Assembly (NCBI GenBank): GCA_022376515.1 | Contig: WTXI01000198.1 | Span: forward strand, 1 to 64,000 | DNA: 64,000 nt | Direction: 5' to 3' | From: Lactifluus volemus | Lineage: Eukaryota; Basidiomycota; Agaricomycetes; Russulales; Russulaceae | Part shown: in pieces, positions 1 to 64,000 of the stretch | Layout: every line of letters starts with the position of its first letter | Numbering within the stretch: position 1 is the first letter of the stretch | Notes under the pieces: model-generated | What the model was told of the DNA's origin: nothing | Databases searched by the model: none | The model's input: the letters and a program-made list of their open reading frames with translations, nothing else | Made by a program: the position numbers and the translations under genes

Positions 1-1104
1 CTCCATTCGTTTTGAAGACGTCGTACAGACTCTTGTCTCCTTTGAATGGCGTAGGTGGAATCCCTTTTAGGCCATTCCTGGGGTGAGGGACTGGTTGGGC
101 CCCGACTGCTGCAGCCGCTGCGCCTCCTCCGCCACCACCACCGCCACCACCGCCTCCGCCACCGCCACCACCACCGCCACCACCACCTCCGCCACCGCTC
201 TGGCTTGGTCCAGCCATTGCCATAGTTTGGGTTGGCTGCGTCAGAGTTGTTGAGCGGGTAAACATGGGGGTTGGTGAAGCGATGCTAAGAGCGCTCATGG
301 CGTGGTCTATGGGGGTGATTGGTGTAATCATCCTGGGTTCTTCATTCTCTTGAGTGGGCGGGGGTGCTCTGGTTTGGCTGTCCTCAGCGGAGGAGTTTGC
401 TCCCGCTGAATCCTGTTAGGGGGACGTCGCCCCATCTTCATTCTCACTCTCGTCTTCGCTGGTTTCTGATGGCTGCATCGAGGGGGGGAGTTCTAGTTCG
501 TTAAGGATGTAGTCGTATTTGGTGAACTTCATGGTGGGGTCGGTCCAGTACTCGCTGTTCGACCAGTAGATGTTATACCACCGATTGTTGATGAATTCGC
601 AGGGGGACCTGTACTTGGTTCTTGACCCTTCTTCTTCGTGATAGGAGTGATAGGTCGTTGGTTTCTGGTATAGTTGGTGCGTTTGTCTCCTATCTTCTAG
701 GAACCTGATGCTTCCTTTCTGTTCAATGGTTAGGTCGTCGTCCTCCCTGGGAATGACCCTGGTTCCAAGGTCGTCTTCGTTTGTATCCCAGACAACGATT
801 AAAGACCCGTCGTTATTCCTGTCCAGCCTTGCGTATGGAAGGCAATGTGATCCCCCGGTAGATAGAGGATCAGTGTGTTTCCTTGTTCAGATTGGAACAA
901 CTCTGTTCCTGCACCCAAGATTGTTTCTAGGTGTCCAATGGTGCGTACACAGGAAATGCTGACTTCTTTCCAGCACCTTTGCTCCGATCTTCGTTTGGCG
1001 TTATACTGTTTCTGTATTGCCTCGTTCTTGTTCAAATGTGCGTCGATCAACAATTCTTTGATCCGCAGATAGGTTGGTTGTTGTAGATAGTCCCAAATGG
1101 ACAT
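1..1104 (-). pseudogene. Ty3/gypsy gag, N-terminal part, decayed and cut by window edge
   Basis: Reading leftward from an ATG at 1104, just inside an LTR, the sequence encodes a gag-like polypeptide. It has a hydrophilic N-terminal segment of about 100 residues, an acidic segment (about 440-600), a glycine run encoded by the CCACCGCC-type tract at 121-200, and a PTPFKGDKS-like motif near base 40. That motif resembles the start of the core gag domain in agaricomycete gypsy elements. The frame shifts near 830 and a stop interrupts it near 416, so this copy cannot make full-length Gag. The rest of the element (pol and 3' LTR) would lie left of the window. Assignment to gypsy rests mainly on the LTR and primer site next to it. 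Confidence 0.6.
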
Positions 1105-1115
1105 CTACTAGAGAA

Positions 1116-1128
1116 CAGCTTCGGCTTT
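1116..1128 (-). other. Putative self-priming primer-binding site
   Basis: The 13 bases directly inside the LTR read AAAGCCGAAGCTG on the minus strand. They are the exact complement of CAGCTTCGGCTTT inside the same LTR (1374 to 1362), about 33 bases after a TATAAG box. This is the arrangement of the Tf1/sushi group, where the first bases of the mRNA fold back and prime reverse transcription in place of a tRNA. That the mRNA starts there is inferred from the TATA spacing. Confidence 0.65.
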
Positions 1129-1644
1129 TGTTACGGCTCGACTAGGGCCGGGTCCCAACTAGGGTTCAAGTGGTTCTGGTCTCTCCTAAGACCTAGGCTC
1201 AGGGTTACCCAAGGTAACGACACGCAGAGCCCTGTGGTGTTGTAGCACAACCACCAAGCTTCAGTAGCCTTATTAGGGCGTGTAAGAGGGGAGGAGAAAG
1301 AGGGGAAGGAGGAGAGGAGAAGTTCTGTCTTTCAGGAGAGGGAAACAAGTCGATTTGAGTCAAAGCCGAAGCTGGGGTACAAGCTACCAGCGGAGGCCTA
1401 CTTATACAGTTTATGCTAATTGTTCTACCAAACTAGGGTGGACAATAGGCATGAGGTCAAGAACAATAACAAACGCGAACAATAGAGGCTCGGGACAATA
1501 ACACTGGACAAAACGGGACGGACAATAGGGAGTCAGAACAATAGAATCAGTCAGCACAACAAGAGCCATGTGGAAGGGACGTCATCAGGATGAGTAAGCG
1601 TGTGTAGGAAGCATAAGGTCCGACTTGTCCTGCATTCCGTAACA
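1129..1644 (-). repeat. 5' LTR of the minus-strand gypsy element
   Basis: This 516-bp LTR is bounded by TGTTACGG and CCGTAACA. It has a near-identical partner at 11695-12209 in the same orientation. On the minus strand a TATAAG box lies at 1406-1401, and the self-primer sequence follows at 1374-1362. Immediately outside the right end the copia gag reading frame begins in mid-gene (1645), so the gypsy element was inserted into the copia element. The other junction and target duplication lie outside the window. Confidence 0.8.
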
Positions 1645-3995
1645 GCGCGTGGCTTGTCAACGCCGCCTCGCAGCATTATCGTACGCTTCAATCGGCCCTG
1701 CAAGCCCTGACACGCGATCCTGCCTGCACCGCTCACACCATCCTCGCCCGACTCCAAGATGAAGACGACCTCTACCGCCGCCGTCCCTCAAACAACCTTC
1801 AACATGACACACAATTGGTGGCCCTCCTGGCCCGCACCGAGAATCCGCTCCGAAACTCTCAATGCACGAACTGTAAACGCACAGGCCATACAATCGATTT
1901 TTGCATCCGACAGGGTGGTAAGATGGCCGGACGTACCATAGAGGAAGCCCGCACCGCCGTAGCCCGCAAATTCCCCCGTCGAAATTCTGGAACCCCCAAT
2001 TCTGGACACTCGGCCAACCTCGCTACCGCAACCTCTACCACGACCAACATGTCAAACGCAACCACGTCCACTGCATCCACCCCAAACGCCGGTCCAAGCA
2101 CAAATGCACCCGGTAATATTACTATCAATGGCATCACTTATGCGTTTGTCCCGGTAACAGCAAGCTCTACTACACCGAACACATCGGAACAAGCTTCGCC
2201 CGCCCCGACCTCCGTTCATATTGACTCCAGCGAACCTTGGGAAGCCCTTATCGCCTTCGACGATGCCGAGCAAATGCCGACCAATTACGCACTCGCCACT
2301 GACAACGCTACTGTTGAGTCGCTCGACGCAACCCCTTTTATACTTGACACTGGCGCGACGTGTCACATTTCTCCAGTAAGAACTGATTTTCGTGATCTTT
2401 CTACTATACCCCCTCGTGCCATTAAAGGCCTGGGTAACTCTTCCGTTTTCGCTACCGCTATGGGCACCATAGACGTACTACTGCCTAGCAGGATGACGCT
2501 GTCCCTTTTTGATGCGCTCTACATACCCTCTTCGCGCGTTCGCCTCTTATCAGTGCTGAACCTTAACCGCCGCAACAACGTTACAACGCACTTTGACTCT
2601 AAATCGTGTTGGATGACTGACATTTCCGGCTCCACCATTGCAACAGGTACCCTTCTGAAGTCTCGCAATCTGTACATCTTGCCCCAATTGCCACGCTCTC
2701 GCGCTCAATTAGAAACACAAATGCCGCCCGAACAAGTTTTCGTCTCTCAAGTAGTCCCCGATGTCGAAACCTGGCATCGCCGCCTGGGACATTGCAACAT
2801 CCAGACCGTTATAAATATGGCTCGCTCTCGCGTCGCTGACGACATGCCTATCGACCTATCCACCATCCCTGCCAAATGCGTCACTTGCGTGCTCGGAAAG
2901 CAAGTCCGCACGCCGATACCGAAAATCCGAGAAAACCCCAAGTCGACTGAGAAATTAGATCGTGTTTATATTGACCTATGTGGTCCAATGTCGTCCCCGT
3001 CCCGAACTGAGAATCGCTATTGCATGAATGTGATTGATGACTACTCTAGCTTCAGTTGGACATTTCCCCTGAAATCGAAAGACGACGCGATCCTTGTTTT
3101 ACTCGCGTGGCATAAGGCCGCTGAGAACCAGTGCGACTCGAAACTTCGCTCGATCGTAACCGATAACGGCGAACTAGTTAACTATATCACGAAAGCCTGG
3201 TGCGATAAATACGGAATTGCTCACTATACCACAGCCCCTTACACGTCCCTTCAAAATGGGAAAGTCGAACGCCTTCACCGGACGATTTTCCATCGCGCGC
3301 GCGCTATGCGAATTGCCTGTAAGGCACCGGACAACCTCTGGGACGAATTCTGTCTCACGGCCGGCTACCTCACCAATCGCGTGTCGACCAGCGCCCTAAA
3401 CGGCAAAACACCATTCGAACTCTGGTTCGGTCGTCGCCCCTCCTTCTCTCACCTGCGGGAGATCGGGTGTTCGGCCTACTCTCTGATTCACGACCAACCG
3501 AAACTTTATGAACGTTCAACACCTTGCATTCTGATCGGGTACACACACCAGTCCAAGGCTTATCGCCTCTGGGATCCCGAGAAGAACCGCGTCTTTAATT
3601 CTTTTCATGTTACTTTTATTGAACACCTTGACAGCGAACCACGCCCTTACCGCCCCGGCAAAGTCCTTAACAATCAGGCCGACACTGTAAATGAAGACAC
3701 GCCACCGCCACCATCAAAACAAACGCCACCATCAGATCCGCCCCTTCTCCACCAAAAACCGTCGACCCACCAGTTTATCCACCTATATCAGCACCGCTCC
3801 TCAACCACGCAAGCACAGCCCTCCAACAACCCTCCGCCTCAAACGCCGTCTCCCCGCCAAACCCACCTTCGAATCCCAACACCATTACCTCGATACCTAC
3901 GAATACACCGTCTTTACCTACGTTACCTAGTACAACTACGATACAATCCCAAATTCCACCTTCACCTTCTGAACACAGAATACCACCAATTATAA
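1645..3995 (+). pseudogene. Ty1/copia gag-protease-integrase, 5' end removed by gypsy insertion
   Basis: An open frame runs from the LTR junction at 1645 to 3995. In order it shows a CX2CX4HX4C zinc knuckle (about 1864-1905), a protease motif LDTGATCH (about 2344), an HHCC integrase zinc region (HRRLGH, then CVTC), and integrase core motifs DLCGPM, DDYSSF, TDNGE and NGKVERLH. The order protease, integrase, reverse transcriptase is diagnostic of copia. The upstream part of gag and the 5' LTR are missing because the gypsy LTR abuts the frame. The C-terminal stretch after about 3690 is proline-rich, and the frame is lost before the RT begins, so this is an inactive copy. Confidence 0.9.
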
Positions 3996-4330
3996 TCCCC
4001 GCACGACCCCCCCCACATACAACTCAAAACGAAAACAGCATTCAACAACATGAACAACGCACGAGCAATGATATCCCTACTATACTTCCACCTACTACAG
4101 AAACTGAACTTACTATACCTACTACATTACGACGTTCTTCTCGCATACCCGTACCCACATCACATAATCCATTATCCGATCCCCGCCTCGCTGCTGCAGT
4201 TGCTGACAGTACCGCAGCCGCCGCCCGTCGCAAGGCGACACGCGCCACCCCCGCACCGCCAACCGATGACCTCGCGACTGCACTGCTCGCGGAATTCAGC
4301 CCGCTACGAGATACACACGAGCTGCTCCCG

Positions 4331-6051
4331 GTGTCCCAAGTCGACTTGCCACTGTCGTTGGACGAGGTCCTCGCTGCCCTCTCAACGGGTAACATCGAAC
4401 CCTGCCCGGAGTCCGACGACGAACCCTCTTGGGCTGCCGCGCTTGCCTCTCCAGAACGAGAGTTTTGGATCGCTGGCGGCCGTGAGGAGCTACAAAGCCT
4501 AAAAGACCTCAACGTCTTTGTCCTCGTCCCGCGATCCGATCTACCACGAGGCCATCGTCCCCTCAAAGGCAAACTTGTCTGCAAACGCAAACGCGACAGT
4601 GCCGGAAATGTCGTTCGGTACAAAGTACGTTACGTTGCGAAGGGTTACGCGCAGCAGTATGGCGTGCACTACGACAAGACCGCAGCCCCACGACACGCCT
4701 CGAGTCCTTCAGGGCTCTGCTACACCTCGGCGCATGTCTCGACTGGGACATACAACAGTTCGACGTGAAGACCGCGTTCCTCCATGGTATCTTACCTGAC
4801 AGTGAGAGTATGTTCTTAGAACAACCTCCTGGTTTTGAGGAACCCGGCAAAGAGGGATGGGTAATGCGCCTGATGAAGTCAATTTATGGCATGAAGCAAG
4901 CGTCTCGTGTTTGGAACATCACGTTCGACACGGCCGTCCGCGAATGGGGGTTCACCCGCCTCCCCTGTGAGTGGTGCGTCTACCGTCGTCAGTCGCCGAC
5001 CGGTACGATTGTCTTCGCTGTTCATGTCGATGATATCATCTCGATCGCATCCTCCCCTGATGAGAATAAGCGTTTTCTGTCTTTGCTAACCTCTAGGTGG
5101 GACATCTCCGCGTTGGGGCCGGCCAAGTTCGCCCTTGGCATCGCACTCTCCCGTGATCGCACTACGCGGACCATATCGCTATCTCAATCTGCCATGATTG
5201 ATCGCCTCCTCGAGAAATTCGGGCTCGTTGACGCTCGCCCCGCTGACACACCCATGGCGACTGGACTGCGCCTCGAACGTCCTGATAAGAGCGCACCTGT
5301 CGATCCTGTCGTCACTGAATGGTGCTCCCGTACTCCTTACCGAGAACTCATCGGCAGTCTCATGTACATCGCCATCGGAACGCGCCCAGACATTGCATTC
5401 GCTGTCAGCAAACTTGCCACCTTCCTCGACTGTTTCCGCTCGGAACATTGGGAGGCCAGCGTGCGCGTCTTGCGCTACCTCAAAGGCACACGCTCCCTCA
5501 CCCTCGTCCTCGGTGGAACGTTGCCACCATCCTTATCAGGCTACTCCGACTCGGACTATGCCAACTGCCCAACCACCAGCCGCTCTGTCAGTGGCTATGT
5601 GTTCAATCTCGGTACTGGGGCAATCTCTTGGTGCTCGCGTAAACAACGCACCGTTGCCGATTCTTCCTGCTACGCCGAATACATAGCCCTACATGAAGCC
5701 TCCCACGAAGCTGTCTTCTTGCGGCAACTACTGGACGGCGTCGGCTTCCAACCCACTATGCCCACACCCCTACTCTGCGACAACGTCGCAGCAACCACCA
5801 TTGCTGAAGATCATGTCTGGCATTCGCGTATTAAACACATCAGAGTTAAATACCACCATATCCGCGAACTAGTTGCCACCGGTGATCTGAAAATTAGTCG
5901 TTGCCACTCCGCAGCCAACGTTGCTGACATCCTCACTAAACCCCTCCCCAAAGCCGACTTTGGTCGCCTACGACATTCTCTCGGACTGCGATTCAGCGAT
6001 AGCGATCTTGGTCTTGCCGTGCAGGAGGAGTTTGCCAGTGCTCACACGTAG
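4331..6051 (+). pseudogene. Ty1/copia reverse transcriptase-RNase H with frameshift
   Basis: The RT/RNase H half of the copia polyprotein lies in two frames, 4331-4768 and 4765-6051. The protein homology passes from one to the other near 4690, so a single frameshift splits the RT. The second part carries FDVKTAFLHG, YGMKQASRVW and the active-site HVDDI. RNase H follows with SDSDYANCP and ADSSCYAEYIAL, and the frame stops at 6051. Together with the piece at 1645-3995 it represents most of one element. Because of the frameshift and lost 5' end it should not transpose on its own. Confidence 0.9.
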
Positions 6052-6059
6052 TTGTGTTC

Positions 6060-6519
6060 CCACTGAGGAGGAGCATTGATGGTACGTTTTTTTCTCTTAT
6101 CATGGCCTCACCGGCCCCTTCATTTTCTCCCGCCTATCGGCACCTTTTTTCTTCATCTTCTCCCGCCTATCGGCCCCTTCTCTTTCTCTACCTGAATACC
6201 ACACCTTACTTCGATAATCACCTGATAATGTTTTTCGACAACTCGTTCTCCCTTCTTTTACTGCCGCGGCGGTCCCCTTGCTCTTTTTGCCTCGCGCACA
6301 CCTTCGCACACTTTCACTCTCTTTTGCCGCATGGCATTCTGTTTACCTTGGTCTTGGACATGCAAATTATGTACGATGAGGAGGAGTAATGATGTTCGCA
6401 CCGTGACGTCACCAGCATCGCACATTTATCACATGTATTAGTTATTGCACAAGTACTTAAGTTGGGGACTTTGGGGCAAAACAATACAATAACTTTTCTC
6501 TCCTTTCCCCTTATCATCA
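6060..6519 (+). repeat. Copia 3' end: purine tracts and possible short 3' LTR
   Basis: After the pol stop codon a purine-rich GAGGAGGAG tract occurs twice (about 6064 and 6378), each followed by an ATTGATG or AATGATG start. Copia elements place a polypurine tract directly before the 3' LTR. A segment bounded by TGATG (6390) and CATCA (6519) would be a 130-bp LTR. The 5' LTR is outside the window, so this cannot be confirmed by comparing the pair. The 6090-6350 stretch is pyrimidine-rich with no gene seen. Confidence 0.35.
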
Positions 6520-6526
6520 CGTCGTG

Positions 6527-7032
6527 ATCCTGTCACGGTTCTATTTCCATTTTGACTCACGCAAGGACTTCGACTCATGGTGACTCGTTATGACTCATCA
6601 CCATGAGTCACGATGACTGGTACTATACGACTCACAGTGACTCCTTCTGACTAGAGTAGCTCATGTATATAAGGACTCCCACTTAGGCCCTAGCTCTCCA
6701 GCTTGGACTTAAGCCTACAATACGAGCTTACTGTTCTGAGAACCTCACACTCCATTCCTGAACTCTCAGACTCCTGATCCCTGTCTCACACGCCGTCAGT
6801 AACGCTGCAAGTTACTGCTGATACTTTGTCACGTGACTGTTGACTTAGTACTTCTGAACCCTGACCCTTATCGACTGACATCGCTAAGGTTTACCTGAAC
6901 CACCTGACTCTACCAAGAGCATAGGAACCGCTCGTTCCTAACAACGAGTCTGGCCCTTCCAATTCTTGCAAATTTTACCCTCCCTGGGTTTTTACCGAGA
7001 CACCCATTTCTCAGCCCATCTCAACGCCTGCC
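6527..7032 (+). promoter_or_regulatory. Probable promoter and leader of the ORF at 7033
   Basis: Several copies of GACTCA/TGACTC-like words (6555-6650) precede a TATATAAGG box at about 6666. A 360-base stop-rich leader then runs to the ATG at 7033. The GACTCA words resemble AP-1/Gcn4-type sites, but they may simply be part of an LTR. Nothing coding was seen here. Confidence 0.4.
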
Positions 7033-8016
7033 ATGGATACTTTGGACAGTGGGGCCGAGGCCTTCCCTCTGCCGCGACGCTTTTACCCCGGTAAAAAGCT
7101 CGTCAAGAAAAAGGCACTTCCTGCAGATGACGAACTCTCCATCTTCGACATCTACAACATCTTCTGTCGTCATTGGTACCTCTCCATGGACCACCTCAAG
7201 GCAAATGCCCTCTCCGCTCAAAAGGTGGAGGACAGAAAAATTTCCTGGGTCGAGTTTACTCCCCAGTTCCATGCTCACCTGGTCAAGTGCGCTGTTGCGC
7301 TTGTGCCTCGCCCCATCAAAAAGGTGAAACAGGTGATGTTTGGGTTCATTTTAGAGCTTCTCAACGGCGAAGGCCCAATGGCCTTCTTTGATCTCACCAA
7401 AGGGCAATGGCATCAAACCTGGGCCCAGAAGGAGAAGAAGCGACTTGCACGGAAAAGGAATCGTGCATCAAGGCGAGAACACCGGAAGACCGCGGAAGAA
7501 GCAGTCGAAGGCAGACCACAACAGCAATGCCAGCAGTGCAGACGCAAGTTCGCCTTGCGCAGAGCTGCGAAGAGACACCGATGCCCTTTGTCCAAAGAGG
7601 CGAGCGGGAAAAGTGGGGAGGGGAAGGGCAAAGGTAAAGCTGACGCCCCCCCCAAACTGAACAAGCCGGCCCCCAATACTCCTACCGCACCCTCTTCCTC
7701 CCTCACTCCCTCAGCCACTACTGCTCTGCAAGCTGCGAAGACATCAAAGTCGAAAGCGCTACCAAAAAAGAAGAAACTGAAGGCTGCCCCAAGAGCGCCA
7801 GAGGTTCCCTCCAGTGTGATAAGAGCTGCCTATGGTCGTCCCCCTGTCCACATGTTGGCCGGAGAGCTTGCTTCTGACCAGCCCTACGAGAGTACCGCGG
7901 ACAGGTGCTCCGAGTGGTTGAATACTGCAAAGAAACGCCAGATGCGCCATGGGCTGATGGACACAGGGCCATCAGCAAAATGTCCAAGCAGCTTAAAGTT
8001 ACTTAAAGTTACTTAA
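7033..8016 (+). CDS. Hypothetical basic protein with a C2H2/C2HC-like finger, 3' end cut by a TIR element
   Basis: A 327-codon frame starts at ATG 7033, behind a TATA box. The N-terminal 115 residues look globular. A lysine/arginine-rich region follows, then a finger-like CX2CX12HXC motif (CQQCRRKF...RHRCP), and then a low-complexity Lys/Ala/Pro tail. The last 14 or so codons lie inside the left terminal repeat of the element that starts at 7970. The original C-terminus has therefore been replaced by transposon sequence. No continuation was found beyond the element at 10528. The family is not recognised; it could be a retroelement protein or a host gene. Confidence 0.5.
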   Translation: MDTLDSGAEAFPLPRRFYPGKKLVKKKALPADDELSIFDIYNIFCRHWYLSMDHLKANALSAQKVEDRKISWVEFTPQFHAHLVKCAVALVPRPIKKVKQVMFGFILELLNGEGPMAFFDLTKGQWHQTWAQKEKKRLARKRNRASRREHRKTAEEAVEGRPQQQCQQCRRKFALRRAAKRHRCPLSKEASGKSGEGKGKGKADAPPKLNKPAPNTPTAPSSSLTPSATTALQAAKTSKSKALPKKKKLKAAPRAPEVPSSVIRAAYGRPPVHMLAGELASDQPYESTADRCSEWLNTAKKRQMRHGLMDTGPSAKCPSSLKLLKVT

Positions 8017-8450
8017 AAAGTTTTACTTAAAAAGTGCTTAAAATATGCTTAAAATGTACTTAAAATTGCTTACAATTGCTTTTTAAGTAGTTTTAAGTAC
8101 ATTAAGCGAAGCTTAAGACAATTAAGTCATTTAAGCACAATTAAGCAAGTTAAGCAATGCCCATTTTTTAAGCAAAGTGGTCACGTGATTTTTAATCAGC
8201 TGCTTAAGTGTCATGTCTGTGTACTTAATTGCACTTAAAATATCTTGTTGACTGCTTACTGCACTTACCAGTTGCTTGATTATCAGGTGTCGCTTAATTA
8301 TCACTTAAAACCACTTAAAACAATTGGTTCACTGCTTACTAGTTATTGTGTTTGCTTACTTGTTACTTAAACATGTACAGTTACTTAAATTCACTTAAAG
8401 TCACTTAAAAGTCGCTTAAATTCGCTTAATTATCACATGATTAGCTAAGC
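7990..8450. repeat. Subterminal ACTTAA array, left side of element 1
   Basis: The word ACTTAA, its complement TTAAGT, or GCTTAA recurs every 8-20 bases in both orientations over about 460 bases. Matching arrays occur at 10280-10515, 12915-13190 and 14740-15175. Dense subterminal arrays of a short word are typical binding sites for a DNA transposase, which is the inferred role. Confidence 0.8.
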
Positions 8451-9177
8451 CTACTGAAGAATTTGTGAAGTTGCGAAGTTTTTGCCAAAGTCACGAAATT
8501 TTTGCTAAGTCGTTCCGGTGCACTTGCATCTGTTGTTTACTCTTGTTTGCTCGATGTTGATTTTCGTTGCCGCATCATTTTCGTGCATCTTGTTGTCTGC
8601 ACCTCCCTCTATCCCTCCCTCTGTCCCCCTCTGTCGCTGTCTCCATGTCGGGCCTCTCTGTCGCCACCACTGCTTGCTGTCTTGCCCCATCAATTGTCTC
8701 AGCGTCCCTGCCCTCTTGCCACCACGATTACGACTGTTTTTCTTCCCCCGCCCCAATGCGCTGCCCCTCCGCCTCCGATCTTCCTCTGCCTCTGCCTCCG
8801 CTGCGTCCTCCAGTGCCTCCTGCGCTTGTGCCGCCTCCACCGCTTTCACCACCTCCACATGGCGTCATGCTGCCTACGCCGACGCCTTCTGCACCTCCTC
8901 CCTGGTATGTTGTCACGCTCCCTGCCCCAACCCAACGCACTCTGACATTTTTTTATTTTTATTTTTCGCCTCCGCCTCCGCCGCCGCCTCCTGCCCCGCC
9001 TGCCCCACCTCCTGGGCCTCCTGGGCTACTTCCGTCTCCTCCGCCGCTGCTTCCGCGCCTCCTGTGCTTCCCGCACCTCCCGCGTTTCCCGCGTTTCCTG
9101 CGTTTGGAGCGCCTCCCCCACCTCACGCGCCTCCCGCGTTTGGAGCGCTTCCCGAGTTGCCATCTAGTCTTTTGGTG

Positions 9178-9990
9178 AAAAGCCTGACCCTGGATTCCCT
9201 CTCGAATACATGGTGCGAGCCAATTTGTGTCACTCTATTCAAAAACTCACATCTCTCTTCTGGCAGTTTCACTGCCTCTCTTGTCAGTAAGTCAGGGAAG
9301 GTCCGGCAGAAAAGATCATGCAAAATCCTCGTAGCCTTTCAAGCACCTTGTCTCGGTAATTTTCGCGCGTTCTTGAAGATCACTTTTGTCGATAAATTGC
9401 GACTGGATGATCAAGACTTTGCTGTGACACATGAGCTACGTGGGCGTGCTTTCCTCCCCGGCAACCAAACTAGCAATGGAGATACCTCCGAGACGGTGAC
9501 GGCTATCCGTCTTGGGCGTGAAGGGACGGGAATCACTGTCTCTCCTGAGTCCTTTCTCGAATTCTTAGTAGAACACCCGCAGTCCGACATACCGTTCGCA
9601 ACGCAGATCAGGAAACTTGTCATCAACAAGTCTTCGCTACAACCGTTGGTCTCCTTCATGGTAGCTATGTTGCGCTCACGAGATTCAGTGGCTGGGTAAG
9701 TCCAAGTCTGTGGCTTTGGCTCTTATCATTTTCCCGAATGATAGCTTGTTTTCTGCAAAGTTCAAGGGTGATTCTATGCGTATCAAGCCTAACCGTTGAC
9801 GGACCGTCACAGTGTCTTTCACACCGCAGCGAGATGGACTCTATGACGCAGTACTTGAGCTTACCTTCTATGACTGCAAACATGAGGTGGAATTTGTGAT
9901 CGAACGGACACTGTGTGGGGTGGCCAGGTCATTGCTGTCAAACTACGATAACGAAGACCTTTCATCCGATGAAGAAGAGGTGTTTCTGCA
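9178..9990 (+). pseudogene. Captured host gene fragment, probably MOV10/SDE3-like helicase N-terminal region
   Basis: Unlike the low-complexity core around it, this stretch encodes protein of normal composition. It contains the two pattern segments FRAFLKITFVDKLR...FAVTHELRGRAFLP and GLYDAVLELTFYD...EFVIERTLCG. Such repeated (LxITFxD, FxVxRxLxG) strands are typical of the beta-rich N-terminal region of fungal MOV10/SDE3-like RNA helicases. No helicase motifs are present. Stops separate the pieces near 9699 and 9797, one of which may be an intron. The likely explanation is capture of host exons by the transposon. The family name is a reading from memory of the pattern and is less certain than the capture itself. 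Confidence 0.5.
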
Positions 9991-10614
9991 CCTCCCATGT
10001 TTCCCGCATTTTCTCTGTTTGGAGTGCCTCCCCCACCTCATGTGCCTCCTGCGCCTCCTGCGTTTGGAACGCCTCCTGTGTTTCCCGTGTTTGGAGTGCC
10101 TCCCATACCTCCTGCACCTCCTGCGTTTAGAGTGCCTCCTATGCCTCCACCACTGGATTGTATTTAGTCTATGCCTCTGCCTACAGCAAAATTTGAGTGG
10201 ACATTGAAGGTGTTTCTTCAAGCTGCTGTCAGCAAGCAGATTGTCCTTAGTCCTAGTTATTAATGTTGTAGTGTAATCTCAAATATATTTTGCTTAAAAT
10301 GTTCTTAAAAGTGCTTAAATCTCACTTAAACATACTTGAAACTCACTCAAATGTTGAAATTGACCTCATTTTAAGTAAAAAAAAAAAGAAAATAAGCAAA
10401 TTCCTGGAGGCCGACTTGTCTTAAAATGACTTAAAGTGCTTAAAGTACTTAAAGTACTTAGGAGTACTTAAAAAAACTTTTTAAGTGAGTTTAAGTAGAA
10501 ATAAGCTGCTCGGACATTTTGCTGATGCATTACGTGACAAGTGATAAGTCTTAGGTAGTAGTTCTGTTAGGACTTTGACACATGGTATAGCGGGTCATCC
10601 CCGGAAATCCATCT

Positions 10615-10651
10615 AGTTAATAGAAAAGTCTTTCAAAAAAAAAAAAAAAAC
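10615..10651 (+). repeat. Poly(A) tract ending an unidentified insertion
   Basis: A run of 16 A residues at 10636-10651 sits where the LINE ORF1 frame on the other strand ends abruptly after its SWV-like motif. This suggests a plus-strand retroposed piece joined there. The body of that insertion is short (from about 10528) and was not recognised. Confidence 0.35.
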
Positions 10652-11576
10652 CCACAAGGGGCGAAGGGTGATCGGGAGGGAGACATAAGCAGGGTTGAGG
10701 GCAACAAGTGCCTGGTGACACTCATCCGGGGATGTGGCACCAGACAAGGGGGAGACTCCAGTTGGGACACCATTGACAGTGACACGAGACCATTTAATGT
10801 TAGGATGGGGGGAGGGGAGGGGGGAGGAGGCGGGGATAGCAAGGTGGGAGGAGAGGATATGCAAGATATGAGGGGAGGAGGCTTAAAGGGTGGCAAGGGT
10901 CCCGTGGGGACCCCCAAAGACAATGAGGTTGCCTTTCGCCATCCATTTAATGGCAGAGAGGGGAGGTTGAGGGGGTGAGGAGATAGCAAGGTCCATGTTT
11001 AGAACTCTGCAGATTGTGCTGGGGTCGGGGCATAGGGCACCATGTGGGAGGAAAGAAGCCAAGGGGACCATGAGGCTGGGGCACGGGGGTTTGGCAACAG
11101 CTTTTGCTGCATAGGAGGTGGGGGAGGGCTTAGGGGAGGGGGCTTTAGGGGGGGCTTTGGCCAGAGGTTTGGCAGTGGCTGGGGCTTTCAGGGCAGGGGG
11201 GGAAGGGGCAGGGGCATTGACCTTTTTCTGGAGGTCAGCCATCACTGCAGAGAGTGACTGGAGGGTGTTCTGGATTGCAGAGAGATCCAGAGGCAGGGAG
11301 ACAGGGGGAGGGGGAGGGGGAGGAGGGGGAGGAGGGGGCAAGAAGGGACGAAAAGCTGGGGAGCCAAAAAACTTGCGTAAGGCATTGGAAGTAGTCTGGG
11401 CATCTTCAGCAAGGGCAGCATCAATAGCAGCGGTGAGGTTGCTGAGGGAATTGCACAAGTCATCATGAGCAGAGGGGGGGGTCAGGATCATGAAGGATAA
11501 GTTTGCGAAGAGCAGGAGGGGGGGTGGGGTGGGTAGAGTCCACAGGAGGGGACAGGATACGTTTCTGGCGAGGCAT
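10652..11576 (-). pseudogene. LINE (non-LTR) ORF1 fragment
   Basis: Reading leftward from an ATG at about 11576 (MPRQKR), the sequence encodes a gag-like ORF1. It has a proline run (11,320-11,350), an Ala/Pro/Lys linker, and conserved-looking segments KWMAKGNLIVFGGPHGT and NIKWSRVTVNGVPTGVS, followed by SPDECHQAL. These resemble the ORF1 that precedes endonuclease-RT in agaricomycete LINEs. A frameshift near 11485 and a stop near 10883 break it. No endonuclease or RT follows. It is inserted in an F-box pseudogene, whose residues run directly up to the ATG. Confidence 0.6.
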
Positions 11577-12570
11577 GAATGAGATGATGGTGGTAAGAGG
11601 AAAAGGAGTGTTCATAGCCATGATGAACTTGACTAAGTTTGATGCCGGTATCCAAAGGGCAATACAATGCACATGGTCACGGTGCGAGGGTGCGTGTTAC
11701 AGCTCGACTGGGGCCGGGTCCCAACAAGGGTTCGAGTGGTTCTGGTCTCCCCTAAGACCTAGGCTCAGGGTTACTCAAGGTAACGACGCGCAGAGCCCTG
11801 TGGTGTTGTAGCACAACCACCAAGCTTCAGTAGCCTTATTAGGGCGTGTAGGAGGGTAAGAGAGAAGAGGGGAAGGAGGAGAGGGGAGTTCTGTCTTTCA
11901 GGAGAGTAAAACAAGTTGATTGGAGTTAAAGCCGAAGCTGGGGTATGAGCTACCAGCTGAGGCCTACTTATACAATCTATGCTAATTGTTCTACCAAAGT
12001 AGGGTGGACAATAAGCAAGAGGTTACGAACAATAGAGAATGAGAACAATGGAGACTCGGGACAATAACACTGGACTAAACAGGATGGACAATAGGACACC
12101 AAGACAATAGAACAGTCAGCATAATAGAAGAAATGTGGAAGGGACGTCATCAGGGTGAGTAAGGGTGTTGAGGAAGCATAAGGTCCCACGTGTCCTGCAT
12201 TCCGTAACAGTGCGAGCAGTGCACCTTTGTCGTCTTCTGTTGTCATCGCACAATTTCTGTCTGTGTAATAGATGGCGAGTTGAAAGGGTGGTGAATGTGC
12301 TAACATGTCTGCTATAGGCACACCATAAGTGCAAAGAAGATGGATATCCAGTCAAATTGGGGGTGCAAGAATAACGTTCCGCCACTTTCGAGAAACATGA
12401 GCTAGCTTGTACCACCAACACTGGTGGTCCCATCTGAATCGGATATACTTGCTATTATCTTCATCCCCGATATTGAGGCGATAGAGATAGAATATGTTGA
12501 GAAGGATGTCATTATTGAGTACATGGATAGGTGAACGCAGTGTTTTCAAGTTGCTTGTGAGCTCTATTGA
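11577..12570 (-). pseudogene. F-box pseudogene G, split by LINE piece and solo LTR
   Basis: Two parts of the local F-box family are present. The region 12210-12570 encodes the F-box (PIHVLNNDILLNIFYLYRL, then WWYKLAHVSRKWR) and the following LDIHLLCTYGVPIADML segment. The region 11577-11694 encodes the next piece (IALWIPASNLVKFI). A 515-bp solo LTR separates them, and a LINE fragment ends the gene. An in-frame TGA near 12352 replaces a CGA arginine codon of the other copies. The first exon and promoter shared by loci A-E are not found upstream of 12570. This copy is dead. Confidence 0.85.
11695..12209 (-). repeat. Solo LTR of the gypsy family with 5-bp target duplication
   Basis: The 515-bp sequence is bounded by TGTTAC and CCGTAACA and matches the LTR at 1129-1644 along its length. 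The flanks are GTGCG at 11690-11694 and GTGCG at 12210-12214, a perfect 5-bp duplication. No internal region remains, so it arose by LTR-LTR recombination. It keeps the TATAAG box (minus, 11972-11967) and the self-primer word (11940-11928). Confidence 0.92.
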
Positions 12571-12896
12571 ATCAAAAAATGGAATGGGAGGGTGTGAGGA
12601 TACATGGGTGTGACTAGGAACTGAAGTAAATTGGTGGATTCACCTCTGCAGGTGACAAATCGAGCGGTGAAATTACATAAATTGCATGGGTAGGGAATTA
12701 TGGTACTGTAGTAGCTTACTTCAATAAAGGTGTATGTGGTGGTCACATCACGCTCTGGGAGCATTTTAATTCGTTTGCATAGGCTGCTTGCACGACCACC
12801 TGAACTGCATCAGTATATTCACCCTCTTTAGTTCAATGGGGTCTCCCATCAGAGGCTGTCGAGATGTGGCAAGTCATTCCAAATTGGGAGTATAGT

Positions 12897-15193
12897 CATC
12901 AGCAAAATGTCCAAGCAGCTTATTTCTACTTAAAGTTACTTAAAAAGTTTTTTTAAGTACTCCTAAGTACTTTAAGCACTTTAAGCACTTTAAGTCATTT
13001 TAAGACAAGTCGGCCTCCAGGAAAATGCTTATTTTCACTTATTTTCGCTTATTTTCGCTTAATTTCGCTTATTTTCTGTTTTTTTATTTACTTAAAATCA
13101 GGTCAATTTTGACATTTGAGTGAATTTCAAGCATGTTTAGTTTTCAGCACTTTTAAGAACATTTTAAGCAAAATTTATTTGAGATTACACTACAACATTA
13201 GTAACTAGGACTAAATACAATCCAGTGGTGGAGGCATGGGAGGCACTCTAAACACAGGAGGTGCTCCAAACGCGGGAGGTGCGGGAGGTACAGGAGGCGC
13301 AGGAGGCACGGGAGGCGTGGGGGGCGCTCCAAATGCGGGAGGTGCTCCAAATGCGGGAGGTGCTCCAAATGCGGGAGGTGCTCCAAATGCGGGGCTGCGC
13401 CTTGATGGGTTGCTGTTGCTGTTGGCACTTTGGCTGTGATTGCGGCTGAGCATGTACCTGCTGCTGGCGGCGTTCCGGCTGAGTCCATTGGTCTGGTTGA
13501 GCATCAGATGGGGGAGCAGCGGAAGATGGATAGGCGGGGTGGTTGTCTTGACGGACATGAACGTGGTTTTTGCCATGCCGGATAAGGTCTGAAAAAAGGG
13601 GTCAAAGTTAGGGACGTACAAAGAGAAGATAGAAAAAAAGGGAGTTTTAAACACATCGACAACGGCGACACCAGGTGGCATAGCGAAGGTGAGTATATGC
13701 GGTGCCTGCACGGGAGGCATGGGAGGCGCAGGAGGCACGATAAACGATAAACGCGGGAAACATGGGAAACGCGGGAGGCGCAGGAAGCGCAGGTGCAGAG
13801 GCAGTGGTGGAGGAGACGGAAGTGGCCCAGGAGGCACAGGAGGTGGGGCAGGCGGTGGGGCAGGAGGAGGCGGCAGAGGCAGAGGCGAAAAAAAAAGTCA
13901 GAATGGTTGGGTTGGGGCAGACAGTGTGACAACATACCAGGGAGGTGCAGAAGGCGTCGGCGCAGGCAGCATGACACTGTGGACCGCCCGGCAGTGCCAG
14001 TGGGTCCAGGAGGCGCGCGATATGGAGGCAAATGCAGTGCAGGCGGCGGAGACGGAAGTGGCCCAGTAGGCCCAGGAGGAGGTGGTGCAGGCGACGACGC
14101 AGGAGGAGGCAGCGGAGGCGGAAGAAGAAAAAAAAGAGAAAGTCAGAACACTTTGGGTTGGGGCAGACAGCGTGACAACATACTGGGGAGGTGCAGAAGG
14201 TGTCAGTGCAGGCAGCATGACGCCGTGGACTGCCTGGCAGTGCCAGTGGGTCCAGGAGACACGTGATGTGGTCGTGGCGAAAGCGGTAGAAGTGGCGCAG
14301 GCGCAGGCGCAGGAGGCCGTTGGGAAGGTATTTGGCGTAGCACGGTCGTAGCACATAGGATCCAAAGAGTGAGGAAGACAGTAGGACGCAGCAGAGGCAG
14401 AGGCAGAGGAGGAGAGGGGGCGGAGGTGGGCAACAGTGGGACGTGTTGGGGCGGGGGAAGTCAAAAAAACAAGAAGTGGTGGCAAGAATGCAGGGACACT
14501 GAGACGTGATGGGGCAAGACAGCGAGCGGTGGTGGCGACAGCAGAGGCCGTGACATGGAGTCAGCGACAGAGGGGACAGAGGGAGGATAGGCGCAGACAA
14601 CGAGAGGCACGAAAATGATGAGGCAAACAAAAATCAACATCAAGCAAACAAGAGTAAACAACCGATGCAGGTGCACCGGAACGACTTAGCCAAAATTTCG
14701 TGACTTTGGCAAAAACTTCGCGACTTCACAAAATTTTCAGTGTGCTTAGCTAATTATGTGATAATTAAGCGACTTTAAGCAACTGTACATGTTTAAGTAA
14801 CAATTAAGCAAACACAATAACTAGTAACCAGTGAACCAATTGTTTTAAGTGGTTTTAAGTGACAATTAAGTGACACCTGATAATCAAGCAACTGGTAAGT
14901 GCAGTAAGCAGTCAACAAGATATTTTAAGTGCAATTAAGTACACAGACATGACACTTAAGCAGTTGATTAAAAATCATGTGACCACTTTGCTTAAAAAAT
15001 GGGCATCGCTTAACTTGCTTAATTGTGCTTAAATGACTTAATTGTCTTAAGCTTCGCTTAATGTACTTAAAACTACTTAAAAAGTAATTTTAAGCAATTT
15101 TAAGTACATTTTAAGCATATTTTAAGCACATTTTAAGTAAAACTTTTTAAGTGACTTTAAGTAACTTTAAGCTGCTCGGACATTTTGCTGATG
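12897..15193 (-). mobile_element. TIR element 2, inverted relative of element 1
   Basis: Termini are CATCAGCAAAATGTCC at 12897 and its inverse ending at 15193. Subterminal TTAAGT/ACTTAA arrays and the GC-rich core match element 1 in the opposite orientation. The helicase-like piece of element 1 is absent. At about 13400-13700, minus strand, there is instead a different non-repetitive stretch rich in glutamine and proline, which may be another captured fragment. Elements 1 and 2 form an imperfect inverted pair around the F-box pseudogene at 11.6-12.6 kb. No transposase was seen. Confidence 0.75.
13236..14650 (-). repeat. GC-rich low-complexity core of element 2
   Basis: The core is built from variants of short units. 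One is a 15-bp unit (GGAGGTGCTCCAAAT-like, 13330-13390) that reads PPAFGAPPAFGAPP on the minus strand. Others are 200-bp blocks repeated at about 13900, 14150 and 14430. Long frames on both strands are expected from such composition and are not evidence of genes. Confidence 0.6.
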
Positions 15194-15640
15194 CTATCTC
15201 AATCAGGTTTCTCAACCATAAAGCATCATGACAGCCAACAAGAGAATGCTTCCTTGTGCCCCTCGTTGATACTCTAGAACACATTGCTGAGATACACTCA
15301 GTGGTCGTGTCAGTGTCACCGTTGAGATTAGGCTACCTGGGTGTCCTTGGTGAAGAAATGCTTGACAAAAATAGCAGTCCATACAATGGCCAGATGTAAT
15401 TGTAAATGTAAACAGGCCAAGCAAATAGAAACAATTAGATCACTTTGAAGGGCAGGAGGCCTGGCCCGAGTTGAGAAGACCATGATCCTTTTTTTTTTTT
15501 TATGAGAAACATAGCTACAACGGTATTTATTACAATGTGCTCTACAACAAAGAAAATGTTTTGCTGTACTAAATGTAAGATAAATAAACGTACGGTGTAG
15601 TGATACATGACAGCAACTGTCCTTGGTAAATCTGTGCACG
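15194..15640 (-). repeat. Dispersed repeat X, left part, with poly(T)
   Basis: From 15490 a poly(T) run followed by ATGAGAAACATAG matches copies of a dispersed repeat at 29.75-30.25 kb (reverse), about 47.6 kb and 52.93-53.6 kb. The rest of this copy resumes at 20292, on the other side of the DNA transposon. Poly(T) at its left end suggests the 3' tail of a minus-strand non-LTR element. The stretch 15194-15480 holds no gene that I recognise. Confidence 0.5.
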
Positions 15641-15642
15641 TA

Positions 15643-15693
15643 AGGTAGGGGACATCAGGAACAGGCACCCCTTATGTCAGCGATTAAACCCTA
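15643..15693 (+). repeat. Left TIR of the 4.65-kb transposon
   Basis: The 51 bases match the reverse complement of 20239-20289 except for one A/G difference. They are preceded by the target TA at 15641. Confidence 0.95.
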
Positions 15694-16133
15694 GCTAACC
15701 CCATCTCTGGGGTTGTTAAACTTTTCTATCTCCTCATGCAATATTGATCATAAGCAATATATATAACATAGGAATGAAAGTGTACATAAATAGCTCTGTA
15801 TGCTATGTAAGTTTGAAAAAAAATATTGATTTTTGAGTGAGCTGAGACCAGTTTTTTTTTTTTTGTTTAAAATGTAATATTTTACTCCCTAGACTCCGAA
15901 AATGGAAAGTTGGAAAAACACGATCCGCTTTTTGACACACACATGACCGCTTACTAAGGTCACGTGACCTAAGCAAAAGGCGTACCTCCCCAGTGGGACA
16001 GCAAAAATACCCCCCCCAATGCCTATAAAATCTTGTGCACAGCAAGCTAGAAGTCAGAATGCTAAAAGAGTGCTACTTGCACGTCTCAGCAGTCCGAATG
16101 CAGTGAGGGAGGGTATGCGTTGCCATCAAATTC

Positions 16134-16418
16134 TTGCTTACATGTGTGACAATGCTTTCCCCAGAGATCCCCAGTGCAGGCATCAACCAGGAACTCCATG
16201 GCCACTCCTGGATGGGAGGTGATGACGACAGCTCCTCCAGTGACAGTGATGACGTTTCTGAGGTGTCTGAACTGGAGCACTTCAGTGCAATGCTCCAGAA
16301 AGCACAGCAACTTGCTGTGCAGGCACAACAGATCAGCACAGCACAAAAGCGACCAAGGGTGACAGAAAAGTCCAGAAGCACACTCTACAGGCATGTAAGA
16401 CTTTGGTACCACGAGTAG
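16134..16418 (+). CDS. Small acidic ORF in the transposon
   Basis: This 94-codon frame has an Asp/Ser-rich stretch (GGDDDSSSSDSDDVSE), a glutamine-rich helix-like segment (MLQKAQQLAVQAQQIS), and a basic end. It lies inside the transposon and is not recognised. It could be an accessory protein or an exon of the longer acidic protein downstream. The stretch 16420-17290 shows no other coding signal. Confidence 0.3.
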   Translation: MLTCVTMLSPEIPSAGINQELHGHSWMGGDDDSSSSDSDDVSEVSELEHFSAMLQKAQQLAVQAQQISTAQKRPRVTEKSRSTLYRHVRLWYHE

Positions 16419-17293
16419 TCTCTAGCGTTACAAAGTCCTGTTGTAGATTAGATTATGAATGAGATTTTGACTTTAAAACTCTCCAAAGGCACACAACAAC
16501 AGAACCAGCTGAATCTGCGGTTTATTGTCAGTGCTATGTAGGAGTAGTAAGTCTGTCTTCCATCGGGGAAGGCAGGTGAAATAAATACATGTTCTACTAC
16601 CCTAGATCTATAATAATCATAGTCCGATCTGTCGCAATCAAGAGGATTGCGACATGTTTCACTTACTTATGAAACATCTTCGTAATCGCACGGTTTTCAC
16701 GTGCCTCAGTAATTTAGGGTACTTAATTTATTTATTGCAGGCCGCCCCACCGGGGTGCACTGCTAGAATCAATGTGCAATGCTCACAGAATGTCGCAGCG
16801 TTGCCTAATTATTTACTATCTAGGCGGACCGGGCTGCCAGTGTTACTGATGCGAGTCGTGGGCCTGGCATGTAGTAGCCCCTCGAATCAGACCGCCTGTG
16901 CCGCTGGCGCAACGACTCATCAGAGGCGATATCTCTCATCGCTCATTATTGTTTGATTTATGAAACTTCAATAAATTATATTGGTGCACATTTGTTTCAA
17001 TGTGCATAATATTTATGATCGCGAGGGCTGGCGACCTCACGTTCTCATTATTTCTAGCTCAAGCCCAGTGTGGGCTCGGGCCGGTCCGGGAGGCCGCTTG
17101 TGCGACTTGCGCGTCATGCGACGCCAGTCTCGAGCCGGCCTGTTCCAAATAGATTGCTTAGGATCTTCGATCCTAAGCAGTATTTTATCTTAGGCGTTTC
17201 ACACAACAAATGTAGATCATGTGTGAGTAATAATATTTATGGTAAGGCATCTATTAGGGACGCCTTACAAGGCAGAAGAGGGCCAGAAAAGAC

Positions 17294-18283
17294 TTGATAG
17301 AGAAGGGCTTCTACCCTTTGGCCGAGTATGTGGCTCTGATGGAAAAGAAGAGCCAAGGCATGGATACCCAGGACAGAGGCACCACGCGTGCGCACAACAT
17401 CCCCATTGTTGCAGAGGTGGAGGAGGCAGAAGGTGGCGAAGAGCTCCTGAGCAGCCTAGCGAAGAACCAGGGGAAACATCTGACACGCGCGCATGATATC
17501 GCCGAAGAGGAGGAGTCCGATGGTGAGCCACCAGGCAGCGGCGCGAATGGCCAGGACATACACCAGACACACGTGTGTGGCATTCCAAGCATCCCCAAAG
17601 AGTGGGGGACTGAGGAGGAGCCACCAGGTGGCCTGGCGAATGGCCAGGACATCCATCTGAGCCGCGAGCATGATGTCCCAGGTGGAGCCGAGTGGCAAGA
17701 GGAGGAGGAAGAGGGGAGCGATAACGACCCGCCAATCAGCATAGCGAACAGCCAGGCCAATCGTCCCAGCCACGTGTACGATTTCCCCAGAGGAGCCGAA
17801 GAGGAGGAAGAGGAGAGCGAGAATGAACTGCCAAGCAGCAGCATGAGTGGCCAGAACAGATCCCTGATACGCAGGCAAAGCATCCATGACGAGGGGGAGA
17901 GCGAAGAAGTACCCCAATGTAGCCTGGGGAATGGCCTAGACAGGCACCACGGCCATGACTTCCCAGGTAGAGCCAAGCAGCATGAGGAGGAGGAGGAGGA
18001 GGAGGAGGAGGAGGAGGAGGAGGAGAGTGACAAGGATCCGCCAACTAGCCTAGCAAATGGCCAGGCCAGTGGTCCCAACAGCGCATGCGACTTCCCCACT
18101 GGCAACGAAGCCGAGGAGGAGGAGGAGGAGGAGGAGGAGGAGGAAGGGACGAGCAAAGGTGTAAACTCACCTGATCCCAAGTTCGCTCGCCATCTACTCC
18201 AAGACCTTCACTGTGCCCTTATCCCAGACGATCCGACATTGTCAAGTGGCACAGATTGCGTTCACACAATGGAACTAATATGA
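17294..18283 (+). CDS. Acidic internal-repeat protein carried by the transposon
   Basis: This open frame of 329 codons is very rich in Glu. It is built from about eight imperfect units of roughly 30 residues, each with a Glu run, a PPxSLANGQ-like segment, and an S-x-x-x-DFPxG segment. Glu runs near 17990-18020 and 18115-18145 come from GAGGAG tracts. The conservation of the ANGQ and DFP cores between units argues for a translated protein rather than a chance open frame. It lies upstream of the transposase in the same orientation. It may be the N-terminal part of the transposase gene product or a separate accessory protein. Function is unknown. Confidence 0.5.
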   Translation: MIEKGFYPLAEYVALMEKKSQGMDTQDRGTTRAHNIPIVAEVEEAEGGEELLSSLAKNQGKHLTRAHDIAEEEESDGEPPGSGANGQDIHQTHVCGIPSIPKEWGTEEEPPGGLANGQDIHLSREHDVPGGAEWQEEEEEGSDNDPPISIANSQANRPSHVYDFPRGAEEEEEESENELPSSSMSGQNRSLIRRQSIHDEGESEEVPQCSLGNGLDRHHGHDFPGRAKQHEEEEEEEEEEEEEESDKDPPTSLANGQASGPNSACDFPTGNEAEEEEEEEEEEEGTSKGVNSPDPKFARHLLQDLHCALIPDDPTLSSGTDCVHTMELI

Positions 18284-18316
18284 CACCAGAGCACTCTGGC
18301 TAAAGCACAGGATCAG

Positions 18317-20113
18317 TTGCATGTGAAGATGGACAAGATCAAGACTGACCTTGTCCTGCGAGGCCATGTGATGGCCATGCAGGGGCTCTTGAATGTCTTC
18401 TTGAATGAAAAGCTGGCCTATACCTGGAGGCAGTCTTCAGCCCTCATCGCAGCATCGAGTGGCCAAGGGGCAAAACGTGCGCACAAGATTCGGGAATGGA
18501 CCCTCAAGTTTCTCCGATCGGGTGAGTTGCCAGTCCATCAGCACAGTGGGAATTGATGGACTGTTTTGGACGATGAAGATGTTTCCCAGGCGATCTAGCT
18601 GGAGATGACAGAAGTGACGAAAGGGGGGCTTATCAAAGCCTCCGATGTTGTCGATGCGGTCGCAAGCCCCGGATTACAAGAGCTCTTCAAGCAGATCAGA
18701 GTTCCCAAGCCATCGATCTCGGAATGGACTGCTCGCAGGTGGCTCAAGAAATTGGGCTGGCATTATGGTCAGCACTCCAATGGCCTGTATGTCAATGGCC
18801 ATGAACATGAAGATGTGATCAAATACAGGTGTGCATTCGTCGATCACTGGGCAACATATGAAACTCGTTTCCATCTTGACGACCAGGGGCTTTCTCTTCC
18901 TCTTGGGCCTCCCCTCGGACAACTCACTCTGGGCTTGCTTCTGGCCTTGCGCCTCATTCTCATCACTCACGACGAGTCTACATTCTTTCAAAATGATGAG
19001 AGAAAGACTTACTGGGGGCATTCAAGCACAACTGGGACTCCAAAGCCCAAGGGTGAGGGGTATTCCATCATGGTTTCAGACTTCTTAACAGCAGAATGGG
19101 GCCCACTCCGGGATGAGCACAGGTGCGCCAACTGTTCTACACATTTATCTGATGTAACTGATCATCTCCGATAGTGAGGCGCGCATCACCTTCAAACCGG
19201 GAAAGCAGCGCGATGGGTGGTTCGACATGGACCACCTCCTTTCTCAAGTCACACAGGCTGTCAACATCTTTGAACGCAAGACAAATGGATGCGTGCAGGG
19301 ACTATTTCTTTTTGATAATGCGCCGTCTCACCAGAAGCGAGTGCCAGATGCGCTATCTGCCCGGCTAATGGTCCGAGGTGCATCCCCCATCGATTCTTTG
19401 CATGCACGGCTCATTTTCTTTCTAGGATCTAAAAAAGGGTGGACCCATCACCCAGGTGGGCCATGAATGTGCCCTGGAACAATGAGCAATGGCAACGCAC
19501 AGCCGTTTTATTTTCCGGACAACCACCCCACCATGCCTGGGTGGTTCAAAGGCATGGAGGTGATAATCAAGGAGTGTGGCCTCTGGCCACTGAAGGGGCT
19601 CCTTGCGCAGTGCCCCAAGCCTGGGTGCCCTCCAGATCGCTTCGATTGCTGCTGCTGCCGACTACTTTTCATGCAGCCAGACTTTGTTGCCCAGAAGTCA
19701 CAGCTTGAAGAATTTATTGTATCCCATGGTCATCTATGTGATTTCTACCCCAAGTATCACTGTGAATTAAACTTTATTGAGCAGTTCTGGGGAGCTGCAA
19801 AGCTCCATTTTCGAGGGGCAAGCTGCGTGGCAACCGTTCGCGAAATGGAACGGCTCGTAATCGAGTCCCTTGATTCTGTGCCTTTGCCACAGATTCAATG
19901 GTAAGATCTTATCTTTCTATTCTGTTTCATGCTAACTTTATATGTTCTACACAACTTAGATATGCAAATCGGTCCGCGCGATTCATTTCAGCATACAAGG
20001 AAGGCCTATCAAGCACACAGGCTGCTTGGGCAAACAGGAAGTTTCATGGCCATCGCATGCTGCCACCCGAGATGGTAGCCAAACTCAAGGAATCACAACC
20101 TAGGAGCACATAG
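18317..20113 (+). pseudogene. DDE transposase of the 4.65-kb element, decayed
   Basis: The product resembles the DDE transposases common in agaricomycete Tc1/mariner-like elements. It has an N-terminal helical DNA-binding part ending in SISEWTARRWLKKLGW. The first catalytic Asp is in ITHDES (about 18965), the second in LFLFDNAPSH (about 19310), and the third residue, Glu, in HCELNFIEQFWG (about 19760). Introns are likely near 19122-19173, 19377-19423 and 19903-19958. In-frame stops at 18554-18556 (TGA), 18596-18598 (TAG) and 19464-19466 (TGA) interrupt otherwise continuous homology, so this copy is probably inactive. Confidence 0.85.
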
Positions 20114-20238
20114 AGTATTCTGTATTTATTTAGGAAATTCAGAGCTGGTGCACGCCCTTTCACATTGCAATCTTGAGATAAAAATGTCGGATCCCTGTCT
20201 GAATGACACAGTCACGTGACCTAACCCTAGGGTTTATG

Positions 20239-20289
20239 TAGGGTTTAATCGCTGACATAAGGGGTGCCCGTTCCTGATGTCCCCTACCT
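20239..20289 (-). repeat. Right TIR of the 4.65-kb transposon
   Basis: Inverse of 15643-15693 with one mismatch. The target TA follows at 20290-20291. Confidence 0.95.
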
Positions 20290-20291
20290 TA

Positions 20292-20970
20292 CAACACACT
20301 CATCCAGCAATGTACTGCTCTGACAGAAGTTCGTTATGGGATTATGCCATCCTGGTTACCAAGTTGTTCACCTCCCGTATATCCACCGCATACTTACGGA
20401 AAGCTTGGCCTGTTATCCCGAACCAACGCCAAGCACTTAACCCAACGAAGCCACTAGCCTGCGTTACTCCACGCGTTCACAGCTACACCATAGCCAAGCA
20501 ATAACCGAGCCACATTGAAGTGGAACATGTGCCGATGCGAAGTGTAGTGCGGCGCTGTAGTCGTATTCTGAGCTTCGACGTCTCGCAATGGTACCCGAGT
20601 TGCATCAGGATGTGCTCCTGGAGAGGCGCAAACGCAATCGAGCCAAGCCACCCGACCCCTCCAGGACATTCGTATCCGCACCACGCCTTGAAGGTCTACG
20701 ACCGAACCATGTTAATGGAGTGACTATGTAACATGAAGGTGTTTCTTCGCCAATGCAACACCCAGGGATGTGATATAAAATAACTGCCACGGGAATTTAC
20801 ATCTTGTAGATCCTTGACAACGAGGTGCTCCGCCAAGTCATGAAGTCTACAGAGCGCGGTGTAATACAGGTGGGGGTGAGTCCGAACTCTTGGGGTGCGA
20901 AATAGAAAGAAAATGAATCGACGCTGAGAAACGTGACCACGTCGCGGAACCAGTGACTCGCTGAAAGAGT
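20292..20970 (-). pseudogene. Repeat X remainder with ankyrin and BTB-like remnants
   Basis: Bases 20292-20450 continue repeat X (the GTTCACCTCCCGTAT region matches 47.7 and 53.3 kb). On the minus strand 20521-20458 encodes an ankyrin-like piece, VARLLLGYGVAVNAW, very similar to the ankyrin exon at 63.65 kb. Bases 20900-20800 encode LHDLAEHLVVKDLQD, a BTB/POZ-like helix. The same order recurs at 53.3-53.9 kb downstream of locus F, so a segment of at least 600 bp was duplicated. No intact gene remains. Confidence 0.5.
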
Positions 20971-23099
20971 GTAGCAGGTCTGGGGTTTCATTTATTTCCA
21001 TATGTGAGAGTGATGCAGGAGAGTCCAATGTAGGTGGCAGTTGCGGGAGTTGTGTTGCGGGAGGCCCGCTGCTGGATGTTATTATGGAACGTCGCCGGGT
21101 CGCGAGGCCGAGCAGCGCCTTTAGACCCTTGTCCATATTGATCGCCTTTTGGATCAGCCCCCGCGGCCGCTCCTCATCCTCTTCCTCTGATGACGACAAC
21201 GACGACGACGACAGCTGCCGCGGCCGCAGCCGTGGCCACCTCCACCGCCACCCGCTGCCTCCACCGCCACAGCGCCGCCTGCCGCTCCTCCGCCTCCTCC
21301 CCCCGCGGCCGCGGCGCCACCACCACCTCCCCCTCCAGCGGCCGCGGCGTCACCTCCACCTCCCCCTCCAGCAGCGGCCGCGGCCGCTCCTCCTCCTCCT
21401 CCTCCTCCTCCTCCTCCTCCTCCTCCTCATCCTCCTCCTCCTCATCCTCCTCCTCCTCCTCCTCCTCCTCCGATGACGATAGCTGCCGCTCCTCCGCCTC
21501 CGCCGGCGCCGCTCCTGCGGGCGCCACTCCTGCAGTCGCCACTGCTCCAGCCGCATCAGCTGCTGCGACATACCGGATAAGGATACTGGGGTGGCCAGAT
21601 GGACAGGGTGGGCCGCTGCCTCTCGTTCATTTATGAACGAGGTAAATACATTACTGCTTCCGTCAACATGTTGAAGAACCAGCAGATTTGGTAAAAGTTC
21701 GAGGGGCATTTCTCCATCCTCTGAATGCAGTGAACGAGAGAGTTGTCCAGAGAGCAAGTTTGGTACACAAAGTGTCTTCACATTGCTGAACGGCCTGAAA
21801 AGTTTGCGCCACTGTATTCTGTCGACCTCGTCATGCAACTGTGACAATGGGTTGTGTGACCCGTAGCTGAGTGTGAGCTTCTCCGCACCAGAGAGTACGG
21901 GCAAAAGTGTATCGAGGATTTGTACTGCGGACGCTACCTGCCAATCAAAGTCTTTGCACATGATCTGCAAGCGCAAAGGGCATTGCTGCCAGCTCTGATC
22001 AGGGGCTGTCATTAAATCAACGAAATTCCGATCAAAGGTGATCTTCACAGCGCTGAAGCTGAGGCTCTCTGATGCCTGCATGAATTCCAAGAGGCGTGGA
22101 ACGATATAAGTGAGCTGATTAAAAAACTGGATATCGAGGATGTTGAGCGTAGGCGCTCTGATCGGAGCCAAGCCTTCCAAGTAAGCGCTGACTCCTCGAT
22201 ATGAAAACACCTGAAGGTTAGGAAGAGTCACGTGCATCGCTGATGGATTCCCGACGTTGCGGTTCGGGTGAGGGGAATGAAAATGAATTCTGAGAGTTGC
22301 CAGCTGGGGCATGAGTAAAAGCCGTGCGAGTATATAATTTGGGGGGAACCAGGGGGACGGCGGGATATCCATAAGCTCGAGGTTGACAAGGCCTACGGTA
22401 GTCGTGACTAGGGGAGATCCGATTGGACGCCAAGTGGTCCACACGTGGCGTAGATTGGGCGCTTGGAATGTCCCGGGGAAGACTGGACTTGCAGAGTCTT
22501 TGGGCTGAGAGCCGATACAGATGCGTTCCAGAATGGGGAATGCTTCGTTCATGGCTGCGATGAACTTGCCTAAATTTGGGGCAGGCATCCAAAGGGCAAT
22601 CCGGTGCACACGATCACTGTGCGAGAGCGCGAGGAGTGCACCTTCTTCATCCTTTTCTGTCATCTTGCGGTTGCCATTGGTGTACCAGATGGTGAGCGGA
22701 AGGGGTGGAGAATGGGCTAGCATGTCTGCTATAGACACACCATATGTGCAAAGTAGATGGATATCCAATCGAATTGGGGATGCGAGAATAAGGTACCGCC
22801 ACTTTCGAGAAACCTGGGCCAGCTTGTACCACCAACGTTGGCGGTCCCAGCTGAACCGCATCTTCTCGCCATCTTCTTCATCTCTGATATCGAGTCGATA
22901 AAGATAGAATATATTGAGAAGGACGTCGTCATCGAGTACTTGGATAAATGAACGCAGTGTATGGTTTGTGAGCTCTATTGAATCGAAAGTTAGATGCACG
23001 AAACAGGGAGAATGGGTTTTGGGACTCAATACCTGGTGCAACTCGGCCGGGCTTCTTAATGGGGTGCAGAAGGCCAGCGGTAGACAAGGGACTGGACAT
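20971..23099 (-). pseudogene. Locus A: F-box module joined to acidic tract and ARID-gene tail
   Basis: Exon 1 is 23099-23033 (MSSPLSTAGLLHPIKKPG). A 58-bp GT-AG intron follows (23032-22975), and then a long exon. The F-box (LDDDVLLNIFYLYRLD, WWYKLAQVSRKWRYLIL) is followed by the family's leucine-rich region, with SDRVHRIALWMPAPNLGKF and later FQAPNLRHVW. The module ends at INEREAAAHPV near 21615. Beyond it come a short Gln/Arg stretch and a (GAG)n tract that reads Arg or Glu depending on frame. Then follows a piece (NMDKGLKALLG...SPASLSHMEINET, about 21150-20985) matching the last exon of the ARID genes. The joins across the GAG tract change frame, so a single product is doubtful. Likely a decaying chimera. 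Confidence 0.6.
21174..21480. repeat. GC-rich microsatellite region (CTC/CCG)
   Basis: Tandem CTC/GAG triplets (21389-21470) and CCGCGGCCGC-type blocks (21290-21390) make up this stretch. On the minus strand it gives a run of about 30 Glu in one frame or Arg in another. Slippage here explains the frame uncertainty of locus A. Confidence 0.85.
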
Positions 23100-23642
23100 G
23101 TCAGTAAGGGAGAAGTAACGGGGGTATGATAGAAGGCCAAGTAGAAGGCGGTTATTACTGAAGTTAGTGAGGTGTGGCTGTGTGCCAGTGGGCGCAAAGG
23201 TTCTCACACTTCTGCAGTCCACGAGGAGTAATTCTCCTTAATCGTGGCGATGCCTTACATTATCAACGTGTTGCAAGGCTCTTTCCTCTCCAGTTTCGGA
23301 ATTAGGCCACCTGAGCGTACCGTGAAGCCGACAAATTCGCCGTAAACAGTGTTCGACGGGCCGGGAAAGCCGTGAGGGCCAACCCATCCAATTACTTCGC
23401 AGGTTGATAGCCCACCGTATCTTTACAGTACGGTCATGCCAGGCCATCAAGAAACCTGCGAAAAACTTTTTTGGCTTGCTCGAATTCTGCAAAAAAAGGT
23501 TTGTGTAGGTTTCCTGATAAAGGGGGATGGGGACGAGTATTATCTCGGAGAAGACCGCGGGAAACTATTTCCATTTCAGAGCGTAAGTTAGTCTTGATGA
23601 GTACCGTCAAACGCAGAAAAGCCAATGAATTCTCCGAATACA

Positions 23643-24026
23643 CTAGTTGTTTGACTCTTCCAAAGTCCCACTAAAAACGGGTGCACACACGTTAAAGACC
23701 CGCTCTGACACGCTCTCTAGGAGCACATTGAAAAGCTTTCTCGTTACCCCCTCAAAGACCAGATTCTCAGTCCCGGTCTTTGAACAAAAAAAAAAGCATT
23801 GTTGCTGCAACTGTAGTTTCGTGTTGTCCAAGCAGCGTGTAAAGTTAATGCTAATTTGAGCTTCACAACTCACCTGCTCCTTCTGAAACTGAAACGCATT
23901 CCCCTCATACTGGATAAGGCCCGAGCTACCTTCGCACGGCGAATTATGTGGATTCAAAAGCACTGCAAGCTCTTGAACTAAAACCAGATATTTTCCCCTT
24001 GGGACGTGCCGACGTGGAGAGTACAC
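23643..24026 (-). pseudogene. Unidentified ORF in the duplicated spacer
   Basis: A minus-strand frame of 127 codons carries a VPRGKYLVLVQELAVL segment and a C-terminal FEGVTRKLFNVLLESVSERVF segment, with a possible intron in between (GTGAGT at about 23876). The duplicate at 38954-38574 has two fewer A residues in a poly(A/T) run and is out of frame, so at least one copy is broken. The protein is not recognised. It may be a remnant of a gene once located between two F-box loci. Confidence 0.35.
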
Positions 24027-24104
24027 GGATCACCCTCGCCGAGAAACTTGACACTCACAGTCCCATCATAGCTGGATAAGCGTCCTAACGACAAGCAGGG
24101 ACAT

Positions 24105-24185
24105 CTTTTTTTTGAATAAGAAATCCGAGTTGATATGGCGCTGCATGTTTACCACGAATAAAGATGTGCTCGACTACGTAGACTA
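24105..24185 (-). repeat. LINE-type 3' tail fragment
   Basis: A poly(T) run is followed by a sequence that aligns with the start of the LINE 3' end at 28763-28840 (shared words ATGTTTAC and GCTCGACT). It is a 5'-truncated insertion on the minus strand. The duplicate lies at 39041-39125. From about 24190 to 24780 I see no gene; this is the 3' flank of locus B. Confidence 0.5.
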
Positions 24186-24783
24186 CGCGGGCTTGAGATG
24201 AGCAGAGACATCAATTCACTCTGATCAACTCACAAATGCTGCCTTATCTTACGTACTCCACATGCGCAATCAATCTGCGTCTTTAGAAGCAAGAAATTTT
24301 GAAGATGTAGAGGTACTCTTGTCCGCCGTTAGGATATAGCCATTACAACATCGGCAAGAAATCCTTGGTATCGAAAGCAAAGAACAACAGGTAAAAATAC
24401 AGAGCAGTCAACAAAGGTAAGAAAAGGGAAACCGAGGGAAAGGTGTACGATATATACGCGTGAGATTGAAGCGGGCAGGGATCAGGGGGAATAGCACTTA
24501 AACCAGCAACAAAATGAGCACATGGTCGAAATCCAACTAAATCCACAAAGCGGGAGGAGGCAGTGATACGATAATTGAGCAGGTGATAAACACAAGACGC
24601 GGAGGGGAAAAAGAGGATTAGATAGGTACAGAGCCGGATTATCGGGGTCAGGGAAAGGCGTTGAACGATGATGGGTCCCTGTCTAAAAGGTGGAAATGGC
24701 CCATGCTTGATCCGAGGTCTCCATGAGGCCTTCCCATTTCCACCCTGACGTTTGGTGGAACATCGTATCCACTTGAAATTACT

Positions 24784-27774
24784 TTACAGACATTCGGACG
24801 TAGTACTAGGCCATACGCGTCCCTTGCCTTCACGTGGGAAACCTGGGGAGAACCTGCGTGGCCCATGTGAGGGTGGCTGATCAGACGTAGACTCTGGGCT
24901 GGGATTCGTAGACGAACCCGCAACGAGATCCGGGGTAGGTGTCTCGTCGAAGAATTCTCCAAATACATCATTCCCGAATGGATGCGGCGGTGGGAAAATT
25001 GATTGGAGGTCATTGAAGCCAAACGGTGGTACCAAGGTTGAGTCTGACGAAGGAGGATAGGTGCGAAGGATCTCGTCCAACGCATTGGACGCTGCTTCGG
25101 CCGACTCGGGATTCTCGTCGATAAATTTCGTTACGGACTCGACGAATGCGAGGACTTGATCGTCAGTCTTCACATCATTGGGTGGGCCATCCCAATCAGG
25201 TTTCACCCTCTTTGGAGACGGCGCAGTCAAAATCCCTGGTGTAGCGTTATCGACATCATCGTCACGGACCCTCTTAGCACCGCCTTTCGTATCCATCGGC
25301 GTCGAGGATCCAGGAGTAGAAGTGACAATTGATGTCGCCGTTGGTGTTTCGACACTGTTGACTTTTGCTGATACCTTTCGACGCGATGGCGGCTTCGGTT
25401 TCGTGGTAGCTTTCCCTTTGGGAGACTTCGGTGTCTGAGAAGATGGTACTGTGATTCCAGGCGTTGTTGCTTGTGGGGTCGATGTCGAGACAGCTTGGAC
25501 AGGTGGCGGGGTTAAGGTCGGGGTAGATCCAGACGCAGAGACCTGCGCTTGGGATGGTTTCTTTCTGTGTCCTTGCTGAAGAGTGGGAGCAGGAGGAGCA
25601 CGTGCTGCAGAGGCCGGCGGAGGTGGCTGATGCGGCGGCTACTGTGGGGGAGCACTGCTGCTGGGTGCCACCCCGGACGGCCGCATCCCGATGCCGAGCA
25701 CCGTCCTTAAACCCTTGTCCATATTGTCCGCCTCCTGGAACATTCCCCAAATTGTATGAAGCTCGAGTATGAGTCGGGGATTAGGCTTATTCATCTCCCC
25801 CAGCTGATATTTGGTAGAGGCCATCTGCGGTACAGCACATGACGTTAATAATGCACCTCGTAAGAACTGGAGCAACTCACCATGTGGTAAACCCTTCGAA
25901 TGACATCACCTTTTTGCATGCTGGCATAGGCGATGAGAATGTATTGTTCGATACTACCGAGAACCTTATCAAGTCGATCCAGATATCGGCCGTACTCTGC
26001 AATGTCAGACTCTGGAACCGGCGAGAGGCGAGCAACAGCAACACCATCGAATTCTGCGACGAGGACAAAGATCAGAAACAAGGAAGATGAGCGGCTTGCC
26101 AAGACCACTCACGACCGAAAGCTGCTCTCTTCTGCTCTTCGACCCATCGATGTGCATGCACCATATCTTCCAGGGTCGGTCGCCGTATCTGGATAGGACC
26201 CCCAGTTTGAGTAAGGAAAGCGTGAGTGCCACTTGGGTTGAATGGGCTCAGAATGACTGAGTGACCCGCTGCCCGTCGTTCATTTATGAACGAGGTAAAT
26301 ACGTCACCAAAACCGATTCCGTCAAGATCTTGAAGATCCAGCAGATTTGGTAAAAGTTCCAGAGGCATTTCTCCATTCTCCGAACTCAATGAACGAGAGA
26401 GCCGTCCAGAGAGTGAGTGTGATACACAAAGTTTCTTCACATTTCTGAACGGCCTGAAAAGTTTGCGCCACTGTGTTCTGTCTACCTCGTCATGCAACTC
26501 TGACAATCGATTGTGTACCACGTGGCTGAGCGTGAGATCGTCCACACCAGAGAGTACGGGCGAAAATGTATCAAGGATTTGCACCGCGGAAGCTACCTGC
26601 CAATCAAAGTCTTTGCACTCGATCTGCAAGCGCAAAGGGTATTGCGACCAGCTCCGATTAGGGGTTGCCATTAAATCAACGAAATCACAATCAAAAGCGA
26701 CCTTGACAGTGCTGAAGCTGAGGCTCTCTGATGCCTGTATGAAATGCAAGAGGCGTGGAACACTGAAAGTGAGCTGATTGAAAAACTGGACATCAAGAAT
26801 GCTGAGCCTGGGGGCTCTGATCCTCGCGAATCCTTCCAGGTAAGCGCTGACGCCTCGAAATGAAAACACGTGGAGGTTTGGGAGCGTCACGTGCGTCAGG
26901 TTGAGGGCCCGACATCACGGTTCGGGTGGGGTGTACAAAAATGAATCCTAAGAGTCTCCAGGTGGGGCATGAGTGAAAGCCGTGTGAGTATATAAGTTGG
27001 GGGAAACCAGGGGGATAGTGGGATATCCATAAGCTCGAGATTGACGAGGCCCACGCTAGTTGTGAGTAAGGGAGATCCAATCGGACGCCAAGACGTCCAC
27101 ACGTGGCGTAGATTGGGTGCTTGGAAGGTCCCGGGAAACGTTGGGCTCGTAAAATCTCTGGGCTGAGAACCGATACAGATGCGCTCCAGGGCTGGGTATG
27201 CCCCATCCATAGCCGCGATGAACTTGCATAAGTTTGGGGCTGGCATCCAAAGGGCAATACGATGCACACGATCTCGGATCGAGAGCGCGAGTAGTGCACC
27301 TTCTTCATCTTCTGCTGTCATCTCACGGTCGTCATTTGTATACCAGATTGTGAGTGGGAGGAGTGGAGAATGTGCTAGCATGTCTGCTATAGGCACATCA
27401 TATGTGCAAAGTAGATGGATATCCAGTCGAATCGGGGATGCAAGAATAAGGTGCCGCCACTTTCGAGAGACTTGAGCTAGCCTGTACCACCAACGCTGGC
27501 GGTCCCACCTGAATCGCATGAACCCACCATCTTCTTCATCCTTGATTTGAAGTCGATAGAGATAGAATATGTTGAGAAGGGTATCGTCATTGAGTATATG
27601 AATGGGTGAACACCGTGGGTTGCCTGTGATTTCTATGGAATCGAAAGTTAGCGCACGGAAGAGATTGCGGAAGAGGGATGGTGGGCTTTAGAACTCACGA
27701 CTTGGTCCATCTCGGCGGGGCTTCTTAATATGGCGCGGACGCAGACGACCAGGGGTAGACCAGTGATTGGACAT
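24784..27774 (-). pseudogene. Locus B: F-box module joined to the C-terminal half of the ARID gene
   Basis: Exon 1 (27774-27699) encodes MSNHWSTPGRLRPR, and a 66-bp intron (27698-27633) follows. Exon 2 encodes the F-box and leucine-rich region, ending FINERRAAGHSV near 26255. The frame then passes directly into the ARID-gene segment NPSGTHAFLTQ...VEEQKRAAFGR, which follows the ARID domain in locus D. Introns at 26112-26054 and 25880-25825 match those of D. The last exon encodes the KPNPR...NMDKGLRTVLG region and a Pro/Ser/Lys-rich tail. A frameshift near 26905 in the leucine-rich part and a stop at 25641-25639 interrupt it. The ARID domain itself is missing. As it stands it is a pseudogene. 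Confidence 0.8.
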
Positions 27775-27960
27775 ATCAGGGACCGGAGGGAAGGGGAGAG
27801 AAGAAACGACAGCGGTGTGATAGAAGGCTGCGCTGAAGTACAGTACTTATGTAAGCAGTTTAGCCATGGCTTGTGTGCATCAACGTGGTGATGGCGCCTT
27901 GGATCCACCCACGTGTCGGAAAAATGCCACTTAGCATATCAGTACTTGTAACATCCCCGA
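27775..27960 (-). promoter_or_regulatory. 5' region shared by F-box loci B, C, D and E
   Basis: The bases just upstream of the locus B start closely match those before C (30380-30572, opposite strand), D (45389-45600) and E (52574-52700). They include a CCCTTCCCTCC pyrimidine block and a GCGCAGCCTTCTATCACACC-like segment. Conservation of noncoding sequence shows that the F-box module was copied with its promoter. No clear TATA box was identified. Confidence 0.6.
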
Positions 27961-27962
27961 TG

Positions 27963-28080
27963 CTTGCATGAATTTCAAGAGACGATGAACAGTAAAAGTG
28001 AGATGATTGAAAAACCGGACATCAATGGGCAGGGGCTCTGATCCTCTCGCGAGGCCTTCCGAGTGAAAACTTCACGTGCC
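27963..28080 (-). pseudogene. F-box family remnant H
   Basis: About 115 bases match the leucine-rich part of the F-box family (the QFFNQLTFSVPRLLQF region, compare 26725-26840) but are truncated on both sides. A poly(T)-headed retroposon tail follows at 28088. This indicates a further lost F-box copy between B and C. Confidence 0.65.
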
Positions 28081-28086
28081 TTATAG

Positions 28087-28135
28087 TTTTTTTTTTTGAA
28101 TCCGAATTTGTATTCCGCAGCGTGTACAACGTGGC
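28087..28135 (-). repeat. Retroposon 3' tail with poly(T)
   Basis: A run of T is followed by GAATCCGAATTTGTATTCC. This is the inverse of a tail that also appears at 38170-38212 (GAATATAAATGTGGACTTAG then poly(A)). Both look like ends of a short retroposed family, either SINE-like or a truncated LINE. Confidence 0.45.
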
Positions 28136-28269
28136 ACAGAGGCGGTCGCGAAGGGTGACTAAGCGTTATGACTATCATGTACGGGAGAGAGTAGGTGATG
28201 GTTGTAAGCCATCAGTGTGTAGTGGTGTGGTGTGTTTATGTGGCGGTCGTGTGTATGTATGTATGTAGT

Positions 28270-28700
28270 TGCAGCAGGGGTGACTCTGCTGCGGAAAGAA
28301 AAAGACCCTGTGCCTCAGTCTGGCTCCCAGACCGCCCGCGGTTTATTGCAGGCCCTTGTCTCCCGTCGAAGACTAAGCACAATGAGAAAGAAAATACCAA
28401 ATCGGGCGGACAATAGAAACGCGAGGCAAACTAGCACGAAACGGAAAACAGTGAGGTACGAGACAAGCCAGAATCATGAAAGAAACAAAGAGAAAACGTC
28501 GTGCAACGCAAGGCCGCAGAGGACGGGTCTATGGCCGAGGCGTAGTCGCATCATGGCCGAGGGGGAATTGTGGCCCTATCTATCGAGATCGGGGCAGCAA
28601 AAACGAGATCTAGCTTGAAAACCGGCCGAAGAAAGCGGCAGACAGCAGTACGAGATGAGAGGAGAGAGGAGGCACGAGTTGGGCGTACGATGTTAGACAA
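28270..28700 (+). repeat. Dispersed repeat Y (inverted partner near 33.6-33.9 kb)
   Basis: Words such as CGAGGCAAACTAGCACGAAACG and GGACGGGTCTATGGCCGAGGCGT recur in inverse, diverged form at 33660-33830. The segment has no convincing reading frame and may be an old LTR. A GTAT microsatellite precedes it (28250-28266). Confidence 0.45.
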
Positions 28701-28762
28701 AAGGGGGTTTCGGGGTCAGCCGCGAGGCTAACCCTACATCGGTTCGGGATAACACGCGAGGG

Positions 28763-29760
28763 TTTTTTTTTTTTTTTTTTTGAAATCTGCATTTATAAAG
28801 CGCAATATGTTTACTGCCAACAAAGACACGCTCGACTGTCACCGCAAAGAACAACAATCTAGGTACAAAGGTGTATGTGTAGCATGTATTTAATATGGAG
28901 ATTAGGTGGGGGGTTACGAGGGGGTGGTGTGTGTGTGGCTTGGGCATGCGCCCGACGTGGCTAGCCATGGTCCTCAGGGGGTGGGTCTTGTTTCCATGGA
29001 CGGATACAGGCTTGAGAGTCTTCGATGAACTTGGCAAAGGCTTCTCCGCCTTCCTTGGTGCCAAAGAGTATGAAGGGGGATAGGTATTGGTCCGCTGTGC
29101 GGAGATGTCGGTCGCGTGCGTCTTGGAAAAGGACGCAGTGGAAGATGACGTGGGAAGGGGTCTGCAGGGCCACTCTGCCGCACTGGCAGCCGTGTGGGTC
29201 GGGGGCGCGCGGGCGGTGGCGAGCACTGTATTCCCCTGTAAAAGCGTGTTCAGTAAGGAGTCTGATGGCAGTACAGAACACTGCCCGGGGTGCCTTGGCA
29301 ATTCCCATCATAAATTCTGGCGGTGCACCTGAGGGGGGGTGATGCAAGGCTCGGTACGCGGGGTTCCTGCGGGGGTCGTCCAGCCATACTTGCTCCCACT
29401 CCTGGATGGCCTGCTGGCGCGCGGAGACGTGGAGGGCATCGATGGAGGGTGCTGAGATGTTGAGGTCTGGGGGGGCCGCTGACGCAGCCTCCACCGCTAG
29501 CGTTTGGAGGCGTTTGAGGGGCTGGAAGCTTGCTGTGCCTGGGATCCAGCGGAGCGATAGTGTTGTTGCCTCGTGGGAGTGCAGGATGCTTGCGGCCATG
29601 TCGCAGATGGCTCTGCATGCCTCCGCATGGTCGTGGCGGTCGGCGGACTGACAGTACGCCAGCACGTGGTGATCGGCGGTGTAGATGGTGGCGACACGCG
29701 AGGGTATCACATACCTGGTACTCGAGCATGAGGTAGTAGATATAGGGGCGGTGAACAACT
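28763..29760 (-). pseudogene. LINE 3' fragment: RNase H-like region and C-terminal zinc motif
   Basis: A minus-strand frame (29758-28961) encodes the C-terminal part of a non-LTR retrotransposon polyprotein. It has ADHHVLAYCQSADR...SLRWIPGTASF, which resembles the end of an RNase H domain. It then has the typical LINE tail (AIRLLTEHAFTGEYSARHRP) with a CQCG...PSHVIFHC zinc-binding motif. A 3' UTR and a run of T (poly(A) on the minus strand, about 28764-28781) follow. The RT is missing, so the insertion is 5'-truncated, as usual for LINEs. The frame is open to its natural stop, suggesting a fairly recent insertion. Confidence 0.8.
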
Positions 29761-30254
29761 CGTGACAGAACCTTCTGATTGCGAATCAAGGACCAAGGAC
29801 TCGGAGACGGTTAAACCGTTGACAGGACAGGAAACCATCGCTTCTCGCTATCACTTTTGTATCACGACTTGTACATTTGTTTATTTTGGGCCAGCTGTAA
29901 CCCTTTCTTCATTCATTGTAGAGTACTACACTGTTGTATGGCCACATTCTGGACCTATGTTTCTCATAGAAAAAATGAAAATTCATCTGTCATCCTAAAA
30001 TGCCCAGTCCTCCAAGTTGGCCAGGACACACACAGGACATGACCTTGAAGATAAAAGATGTACCGTATGTTACCAAATTGCGAAATGCAAGGACTATCGC
30101 CCATGAGAGAGGTTCGTCGTCATCACCAACATTTGTTTCCACCGTCACAGCACCTGTCGAGTCGCCTTTCAAGTTTTCACCGAGCAGGTCCCACTGCAAG
30201 GTAAACTTTAAACATCTCAGCACCCATGGCCTCAATCAACACCGGCTTTGATTT
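29742..30254 (+). repeat. Dispersed repeat X upstream of locus C
   Basis: This stretch is homologous, in reverse orientation, to 52931-53400 upstream of locus E and in part to 47604-47760. It ends in the shared word CAACACCGGCTTTGATTTCTAG (inverse at 52930 and 47604). It has no convincing gene. Its presence beside both C and E shows that the two loci were copied with their upstream DNA. Confidence 0.65.
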
Positions 30255-30572
30255 CTAGCATGTACAGTACCATGTAAACATATTCCACGAGGAAATAAAG
30301 CAGGATCCTGAGCTGCAATTATCATTTTTTTTTACCATTGGCAAGCTGCCCGTTGTACTTAGCAACTGGTATCGTTGTCTGGCAGGAAGCGCATGACGCG
30401 TCTCGCCTTTTACATTGCACGGTTCGGAACTTCGGAACATACACGCAAGGCGCCGTCACCACGTTGATGCACACAGCCATGGCTAAACTGCTTATAATAA
30501 GTGCTGTACTTCAGCGCAGCCTTCTATCACACCGCTGTCGTTTCTTCTCTCCCCTTCCCTCCGGTCCCTGAT
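30255..30572 (+). promoter_or_regulatory. 5' region of locus C
   Basis: This noncoding stretch is conserved with the regions before D and E. It contains the shared AGCAGGATCCTGAGCTGC block (about 30297) and the pyrimidine-rich CCCTTCCCTCCGG just before the ATG at 30573. A core promoter element was not recognised. Confidence 0.5.
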
Positions 30573-33099
30573 ATGTCCAATCACTGGTCTACCCCTGGTC
30601 GTCTGCGTCCGCGCCCTATTAAGAAGCCCCGCCGAGATGGACCAAGTCGTGAGTTCTAAAGCTCATCATCCCTCTTTCGCAACCTCTTCCGTGCGCTAAC
30701 TTTCGATTCCATAGAACTCACAGACAACCCACGACTTTCACCTATTCATGTACTCAACGACGACATCCTTCTCAACATATTCTATCTCTATCGACTTCAT
30801 ATCAAGGATGAAGAAGATGGTCAGAATACGAGGTTCAGCTGGGACCGCCAACGTTGGTGGTACAAGCTGGCCCAGGTTTCTCAAAAGTGGCGGCACCTTA
30901 TTCTTGCATCCCCGATTCGACTGGATATCCATCTACTTTGCACATATGATGTGCCTATAGCAGACATGCTAGCACATTCTCCACCCCTTCCACTCACAAT
31001 CTGGTATACAAATGACGACCGTGAGATGACAGCAGAAGATGAAGAAGGTGCACTACTCGCGCTCTCGATCCGAGATCGTGTGCATCGCATTGCCCTTTGG
31101 ATGCCAGCCCCAAACTTATGCAAGTTCATCGCGGCTATGGATGAGGCATACCCAGCCCTGGAGCGCATCTGTATCGGTTCTCGGCCCAGAGATTCTACGA
31201 TCCCAACGTTTCCCGGGACCTTCCAAGCACCCAATCTACGCCACGTGTGGACGTCTTGGCGTCCGATTGGATCTCCCTTACTCACAACTAGCGTGGGCCT
31301 CGTCAATCTCGAGCTTATGGATATCCCGCCATCCCCCTGGTTTCCCCCAACTTATATACTCACACGGATTTCTCTCATGCCCCACCTGGAGACTCTCAGG
31401 ATTCATTTTTGTACACCCCACCCGAACCGTGATGTCGAGATCTCGACCATGACGCACGTGACTCTTCCTAACCTTCACGAGTTTTCATTTCGAGGTGTCA
31501 GCGGTTACCTGGAAGCATTCGCGAGGATCAGGGCCCCTACACTCAGCATCCTTGATGTCCAGTTTTTCAATCAGCTCACTTTCAGTGTTCCACGCCTCTT
31601 ACAATTCATACAGGCATCAGAGAGCCTCAGCTTCTGTGCTGTTACGCTCATTTTCCATTCTTATTGGCTTGATATATTAATAATGACAACCCCTGATCAA
31701 ACTTGCTTGCAGAGCCCTCTGCGCTTGCGCATTATGTGCAGACAGCTTGATTGGCAAGTTGCATCCGCAGTGCAAATTGTCGATACTCTTTCGCCCGTAA
31801 TATCCGGTGTGGGGGAGCTCACGCTTAGCTATGTGACACACCACAGAGCGTCGCACGGTGAAGTCGACAGAACACAGTGGCGCAAACTTTTTATACCCTT
31901 CAGCAATGTGAAGAAACTTTGTGTACCAGACTCACTCTCCGAGGGACTCTCTCATTCACTCTGTTCGGAAGATGGCGAAATGCCTCTGGAACTCTTACCA
32001 AATCTGATGTTTCTGAAACCATTACTAAATCCGATGAATCTTCGACTTGCTGGTGATACATTTACCTTGTTCATAAACGAACGACAGGCAGCGGGCCATC
32101 CTGTCCAGCTGGTGGGGTCATTTCCCGGGCTGCCTGAAGATGAATTCAAAGCTCTCTTCGCCAACTTCGCCCGCACTGCGAGTATTAGAGCAACCAAAAG
32201 CGACTTCACCATCGAGGGGCGACCAATTAACCCTTGGCTTCTTCATAGAGCAGTATTCCCGCGTGGTGGCTTTGATTCTGTACGTGTCAAAAATATTTTT
32301 CTTCAACACGCTATGGATTATAATAATTCTTATGCTAGGTTTCTACAAATGACGAGTGGCCTATTATCGGTGCTGCTGTGGGTTTCCCCGCTATCGGTCC
32401 AGGGGATGCTTCTCAGCCGCCACAATGTGCGCCCCTACCAGCGCAGCGATTGCAGCAGCTATATCGTGATTCGTTGCGGCACTTCGACCAAACTTACATG
32501 CACACTGTTACGCGACATCACGGAGGTATCACGAATGTATCACAACAGCCCATTCGAACCAATATGATTCCCGTGCTGCCTGAAGATAAATTCAAGGCTT
32601 TCTTCGCTAACTTCGCCCGCACTGCAGGTATTAGAGCAACCGAACGCGACTTCACCATCGAGGGACGGCCAATTAACCCTTGGCTTCTTCATAGAGCAGT
32701 TTTCTCCCGTGGTGGCTTTGATTCCGTACGTGTCAAAAATATTTTTCTTCAACACGCTATGGATTATAATAATTCTTATGCTAGGTTTCTACAAATGACG
32801 AGTGGCCTATTATCGGTGCTGCTGTGGGTTTCCCCGCTATCGGTCCAGGGGATGCTTCTCAGCCGCCACAATGTGCGCCCCTACCAGCGCAGCGATTACA
32901 GCAGCTATATCGTGATTCGTTGCGACCCTTCGACCAAACTTACATGCACACTGTTGTGCAATTGAGGAACTCACAGTTGAGCTCGGTGCAGTCTCAGCCC
33001 CCACAACCACAGGCAAAGCCTCACCAACCCACGGAAGCGGATTATCAAGCACTTTTGTCTACCACGTCAGAATCGTCTCTTATCACCCCCACGCGATGA
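30573..33099 (+). CDS. Locus C: F-box protein fused to two ARID domains
   Basis: Exons at 30573-30648, 30715-32279, 32339-32725 and 32785-33099 keep one frame (780 aa). The introns, GTGAGT...TAG and two near-identical GTACGT...TAG, are 66, 59 and 59 bp. Residues about 30-80 form an F-box (VLNDDILLNIFYLYRLH, WWYKLAQVSQKWRHLIL). The agaricomycete F-box leucine-rich region follows to FINERQAAGHPV at about residue 510. The frame then enters an ARID domain directly (LPEDEFKALFANFART, NPWLLHRAVFPRGGF, then NDEWPIIGAAVGFP after the intron). A second, nearly identical ARID follows. A lost C in a C-run near 33086 makes it stop soon after. F-box proteins act in SCF ligases and ARID proteins bind DNA in SWI/SNF complexes; a combined role is inference. 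The frame is open, so it may be expressed. Confidence 0.75.
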
Positions 33100-33425
33100 G
33101 CATTTTACCGCGGTTTGCACACACATCTGATGCAGACATAGAGGCACATCGTATTCCACAGCACATTATCGCATTTGTGGAACAAAATAGAGACGTACAG
33201 CTCAAGATCAGAACGGATTCCGTGCCGCTCTTACTTGTACATCTACCAAGGCTCCCCAACTTGATAACCGGGTTCAGTTCAACCAGGGGTCTGCACTTCA
33301 GCAATGGGTCGACTCCTTAGCTTATAGCAAGTCAGCTTCAGCAACTGCAGCAGCAGGGCCTAGCACCACAAGAGACTGAGATCTAGTACGATATATTACT
33401 GCCAGTGCAAAATAGAGTTATTTTT
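33100..33425 (+). pseudogene. Untranslated ARID-gene remainder downstream of locus C
   Basis: Homology to the ARID gene continues in another frame past the frameshift (MSILPRFAHTSDADIEAHRIPQHIIAFVEQ). It is then deleted in parts and ends at CAACAAGAGACTGAGATCTAG-like sequence. The same breakpoint occurs at the end of locus E near 48210. Bases 33430-33500 resemble 47915-47985 in inverse. Confidence 0.7.
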
Positions 33426-33499
33426 AATAATGTATTCGGTTGATTGATCCAACAACATTCGCAGCATCCAATACGATAATGGGGTCGTTTCGCCTTCAT

Positions 33500-34100
33500 T
33501 CGCAGATGGTAGTGTAAGGACAGCCACGCGGCTGGCCTTGAAGCTTGAAGCCTCGATTCATACGCATTCCCACTTGCCTCGCGATTCTCATTTCCCCGTT
33601 CTCGCCGATTCTTGGCTGATTTTCGAAGTTCTCGGACTTGCTTTACCCTGGTCTTTTGTCGATATGGGGCCTCGGCAATGACGCACTTACGCCTCGGCCA
33701 TAGACCCGTTCTCTGCGGCCTCGCGCTGCACACACGCACTGGCAGCGGTTTCTCAGCTTTTCTCTTTGTCTCTTTCATGTCTCGCGTCCTCCCAGTGTCT
33801 CGTTTCGTACTAGTTCGCCTCGCGTTTGCCATTGTTCGCCCAGTCTGGCATTTCTCGTCTACTCGTGCTTACCTTCTTGTCTTTCGTCTCGGGCTGCGTC
33901 CCCTTTGTCCCCCTGCTACTTTATATGCCTCGCGCTCTTCCCTTTCAGTCCCATCTCACTTCCGACGACCTCTACTTACTTTCACGACCGTTCTCTTCGC
34001 CCCCGTACAGTTCGCTACGTTACTTGGTACCCCGACATCTACGTGTCTCCGTTTTAGACTACCGGCTCTGATGTACTTAAATAGAGTCTCGAAATGTACT
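33500..34100 (-). repeat. Dispersed repeat Y, second copy
   Basis: This is the inverse, diverged relative of 28270-28700. It is pyrimidine-rich on the plus strand with a CTTTATATGCCTCG box near 33920. No credible gene. It could be an LTR remnant. Confidence 0.4.
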
Positions 34101-34377
34101 GAAGGGCCAGCGAATTCATCAGGAAAATGTTGCGGTGCTAGAGTTGCTAGATCTAGACCTGCTAGTGTCACCTAGTGTCACCTAGTCACATTTAGTAAGC
34201 AAGTTCCTATGCTAGCGAAAGCAGACTTGCCTCGACTTAGGAGGCTCATCTGGCTCTAGGCAAGCTCTAGGTACACAGCTTTCACTAGTTTTTCAACTTT
34301 CTCTAGTTTCACACATAGGTCTAGTTCCTCAGCTAGTGCTAGCTTTGAAACTAGAACCATCTTGACTTTATAGGGCT

Positions 34378-34791
34378 TCATTTCATGCTTAGTGATAGTT
34401 CAGAAATCCAGATAACATTGCATAGATCTAATTCAACAACATGGTACACTACGTACAAACAGCGGGCCGAAACAGGACATGTAAACGTATGGGCCAGTTG
34501 GAGTTGCTCCTGCGGTGGCGAGGGATCATCCCAGAGCAAGGGTCCTTGCGCGAGCTGCTGCTGCTGAGCAACTTCTCGAACACAGGATAGCAGAACTTCG
34601 AGCTCCTTGGGCCGAATCACACATTCGAAATGATGTTCCCGCGATTCGTACTGTCGAAGGATATCCTTGAGATGCTGACACACGCTATAGATTCCACCGT
34701 CAGTGTATGAATCTTGCAAATCTCTCACGAACCGAACACGTACATGCCATTGAATACATCCTTTATACTCCTCACTGCCCTGATGGTGCAT
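34378..34791 (-). CDS. Unrecognised ORF inside element 3, possible captured fragment
   Basis: The 137-codon frame has more normal amino-acid composition than the rest of the element (SLKDILRQYESREHHFECVI-type helix, REVAQQQQLAQG). I do not recognise it. It may be a captured host fragment, as in element 1. The open frame alone is weak evidence. Confidence 0.25.
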   Translation of the reverse strand: MHHQGSEEYKGCIQWHVRVRFVRDLQDSYTDGGIYSVCQHLKDILRQYESREHHFECVIRPKELEVLLSCVREVAQQQQLAQGPLLWDDPSPPQEQLQLAHTFTCPVSARCLYVVYHVVELDLCNVIWISELSLSMK

Positions 34792-35914
34792 AAGTCAATG
34801 ATGAAAAAAAAAAAAAAAAGGGAATACGCCTACTCTGTTGGATCATCCAACCAAAACTTCTTGATGCAGCGACTCACACTCTTCCTAAAAATGCCGGAAT
34901 AGTTTTTGGTTATAAGAATAAAATGGTAGCGGCTCCAGTTTGGTCACGATGCACTTACCAAGGCTGGAGTGCACGACCCCTCCATCGGATCCATGTTCGA
35001 CTGCCAGAATCTGCACACCACGCCAGCAGCTGAGACGGTCAGCAGGGAAGAAGTACCATTCTTGCATGATGTCGCTCTGGACCTCCTCATCACAGCATCC
35101 TTTAAACATCTGAGTCAAACTATGCATGCCCCCTATACCGGAGCTCAGGCAGTGGCGGCAACAGGCAAGGGCGAGAGAGGGAAGCAATGCCAAAGGGCAG
35201 GCAGTGGTGGAGACAGAGAGGGCGAATGGAACAACCGGGGGCAGAGCAGAGCGACAGAGAGGAGAGAGAAGTGGGGGGACGTGGCGACAGAGAGCAAGCA
35301 GAGGGAATTGAAAGCGCAACCGAGGGTTGACTTGATAAATAATAGATCGACAAATGCACAACAATGCAAACACGGATAAATCAATGCAAATAAAGTGTCA
35401 CATACATATGACACCTGTCTCGGAAATGTCAACCTGGGCGGGTCCACATGACACATGTCACACCCATGCTTACGATCCGACAACTTCCTGAAGGCTAGGA
35501 AACTTACAATACAGTACTGTACCGTACACCCATACAAGCAAGTGAGTAGCCCAACTGAATTTGATGCGTGGTGCTGGGAGGAAGAACTCATTGCTTCCCA
35601 CATCGCAAACGGGAACAACCTTTGGACAGGCCTGAGGTGACGCGACATTATTGACGTCGCTAAGGACTCGCTAAGGGCAACCCATGACAGCTCTTGCCGA
35701 CATGACATCCACTAGCGGCAAATGCACGGAATCGTTCCCAATTTGAAGTGATTCTGACTGGAGTCGGGGCGGCCATGCTCGTCAAGTTACCTGGAAAGTT
35801 TTTCCAAGTTAATCCCCACCTGGCCCTTCTGCTGTACTGTACAGTACTGTACGGCTCATTTCAACATGGCTTGCCTCAGTTCGTGCATTTTTATTTTTTT
35901 TGGCAATGTCGCCT

Positions 35915-36007
35915 CTCGCTCTGTCGCCTCTCACTCTGTCGCCTCTCGCTCTGTCGCCTCTCGCTCTGTCGCCTCTCGCTCTGTCGCCTCTCGCTCTGTC
36001 GCCTCTC
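35915..36007 (+). repeat. 14-bp minisatellite
   Basis: The unit GTCGCCTCTCGCTC or a close variant is repeated about seven times in tandem. It lies in the low-complexity core of element 3. Confidence 0.9.
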
Positions 36008-37333
36008 TGTCGCTGCCGATGTTATCACCGCCCACCCTCTCGCCTCCTCGGTGTCATCGCCTCCCCCTCTCTTGTCCTTCTCTCTGATGCAGCCATCGTC
36101 GTCCTCTCTGATGCAGCCGTCACACGCCCTCTGGCACCACGCTGCCGTTGCAATGCCTCCTCACGATGCCTTCCCCGCGCTCCCACCACTGAGTCTCTCT
36201 GTAAGCATGGGCCATGCTGGTGCGTCTAAATTTTTTTTTTGGACTTCTCCCACTGACTTTCCTTCCTTCCCTTACATCCCCTTGCTTATCGCATCCACCC
36301 GGCACTGAGGGGAGGGGTTCATGCTTTGACGGTCAACGGCGTCAAGGTCGCGCAGGCATCGCTATTGCGACTGTCTGAACGCCTGACGCCAGTGACTGGC
36401 ACTATTGCATGGCCCTTTGTCGCTCACTTCCTGTATCACCTCCATCGCCCGTCCTCCTCTGTCACCTCCATTGTCGCCTCGCCCCTCCCCTCGTGTCTAC
36501 CCACTGGCACGGAGGGGGCACCGTGCCGTGCAAACGGTCCATAGTGTCACAGTTGCTTGGGCGCCACTGTCGTGGCCGTCCGAGAGCTGACACCAGTGAC
36601 TTGTGCTATCGTCGCCCGGGTTCACCTCCTACTCTGTGTGGCCCTTGCCATCTCCCCTTGCTGCTGCTGCCGCTGTCCTGACGGTCGCCCTGCGACATTG
36701 CCCTTGCGGCATCCCTGCAGCCCCCCACCACCACTCAAGGTCCGCGGCCATGATCTTGGCAGTTGGCACTCACGTCCCTTTGAACATTTTGCAATCTCAA
36801 TTCTCCTCAACCCCCTCTACCATGCATGCGGCATGCGAGGTGACAGCCTCAGTATTGACCGCACACATGAGATCGTTTTCCGATCTTGTGCGTCCCTCTT
36901 ACTATCCCCGCCCCCTCTCCAGTTGCCCCCCTTCCGGTGAGTCACGCTAGGTCACACCAAATTTCAGACTCATCAGTTGGCAAGTGTGACAAATGTGTGA
37001 CAAATGCACTGATTTCATTCCACAGCACACCACAATTTCTGAAAGAAAAAATGCATGGAATATATTCAGATATGGTACTAGATACTGTAGGCTAAATTTT
37101 GTGGTGGTTGAGTGAGAATTGAGTGAGAAAAATGGAGTGGCTAGAACGGGGGGGTGACCGGAGAGGGGCGCAGGGATAGTATTACCGCATTTAACCTAGT
37201 ACAAATTCTAGAGTACCTAGAAAAGTCGAATTCGTAATAGAAACCGGCTAGGATGCCTAGAAACAGGTAAGCTAGTACGGCTAGCTGTCTCTAGCGTCAT
37301 TAGTAACTCTAGCATATAAACATTTTGCTGATG

Positions 37334-37444
37334 CTTAGATGCACGAAACAGGGAGAATGGGTTTTGGGACTCAATACCTGGTGCACCTCGGCCGGGCTTC
37401 TTAATGGGGTGCAGAAGGCCAGTGGTAGACAAGGGACTGGACAT
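37334..37444 (-). pseudogene. F-box first-exon remnant I
   Basis: From the ATG at 37444 the sequence gives MSSPLSTTGLLHPIKKPGRG, matching exon 1 of locus A, and then most of intron 1. Transposon element 3 replaces everything after this point. The promoter region upstream (37445-37600) is kept. In the duplicated block this is the counterpart of locus A. Confidence 0.85.
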
Positions 37445-37956
37445 GTCAATGAGGGAGAAGTAACGGGGCTATGATAGAAGGCCAAGTAGAAGGCGATTAC
37501 TACTGAAGTTAGTGAGGTGTGGCTGTGTGCCAGTGGGCGCAAAGGTTCTCACACTTCTGCAGTCCACGAGGAGTAATTATCCTTAATAAATGCAATCTTG
37601 GCGATGCCTTACATTATCAACGTGTTGCAAGGTTCTTTCCTCTCCAGTTTCGGAATTAGGCCACATGAGCGTACCGTGAAGCCGATAAATTCGCCGTAAA
37701 CGTGTTCGACGGGCCGGGAAAGCCGTGAGGGCCAACCCATCCAATTACTTCACAGGTTGATAACCCACCATATCTTTACAGTAGGGTCATGCCAGGCCAT
37801 CAAGAAACCTGCGAAAAACTTTTTTGGCTTGCTCGAATTCTGCAAAAAAAGGTTTGTGTAGGTTTTCTGATAAAGGGGGATGGGGACGAGTATTATCTCG
37901 GAGAAGACCGCAGGAAACTATTTCCATTTCAGAGCGTAAGTTAGTCTTGATGAGTA

Positions 37957-38531
37957 CAGTCGACTCCCTCTTAACCCATACCAGTTGGTTGATGCCCTGG
38001 GCTATGGGTTATGAGGGAGTATGGGCTACCGGGATTCAGGTACGCGAGTGTGACCCCGGGCCGGGTCGGGCGACTCGGGCCTCAGCCTCAGCCTGATGAT
38101 GAGGCCACTACGCTCCTTACTTCCCCAGCCGCCTTTGCTATCTCACCCCTGGGGACCATATCTTTGTCAAAGCCACATGTTGCAGAATATAAATGTGGAC
38201 TTAGAAAAAAAAAAAGATGGTGAACTCAACCTAGTTACGAGGGAAATAATCAGTTTTCTATGGTAGCAATAGCAGCAGCTAAGCAGCTTCACAATTTTGC
38301 AGGGGTGTTTTTGTCAAAAATAATAATTATATAATAACAAGCTTCGTGATCACTCAATTATGTCCTCAAAGTGTATGGGTTTTGGGCCTTTTAGCTCCAG
38401 AAATTGTATGGGATATGGGGTATAAGGGAGTTATGGGTTATCACCTGCAAACCAACTTGGTTTACCAAAGATTGCATGGCCTTTGAGGGAGTATGGGTTA
38501 GCGGGGATATGGGTTAAGAGGGAGTTGACTG
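37957..38531. mobile_element. 575-bp non-autonomous TIR element with TA duplication and known empty site
   Basis: The ends CAGTCGACTCCCTCTTAACC and GGTTAAGAGGGAGTTGACTG are inverse with one mismatch. TA flanks both sides (37955-37956 and 38532-38533). The duplicate spacer at 23590-23605 has the uninterrupted site with one TA, so the insertion is proven by comparison. The CAGT...TIR and TA target resemble pogo/Tc1-mariner MITEs. No coding capacity. A short plus-strand retroposon tail with poly(A) (38170-38212) lies inside it. Confidence 0.93.
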
Positions 38532-38573
38532 TACCGTCAAACGCAGAAAAGCCAATGAATTCTCCGAATACAC

Positions 38574-38954
38574 TAGTTGTTTGACTCTTCCAAAGTCCCA
38601 CTAAAAGCGGGTGCACACACGTTAAGGACCCGCTCTGACACGCTCTCTAGGAACACATTGAAAAGCTATCTCGTTACCCCCTCAAAGACCAGATTCTCAG
38701 TCCCGGTCTTTGAACAAAAAAAAGCATTGTTGCTGCAACTGTAGTTTGGTGTTGTCCAAGCAGCGTGTAAAGTTAATGCTAATTTGAGCTTCACAACTCA
38801 CCTGCTCCTTCTGAAACTGAAACGCATTCCCCTCATACGGGATAAGGCCCGAGCTACCTTCGCACGGCGAATTATGTGGATTCATAAGCACTGGAAGCTC
38901 TTGAACTAAAACCAGATATTTTCCCCTTGGGACGTGCCGACGTGGAGAGTACAC
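38574..38954 (-). pseudogene. Second copy of the spacer ORF, frameshifted
   Basis: This copy is nearly identical to 23643-24026, but a poly(A) run at 38716 is two bases shorter and the frame ends early. See the first copy for its features. The function is unknown. Confidence 0.4.
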
Positions 38955-39040
38955 GGATCACCCTCGCCGAGAAACTTGGATTAAATGAACACTCACAGTC
39001 CCATAGCTGGATAAGCGTCCTAACGACAAGCAGGGACATC

Positions 39041-39125
39041 TTTTTTTTATAATAAGAAATCCGAGTTGATATGGCGCTGCATGTTTACCACGAATAAAGA
39101 TGTGCTCGACTACGTAGACTACGCG
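39041..39125 (-). repeat. LINE-type 3' tail fragment, second copy
   Basis: This is the duplicate of 24105-24185. Bases 39130-39700 are the 3' flank of locus D with no gene seen. Confidence 0.5.
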
Positions 39126-39709
39126 GGCTTGAGATGAGCAGAGACATCAATTCACTCTGATCAACTCACAAATGCTGCCTTATCTTACGTACTCCACATG
39201 CGCAATCAATCTGCGTCTTTAGACGCAAGAAATTTTGGAGATGTAGAGGTACTTTTGTCCTCCGTTAGGATATAGTCATCACAACATCGGCAAGAAATCC
39301 TTGGTATCGAAAGCAAAGAACAACAGGTAAAAATACAGAGCAGTCAACAAAGGTAAGAAAAGGGAAACCGAGGGAAAGGTGTACGATTACGCGTGAGATT
39401 GAAGCGGGCAGGGATCAGGGGGAATAGCACTTAAAACAGCAATAAAATGAGCATATGGTCGAAATCCAACTAAATCTACAAAGCGGGAGGAGGCAGTGAT
39501 ACGATAATCGAGCAGGTGATAAACACAAGACGCGGAGGGGAAAAAGACGATTAGATAGGTACAGAGCCGGATTATCGGGGTCAGGGAAAGGCGTTGAACG
39601 ACGATGGGTCCCTGTCTAAAAGGTGGAAATGGCCCATGCTTGATCCGAGGTCTCCTCCCCATTTCCACCCCTGACGTTTGGTGGGACATCGTATCCACCT
39701 GAAATTTCT

Positions 39710-45388
<5,679 letters not shown>

Positions 45389-45720
45389 ATCAGGGACTGG
45401 AGGGAAGGGGAGAGAAGAAACGACAGCGGTGTGATAGAAGGCTGCGCTGAAGGACAGTACTTATTATAAGCAGTTTATCCATGGCTGTGTGCATCAACGT
45501 GGTGACGGCGCCTTGCCTTTGCGTTATCGTCGTGGATCCAATGTATGTTCCGTTGTTCCAAACCGTGCAAGGTAAAAAAGCGAGACGCGTCGACTGCCAC
45601 TGTGCGCTTCTTGCCAGACAACGATACCAGTTGCTAAGTACAACGGCCAGCGTGCCAATGGTAAAAAAAAATTGATAATAGCAGCTCAGGATCCTGCTTT
45701 ATTTCTACGTGGAATATGTT
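45389..45720 (-). promoter_or_regulatory. 5' region of locus D
   Basis: It matches the regions before loci B, C and E, including the CCCTTCCCTCC block next to the ATG and the GGATCCTGCTTTATTTCTACG block near 45688. Farther upstream the sequences diverge, which marks the outer limit of the copied F-box unit at about 45740. Confidence 0.55.
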
Positions 45721-45739
45721 TACATGGTACTGTATATTA

Positions 45740-46550
45740 CCTTGCTTGCAAGGTATTCTGTAAAAGTCGAAAGTCGCCTTCTTACTAATCCGGTTAGTAA
45801 TCCTCTTCACGTGGTATTTTTCCCTATATTGGCCATCCGTCCTGCTTCTTCGGGTCTTCCGTCCCTTTTTCCGCTCGTTCACCTACTTAATCTGTACGTC
45901 CCGCGACATAGAAAACATTTGTTCTTGCTTGTAACAAGTATGTTATTCACACGCTCCGATTCATTACCATGCATCAGCGATTGTTGGGGAGGGTAATTTT
46001 GAAACTGCATTCTCACACCGCTAGCCTTCACTTGCACATTTCTCCTCGTCCCTCAATTCCTGGATATCGACATCGACGTTACGACCTTCTTGAAGAGGTG
46101 TCATCTGTGACACGTTGGAAGAGCGTTAGGGCGTCTGGACGGTGCTTTCCTGCCAGGCTTGGTGATGTGCGTTTACCATAATAAGGGGGGCCCCATCGCG
46201 TGGTGTCCGTCCTTGGCATCAAAATTGCGCTGACATCGCACTTGCGTTTGTAGGAGCTTCTGATGCCTGCGATAGGTACTATCGTAGTGTCCCACGATCG
46301 CGTCACTGCCTCAGCTAGCACCAGCGCCTCAGCATTCAAATGTTCCACCCGTTGACGCGCTACCTCGATACTGCCACAATCACTTCCTCGGTCTCGCATG
46401 TGCCCCTTGGTATTTCCCGTGTGAAAGTGGTTATCACGACAACCCCGGTGGAACAACGCCAGGCGCATGTGGCCACGATTTTTCTGAGTACGCCACAATG
46501 GTGTTCAGAATGTTCATGTTTTTATTTCGCGCCTGCTCGACCCTTCCCAT
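45740..46550. other. Stretch without recognised gene
   Basis: Mixed composition, with short frames on both strands but no family signal. A palindromic CTTGCTTGCAAGG lies at 45742. It may contain decayed exons of the WD40 pseudogene that follows. Confidence 0.4.
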
Positions 46551-46554
46551 CGCT

Positions 46555-47390
46555 AACCTTCATCAGCCAACAGAAGTGCAACAGCCATAGGCATAACTGG
46601 CGTTTCCGAGGTCGCAGAAGGGCCCGCACCACTAGCACAATACAACCGCGCCCCACGTGGCGCGCAAGTACTTGATTTGCAGGGGCTCGACAATCTCTTG
46701 CCTCTTTCCATTCTTGTGATGCTGGCACTGGATGCACAGTGGAATGCCTCCGGCCGGGCAAAGAGTGCACGCAGCGACGTGGCCAGCGCGTGGGGCCAAC
46801 CCAGCGTGCTGGTTGTCAGCGGCGGATGTGACAAAGACTGTGCGCGTGTAGGACTTGGGAACCAGGTAGGTTTTTCTATTGCCTCTTGTCGCAAGTCTTT
46901 CTGATCTGCGTGATGGGGCAAAACGTGGATGGTTGGTTAGATTCTCACTATATGGCTTTTGTCTTTTGTAGACATACCTCAACCGTGCGCTATCTCAAAG
47001 TGCTGCTGAATCGACCAATTGTGGTGAGCGGCTCTTGCCATGACACGCTGCGAGTGTGGGATGTACAACATGGGTGAATGCTGCACGTCCTAACCGGGCA
47101 CGTGGGCAGCGTGTGCTCACTTGATGTGTGCGGGAACTGAGTTGTTAGTGAGAATTACGATTGCACTTGCTGAGTACGCCACTCTTTGTCTTTTTTTTCA
47201 GGCGCCGATTGGTGAGTAGCTCTGGGATGTGGATACAAGTGAATGTCTGCAGGTTTTCTGAGGACACTTCAACCAGATGTATGCCGTAGCGTTTGATGGA
47301 AAGATTGTAGCTTCTGGTGGCCTAGACACCACTGTGCACTTGTGGGACGTTGAGAATGTGAACACAGCGAACTATTTGGGTCCTTTGGGA
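46555..47390 (+). pseudogene. WD40-repeat pseudogene, Cdc4/Fbw7-like
   Basis: Translated pieces give WD40 signatures in order: VLVVSGGCDKD; after an intron-like gap, HTSTVRYLKVLLNRPIVVSG with HDTLRVWDVQHG; then LTGHVGSVCSLDVCGN; LWDVDTSECLQVF; and VAFDGKIVASGGLDTTVHLWDVEN. The HTSTVRxLK pattern is typical of Cdc4/Fbw7-type F-box WD40 proteins. Stops at about 47075, 47138 and 47255 and at least one frameshift make it a dead gene. No F-box was found with it, so the Cdc4 assignment rests on the WD repeats. Confidence 0.7.
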
Positions 47391-47603
47391 GCACAGGACG
47401 GCATTGATACCTGGGGCCACTGAACTTATGAGGGAATCATTTGATCAATGCCGATGAGCATGGAACGGTAGGTCAGATGCAAACAATAGAGATGACAACG
47501 CCAACGGTCAGATACTCAAACTCTCAAGCTGATGGGTCACCCGATGAGCTGCACTGCAAATTCAAGCAAGGTCGAGGCCGACACCGTCGGCGCTTCTAGT
47601 GCT

Positions 47604-48000
47604 AGAAATCAAAGCCGGTGCTGAGTCAGCGGTTTAATCGTCTCCAGTCCTATTCGCAACCATAAATGTCATCCTGGTCCTGTCACAAGTTGTTCACCGC
47701 CCGTATAATGTCGAGTGCCAGGCATGTGATAGCGAGTTTTCCCTGGCGTGTTATCCCGAACCGACTCCAAGAAATCTCAGCCCAGCGTGAAGCCACATGC
47801 CAGTTATAACGCCGTCGAGCCATCATTAGTATGTGTCGATATCAGGTGTGGTGCGGATGCCGTGCTGCCGTCGCTATTCTGAGCTCGCTGTAGACACTCT
47901 ACCATCTGCTTAAGGCGAAACGACCCCATTATCTTATTGTATGCTGCGAATGTTGTTGCATCAATCAACCAGATATCCAATCCAATTTGACTCTTTTTGG
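47604..48000 (+). repeat. Dispersed repeat X, third copy
   Basis: It begins with CTAGAAATCAAAGCCGGTG as at 52930 and contains the GTTCACCGCCCGTAT and TTATCCCGAACCGACTCCAAG segments shared with 20.35 and 53.35 kb. The sequence 47915-47985 matches 33430-33500 in inverse. Bases 48000-48200 show poly(G) and poly(T) runs and no gene. Confidence 0.6.
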
Positions 48001-48199
48001 GGGGGGGCTTTTTGGTTTTCTTTGTCTTGACTCTCAAGCTTTGCCACCTTTTTTTTTCACTTCATTTTGTTTTGCGGCCATCTCCGGTTGACGCATACAG
48101 CTGCTTACTAATCTTCCCTTATTTGTCCGAATTAGCGGCGCAGCCGCTCAAGCACTTGTATTATTAAAAATGACTCTATTTTGGCAGTAATATCGTACT

Positions 48200-51100
48200 A
48201 GATTTCAGTCTGCAACGCATTAGGCTTTCCTTGTGGTGCTACTAGGCCCTGCGGTTGCCGTTGCTGAAGCTGACTTGCCATAAGCTGTGGAGGTCGACCG
48301 GTTATCAAGTTGCGGAGCCTTGGTAGATGTAAGAGCGGCACGGAATCCGTTCTGATCTTGAGCGGTCTTTATTTTGTTCCAAAAATGCTGTGGGATACGA
48401 TGTGCCTCTAGGTCTGCACCAGATGTGTGTGCAAACCGTGGTAAAATGCTCAACGAGTGGGGGGTGATAAGAGACGATTCTGATGTGGTGGACAAAAAGT
48501 GTTTGATAATCCGCTTCCGTGGGTTAGTAAGGCTGTAACTGCGGTTGTGGGGTCTGAGACGGCACCGAGCTCAACTGTGAGTTCCTCAATAGCGCAACAG
48601 TGTGCATGTAAGTTTGGTCGAAGGGTCTCAACGAATCACGGTATAGCTGCTGCAATCGCTGTGCTGGTAGGGGCGCACATCGTGGCGGCTGAGAAGCATC
48701 CCCTAGACCGATAGTGGGGAAACCCACAGTAGCACCGATAATAGGCTACTCGTCATTTGTAGAAACCTAGTATAAGAATTATTACCATTGCGTGTTGAAG
48801 AAACCTATTTTGGAAAAGTACAGAATCAAAGCCACCACGCGAGAATACTGCTCTATGAAGAAGCCAAGGGTTAATTAGCCGCCCCTCGATGGTGAAGTCG
48901 CGTTTGGTTACTCTACTACCCGCAGTGCGGGCGAAGTTGGCGAAGAAAGCCTTGAATTTATCTTCAGGCAGCACGAGAATCATGTTGGTCTGAATGGGCT
49001 GTTGTGAAGGGGTCTGTGCAATCTGAGGCGACCGCTGTGGTGGAGTTCCAGCCATCGTCGCAAGCGCACCATTGAACGGTAGGCCATTGATGGATACATG
49101 AGGTGACATTTGGGTCATATTCGGTTGCGGTGTTGTCGAGGGAACAAAATTCTGTTGTGGAGTAGGGATACGACGCTGAGGTGCTACTTGTTTGACTGAC
49201 GCTTGGTGTAGGAATGGGTGAGGCGGTCATTTAGGTGTTGGATACTGTCGTGTGGGTCATTGACCTGCTGACGCCCCATTGACCGCTTGCTGTGGGTCAC
49301 CACTAAACTGCTATCAGAAATTGCCTATGATAAGACAAACCGAGCTCACTTTAATCTTCCCCTCCCGAAGGTGATTAATTCACAAATATGACGCATAATT
49401 TGTTTGTGTTTATCCAATTGTGCCCGTTGCTGGGGATCGGTCCTGCCAGGGGCGTAAAAAGCTTTCTCTCCCTCGGTCACAGAATACGCCAACGAATTGA
49501 AAATGTTGATAAGTTTCGATAACTGCTCGTCGGATATAGTGTTTAAACCGAGAATCTGTTGTCCCCCTTGTGAGGGGGCTTGCGATTGTGGAGCCGAGGA
49601 CTGGAGACCCGCAGAGGGAGCGGAAGGGTTGGGTTGAACAACGAGGTTATGTTGTAGTGAGCCTTGTTTTTGTCCTTGAGGAAGTCCCAGTCCAGGGGGG
49701 TGAAAGTTTTGACCCGCCCGAGCGGTGAAGCTGGCGCTGCCATTTGGCGGTTGCTGACTCTGTGTGAGGAGATTGTTCAAGGGACGACCATTTGGATGAT
49801 CCTGTGCCTGAGCGACGCGTTGGAGGGTATTCATCTGATTATTGGCCATTGCCTGGGCATGCTGCTGCGAGAGCGCAGAGATTTGTTGCTGAGTAGGGCC
49901 ACCTGCCATCTCACCAGAGGGGAAAGTTGGCGGTATATGTTGAGGAACAGCCTGTTCCTGAAATGGGACGGCTGCAGAGGCCTGCATGATAGTGAAACGC
50001 TCGCGCGCTTGCTCTCGTGTTATCAGACCCTGCGCGACTTGATTGCGCAAGGACTGTATAATCTATAAGAAAAGAAAATAATGAGTTTTTGAAAGACTGA
50101 GGCTAAGCGCGGGAGTAGAGGATCCGCTGCTGACTAAGCAGGTGATTCGGATGTCGAAACCGGTGCAGCCCACAAGCTGATGAAGAGGGAAGACATGCAA
50201 AGCATCAAAGGAACAACTTTCTCAGGGAATATGCGATGGATGAGTGAATACGTAGATACCACACCACTTTCGGCTAACGCAAGCGACGACTGATTGAAAG
50301 CTGCAGACCCACCTGGTGTTGTTGCGATACATTCATGACACCTCCATGCATCGATTCACCACCGGGACGTTGCTGTTGCTGCTGCTGTTGTTGAGGCTGT
50401 GCCTGTGGTTGTGGGGTCTGAGACGGCACCGAGCTCAACTTTGAGTTCCGAAATCGCGCAACAACGCGCATACAAGCTTGGTCGAAGGGTCGCAGCGAAT
50501 CCCGATATAGCTGCAGCAATCGCTGCGCTGCTAGGGGCGCACATCGTGGCGGCTGAGAAGCATCCCCTGGGCCGATAGTGGGGAAACCCACATTAGCACC
50601 GATAATAGGCCACTCGTCATTTGTAGAAACCTAGTATAAGAATTATTATAATCCATAGCGTGTTGAAGAAACCTATTTTAGACACGTACAGAATCAAAGC
50701 CACCACGGGAGAATACTGCTCTATGAAGAAGCCAAGGGTTAATTGGCAGCCCCTCGATGGTGAAGTCGCGTTTGGTTGCTCTAATACCCGCAGTGCGGGC
50801 GAAGTTGGCGGAGAAGGCGATGTATTTATCTTCAGGCAGCAAGGGAATCATGCTGGTCCTGACGTTGATTAATTCACGAATACGAAGCATAATTTGCTTC
50901 TGGTTATCCAGTTTTGCCCGTCGCTGGGGATCGGGCTCGCCAAGGGCGTGAAGAGTTTTCTCCCCCTCGGACACAGAACGCGCCCACTGACTGAAAACGT
51001 GGGCAAGGTGCGGTAGCGGCAAATCGGCTACACTTTGTATCCATTGGGGTAGCAGATCGACTCGGTGACCCGCTGCCCGTCGTTCATTTATGAACGAGGC

Positions 51101-52573
51101 AAATATATTACCATAACCGCCTCCGTCAGGATGTCGAAGATACCGCAGATTTGGTAAAAGTTCCAGAGGCATTTCTCCATCCTCCGAACGCAATGACCGA
51201 GAGATTCGTCCAGAGAGCGATTCTGGGACACTAAGCGCCTTCACATTGCTGAACGGCCTGAAAAGTTTGCGCCACTGTGTTCTGTCGACCTCGTCAGGCA
51301 ACTCTGACAATCGATTGTGTGCCAAGTGGATGAGAGCGAGATTGTCCACACCAGAGAGTACGGGCGAAAGTGTATCGAGGATTTGCACCGCGGAAGCTAC
51401 CTGCCAATCAAAGTCTTTGCACATGATCTGTAAGCGCAAACGGTATGGCCGCGAGCTCCGATTAGGGGCTGCTATTAAACCAACAAAATCCTTAACAAAC
51501 CCGACCTCGACAGTGCTGAAGCCGGGGCTCTCTGGTGCCTGTAGGAATTGCAAGAGGCGTGGAACACTGAAAGTGAGCTGATTGAAAAACTGGACATCAA
51601 AAACGCTGAGCCTGGGGGCTCTGATCCTCGCCAAACCTTCCAGGTAACCGCTGACACCTCGAAATGAAAACATGAGGAGGTTTGGGAGCGTCACGTGCGG
51701 AAGGGTTGAGGGCTCCACATCACGGTTCGGGTGGGGTGCATAAAAAAGAATCCTGAGAATCTCCAGGTGGGGCATGAGTGAAAGCCGTGGGAGTATATAA
51801 GTTGGGGAAAACCAGGGAGATGGCGGGATGTCCGTAAGCTCGAGCTTGACGAGGCCCATGGTAGTTGTGAGTAGGGGAGATCCAATTGGACGGCAAGTCG
51901 TCCACACGTGGCGTAGATTGGGTGCTTGGAAGGTCTCGGGAAACGATGGACTCGTAGAACCTCTGGGCCGAGAACCGATAAAGATCTGCTCCAGGATTGG
52001 GTATTCCTCATCCATAGCCGCGATGAACTTGCATAAGTTTTGGGCTGGCATCCAAAGGGCAATACGATGCACACGATCTCAGATCGAGAGGGCGAGTAGT
52101 GCACCTTCTTCATCTTCTGCTGTCATCTCATGGTCGTCGTTTCCATAACAGATTGCGAGTGGAAGGGGTGGAGAATGTGCTAGCATGTCTGCTATAGGCA
52201 CACCATATGTGCAAAGAAGATGAATATCCAGTCGAGTTGGGAATGAAAGAATAAGGTGCCGCCATTTTCGAGAAACCTGTCCCAGCTTGTACCACCAACG
52301 TTGGCGGTCCCAGTTGATCCTCGTATTCTCACCATCTTCTTCATCCTTGATATGAAGTCGATAGAGATAAATTATGTTGAGAAGGAGCTCATCATTGAGT
52401 CCTTGGATAGGTGAACGCCGTGGGTTGCTTGTGAGTCCTATGGAATCGAAAGTTAGCGCACGGAACAGCAGATGGTGAGCTTTCGGAGTCAATTCGGACT
52501 CACGACTTGGTCCACCTTGGCGAGGCTTCTTAATAGGGCGCAGATGGCCAATGGTAGACAAGTGATTGGACAT
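48200..52573 (-). pseudogene. Locus E: F-box fused to two ARID-gene copies in series
   Basis: Exon 1 is 52573-52504 and intron 1 is 52503-52438. The F-box module runs to FINERRAAGHRV near 51065. It passes in frame into the pre-ARID helix (LPLPHLAHVFSQWARSVSEGEKTLHALGE) and a first ARID (50850-50690, then 50630-50460 after a 59-bp intron). The sequence continues with a short Gln run and RPGGESMHGGVMNVS, then restarts the ARID gene near its beginning (50062-49350, NQVAQGLITREQARERF). A second ARID follows (49118-48830, then about 48750-48550). A CGA to TGA change at 52081-52079 stops the F-box part early. Further small deletions break the second half. The end at about 48210 shares its breakpoint with locus C. 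Confidence 0.8.
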
Positions 52574-52930
52574 ATCAGAGACCGGAGGGAAGGGGGGAGA
52601 AAAAATGACAGCAGTGTGATAGAAGCGCCGAAGTACTAAAGTGGTTCAGTCATGGCTGTATAGCTGATGCAAATTGAACGGGGCCACGCCTTGCTGTATT
52701 ATCGTCGTGAATCCAGGCAGAGGCAGCAACTACGCTGAACTCGAACAACGACAAAATAAAACACCCACCCGCGTGTCAGTATATGTTCCGAAACGTGCTA
52801 GGTAAACAGCGAGACACGGCAAGAGACACGGTACGAGTCACAACGGCTAGCTGATAATGGTAAAAAATTAACAAATACTGTAGCAGCTCAGGATCCTGCT
52901 TTGTTTCTATATGGAATATGTTTATATTCT
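52574..52930 (-). promoter_or_regulatory. 5' region of locus E
   Basis: Conserved with the regions before B, C and D over about 150 bases next to the start, and again at the GGATCCTGCTTTGTTTC block near 52890. No TATA box was recognised. Confidence 0.5.
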
Positions 52931-53640
52931 AGAAATCAAAGCCGGTGTTGATTAAGACCCATGGGTGCTGAGATGTTTCAAGATTACGTGACAGACGATG
53001 GACTGGTCCAATTTACGGTACTTTTCTCCGCCCTCGCATTTCGCAATTTGGTATACGGTACATCTTTTATCTTCAAGGTCATTTCCTGTGTGTGTCCTGG
53101 TCAACTTGGAGGACTGGGCATGTTAGGATGACACATGAATTTTCGTTTATTCTATGAGAAACATAGGTCTAGAATGTGGCCACCCAACAGTGTACTCTAC
53201 AATGAATGAAGGAAGGATTACAGCTGATCCAAAATAAACAAACGTACAAGTCGCGATACAAAAAATGATAGCGAGAAGTGATGAGTTCCTATCCTGTCAG
53301 CGGTTTAGTCGTCTCCGCGTCCTTATGGTCCTTGATTCGCAATCAGAAGGTCCTGTTCACCGCCCGTATATTCACCCAATGCTCGAGTACCAGGCATGTG
53401 ATAGTGAGTTTCCCCTCGCGTGCTATCCCGAACCGACTCCAAGCAATTGTCAGCCCAACGTGAATTCCACATGCCAGTGTAATGCCATCGAGCTATCGTT
53501 GTGTCGATGTGAGGTGTGATGCCGATGCCGTGCTGCCGTTTCTATTCTGAGCTCAGAAGTCTACTTCATGCCAGTATTGTGGTAGTACCCGAGATGTCCT
53601 CTTGAAATCCACGATGCAATCGAACCAAGCCACCTGATCC
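52931..53640 (-). repeat. Dispersed repeat X, copy upstream of locus E
   Basis: The most complete uninterrupted copy seen here. It contains the segment in which the 4.65-kb transposon landed in the copy at 15.5-20.4 kb and so approximates its empty site. No coding capacity was identified. Confidence 0.65.
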
Positions 53641-53947
53641 CTCCCAAACATTCACATCCGCACCACGCCTCGTCTACGACAGTTACTGTAGCACATGAAA
53701 ATGTTTCTCCGCCAATGCATCCCTCAGGGCTATGACATATGCTGACGGCCGCGGGAATTCATATCTTGTAGATCCTTGACAACGAGGTGCTCCGCCAAGT
53801 CATAAAGTTCACAGAGTGCGGTGATAGACAGGTGGGGTGTGCCAGATCTCTTCCTTGGAATGGGGTATGGGGAAAAAAGAAAAGGGACGAGTGTCTATGT
53901 CGTGTAACCAGAGCCACACTGAAAGGCCGTGGCAGGGTGGCGTCAAA
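53641..53947 (-). pseudogene. BTB-like remnant downstream of locus F
   Basis: The minus-strand sequence around 53830-53760 encodes LAEHLVVKDLQDMNSRG in short frames, matching the remnant after locus A (20810-20900). Stops occur in between. It is the 3' flank of the ARID gene and was copied together with it to locus A. Confidence 0.4.
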
Positions 53948-56053
53948 CTAAGTTTCATCTACCTCCATAGGTGAGGGTGATGCAGGAGAATCCAAGGTAG
54001 GAGACGGTTGCGGCGCTTGTGGTGCAGCAAGACCGCTGCTGGATGCTATGGACGGTCGTGGCGTCGCAAGGTGGAGCACGGTCTTTAGACCGTTGTCCGT
54101 ATTGATGGCCTCTTGGATCATTCCCAGAATTGTATGCAACTCCAGTATGTATCGTGGATTCGGTTTGTCCATCTCTTCCAGCTGAACTCTGGTAGAGGCC
54201 ACCTGTCAAAAACAAGTCAAATCACGGAAAACCTGGGCCATCCATCTTAGACCTACCATGGTGTACAACCTCCGAACGATATCATCTCTCTTCAAGGTGG
54301 CATGCGCAATGTGAATGTATCGCTCGATATGAGCAAGAACCATATCAAGACGATCCAAACTTTGGCGGTACTCTGGAATATCGGATTCTGGAACCGAGTA
54401 GCCAGAAACACCATCGAGTTCTGCACAACCAGTCAGAAAGGCAGGACACATTGTGTGATTAGGTCGCTCACGACTAAAGGCTGCCACTTTTTGCTCTTCG
54501 ATCCATCGCTGTGCAAACGCGATCTCTTCCCGCGTCGGTTGCCATATCGGCACAAGGCCCGCAGAAGCCCGACGGTTCATGCCACTGCCAATGGGATTCG
54601 ATAACACTCCCCCTCCCTGACCCAGCGCTTCACCATTGAGACTAGTACTAGTACTCGTCGAGGGCACGCCAGAGGCATCTATCGACTGGGCTGTCGACAA
54701 CCGGACGAGCTGCTGACTGATGCCATTGTTAGACACCTGACTCTGCCGCTGCAGTTGTCGAAGCTGATGAATGGCCATGAGCTGTGGAGGAGGTCGAGAT
54801 GCAAGACCAGCTTGAGCTTCGCGCTGTAAGAAGTCCCTCCGGCCCTCCACAAACGCAATAATGTTCTGTGGAACCCGGCGTGCTTCTAGCTCTGCGCGAG
54901 ATGTATGCGCGAACCGCAATAACATGTGTATTAATTCGTTGGCCACAGGAGACGATTGAGATATGGCGGCCAAAAGCGTTCGTTGGGCTAGCTGCGGTTG
55001 CGGCCGTGGCGGGAGCTGAGAAGGTAGGGGGGCCAAGCCTAGTGAGCGCCTCAATCTTATGATGCTGTGAACGTAGACCTGATCGAAGAGTCGCAAGGAA
55101 CCGTTATATAGCTGCTGCAGTCGCTGCGCTATCACGGGCGCACACCGTGGTGGCTGAGAAGCATCACCCGGATGAACGGAGGGGAACCCCACAGTGCAGC
55201 CGATGATAGGCCATTCGTCATTCGTAGTAACCTAATACACCAGACTTTTAATCAAAGGCGTGATCAGACCAACTAGTATGGACATACAGGGACAAAACCG
55301 CCTCTGGAAATCACTGCTCTATGCAGAAGCCAGGGGTTAACTAGTCGGCCCTCGATGGTGAAGTCGCGTTCGCTGATCCTAATACCTGCAGAACGGGAAA
55401 ATTTGACGAACAAATCCTTGAATCGATCTTCTGGCAGCACGGGAAGCTTGTTGATCCGAATGGGGGGCTGTTGCGAAGGGGGCGAATGTGTCATCTGCGG
55501 CGACTGCTGCGATGGAGCACCAGACGTCGTCGCGACAGCGCCACTGGTAGAAGGCAGGCTACTACTGGCAGATGCCTGAGGTGAAGGTGGCATCGCCGGC
55601 GAGGGTACAGAGATATTCCGAGCGGCTAGCATTGAAAGTCTCGTCCTAGGTTGTTGCTGTTGTTCTGTCCCTAGCCACCATGTCAAATCTACTGCTTGCT
55701 GCGTATTCGCAGTGTCGTCTCCACTAAAGCTCGCCACACAGATAAGATCAGAGAGAAAGACGAAGTGGCGAGTGAGGCAAGACGGACCTTGTGCCAGCTC
55801 CGGCTGTCCTCGCGATGACCGTTTCCCGGATCCGATGGATGAGTCGTTTCTGGGCGTCGAGCTTTGCGAGAAGAGCCTGTCGGTTCGGATCGGCCTGAGG
55901 ATCGGTAGAAATATTCTTCTCCGCCTCGGACACAGAGCGCGTCAACTGATGAAAGAGGTGGACCAGATTGGGTATCGGTGCGGCGGAGATGTCAGAGAGT
56001 TGTCCGTGATGAGGATCCATTTGGGAAGGAAATGAGAGAGATGGAGTGGACAC
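53948..56053 (-). CDS. Locus F: diverged ARID (SWI1-like) gene without F-box module
   Basis: Exons inferred from homology to D are 56053-55788 (start uncertain), 55729-55288, 55231-54472, 54420-54257 and 54202-53948. The product has the pre-ARID helix (IPNLVHLFHQLTRSVSEAEKN) and a low-complexity Ser/Pro/Gln segment. It has the ARID domain (LPEDRFKDLFVKFSRSAG, NPWLLHRAVISRGGF, NDEWPIIGCTVGFP, IAQRLQQLYNGSL), then SIDASGVPSTS and RWIEEQKVAAFSR. The last exon (KPNPRYILELHTILGMIQ) ends at MEVDET. The long basic tail of D is absent. It differs from D at many residues, but no break was found in the ARID domain. Upstream of 56053 (56060-56280) a further exon is likely. It may be closest to the parental gene. 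Confidence 0.7.
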
Positions 56054-56369
56054 TTGTTAGATTTAACTAACGGTGAGGGCTTCTGTGCCTGAACGGCGAG
56101 CATACCGGGAATGGATGACTGGGCATTGGGCATTGTTGTATTCGATTGATGGTCCTTTGGCGGAACTCGATTACCAAATAAGGATCGATCATCGCTGTAA
56201 CTTCTATCTTGTCCGTCCAAAGTGTCCGCTTCTTCAATAGATGATGGTAAAACAAAGCATAATAGCAAACGATTGTGGTTATAAGCAGCCTTCTAGAATA
56301 CAACGCTGAAAGGGCCGTAGATTTACAAAGGAACGCGTACGTAGCTCATCAGCAAAGGTGAATGAAAAA

Positions 56370-57675
56370 TTAGGGCAAATCTCGAGACTGTTCTTCCTGA
56401 GACTCTTCAGACGTTGATGATGATGATCCGGATGTTGCGCGGCGGTGAATGGGACTGCAAGGGGGCTCAACATCCTTGTTCTTGATGATCAGCGCAGGGC
56501 CCGCCTCAAGGATCACATCTTCATCCGTTTCATCCCCTGTTTCATCGCCAGAAAGGTCCCCTTCATTGATCACCAACGGCTTCCGGACCTGCTTGTTCTT
56601 CACCAGCGGTGATAATGGCGCGCCTTGCGCTAGAATAGCATCATCCTCGCCCTCAAGCCTCACAAGGGGTTCTTCATCGCCTACGTCTGCCACTTCCCGG
56701 GAAAAAACGTATCGGATGCCGACCGGGATCATCGCCCCGACGACGACGGCAGCGAGTGTGAGAAAGTTGCGCCATGAGATGAGGTGAAAGTCGGCGGCGG
56801 ACGTCATCTCGTCCAGCCCACCGCCGATGGATGTGTGGATAACTGTGACGCCGAAAATCCCGAGAAAGGTGCTACACCAAAAGGGGATGAGACCAATGCC
56901 GAGGTGGGGCGAGAGGACGTTGATAACCCAGTGAGGAGGTAGAGGCGCGATGCGAAGGACGATGAGGAATGGAATGAGGTTAGCGCGTTGCGCGCTGATC
57001 TTTGAAGACCAAAGTTCGAGCCGGGACTGGAAGGAAGGAAGAGTGAGAAGCGCGGGCCCGAGCGCTGCGGAGATAAAATAACACAGCGTCGCGCCAGTAG
57101 CGACACAGGCACAGGCTAATGGTAAGGCACGGGCAACACCCCAGACGGCACCGCCGAGGATGGAAAGGTACATCGATCCCGGTAAGGAGAATGCTTGGAG
57201 GCTACCGGAAGGATCAAGGAGTGAAAGCAGAACAGGGTAGGACAACTTACAAGAGGTAAGTGAGGACATAGGAGATAAGGATGCGGAAAGGATATATATC
57301 GCGATATTTCTTGAGGAGATGGTTCAGATCTTGGAGTTGAGAAAACGACTTTGGTATACGCAGCAACGGGCGGTCCTCTCTGAAGGCGGGGATCAAATCA
57401 GTAGGGAAGGAGAGGGAGTATTCGACATACAGGTCTAGTGTTGGAAGAGAGATCCACAGGGTGCCTCCGAGGAGGGTACAACTGAGAAAGAAGATGAGAG
57501 CCATCTTGAGTGTTGCATTGAAGATGACCCTTCTGGTTTGATGATGAGGTCGATGTACAGGAGCGGAACCATATGAAATTGGTGCAGGGGAGAGGAGAGA
57601 AGAAGATTCATCATTATCGAATGGTTGTTGTACGGTTGCAAGGGTGTACGTAGATTCATTCGTTGGATAGAGCAT
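56370..57675 (-). CDS. VTT-domain (TMEM41-like, SNARE-associated/DedA family) membrane protein
   Basis: Two exons, 57675-57251 and 57201-56370, with a 49-bp GTAAGT...TAG intron, give 418 aa. The N-terminal tail of about 55 residues is hydrophilic. A transmembrane helix follows (LKMALIFFLSCTLLGGTLW). The VTT domain carries PGSMYLSILGGAVWGV, TGATLCYFIS, and LRIAPLPPHWVINVLSPHLG, the pattern of eukaryotic TMEM41/VMP1-type proteins. These are ER multispanning proteins that act as lipid scramblases and in autophagosome formation. The C-terminal 110 residues are acidic with Ser/Glu clusters and are probably cytosolic. The start is chosen at the first ATG, 233 bases from the divergent regulator gene. 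The frame is intact and codons look like those of a normal host gene. Confidence 0.88.
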
Positions 57676-57907
57676 GATGACGAAAAAGGGGAGGGAGAAC
57701 TAAAGGGAGGTTTTGGAGAACCGGCCGAGGAAGGCCTCGTGGTGATGGGAAATGACCGAAAAGGGAGATAAACGAAGCGAAAATAATGAACAAAAAATAA
57801 TATGAAATTGTTGATTGATGCGTGAGAAAGGGAAATTGGAGGGGGGCACTGGAGCAAGCAAAAAACGACGAGGACGCGGGTCGTGCCAAGGTGTCGAGCC
57901 TATCGCG
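57676..57907. promoter_or_regulatory. Shared divergent promoter
   Basis: Only 232 bases separate the start codons of the VTT gene (minus) and the Zn2Cys6 regulator (plus), so both must be driven from this stretch. An AT-rich AAAAATAATATGAAATT block lies near 57790. Confidence 0.6.
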
Positions 57908-60900
57908 ATGACACACGTCCTCCCACCGCACCCTCAACTCGACATCCGCTCTTCTCAAGGACCGAACACTATTCAGCAAATGGATCAACAACCTCATATC
58001 GATTCCCAGCAACCACAACAAGCTCAATCTCAGGTGGCTCCCCCGCAGGGGAGAAAGCGTAAGAAGGCTGAAAATGGGGAACCATCCACCCCTGCCGAGC
58101 CACGTCGTCTCCGTCGCTCGCATGAAGCCTGTGCCCGCTGCAGGAGTAAGAAGATAAAGGTGTGTACGATGAGCCGTAATTCTTCCTCCCATGGACATGG
58201 ATATGGATATGGTCCACTCGCACGTCGTGGCAAGTCCCGTCGGTCAACACCGTCGGCAATTTCCTGCCCCAATCCCTCACTCTTTCGCCCCCAAAAAATT
58301 TCTTATTCGTCTTTTCTTTCAGTGTGACTCTAAACATCCAAGATGTACCGCTTGCGCAACAGCAGGAACCCCTTGTCATCAGGAGGACAGGCATCGTCAG
58401 ACTCTCACCCTCAGAGGTCACACTGAGCATCTCGAACACAAACTTGCCCAATGTGATGCTCTTCTCAAACGCCGCTTGCCCGGCTTTGAAATGGATAATC
58501 TCGAGGACTTTCTCGTCCGCGAAGGTGTCCAAGTAGAGTCCAATGCTCCTCCTCCCATTTCTGCCTCGTTCCAATTCACCGCCGGTCCTAGTACGTTTTT
58601 CTCATCTTAAGCGCCCTCCGATTCTGGTTTCCTTATACCCTCTCAGGTGGCGGCTCTCCTCCCAAAGGATATCCCTATGTCCCCCCTGCTCCCCATATGA
58701 TTCCTCCTGGCTATGCCCCTATACCACCCTATTATCCTGGCCCAGCCGGTGCCCCTTACCCCCCTCCCCCCCACTTGCAGCCTCCTCCTCCTGGTTACAA
58801 TCCTCACCTCCATCCAATGTTCCAACACCCACCACAGCCTCTCCCTTCTCAGCACATTCCTCCGTCGCAGTCTGCCCCCGCTGCTACTACAGCTGCACCT
58901 CCTGCCCCTGCTCGTCCTTTGTCTGCTGCTGGTCCCGTGCATGATATCAAAGGAGGTGATCCTGGCTTCCACGACATGTCTAATCCTCGTGTACGTCCCC
59001 AGTTCCGTGACTCTCATGCCTTTTTATTCACTTTGTGCTCTAGGCGTTGGCGAAGAGCTTCGGAGTGGCTCCAGATATCGTCCAAGATCTCAAGCTTGCA
59101 CCTCTACCTCTTGATAGAGAGGACATCGCCATTGGTTCCCATGGCCTCATCTCCGGACGCGACACCTTCGCTCCCGGGGCCGTGCTCCCACATGACGCCA
59201 ATAAATGGGTTCTCATCCCCATGCGCCGCAACAGCATCGTCTCGTCCCCAGATGCTCCCGGTGCCGCAGGGACATTCTCGGTCATCCTACCAAAAGACCG
59301 CGACATGGTGCAATATATCGTGAACATCTACTTTGAGCGCCTCAATTTCCATCGGCCCGTCTTTCTACGCCACGAATTCGAGGCGGCCCTTACTCAACTC
59401 TACGCGGGCGAGGCGCAACAACATGATCCCGGTTTCTTGTGCAGCGTGTATCTCCTACTCGCCCTCGGCACACTCTCAGAGCTTAACCACCGTGCATGTG
59501 GCCTCGACAATGAAGCCAAAGCCAAGGCAGGCACAGGCACCTCCCCGCCTTTGTCCAATGTCAATGTCCAGTCTCTCATGCCCCCAGAGTGGCCCGAACA
59601 CGAGGACCTTTTCCGGCGTGCCCTTGCCGTCAAGCCCGAACTCCGTGTTACGATCAGTAGCTTGCAAGCACTTATTCTTCTTCACTGGTACTTGTACACC
59701 GAGGTACGTTGGTTTCCTCGTCAAAACACACTTTCTCGAGCTTTTGATTAATTGTACCGCCGTAGCGTCAAGGCCGTACCCTTTGGCGCCTTGTTGGGAG
59801 CATGGTACGCCTCGGCATCGAACTCGGGCTTAACCACGATCCGACCACGCAGAACATCTTTGACGAGTCCGAGTGTCAACTTCGCATCCGTCTTTGGGGG
59901 ATCGTCCTCGTCCACGATCGCGGCACATCACTTCTACTTGGTCGCCCACTTGCAATATCTCCAAATGATACCAACACTCCACACCCCATGCGGCCCACGC
60001 GGCCCGACGTGAGCGAGCACTTTTTACTCAGTCATCCAATTGCGCAAATCCAAGCGGACATCATCAATGCGCTATACAGCCCTCACGGTCAGAGTGCGGA
60101 TTCCACTATACGGCATGCAACGAGGGTCGTGAAAAGCATGGTCGAGTTCCGCCGCCACCTCCCAGAGAGGTACAAGCGATACTTTGGCGGTATAGGAGAG
60201 TGGTCCTTAGAAGAGAAGACAAAAGTTGTACAAGGGATCACAGAAGATGAGGGTTTGACGTTGCTGAAGATCGGGATCGCAAGGATCTTACTCCTTCGCG
60301 CACTCTTCTCAAACAAGGACCTCGACTTTTCTCAGAGGCACAAGGCACTGTTGGACGGTAAGCCAACTTATCTCATGATTCCCGGAACCTATCATTGACT
60401 GGGATACCCAGCGATCGTCGTTTCGCACAACATCATTGTTGTGCACAATCAATTACTCCGCTTCCCTGACATTGCCTTCTTTGTCTCCCCCATTCCTCTT
60501 CACATTGCCGCGATGGTTATCCTTTTCGGGCATATGTCGCGTTGCGACTCACTCCCTCGTCAAGTCGCACTCGAGGATGTTTGGATGGCACTCGACATGC
60601 TTCCGTCCTTCCGCTGGCGCTGGGAACGCAGGGAGTTGAACGGTAGTCACCCGCTTATCGCGACACTCGCAGAGAAGGTCCTTGGTGTTAACCTGCGTCA
60701 AGCTGGCCCATCGTCTCATCCAGTACTGATGGCCGAGCTCGACTGGGAGATCGAAGGCACAAGCTCCCCCGTTGCAACCCACACGGCGGCATCGACACCG
60801 TCGCTCAGCAACACGAATACTACGTACGCCCATGGCGCTTCGGGCACTCCTTCCTTCCCTGGCTCGCCACCCATCGGACCCGCCGTACCAACGCCGTCTC

Positions 60901-61325
60901 GGATACTCGTTCCCGGCGCGAGCAACGGTGCCGGCGCAAGCGGTGGGACCAGCGGACCGCTGGAGACCAAGCTCGCCGAGGTCCCGCCGAATTTGTTCTA
61001 CCCATTCTACCCCGAGGGCTCCCAGGCTCAGGGGCGCGGCGCAGGTGCGATGCCGTCTTCCGTCGCCGCTGCAGCCGCAGCCGCCGTCGCCGCAGCTGCA
61101 ACTGCCACTGGCGGGAATACTGGGAACGGGAGCGGCGCGGGTGGTGATTATGCGAGTTTGCTCGCCGCGGCCACGCAGCAGTCGACGGGGCCTTGGGGCG
61201 CGAGTGGGGAAGAGAGCTATATGCTGGAAGAGAAGGATGTTGGAGTGCCTATTGCTGGTGCGATGAACATATGGATACCTGATCAACGCGCTGTGAGAGG
61301 CGGGGGTTACGTGATGGGTCCCTAG
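57908..61325 (+). CDS. Zn2Cys6 transcription factor with fungal-specific TF domain
   Basis: Six exons (57908-58159, 58323-58590, 58647-58990, 59044-59703, 59766-60357, 60412-61325) keep frame and give 1,009 aa. The binuclear cluster at residues 75-102 is CX2CX6CX6CX2CX6C and is split by intron 1. A linker helix follows (RGHTEHLEHKLAQCDALLKR). Residues about 175-270 are Pro-rich. The fungal-specific TF domain (about 280-600) has SLQALILLHWYLYTE, VRLGIELGLNHD, LRIRLWGIVLVHDRGTSLLLGRP and NTPHP. The C-terminal 230 residues are Ser/Gly/Ala-rich with an Ala run. Such proteins bind CGG-containing DNA and often control metabolism. The target is not evident from the sequence. The start is the ATG that fits the exon phase. 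Confidence 0.9.
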
Positions 61326-63360
61326 GCACCCTTGCTTTGCACGGCAGAGGGTTTGCGATTTGTTTTGTTGTCTTTCCGGGTCTCTCTTGAGGGGAGGTGG
61401 TGGTGATGAGTGGTGATCACGAATGGTACAGTGTGGTGCGTCACCGTCGTTCTTGCTCTCTCTTAACCTTGTTCTTGTCTTTTGCGTTTCACTTCTACTC
61501 CTTGATTTGTTATCATCCCTTACTTACCTCCTAAAGCACCTTCCTCGTCTCTCTTGAACCTGTTTCTGTATTTTCATAAAAAAAATTTGTTTGTTGTTTA
61601 CCGGGATGTGTTATCGTGTCCCGCCGCTCTTTTCTGTGTTAGCCTGCTATTTTTTGATCTCTTTTTTTTCTTTTGTTCCTAACGTTTGAGTGTCACTGTC
61701 GTCTCTTGCTGTAACTATGATATGCACTCTTAAGCTGATACGTGCCGTTCTTGTTCGTCTCTCTACCTTTGCGCCGAGTTGCTATCGTGGGCAAACTACA
61801 CATGCTGCATGAAACGTGGCTACATCTACTGGCACACTTCACTGTGCATTTCAAATGACGACCATGGCACTTTCGGCAAGCTCCTCGCCACAATGCCGCT
61901 ATCATGCTCTTACCCATGGTCCTGGGCCATGGACTCATCAACAGCCCCTTACTGTTCATCCAAAAGACGAGAGTGACGGTAATGTCACTGACAGCGGCTA
62001 GCGGAAAACTGTGAGGCTCAGTTCCCAACCAAAAAGTCGACCGCTAGGCCCCTTTACACTAGTACAGTATAGTCACTCTTGGTGGCAAAGCCGGGTGGTG
62101 CCTCTACGATACTGTAAAACTGGTAAAAAAAGGTTTTGTTTGAAAAAGTGGGCAGCGCGCAGGCGCTGCGAAAAATTAAGCACAGTGCTTGCGTGCGTAG
62201 TGTGCGTGGTAAGGTTATTTATTGCGCCCCCTATCCCCTGAGTATGAAACTGGTGAACTGGTGACTCAACTCATGGAACTACAATATTTAATTCGGCGGT
62301 GCCGTAGGCGCCCGGCGGTGCGTGCGTGCTTGCTCGTGTGACGGTCCGCGTCTAGCTGAACGCATCGCTTACGCCACGCTAAGCTCCGAGTTTGGGTCGC
62401 AGAAATGCGAGGATGACACTACCTAACGTGATTGTTGGGGAAGGAGGGAATATATGTGCCTTACAATTTGATGAATCGTATAGGTTCAGATTGGCAAAGG
62501 TTTCTCTAAACAGAGCGCAATGCGCACAACTTGAAGTGATCTTGTCCCCCTATACAGACCCTTGCAAACTGTTTTTTTTTGAAACCACGCTGCGATTTGA
62601 CCAAGGGCAGTTACCAGAGTCCCTTCAAGTTCAAGTTGAAATGAGTGAGTTAGCCCCATTTTTTTGGACGGGGCCATGCAGTCCACACGTTGTCCTAGGG
62701 GTATCAGAATTTTCTAGTAATTTGGCACCCCTTGGGCGTTAGCACCACTGGAGTTATGGCCGTCTAATCCTCTGGATCCGGCCGTAGCGCTTGTAGGGAA
62801 GCACCATCTACAATTGAGGGAGTTTCGGAAGTAGTAATGTACGTTCCGCCGGTGACAATAGAGTAAAGTTACGCCAGGTGTCGGTGAGGGCGACTTGGAA
62901 ATGTTCTAGAGTGAGCATATATGAATTCGTCAAATTAAACCGTTTCTGGATTGACTTGGAGGATTCATAATTGCTCACTCCAGGGACTACTGTATTGGAA
63001 CCACCATCAGGACCACTTGTTCATCCATTGACAAAGTCACGCACTGGCTGTGTGAACAGTATGACCAAATTGATTCCAAGTCAGCTCAAAGCATGCAGAT
63101 AGGTGATGTTGTGTACAAGTACTCCATGTGGGAAAGACATACTATTATGCCATATCTCCATGTATGTATTGTAGTAATAATGAGACACTTCCAGACTCGG
63201 TCACTCGGATGGCATCACCTGTTGTGAAGTCAGTGAACATGGACAACAGAAGCAGCTAGGGTGTTTCAAAAATTCAACTTGGATTCGGAAGTTGTTACTC
63301 GATGGCGCCACCCATAATTAAGCTCCGACATCATGCCATGACTCATCTGTTTTTCAAGTA
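61326..63360. other. Mostly noncoding stretch
   Basis: The first 400 bases are the pyrimidine-rich 3' flank of the regulator gene. A plus-strand frame at 62398-62742 (about 115 codons) has no family signal, and its composition gives little support. Bases 62000-62400 contain GTGCGTGCGTG-like simple sequence. No RNA gene or transposon end was recognised. Confidence 0.5.
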
Positions 63361-63909
63361 TCAGCCACCAGCAAGACAAGGCATCTTACCAATGTTCTGA
63401 GTCGTAATGAGAAATCTCTATTGCATACACTGTCAACCTTGGGCTGGGAAACCCTTGAAATCATGCAGTGGCTAATCAATCATGGCGCGAATCCGAATAT
63501 TCACTACAAGGATACTCCTCTGCATTCGGCAGCCATATTCAGACAACTCAAGTCATCTACTACTGCAGCACAATGCAACGTCAGAGCCCGTGACAGGCTG
63601 GGCCAGACTCTATTACACTACGCATCGGAATTTTGTTGTCCCGATGTTGCTTGTCTATTGCTTGGCTACGGTGCAGACGTAAATGCGCGGGATAACACCG
63701 GTGGCGAGATCCCATTACATCTGGTTCCTCGCAGGGAGGCGTGGGTGAAACAAATCTACGAGGGGAGGATCGCTCTCGCACGTTTGTTACTTGAGCATGG
63801 CGCGGATATATGTGGGGAGGATAACAAAGGCAGAACTGCATTACAGGTTGCCAGTGAGGAAGATGATGATGAGATGATGCAGCTGATGTCAGAGCACATC
63901 GCCAACTGA
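63361..63909 (+). CDS. Ankyrin-repeat protein, C-terminal exon
   Basis: The frame, open from about 63365 and ending at 63909, encodes about four ankyrin repeats: WLINHGANPNIHYKDTPLHSAA, RLGQTLLHYAS...LLLGYGADVNARDN, PLHL...ALARLLLEHGAD, and NKGRTALQVASEE. It ends in an acidic helix. An AG acceptor near 63361 suggests this is the last exon. The upstream exon was not found in the degenerate-looking sequence before it. Ankyrin repeats mediate protein binding; the partner is unknown. A small piece of a closely related gene is stranded at 20458-20521. Confidence 0.7.
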   Translation, partial: SATSKTRHLTNVLSRNEKSLLHTLSTLGWETLEIMQWLINHGANPNIHYKDTPLHSAAIFRQLKSSTTAAQCNVRARDRLGQTLLHYASEFCCPDVACLLLGYGADVNARDNTGGEIPLHLVPRREAWVKQIYEGRIALARLLLEHGADICGEDNKGRTALQVASEEDDDEMMQLMSEHIAN

Positions 63910-64000
63910 GGTGCGTTTGCGAGCCTATTACTACAGTACTATGACCACGGATATCAACTCTTGCTTCGATTTTTCTGTTTCTACACGCTACAATACTTTA

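Follow-up and report, generated by a model that had tools for sequence, protein, structure and literature searches.

In Lactifluus volemus, several F-box genes have had their tail swapped in frame for pieces of SWI1 and, once, for nearly all of it. F-box proteins are ubiquitin-ligase adaptors, and SWI1 is the ARID subunit of the chromatin remodeller SWI/SNF. Five open in-frame joins of this kind were found (B, C, D and E in the 64,000-nucleotide stretch of DNA analysed here, the window, and G on another contig), with a single F-box end and differing points of entry into SWI1, and these chimeras are, judging from their sequence, best read as real features of which some are coding-competent. D, C and G gave open gene models, as did E and, as far as exon 6, B on the allelic contig C113. 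A preliminary description had placed five F-box modules, A to E, in continuity with segments of an ARID gene, with the reading frame crossing the join in B, C, D and E; the crossing was borne out in these four F-box/leucine-rich-repeat (LRR) genes, each in the true SWI1 frame, whereas A carries no open fusion. Scanning the window for Rfam families and tRNA genes gave no matches. Its features are as follows.

39710 to 45388, minus strand: D, F-box::SWI1 gene, predicted 1,713 aa; GT..AG introns set by homology to the parent gene
45388-45313, 45246-43568, 43306-42597, 42549-42051, 42002-41117, 41057-40888 and 40831-39710, minus strand: the seven exons of D, all introns canonical
43833 to 43870, minus strand: bridge of D between the F-box end (43,871) and SWI1 exon 1 (43,832 onward, entered at parent residue 36), from join alignments
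30573 to 33099, plus strand: C, F-box::ARID::ARID gene, predicted 780 aa, from a splice model
30573-30648, 30715-32279, 32339-32725 and 32785-33099, plus strand: exons of C in that model
23600 to 27774, minus strand: B, F-box body to the end of SWI1 exon 4 and on to exons 5-6; join at 26,250-26,256
50274 to 52573, minus strand: E, F-box body to SWI1 exon 2 and on to exon 3 and 4 pieces; join at about 51,039-51,045
48206 to 50402, minus strand: further SWI1 copy immediately following E on its downstream side, reaching from the exon 1 polyQ to exon 4 and interrupted by stops in exons 3 and 4
21350 to 23104, minus strand: A, F-box-family gene with a low-complexity tail and no open SWI1 fusion
20634 to 21163, minus strand: fragment resembling SWI1 exon 6, close to A; it shares A's frame in the window but lies beyond a stop, and on C113 it is found about 1 kb past the end of A's frame
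53693 to 56300, minus strand: F, SWI1-like copy that has diverged (dS of about 0.76 from the parent) and has no F-box

The F-box-family reading frames of the window lie at approximately 26.25-27.8 kb (B), 30.5-32.1 kb (C), 43.9-45.4 kb (D) and 51.05-52.6 kb (E), and the related SWI1/ARID segments at 48.2-50.4, 38.5-43.8, 32.1-33.4, 23.6-26.25 and 53.7-56.3 kb. An intact parent SWI1 gene is present on contig C601 and can be aligned to SWI1-like proteins of Lactifluus, Multifurca and Lactarius. The SWI1 part of D extends from parent residue 36 to about residue 1,213 of 1,277, a near whole-length relation seen in D only, those of B, C, E and G being partial; all splice sites are intact over 1,713 codons, the frame stays open to 39710, and the last 64 or so residues of the parent are lost by a frame shift within the final exon. 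The first 19 or so bases of the bridge of D are similar to the start of the bridge of G. D is absent from the allelic contig (C113:1-32903). In C, the F-box part runs up to 32,113 and SWI1 starts at 32,122, the identical join is found on C113, the frame is intact on these two diverged contigs (body dS 0.094), and the predicted protein holds two ARID stretches. G, the fifth in-frame fusion, has a predicted length of 661 residues and lies on a contig other than the window's and C113 (C112, join near 822,764); its frame is open as far as the parent's stop position and retains the SWI1 C-terminus.

The remaining copies are less intact. The window allele of B has a frameshift in the F-box body, and on C113 the frame of B runs through 650 aa before it meets a stop in exon 6; the F-box body of E has an in-frame stop in the window allele and none in the C113 allele (1,003-aa model). 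The stop in E, the frameshift in B and the lack of an F-box in F had been overlooked in the preliminary description. At A, the window frames are 23203-21350 and, after the stop, 21349-20696, and on the allelic contig the frame ends at C113:6549 in a Q/E/R-rich tail; A is thus ruled out as an open fusion by the stop in the window and by the end of the frame before the SWI1-like piece on C113. Stops also interrupt two further copies (X0 and a copy at 3.5 kb of C601), a dispersed repeat bears a 519-base SWI1 piece, and gene order and orientation differ between the window contig and the allelic contig.

For the ARID, against a Pfam cut-off of 24.1 bits, C reaches 73.3 bits (summed over its two stretches), the C113 allele of C 31.4 and D 39.6. 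The F-box of D is a weak match (E 0.12, 12.6 bits against a cut-off of 24.3); of the 51 members of the alignment, 27 hit PF12937 at E<=10, the best at 1.3e-4, and the predicted F-box segment has low model confidence. An LRR substrate domain as in FBXL proteins is present, the body being modelled as LRR, and the structural matches of this model include FBXL2, COI1, D3, FBXL17 and Skp2 (structure alignment of 50 of 120 listed proteins). A sequence search of the PDB with the body profile gave no match at E<=0.1.

Under a chance model in which a random SWI1 offset falls in the SWI1 frame 29.6% of the time, the five open joins (B, C, D, E and G) are in frame in 5/5 cases (p 0.0023). Counting the stop-interrupted X0 as a failure gives 5/6 (p 0.010), adding A gives 5/7 (p 0.027), and if D and G are taken as one event, given their common bridge start, the values are 4/4 (p 0.0076) and 4/6 (p 0.067). 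These p values are optimistic because B to E had been chosen for their in-frame joins, and some joins may go back to a common event, since D and G have part of the bridge in common and the fused bodies form one clade. A retrocopy origin of the SWI1 segments was ruled out by their retained introns, and a segment beginning FDPLHVF was rejected as a SWI1 exon because it sits within intron 1. Recombination between CAG tracts is a possible origin of the joins; judged by eye, only the internal exon 4-to-polyQ join of E and the join of a Lactarius protein (P0127, below) lie within Q-rich stretches.

A tree was built from 27 rows, with 18 of the 120 listed proteins added to nine bodies from contigs C110, C113 and C112; in it the fused L. 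volemus bodies group with the public protein P0001 in one clade (support 95/88). The tree does not include the frameshifted window B body, the C113 A body, X0, the C601 3.5 kb copy or C618:1,015,054-1,016,287, the last a close relative cut at a contig end, so that a clade in which all members are fused holds for the sampled rows only. Among the best 120 of 1,734 relatives, the body end could be located in 114, of which 94 have tails of 2-19 aa and 20 have tails of at least 20 aa, including Q/E/R-rich, C2H2-like and unknown types; since many relatives have Q/E/R-rich or short tails, the tails of the fused genes were replaced. Of 92 genomic body matches scored (from 1,645 candidates), 87 are without stop. 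P0001 has an E-type join (124/125 tail residues equal) and P0005 a C-type join (47/59), both JGI-sourced and from short contigs. In the Lactarius indigo protein P0127, a related LRR body (hhalign 99.9%) that lacks the F-box segment is joined to SWI1 (ARID match 38.9 bits); this protein may be an annotation merger of two genes. The public protein P0131, whose contig has the length of C113, starts as SWI1 alone, a point against the reading preferred below. A search of a plasmid collection with the F-box/LRR body gave, as expected, no match.

The reading that we tentatively prefer is that one lineage of the large Lactifluus F-box/LRR family would have lost its Q/E/R-rich tail and gained SWI1 segments by duplication and breakage of DNA, rather than by reverse transcription, as introns are retained. 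On this reading D, C and G, at the least, would be translated; dN/dS of the F-box bodies, below 0.55 in 33 of 36 pairs, is in keeping with it. The F-box end would bind Skp1/cullin, the SWI1-derived end (the ARID in C and D, the C-terminus in G) would dock on SWI/SNF or its partners, and the hybrid would mark these partners for ubiquitylation or compete with normal SWI1; from sequence we infer such a tether of SCF to SWI/SNF, which the preliminary description had proposed next to a poisoning of SWI/SNF. Only a little less probable is that selection acts on the body alone, the tail past its constant end being free to vary and the SWI1 pieces being passive, tolerated and without role, as the varied tails and mostly uninterrupted bodies of the relatives would allow. 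The SWI1 parts of B, C and E look near neutral between copies, with little constraint (nonsynonymous to synonymous changes of 10:3 in E exon 2, 7:1 and 12:2 in B exon 5, and 9:3 in the ARID of C, C1 compared with C2). The C and E ARID halves have dN/dS of 0.15-0.34 against the parent, but a low value of this kind can be carried over from the parent, as two truncated tandem copies also have zero amino-acid changes in that stretch. Yet an out-of-frame join would suit a passive tail equally well, and all five open joins are in the SWI1 frame; moreover, the tails of G and D look constrained against the parent. For G, dN/dS is 0.31 over 163 codons. For D it is 0.29 over the whole copy, including the poorly aligned polyQ exon 1, whereas five other copies (two of B, two of the E tandem and one of the C113 tandem) range from 0.56 to 0.62 and the F alleles (n=2) from 0.55 to 0.58. 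Exons 2-6 of D have about 29.5 nonsynonymous to 30.5 synonymous changes against 161:90 in a pool of three of the SWI1 copies (B h1, the E tandem of C110 and the C113 tandem; p 0.027-0.038 depending on rounding), and exons 2-5 alone (10:11) do not differ significantly from it (p 0.16).

That the chimeras are decaying by-products of rearrangement in a repeat-rich F-box/SWI1 array, the other option of the preliminary description, is rather unlikely, yet it competes strongly with the preferred reading, most of all for B and E. The broken window alleles of these two, the truncated SWI1 copies with stops, the interrupted X0 and C601 copies, the absence of D from the allelic contig, the differing order and orientation and the dispersed repeat would all fit decay. 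Against it, D is open over seven exons, C on two diverged contigs and G on a third. It is very improbable that D simply amounts to another SWI1 gene under an F-box promoter with an incidental F-box part: its SWI1 extent and the 100% and 99% identity of its exon 3 and exon 4 frames to C601 would agree, and the partial SWI1 of C, E, B and G would be left unexplained. The F-box and ARID parts had been described as contiguous, which holds on two contigs for B, C and E and on one contig only for D. An assembly accident is still less probable, and hardly likely given these shared joins, the fusion G on a third contig and the E- and C-type joins in two JGI-sourced proteins.

Compared with SWI1/ARID1 (BAF250), D retains the ARID, nearly all of L. 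volemus SWI1 and identical intron positions, but has an F-box protein of about 480 residues in place of the first 35 residues and lacks the last 64 or so; the other chimeras hold parts only. With FBXL-type proteins (FBXL2, Skp2, COI1/TIR1, D3) the modelled chimeras appear to share an N-terminal F-box-like segment and an LRR fold, although the structural matches are weak (TM 0.21-0.35) and common to other LRR proteins, the F-box motif is below the Pfam cut-off and the chimeras carry a C-terminal SWI1 segment. In one report, SCF beta-TrCP acts on human ARID1A; there too an SCF ligase is connected to the ARID1 subunit of SWI/SNF, but through two separate proteins and a phosphodegron instead of a single chain (PMC6567580). 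A narrow literature search found no family of F-box::SWI1 make-up and nothing on the L. volemus genome or this fusion. Plant NLR proteins with integrated domains are a repeat-domain family that absorbs pieces of other host proteins; the F-box/LRR chimeras resemble them in this respect while belonging to another protein family, and by this analogy a decoy role is only a candidate.

More broadly, though improbably, Russulaceae may possess a fast-evolving F-box platform of fixed LRR body and swappable tail, in which repeated capture of SWI1 would yield SCF adaptors that target or decoy SWI/SNF. If translated, the chimeras would be natural single-chain links from the SCF ubiquitin ligase to SWI/SNF, in a gene family whose tail changes through capture of parts of a chromatin-remodelling gene, and haplotypes with different sets of hybrids would offer a natural test of the retention versus loss of chimeric genes.

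The Lactifluus volemus assembly (G000; 62.4 Mb in 628 contigs, with the window as bases 1-64,000 of contig C110) contains a complete parent SWI1 gene, whose protein matches SWI1-like ARID proteins from Lactifluus subvellereus, Multifurca and Lactarius. The 4.6 kb about 1 kb upstream of it (C601:11100-15700) were detected once in the assembly. The relevant features outside the window are:

C601:16647-20951, complete parent SWI1 gene, 6 exons, 1,277 aa, introns all GT..AG
C112:821,241-823,292, fusion G, 661 aa, F-box/LRR body joined to SWI1 exon 6 and ending at the stop position of the parent
C113:1649, copy X0, where a stop precedes a piece of SWI1 exon 4 that keeps the same frame
C601:3.5 kb, a related degraded copy

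It had been proposed that the reading frame of the F-box modules B, C, D and E crosses into segments of an ARID gene family, and this is borne out, since SWI1 begins in its own frame in all four, entering at exon 1 in D, exon 2 in E, exon 3 in C and exon 4 in B. A near-constant sequence (FINERxAAGHPV) closes the body, and similarity of these four to an unfused relative breaks off inside one 13-base stretch. Between that point and SWI1, D has a 38-base bridge and E and C have gaps of about 5-8 bases; in B the two parts overlap slightly. The bridge of G starts like that of D, and the two may therefore descend from one join. In B, C, D and G, a small first exon is followed by a 66-base intron (GTGAGT ... 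CTAAC ... ATAG) and then by the long exon that holds the LRR body; E does not need this intron. The prediction for D comprises seven exons and 1,713 aa, the final 64 parent residues being lost through a frame shift, and that for C comprises 780 aa with two ARID domains (624 aa and one ARID domain in its C113 counterpart).

Contig C113 (1-32903) aligns with two parts of the window, 20.3-28.1 kb (at 94-96%) and 48.3-57.8 kb (at 97.2%), with differing content and orientation between 28.1 and 48.3 kb, and we infer from these alignments that it is the allelic contig of C110. Contiguity of the F-box and SWI1 parts is found on two contigs for B, C and E, but for D on C110 only. A stop interrupts the E body on C110 but not on C113. 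The B body is frame-shifted on C110; its C113 version is open, and the frame there ends at a stop in exon 6. The preliminary description also joined A to SWI1, which is not confirmed: an exon 6 piece lies in A's frame in the window, but behind a stop, and on C113 the two are separated by about 1 kb. An old SWI1-like copy without F-box (F; dS about 0.76) is present on both contigs (window 53693-56300; C113:28724-31403) and is partly open, with 427 aa on C113. Adjoining the cluster are a VTT-domain-like frame (window 56370-57323, below cut-off) and a Fungal_trans frame (59766-60398, above cut-off).

Among ten loci of other family members, the body end was readable in seven, with Q/E/R-rich tails of 85-120 aa in five (including the genes of the public proteins P0006 and P0026) and short tails in two. 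A Q/E/R-rich tail is likewise present in P0002, which among the unfused rows of the tree lies nearest, and hence the tail of the fused genes was probably replaced. Zinc-finger-like tails were observed in the relatives P0053 (by eye), P0066 and P0116 (Pfam matches below cut-off). At C618:1015054-1016287, a body 84-86% like that of D is cut by the contig end, its tail lying beyond, and may be a further fused member.

A dispersed repeat, whose copies agree at about 99% for as much as 3 kb (C89:47358, C1:1902196, C65:181 and C20:44107), contains a 519-base SWI1 exon 2 piece (91-92% to D), and thus some mobile element also moves SWI1 pieces; copia-like and BED-like frames were seen nearby by eye. 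The window itself has frames like a Ty1-copia polyprotein (1617-6051, by eye) and transposase-like frames (18599-19904), which match DDE_3 weakly and below cut-off (E 0.0017).

Relative to the parent, dN/dS was 0.29 for D, 0.31 for G, 0.15-0.34 for the ARID halves of C and E, 0.56-0.62 for five truncated or B copies and 0.55-0.58 for the two F alleles. The low value of D may be partly inherited, because two truncated tandem copies are likewise free of amino-acid changes in their ARID half. The tails of E, B and C appear near neutral in copy-to-copy comparison; F-box bodies gave 0.24-0.79, below 0.55 in 33 of 36 pairs.

Elsewhere, two JGI-sourced proteins among the best 120 of 1,734 relatives of the C chimera, P0001 and P0005 (contigs of 2,556 and 3,081 bases), have SWI1 tails. 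A SWI1 query gave 10 proteins, and in one of them, P0127 (Lactarius indigo, 735 aa), an LRR body of the family precedes a SWI1 segment that matches ARID; the model begins inside the body and therefore contains no F-box. P0001 equals E in 124/125 tail and 460/487 body residues; P0005 carries the C join and equals C in 47/59 and 269/375, respectively. The SWI1 part of P0001 alone retrieved four proteins from 99 candidates, namely P0001, P0005 and two SWI1 fragments without F-box body. In the rows sampled, the fused L. volemus members are one clade, outside which the P0005 body falls, and there are hints that the fusion recurs in Russulaceae.

In conclusion, the F-box::SWI1 chimeras are real genes of putative function. 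The body adopts an LRR fold, with FBXL-type proteins tied with other LRR proteins among its matches, the F-box is weakly supported by family matches, and in Flammulina 210 F-box genes have been reported, 80 of them developmentally expressed (PMC7567395). Taken together, these observations suggest that the fused protein would act through its F-box/LRR body as an SCF adaptor, whose SWI1-derived end would dock on SWI/SNF or else compete with SWI1.
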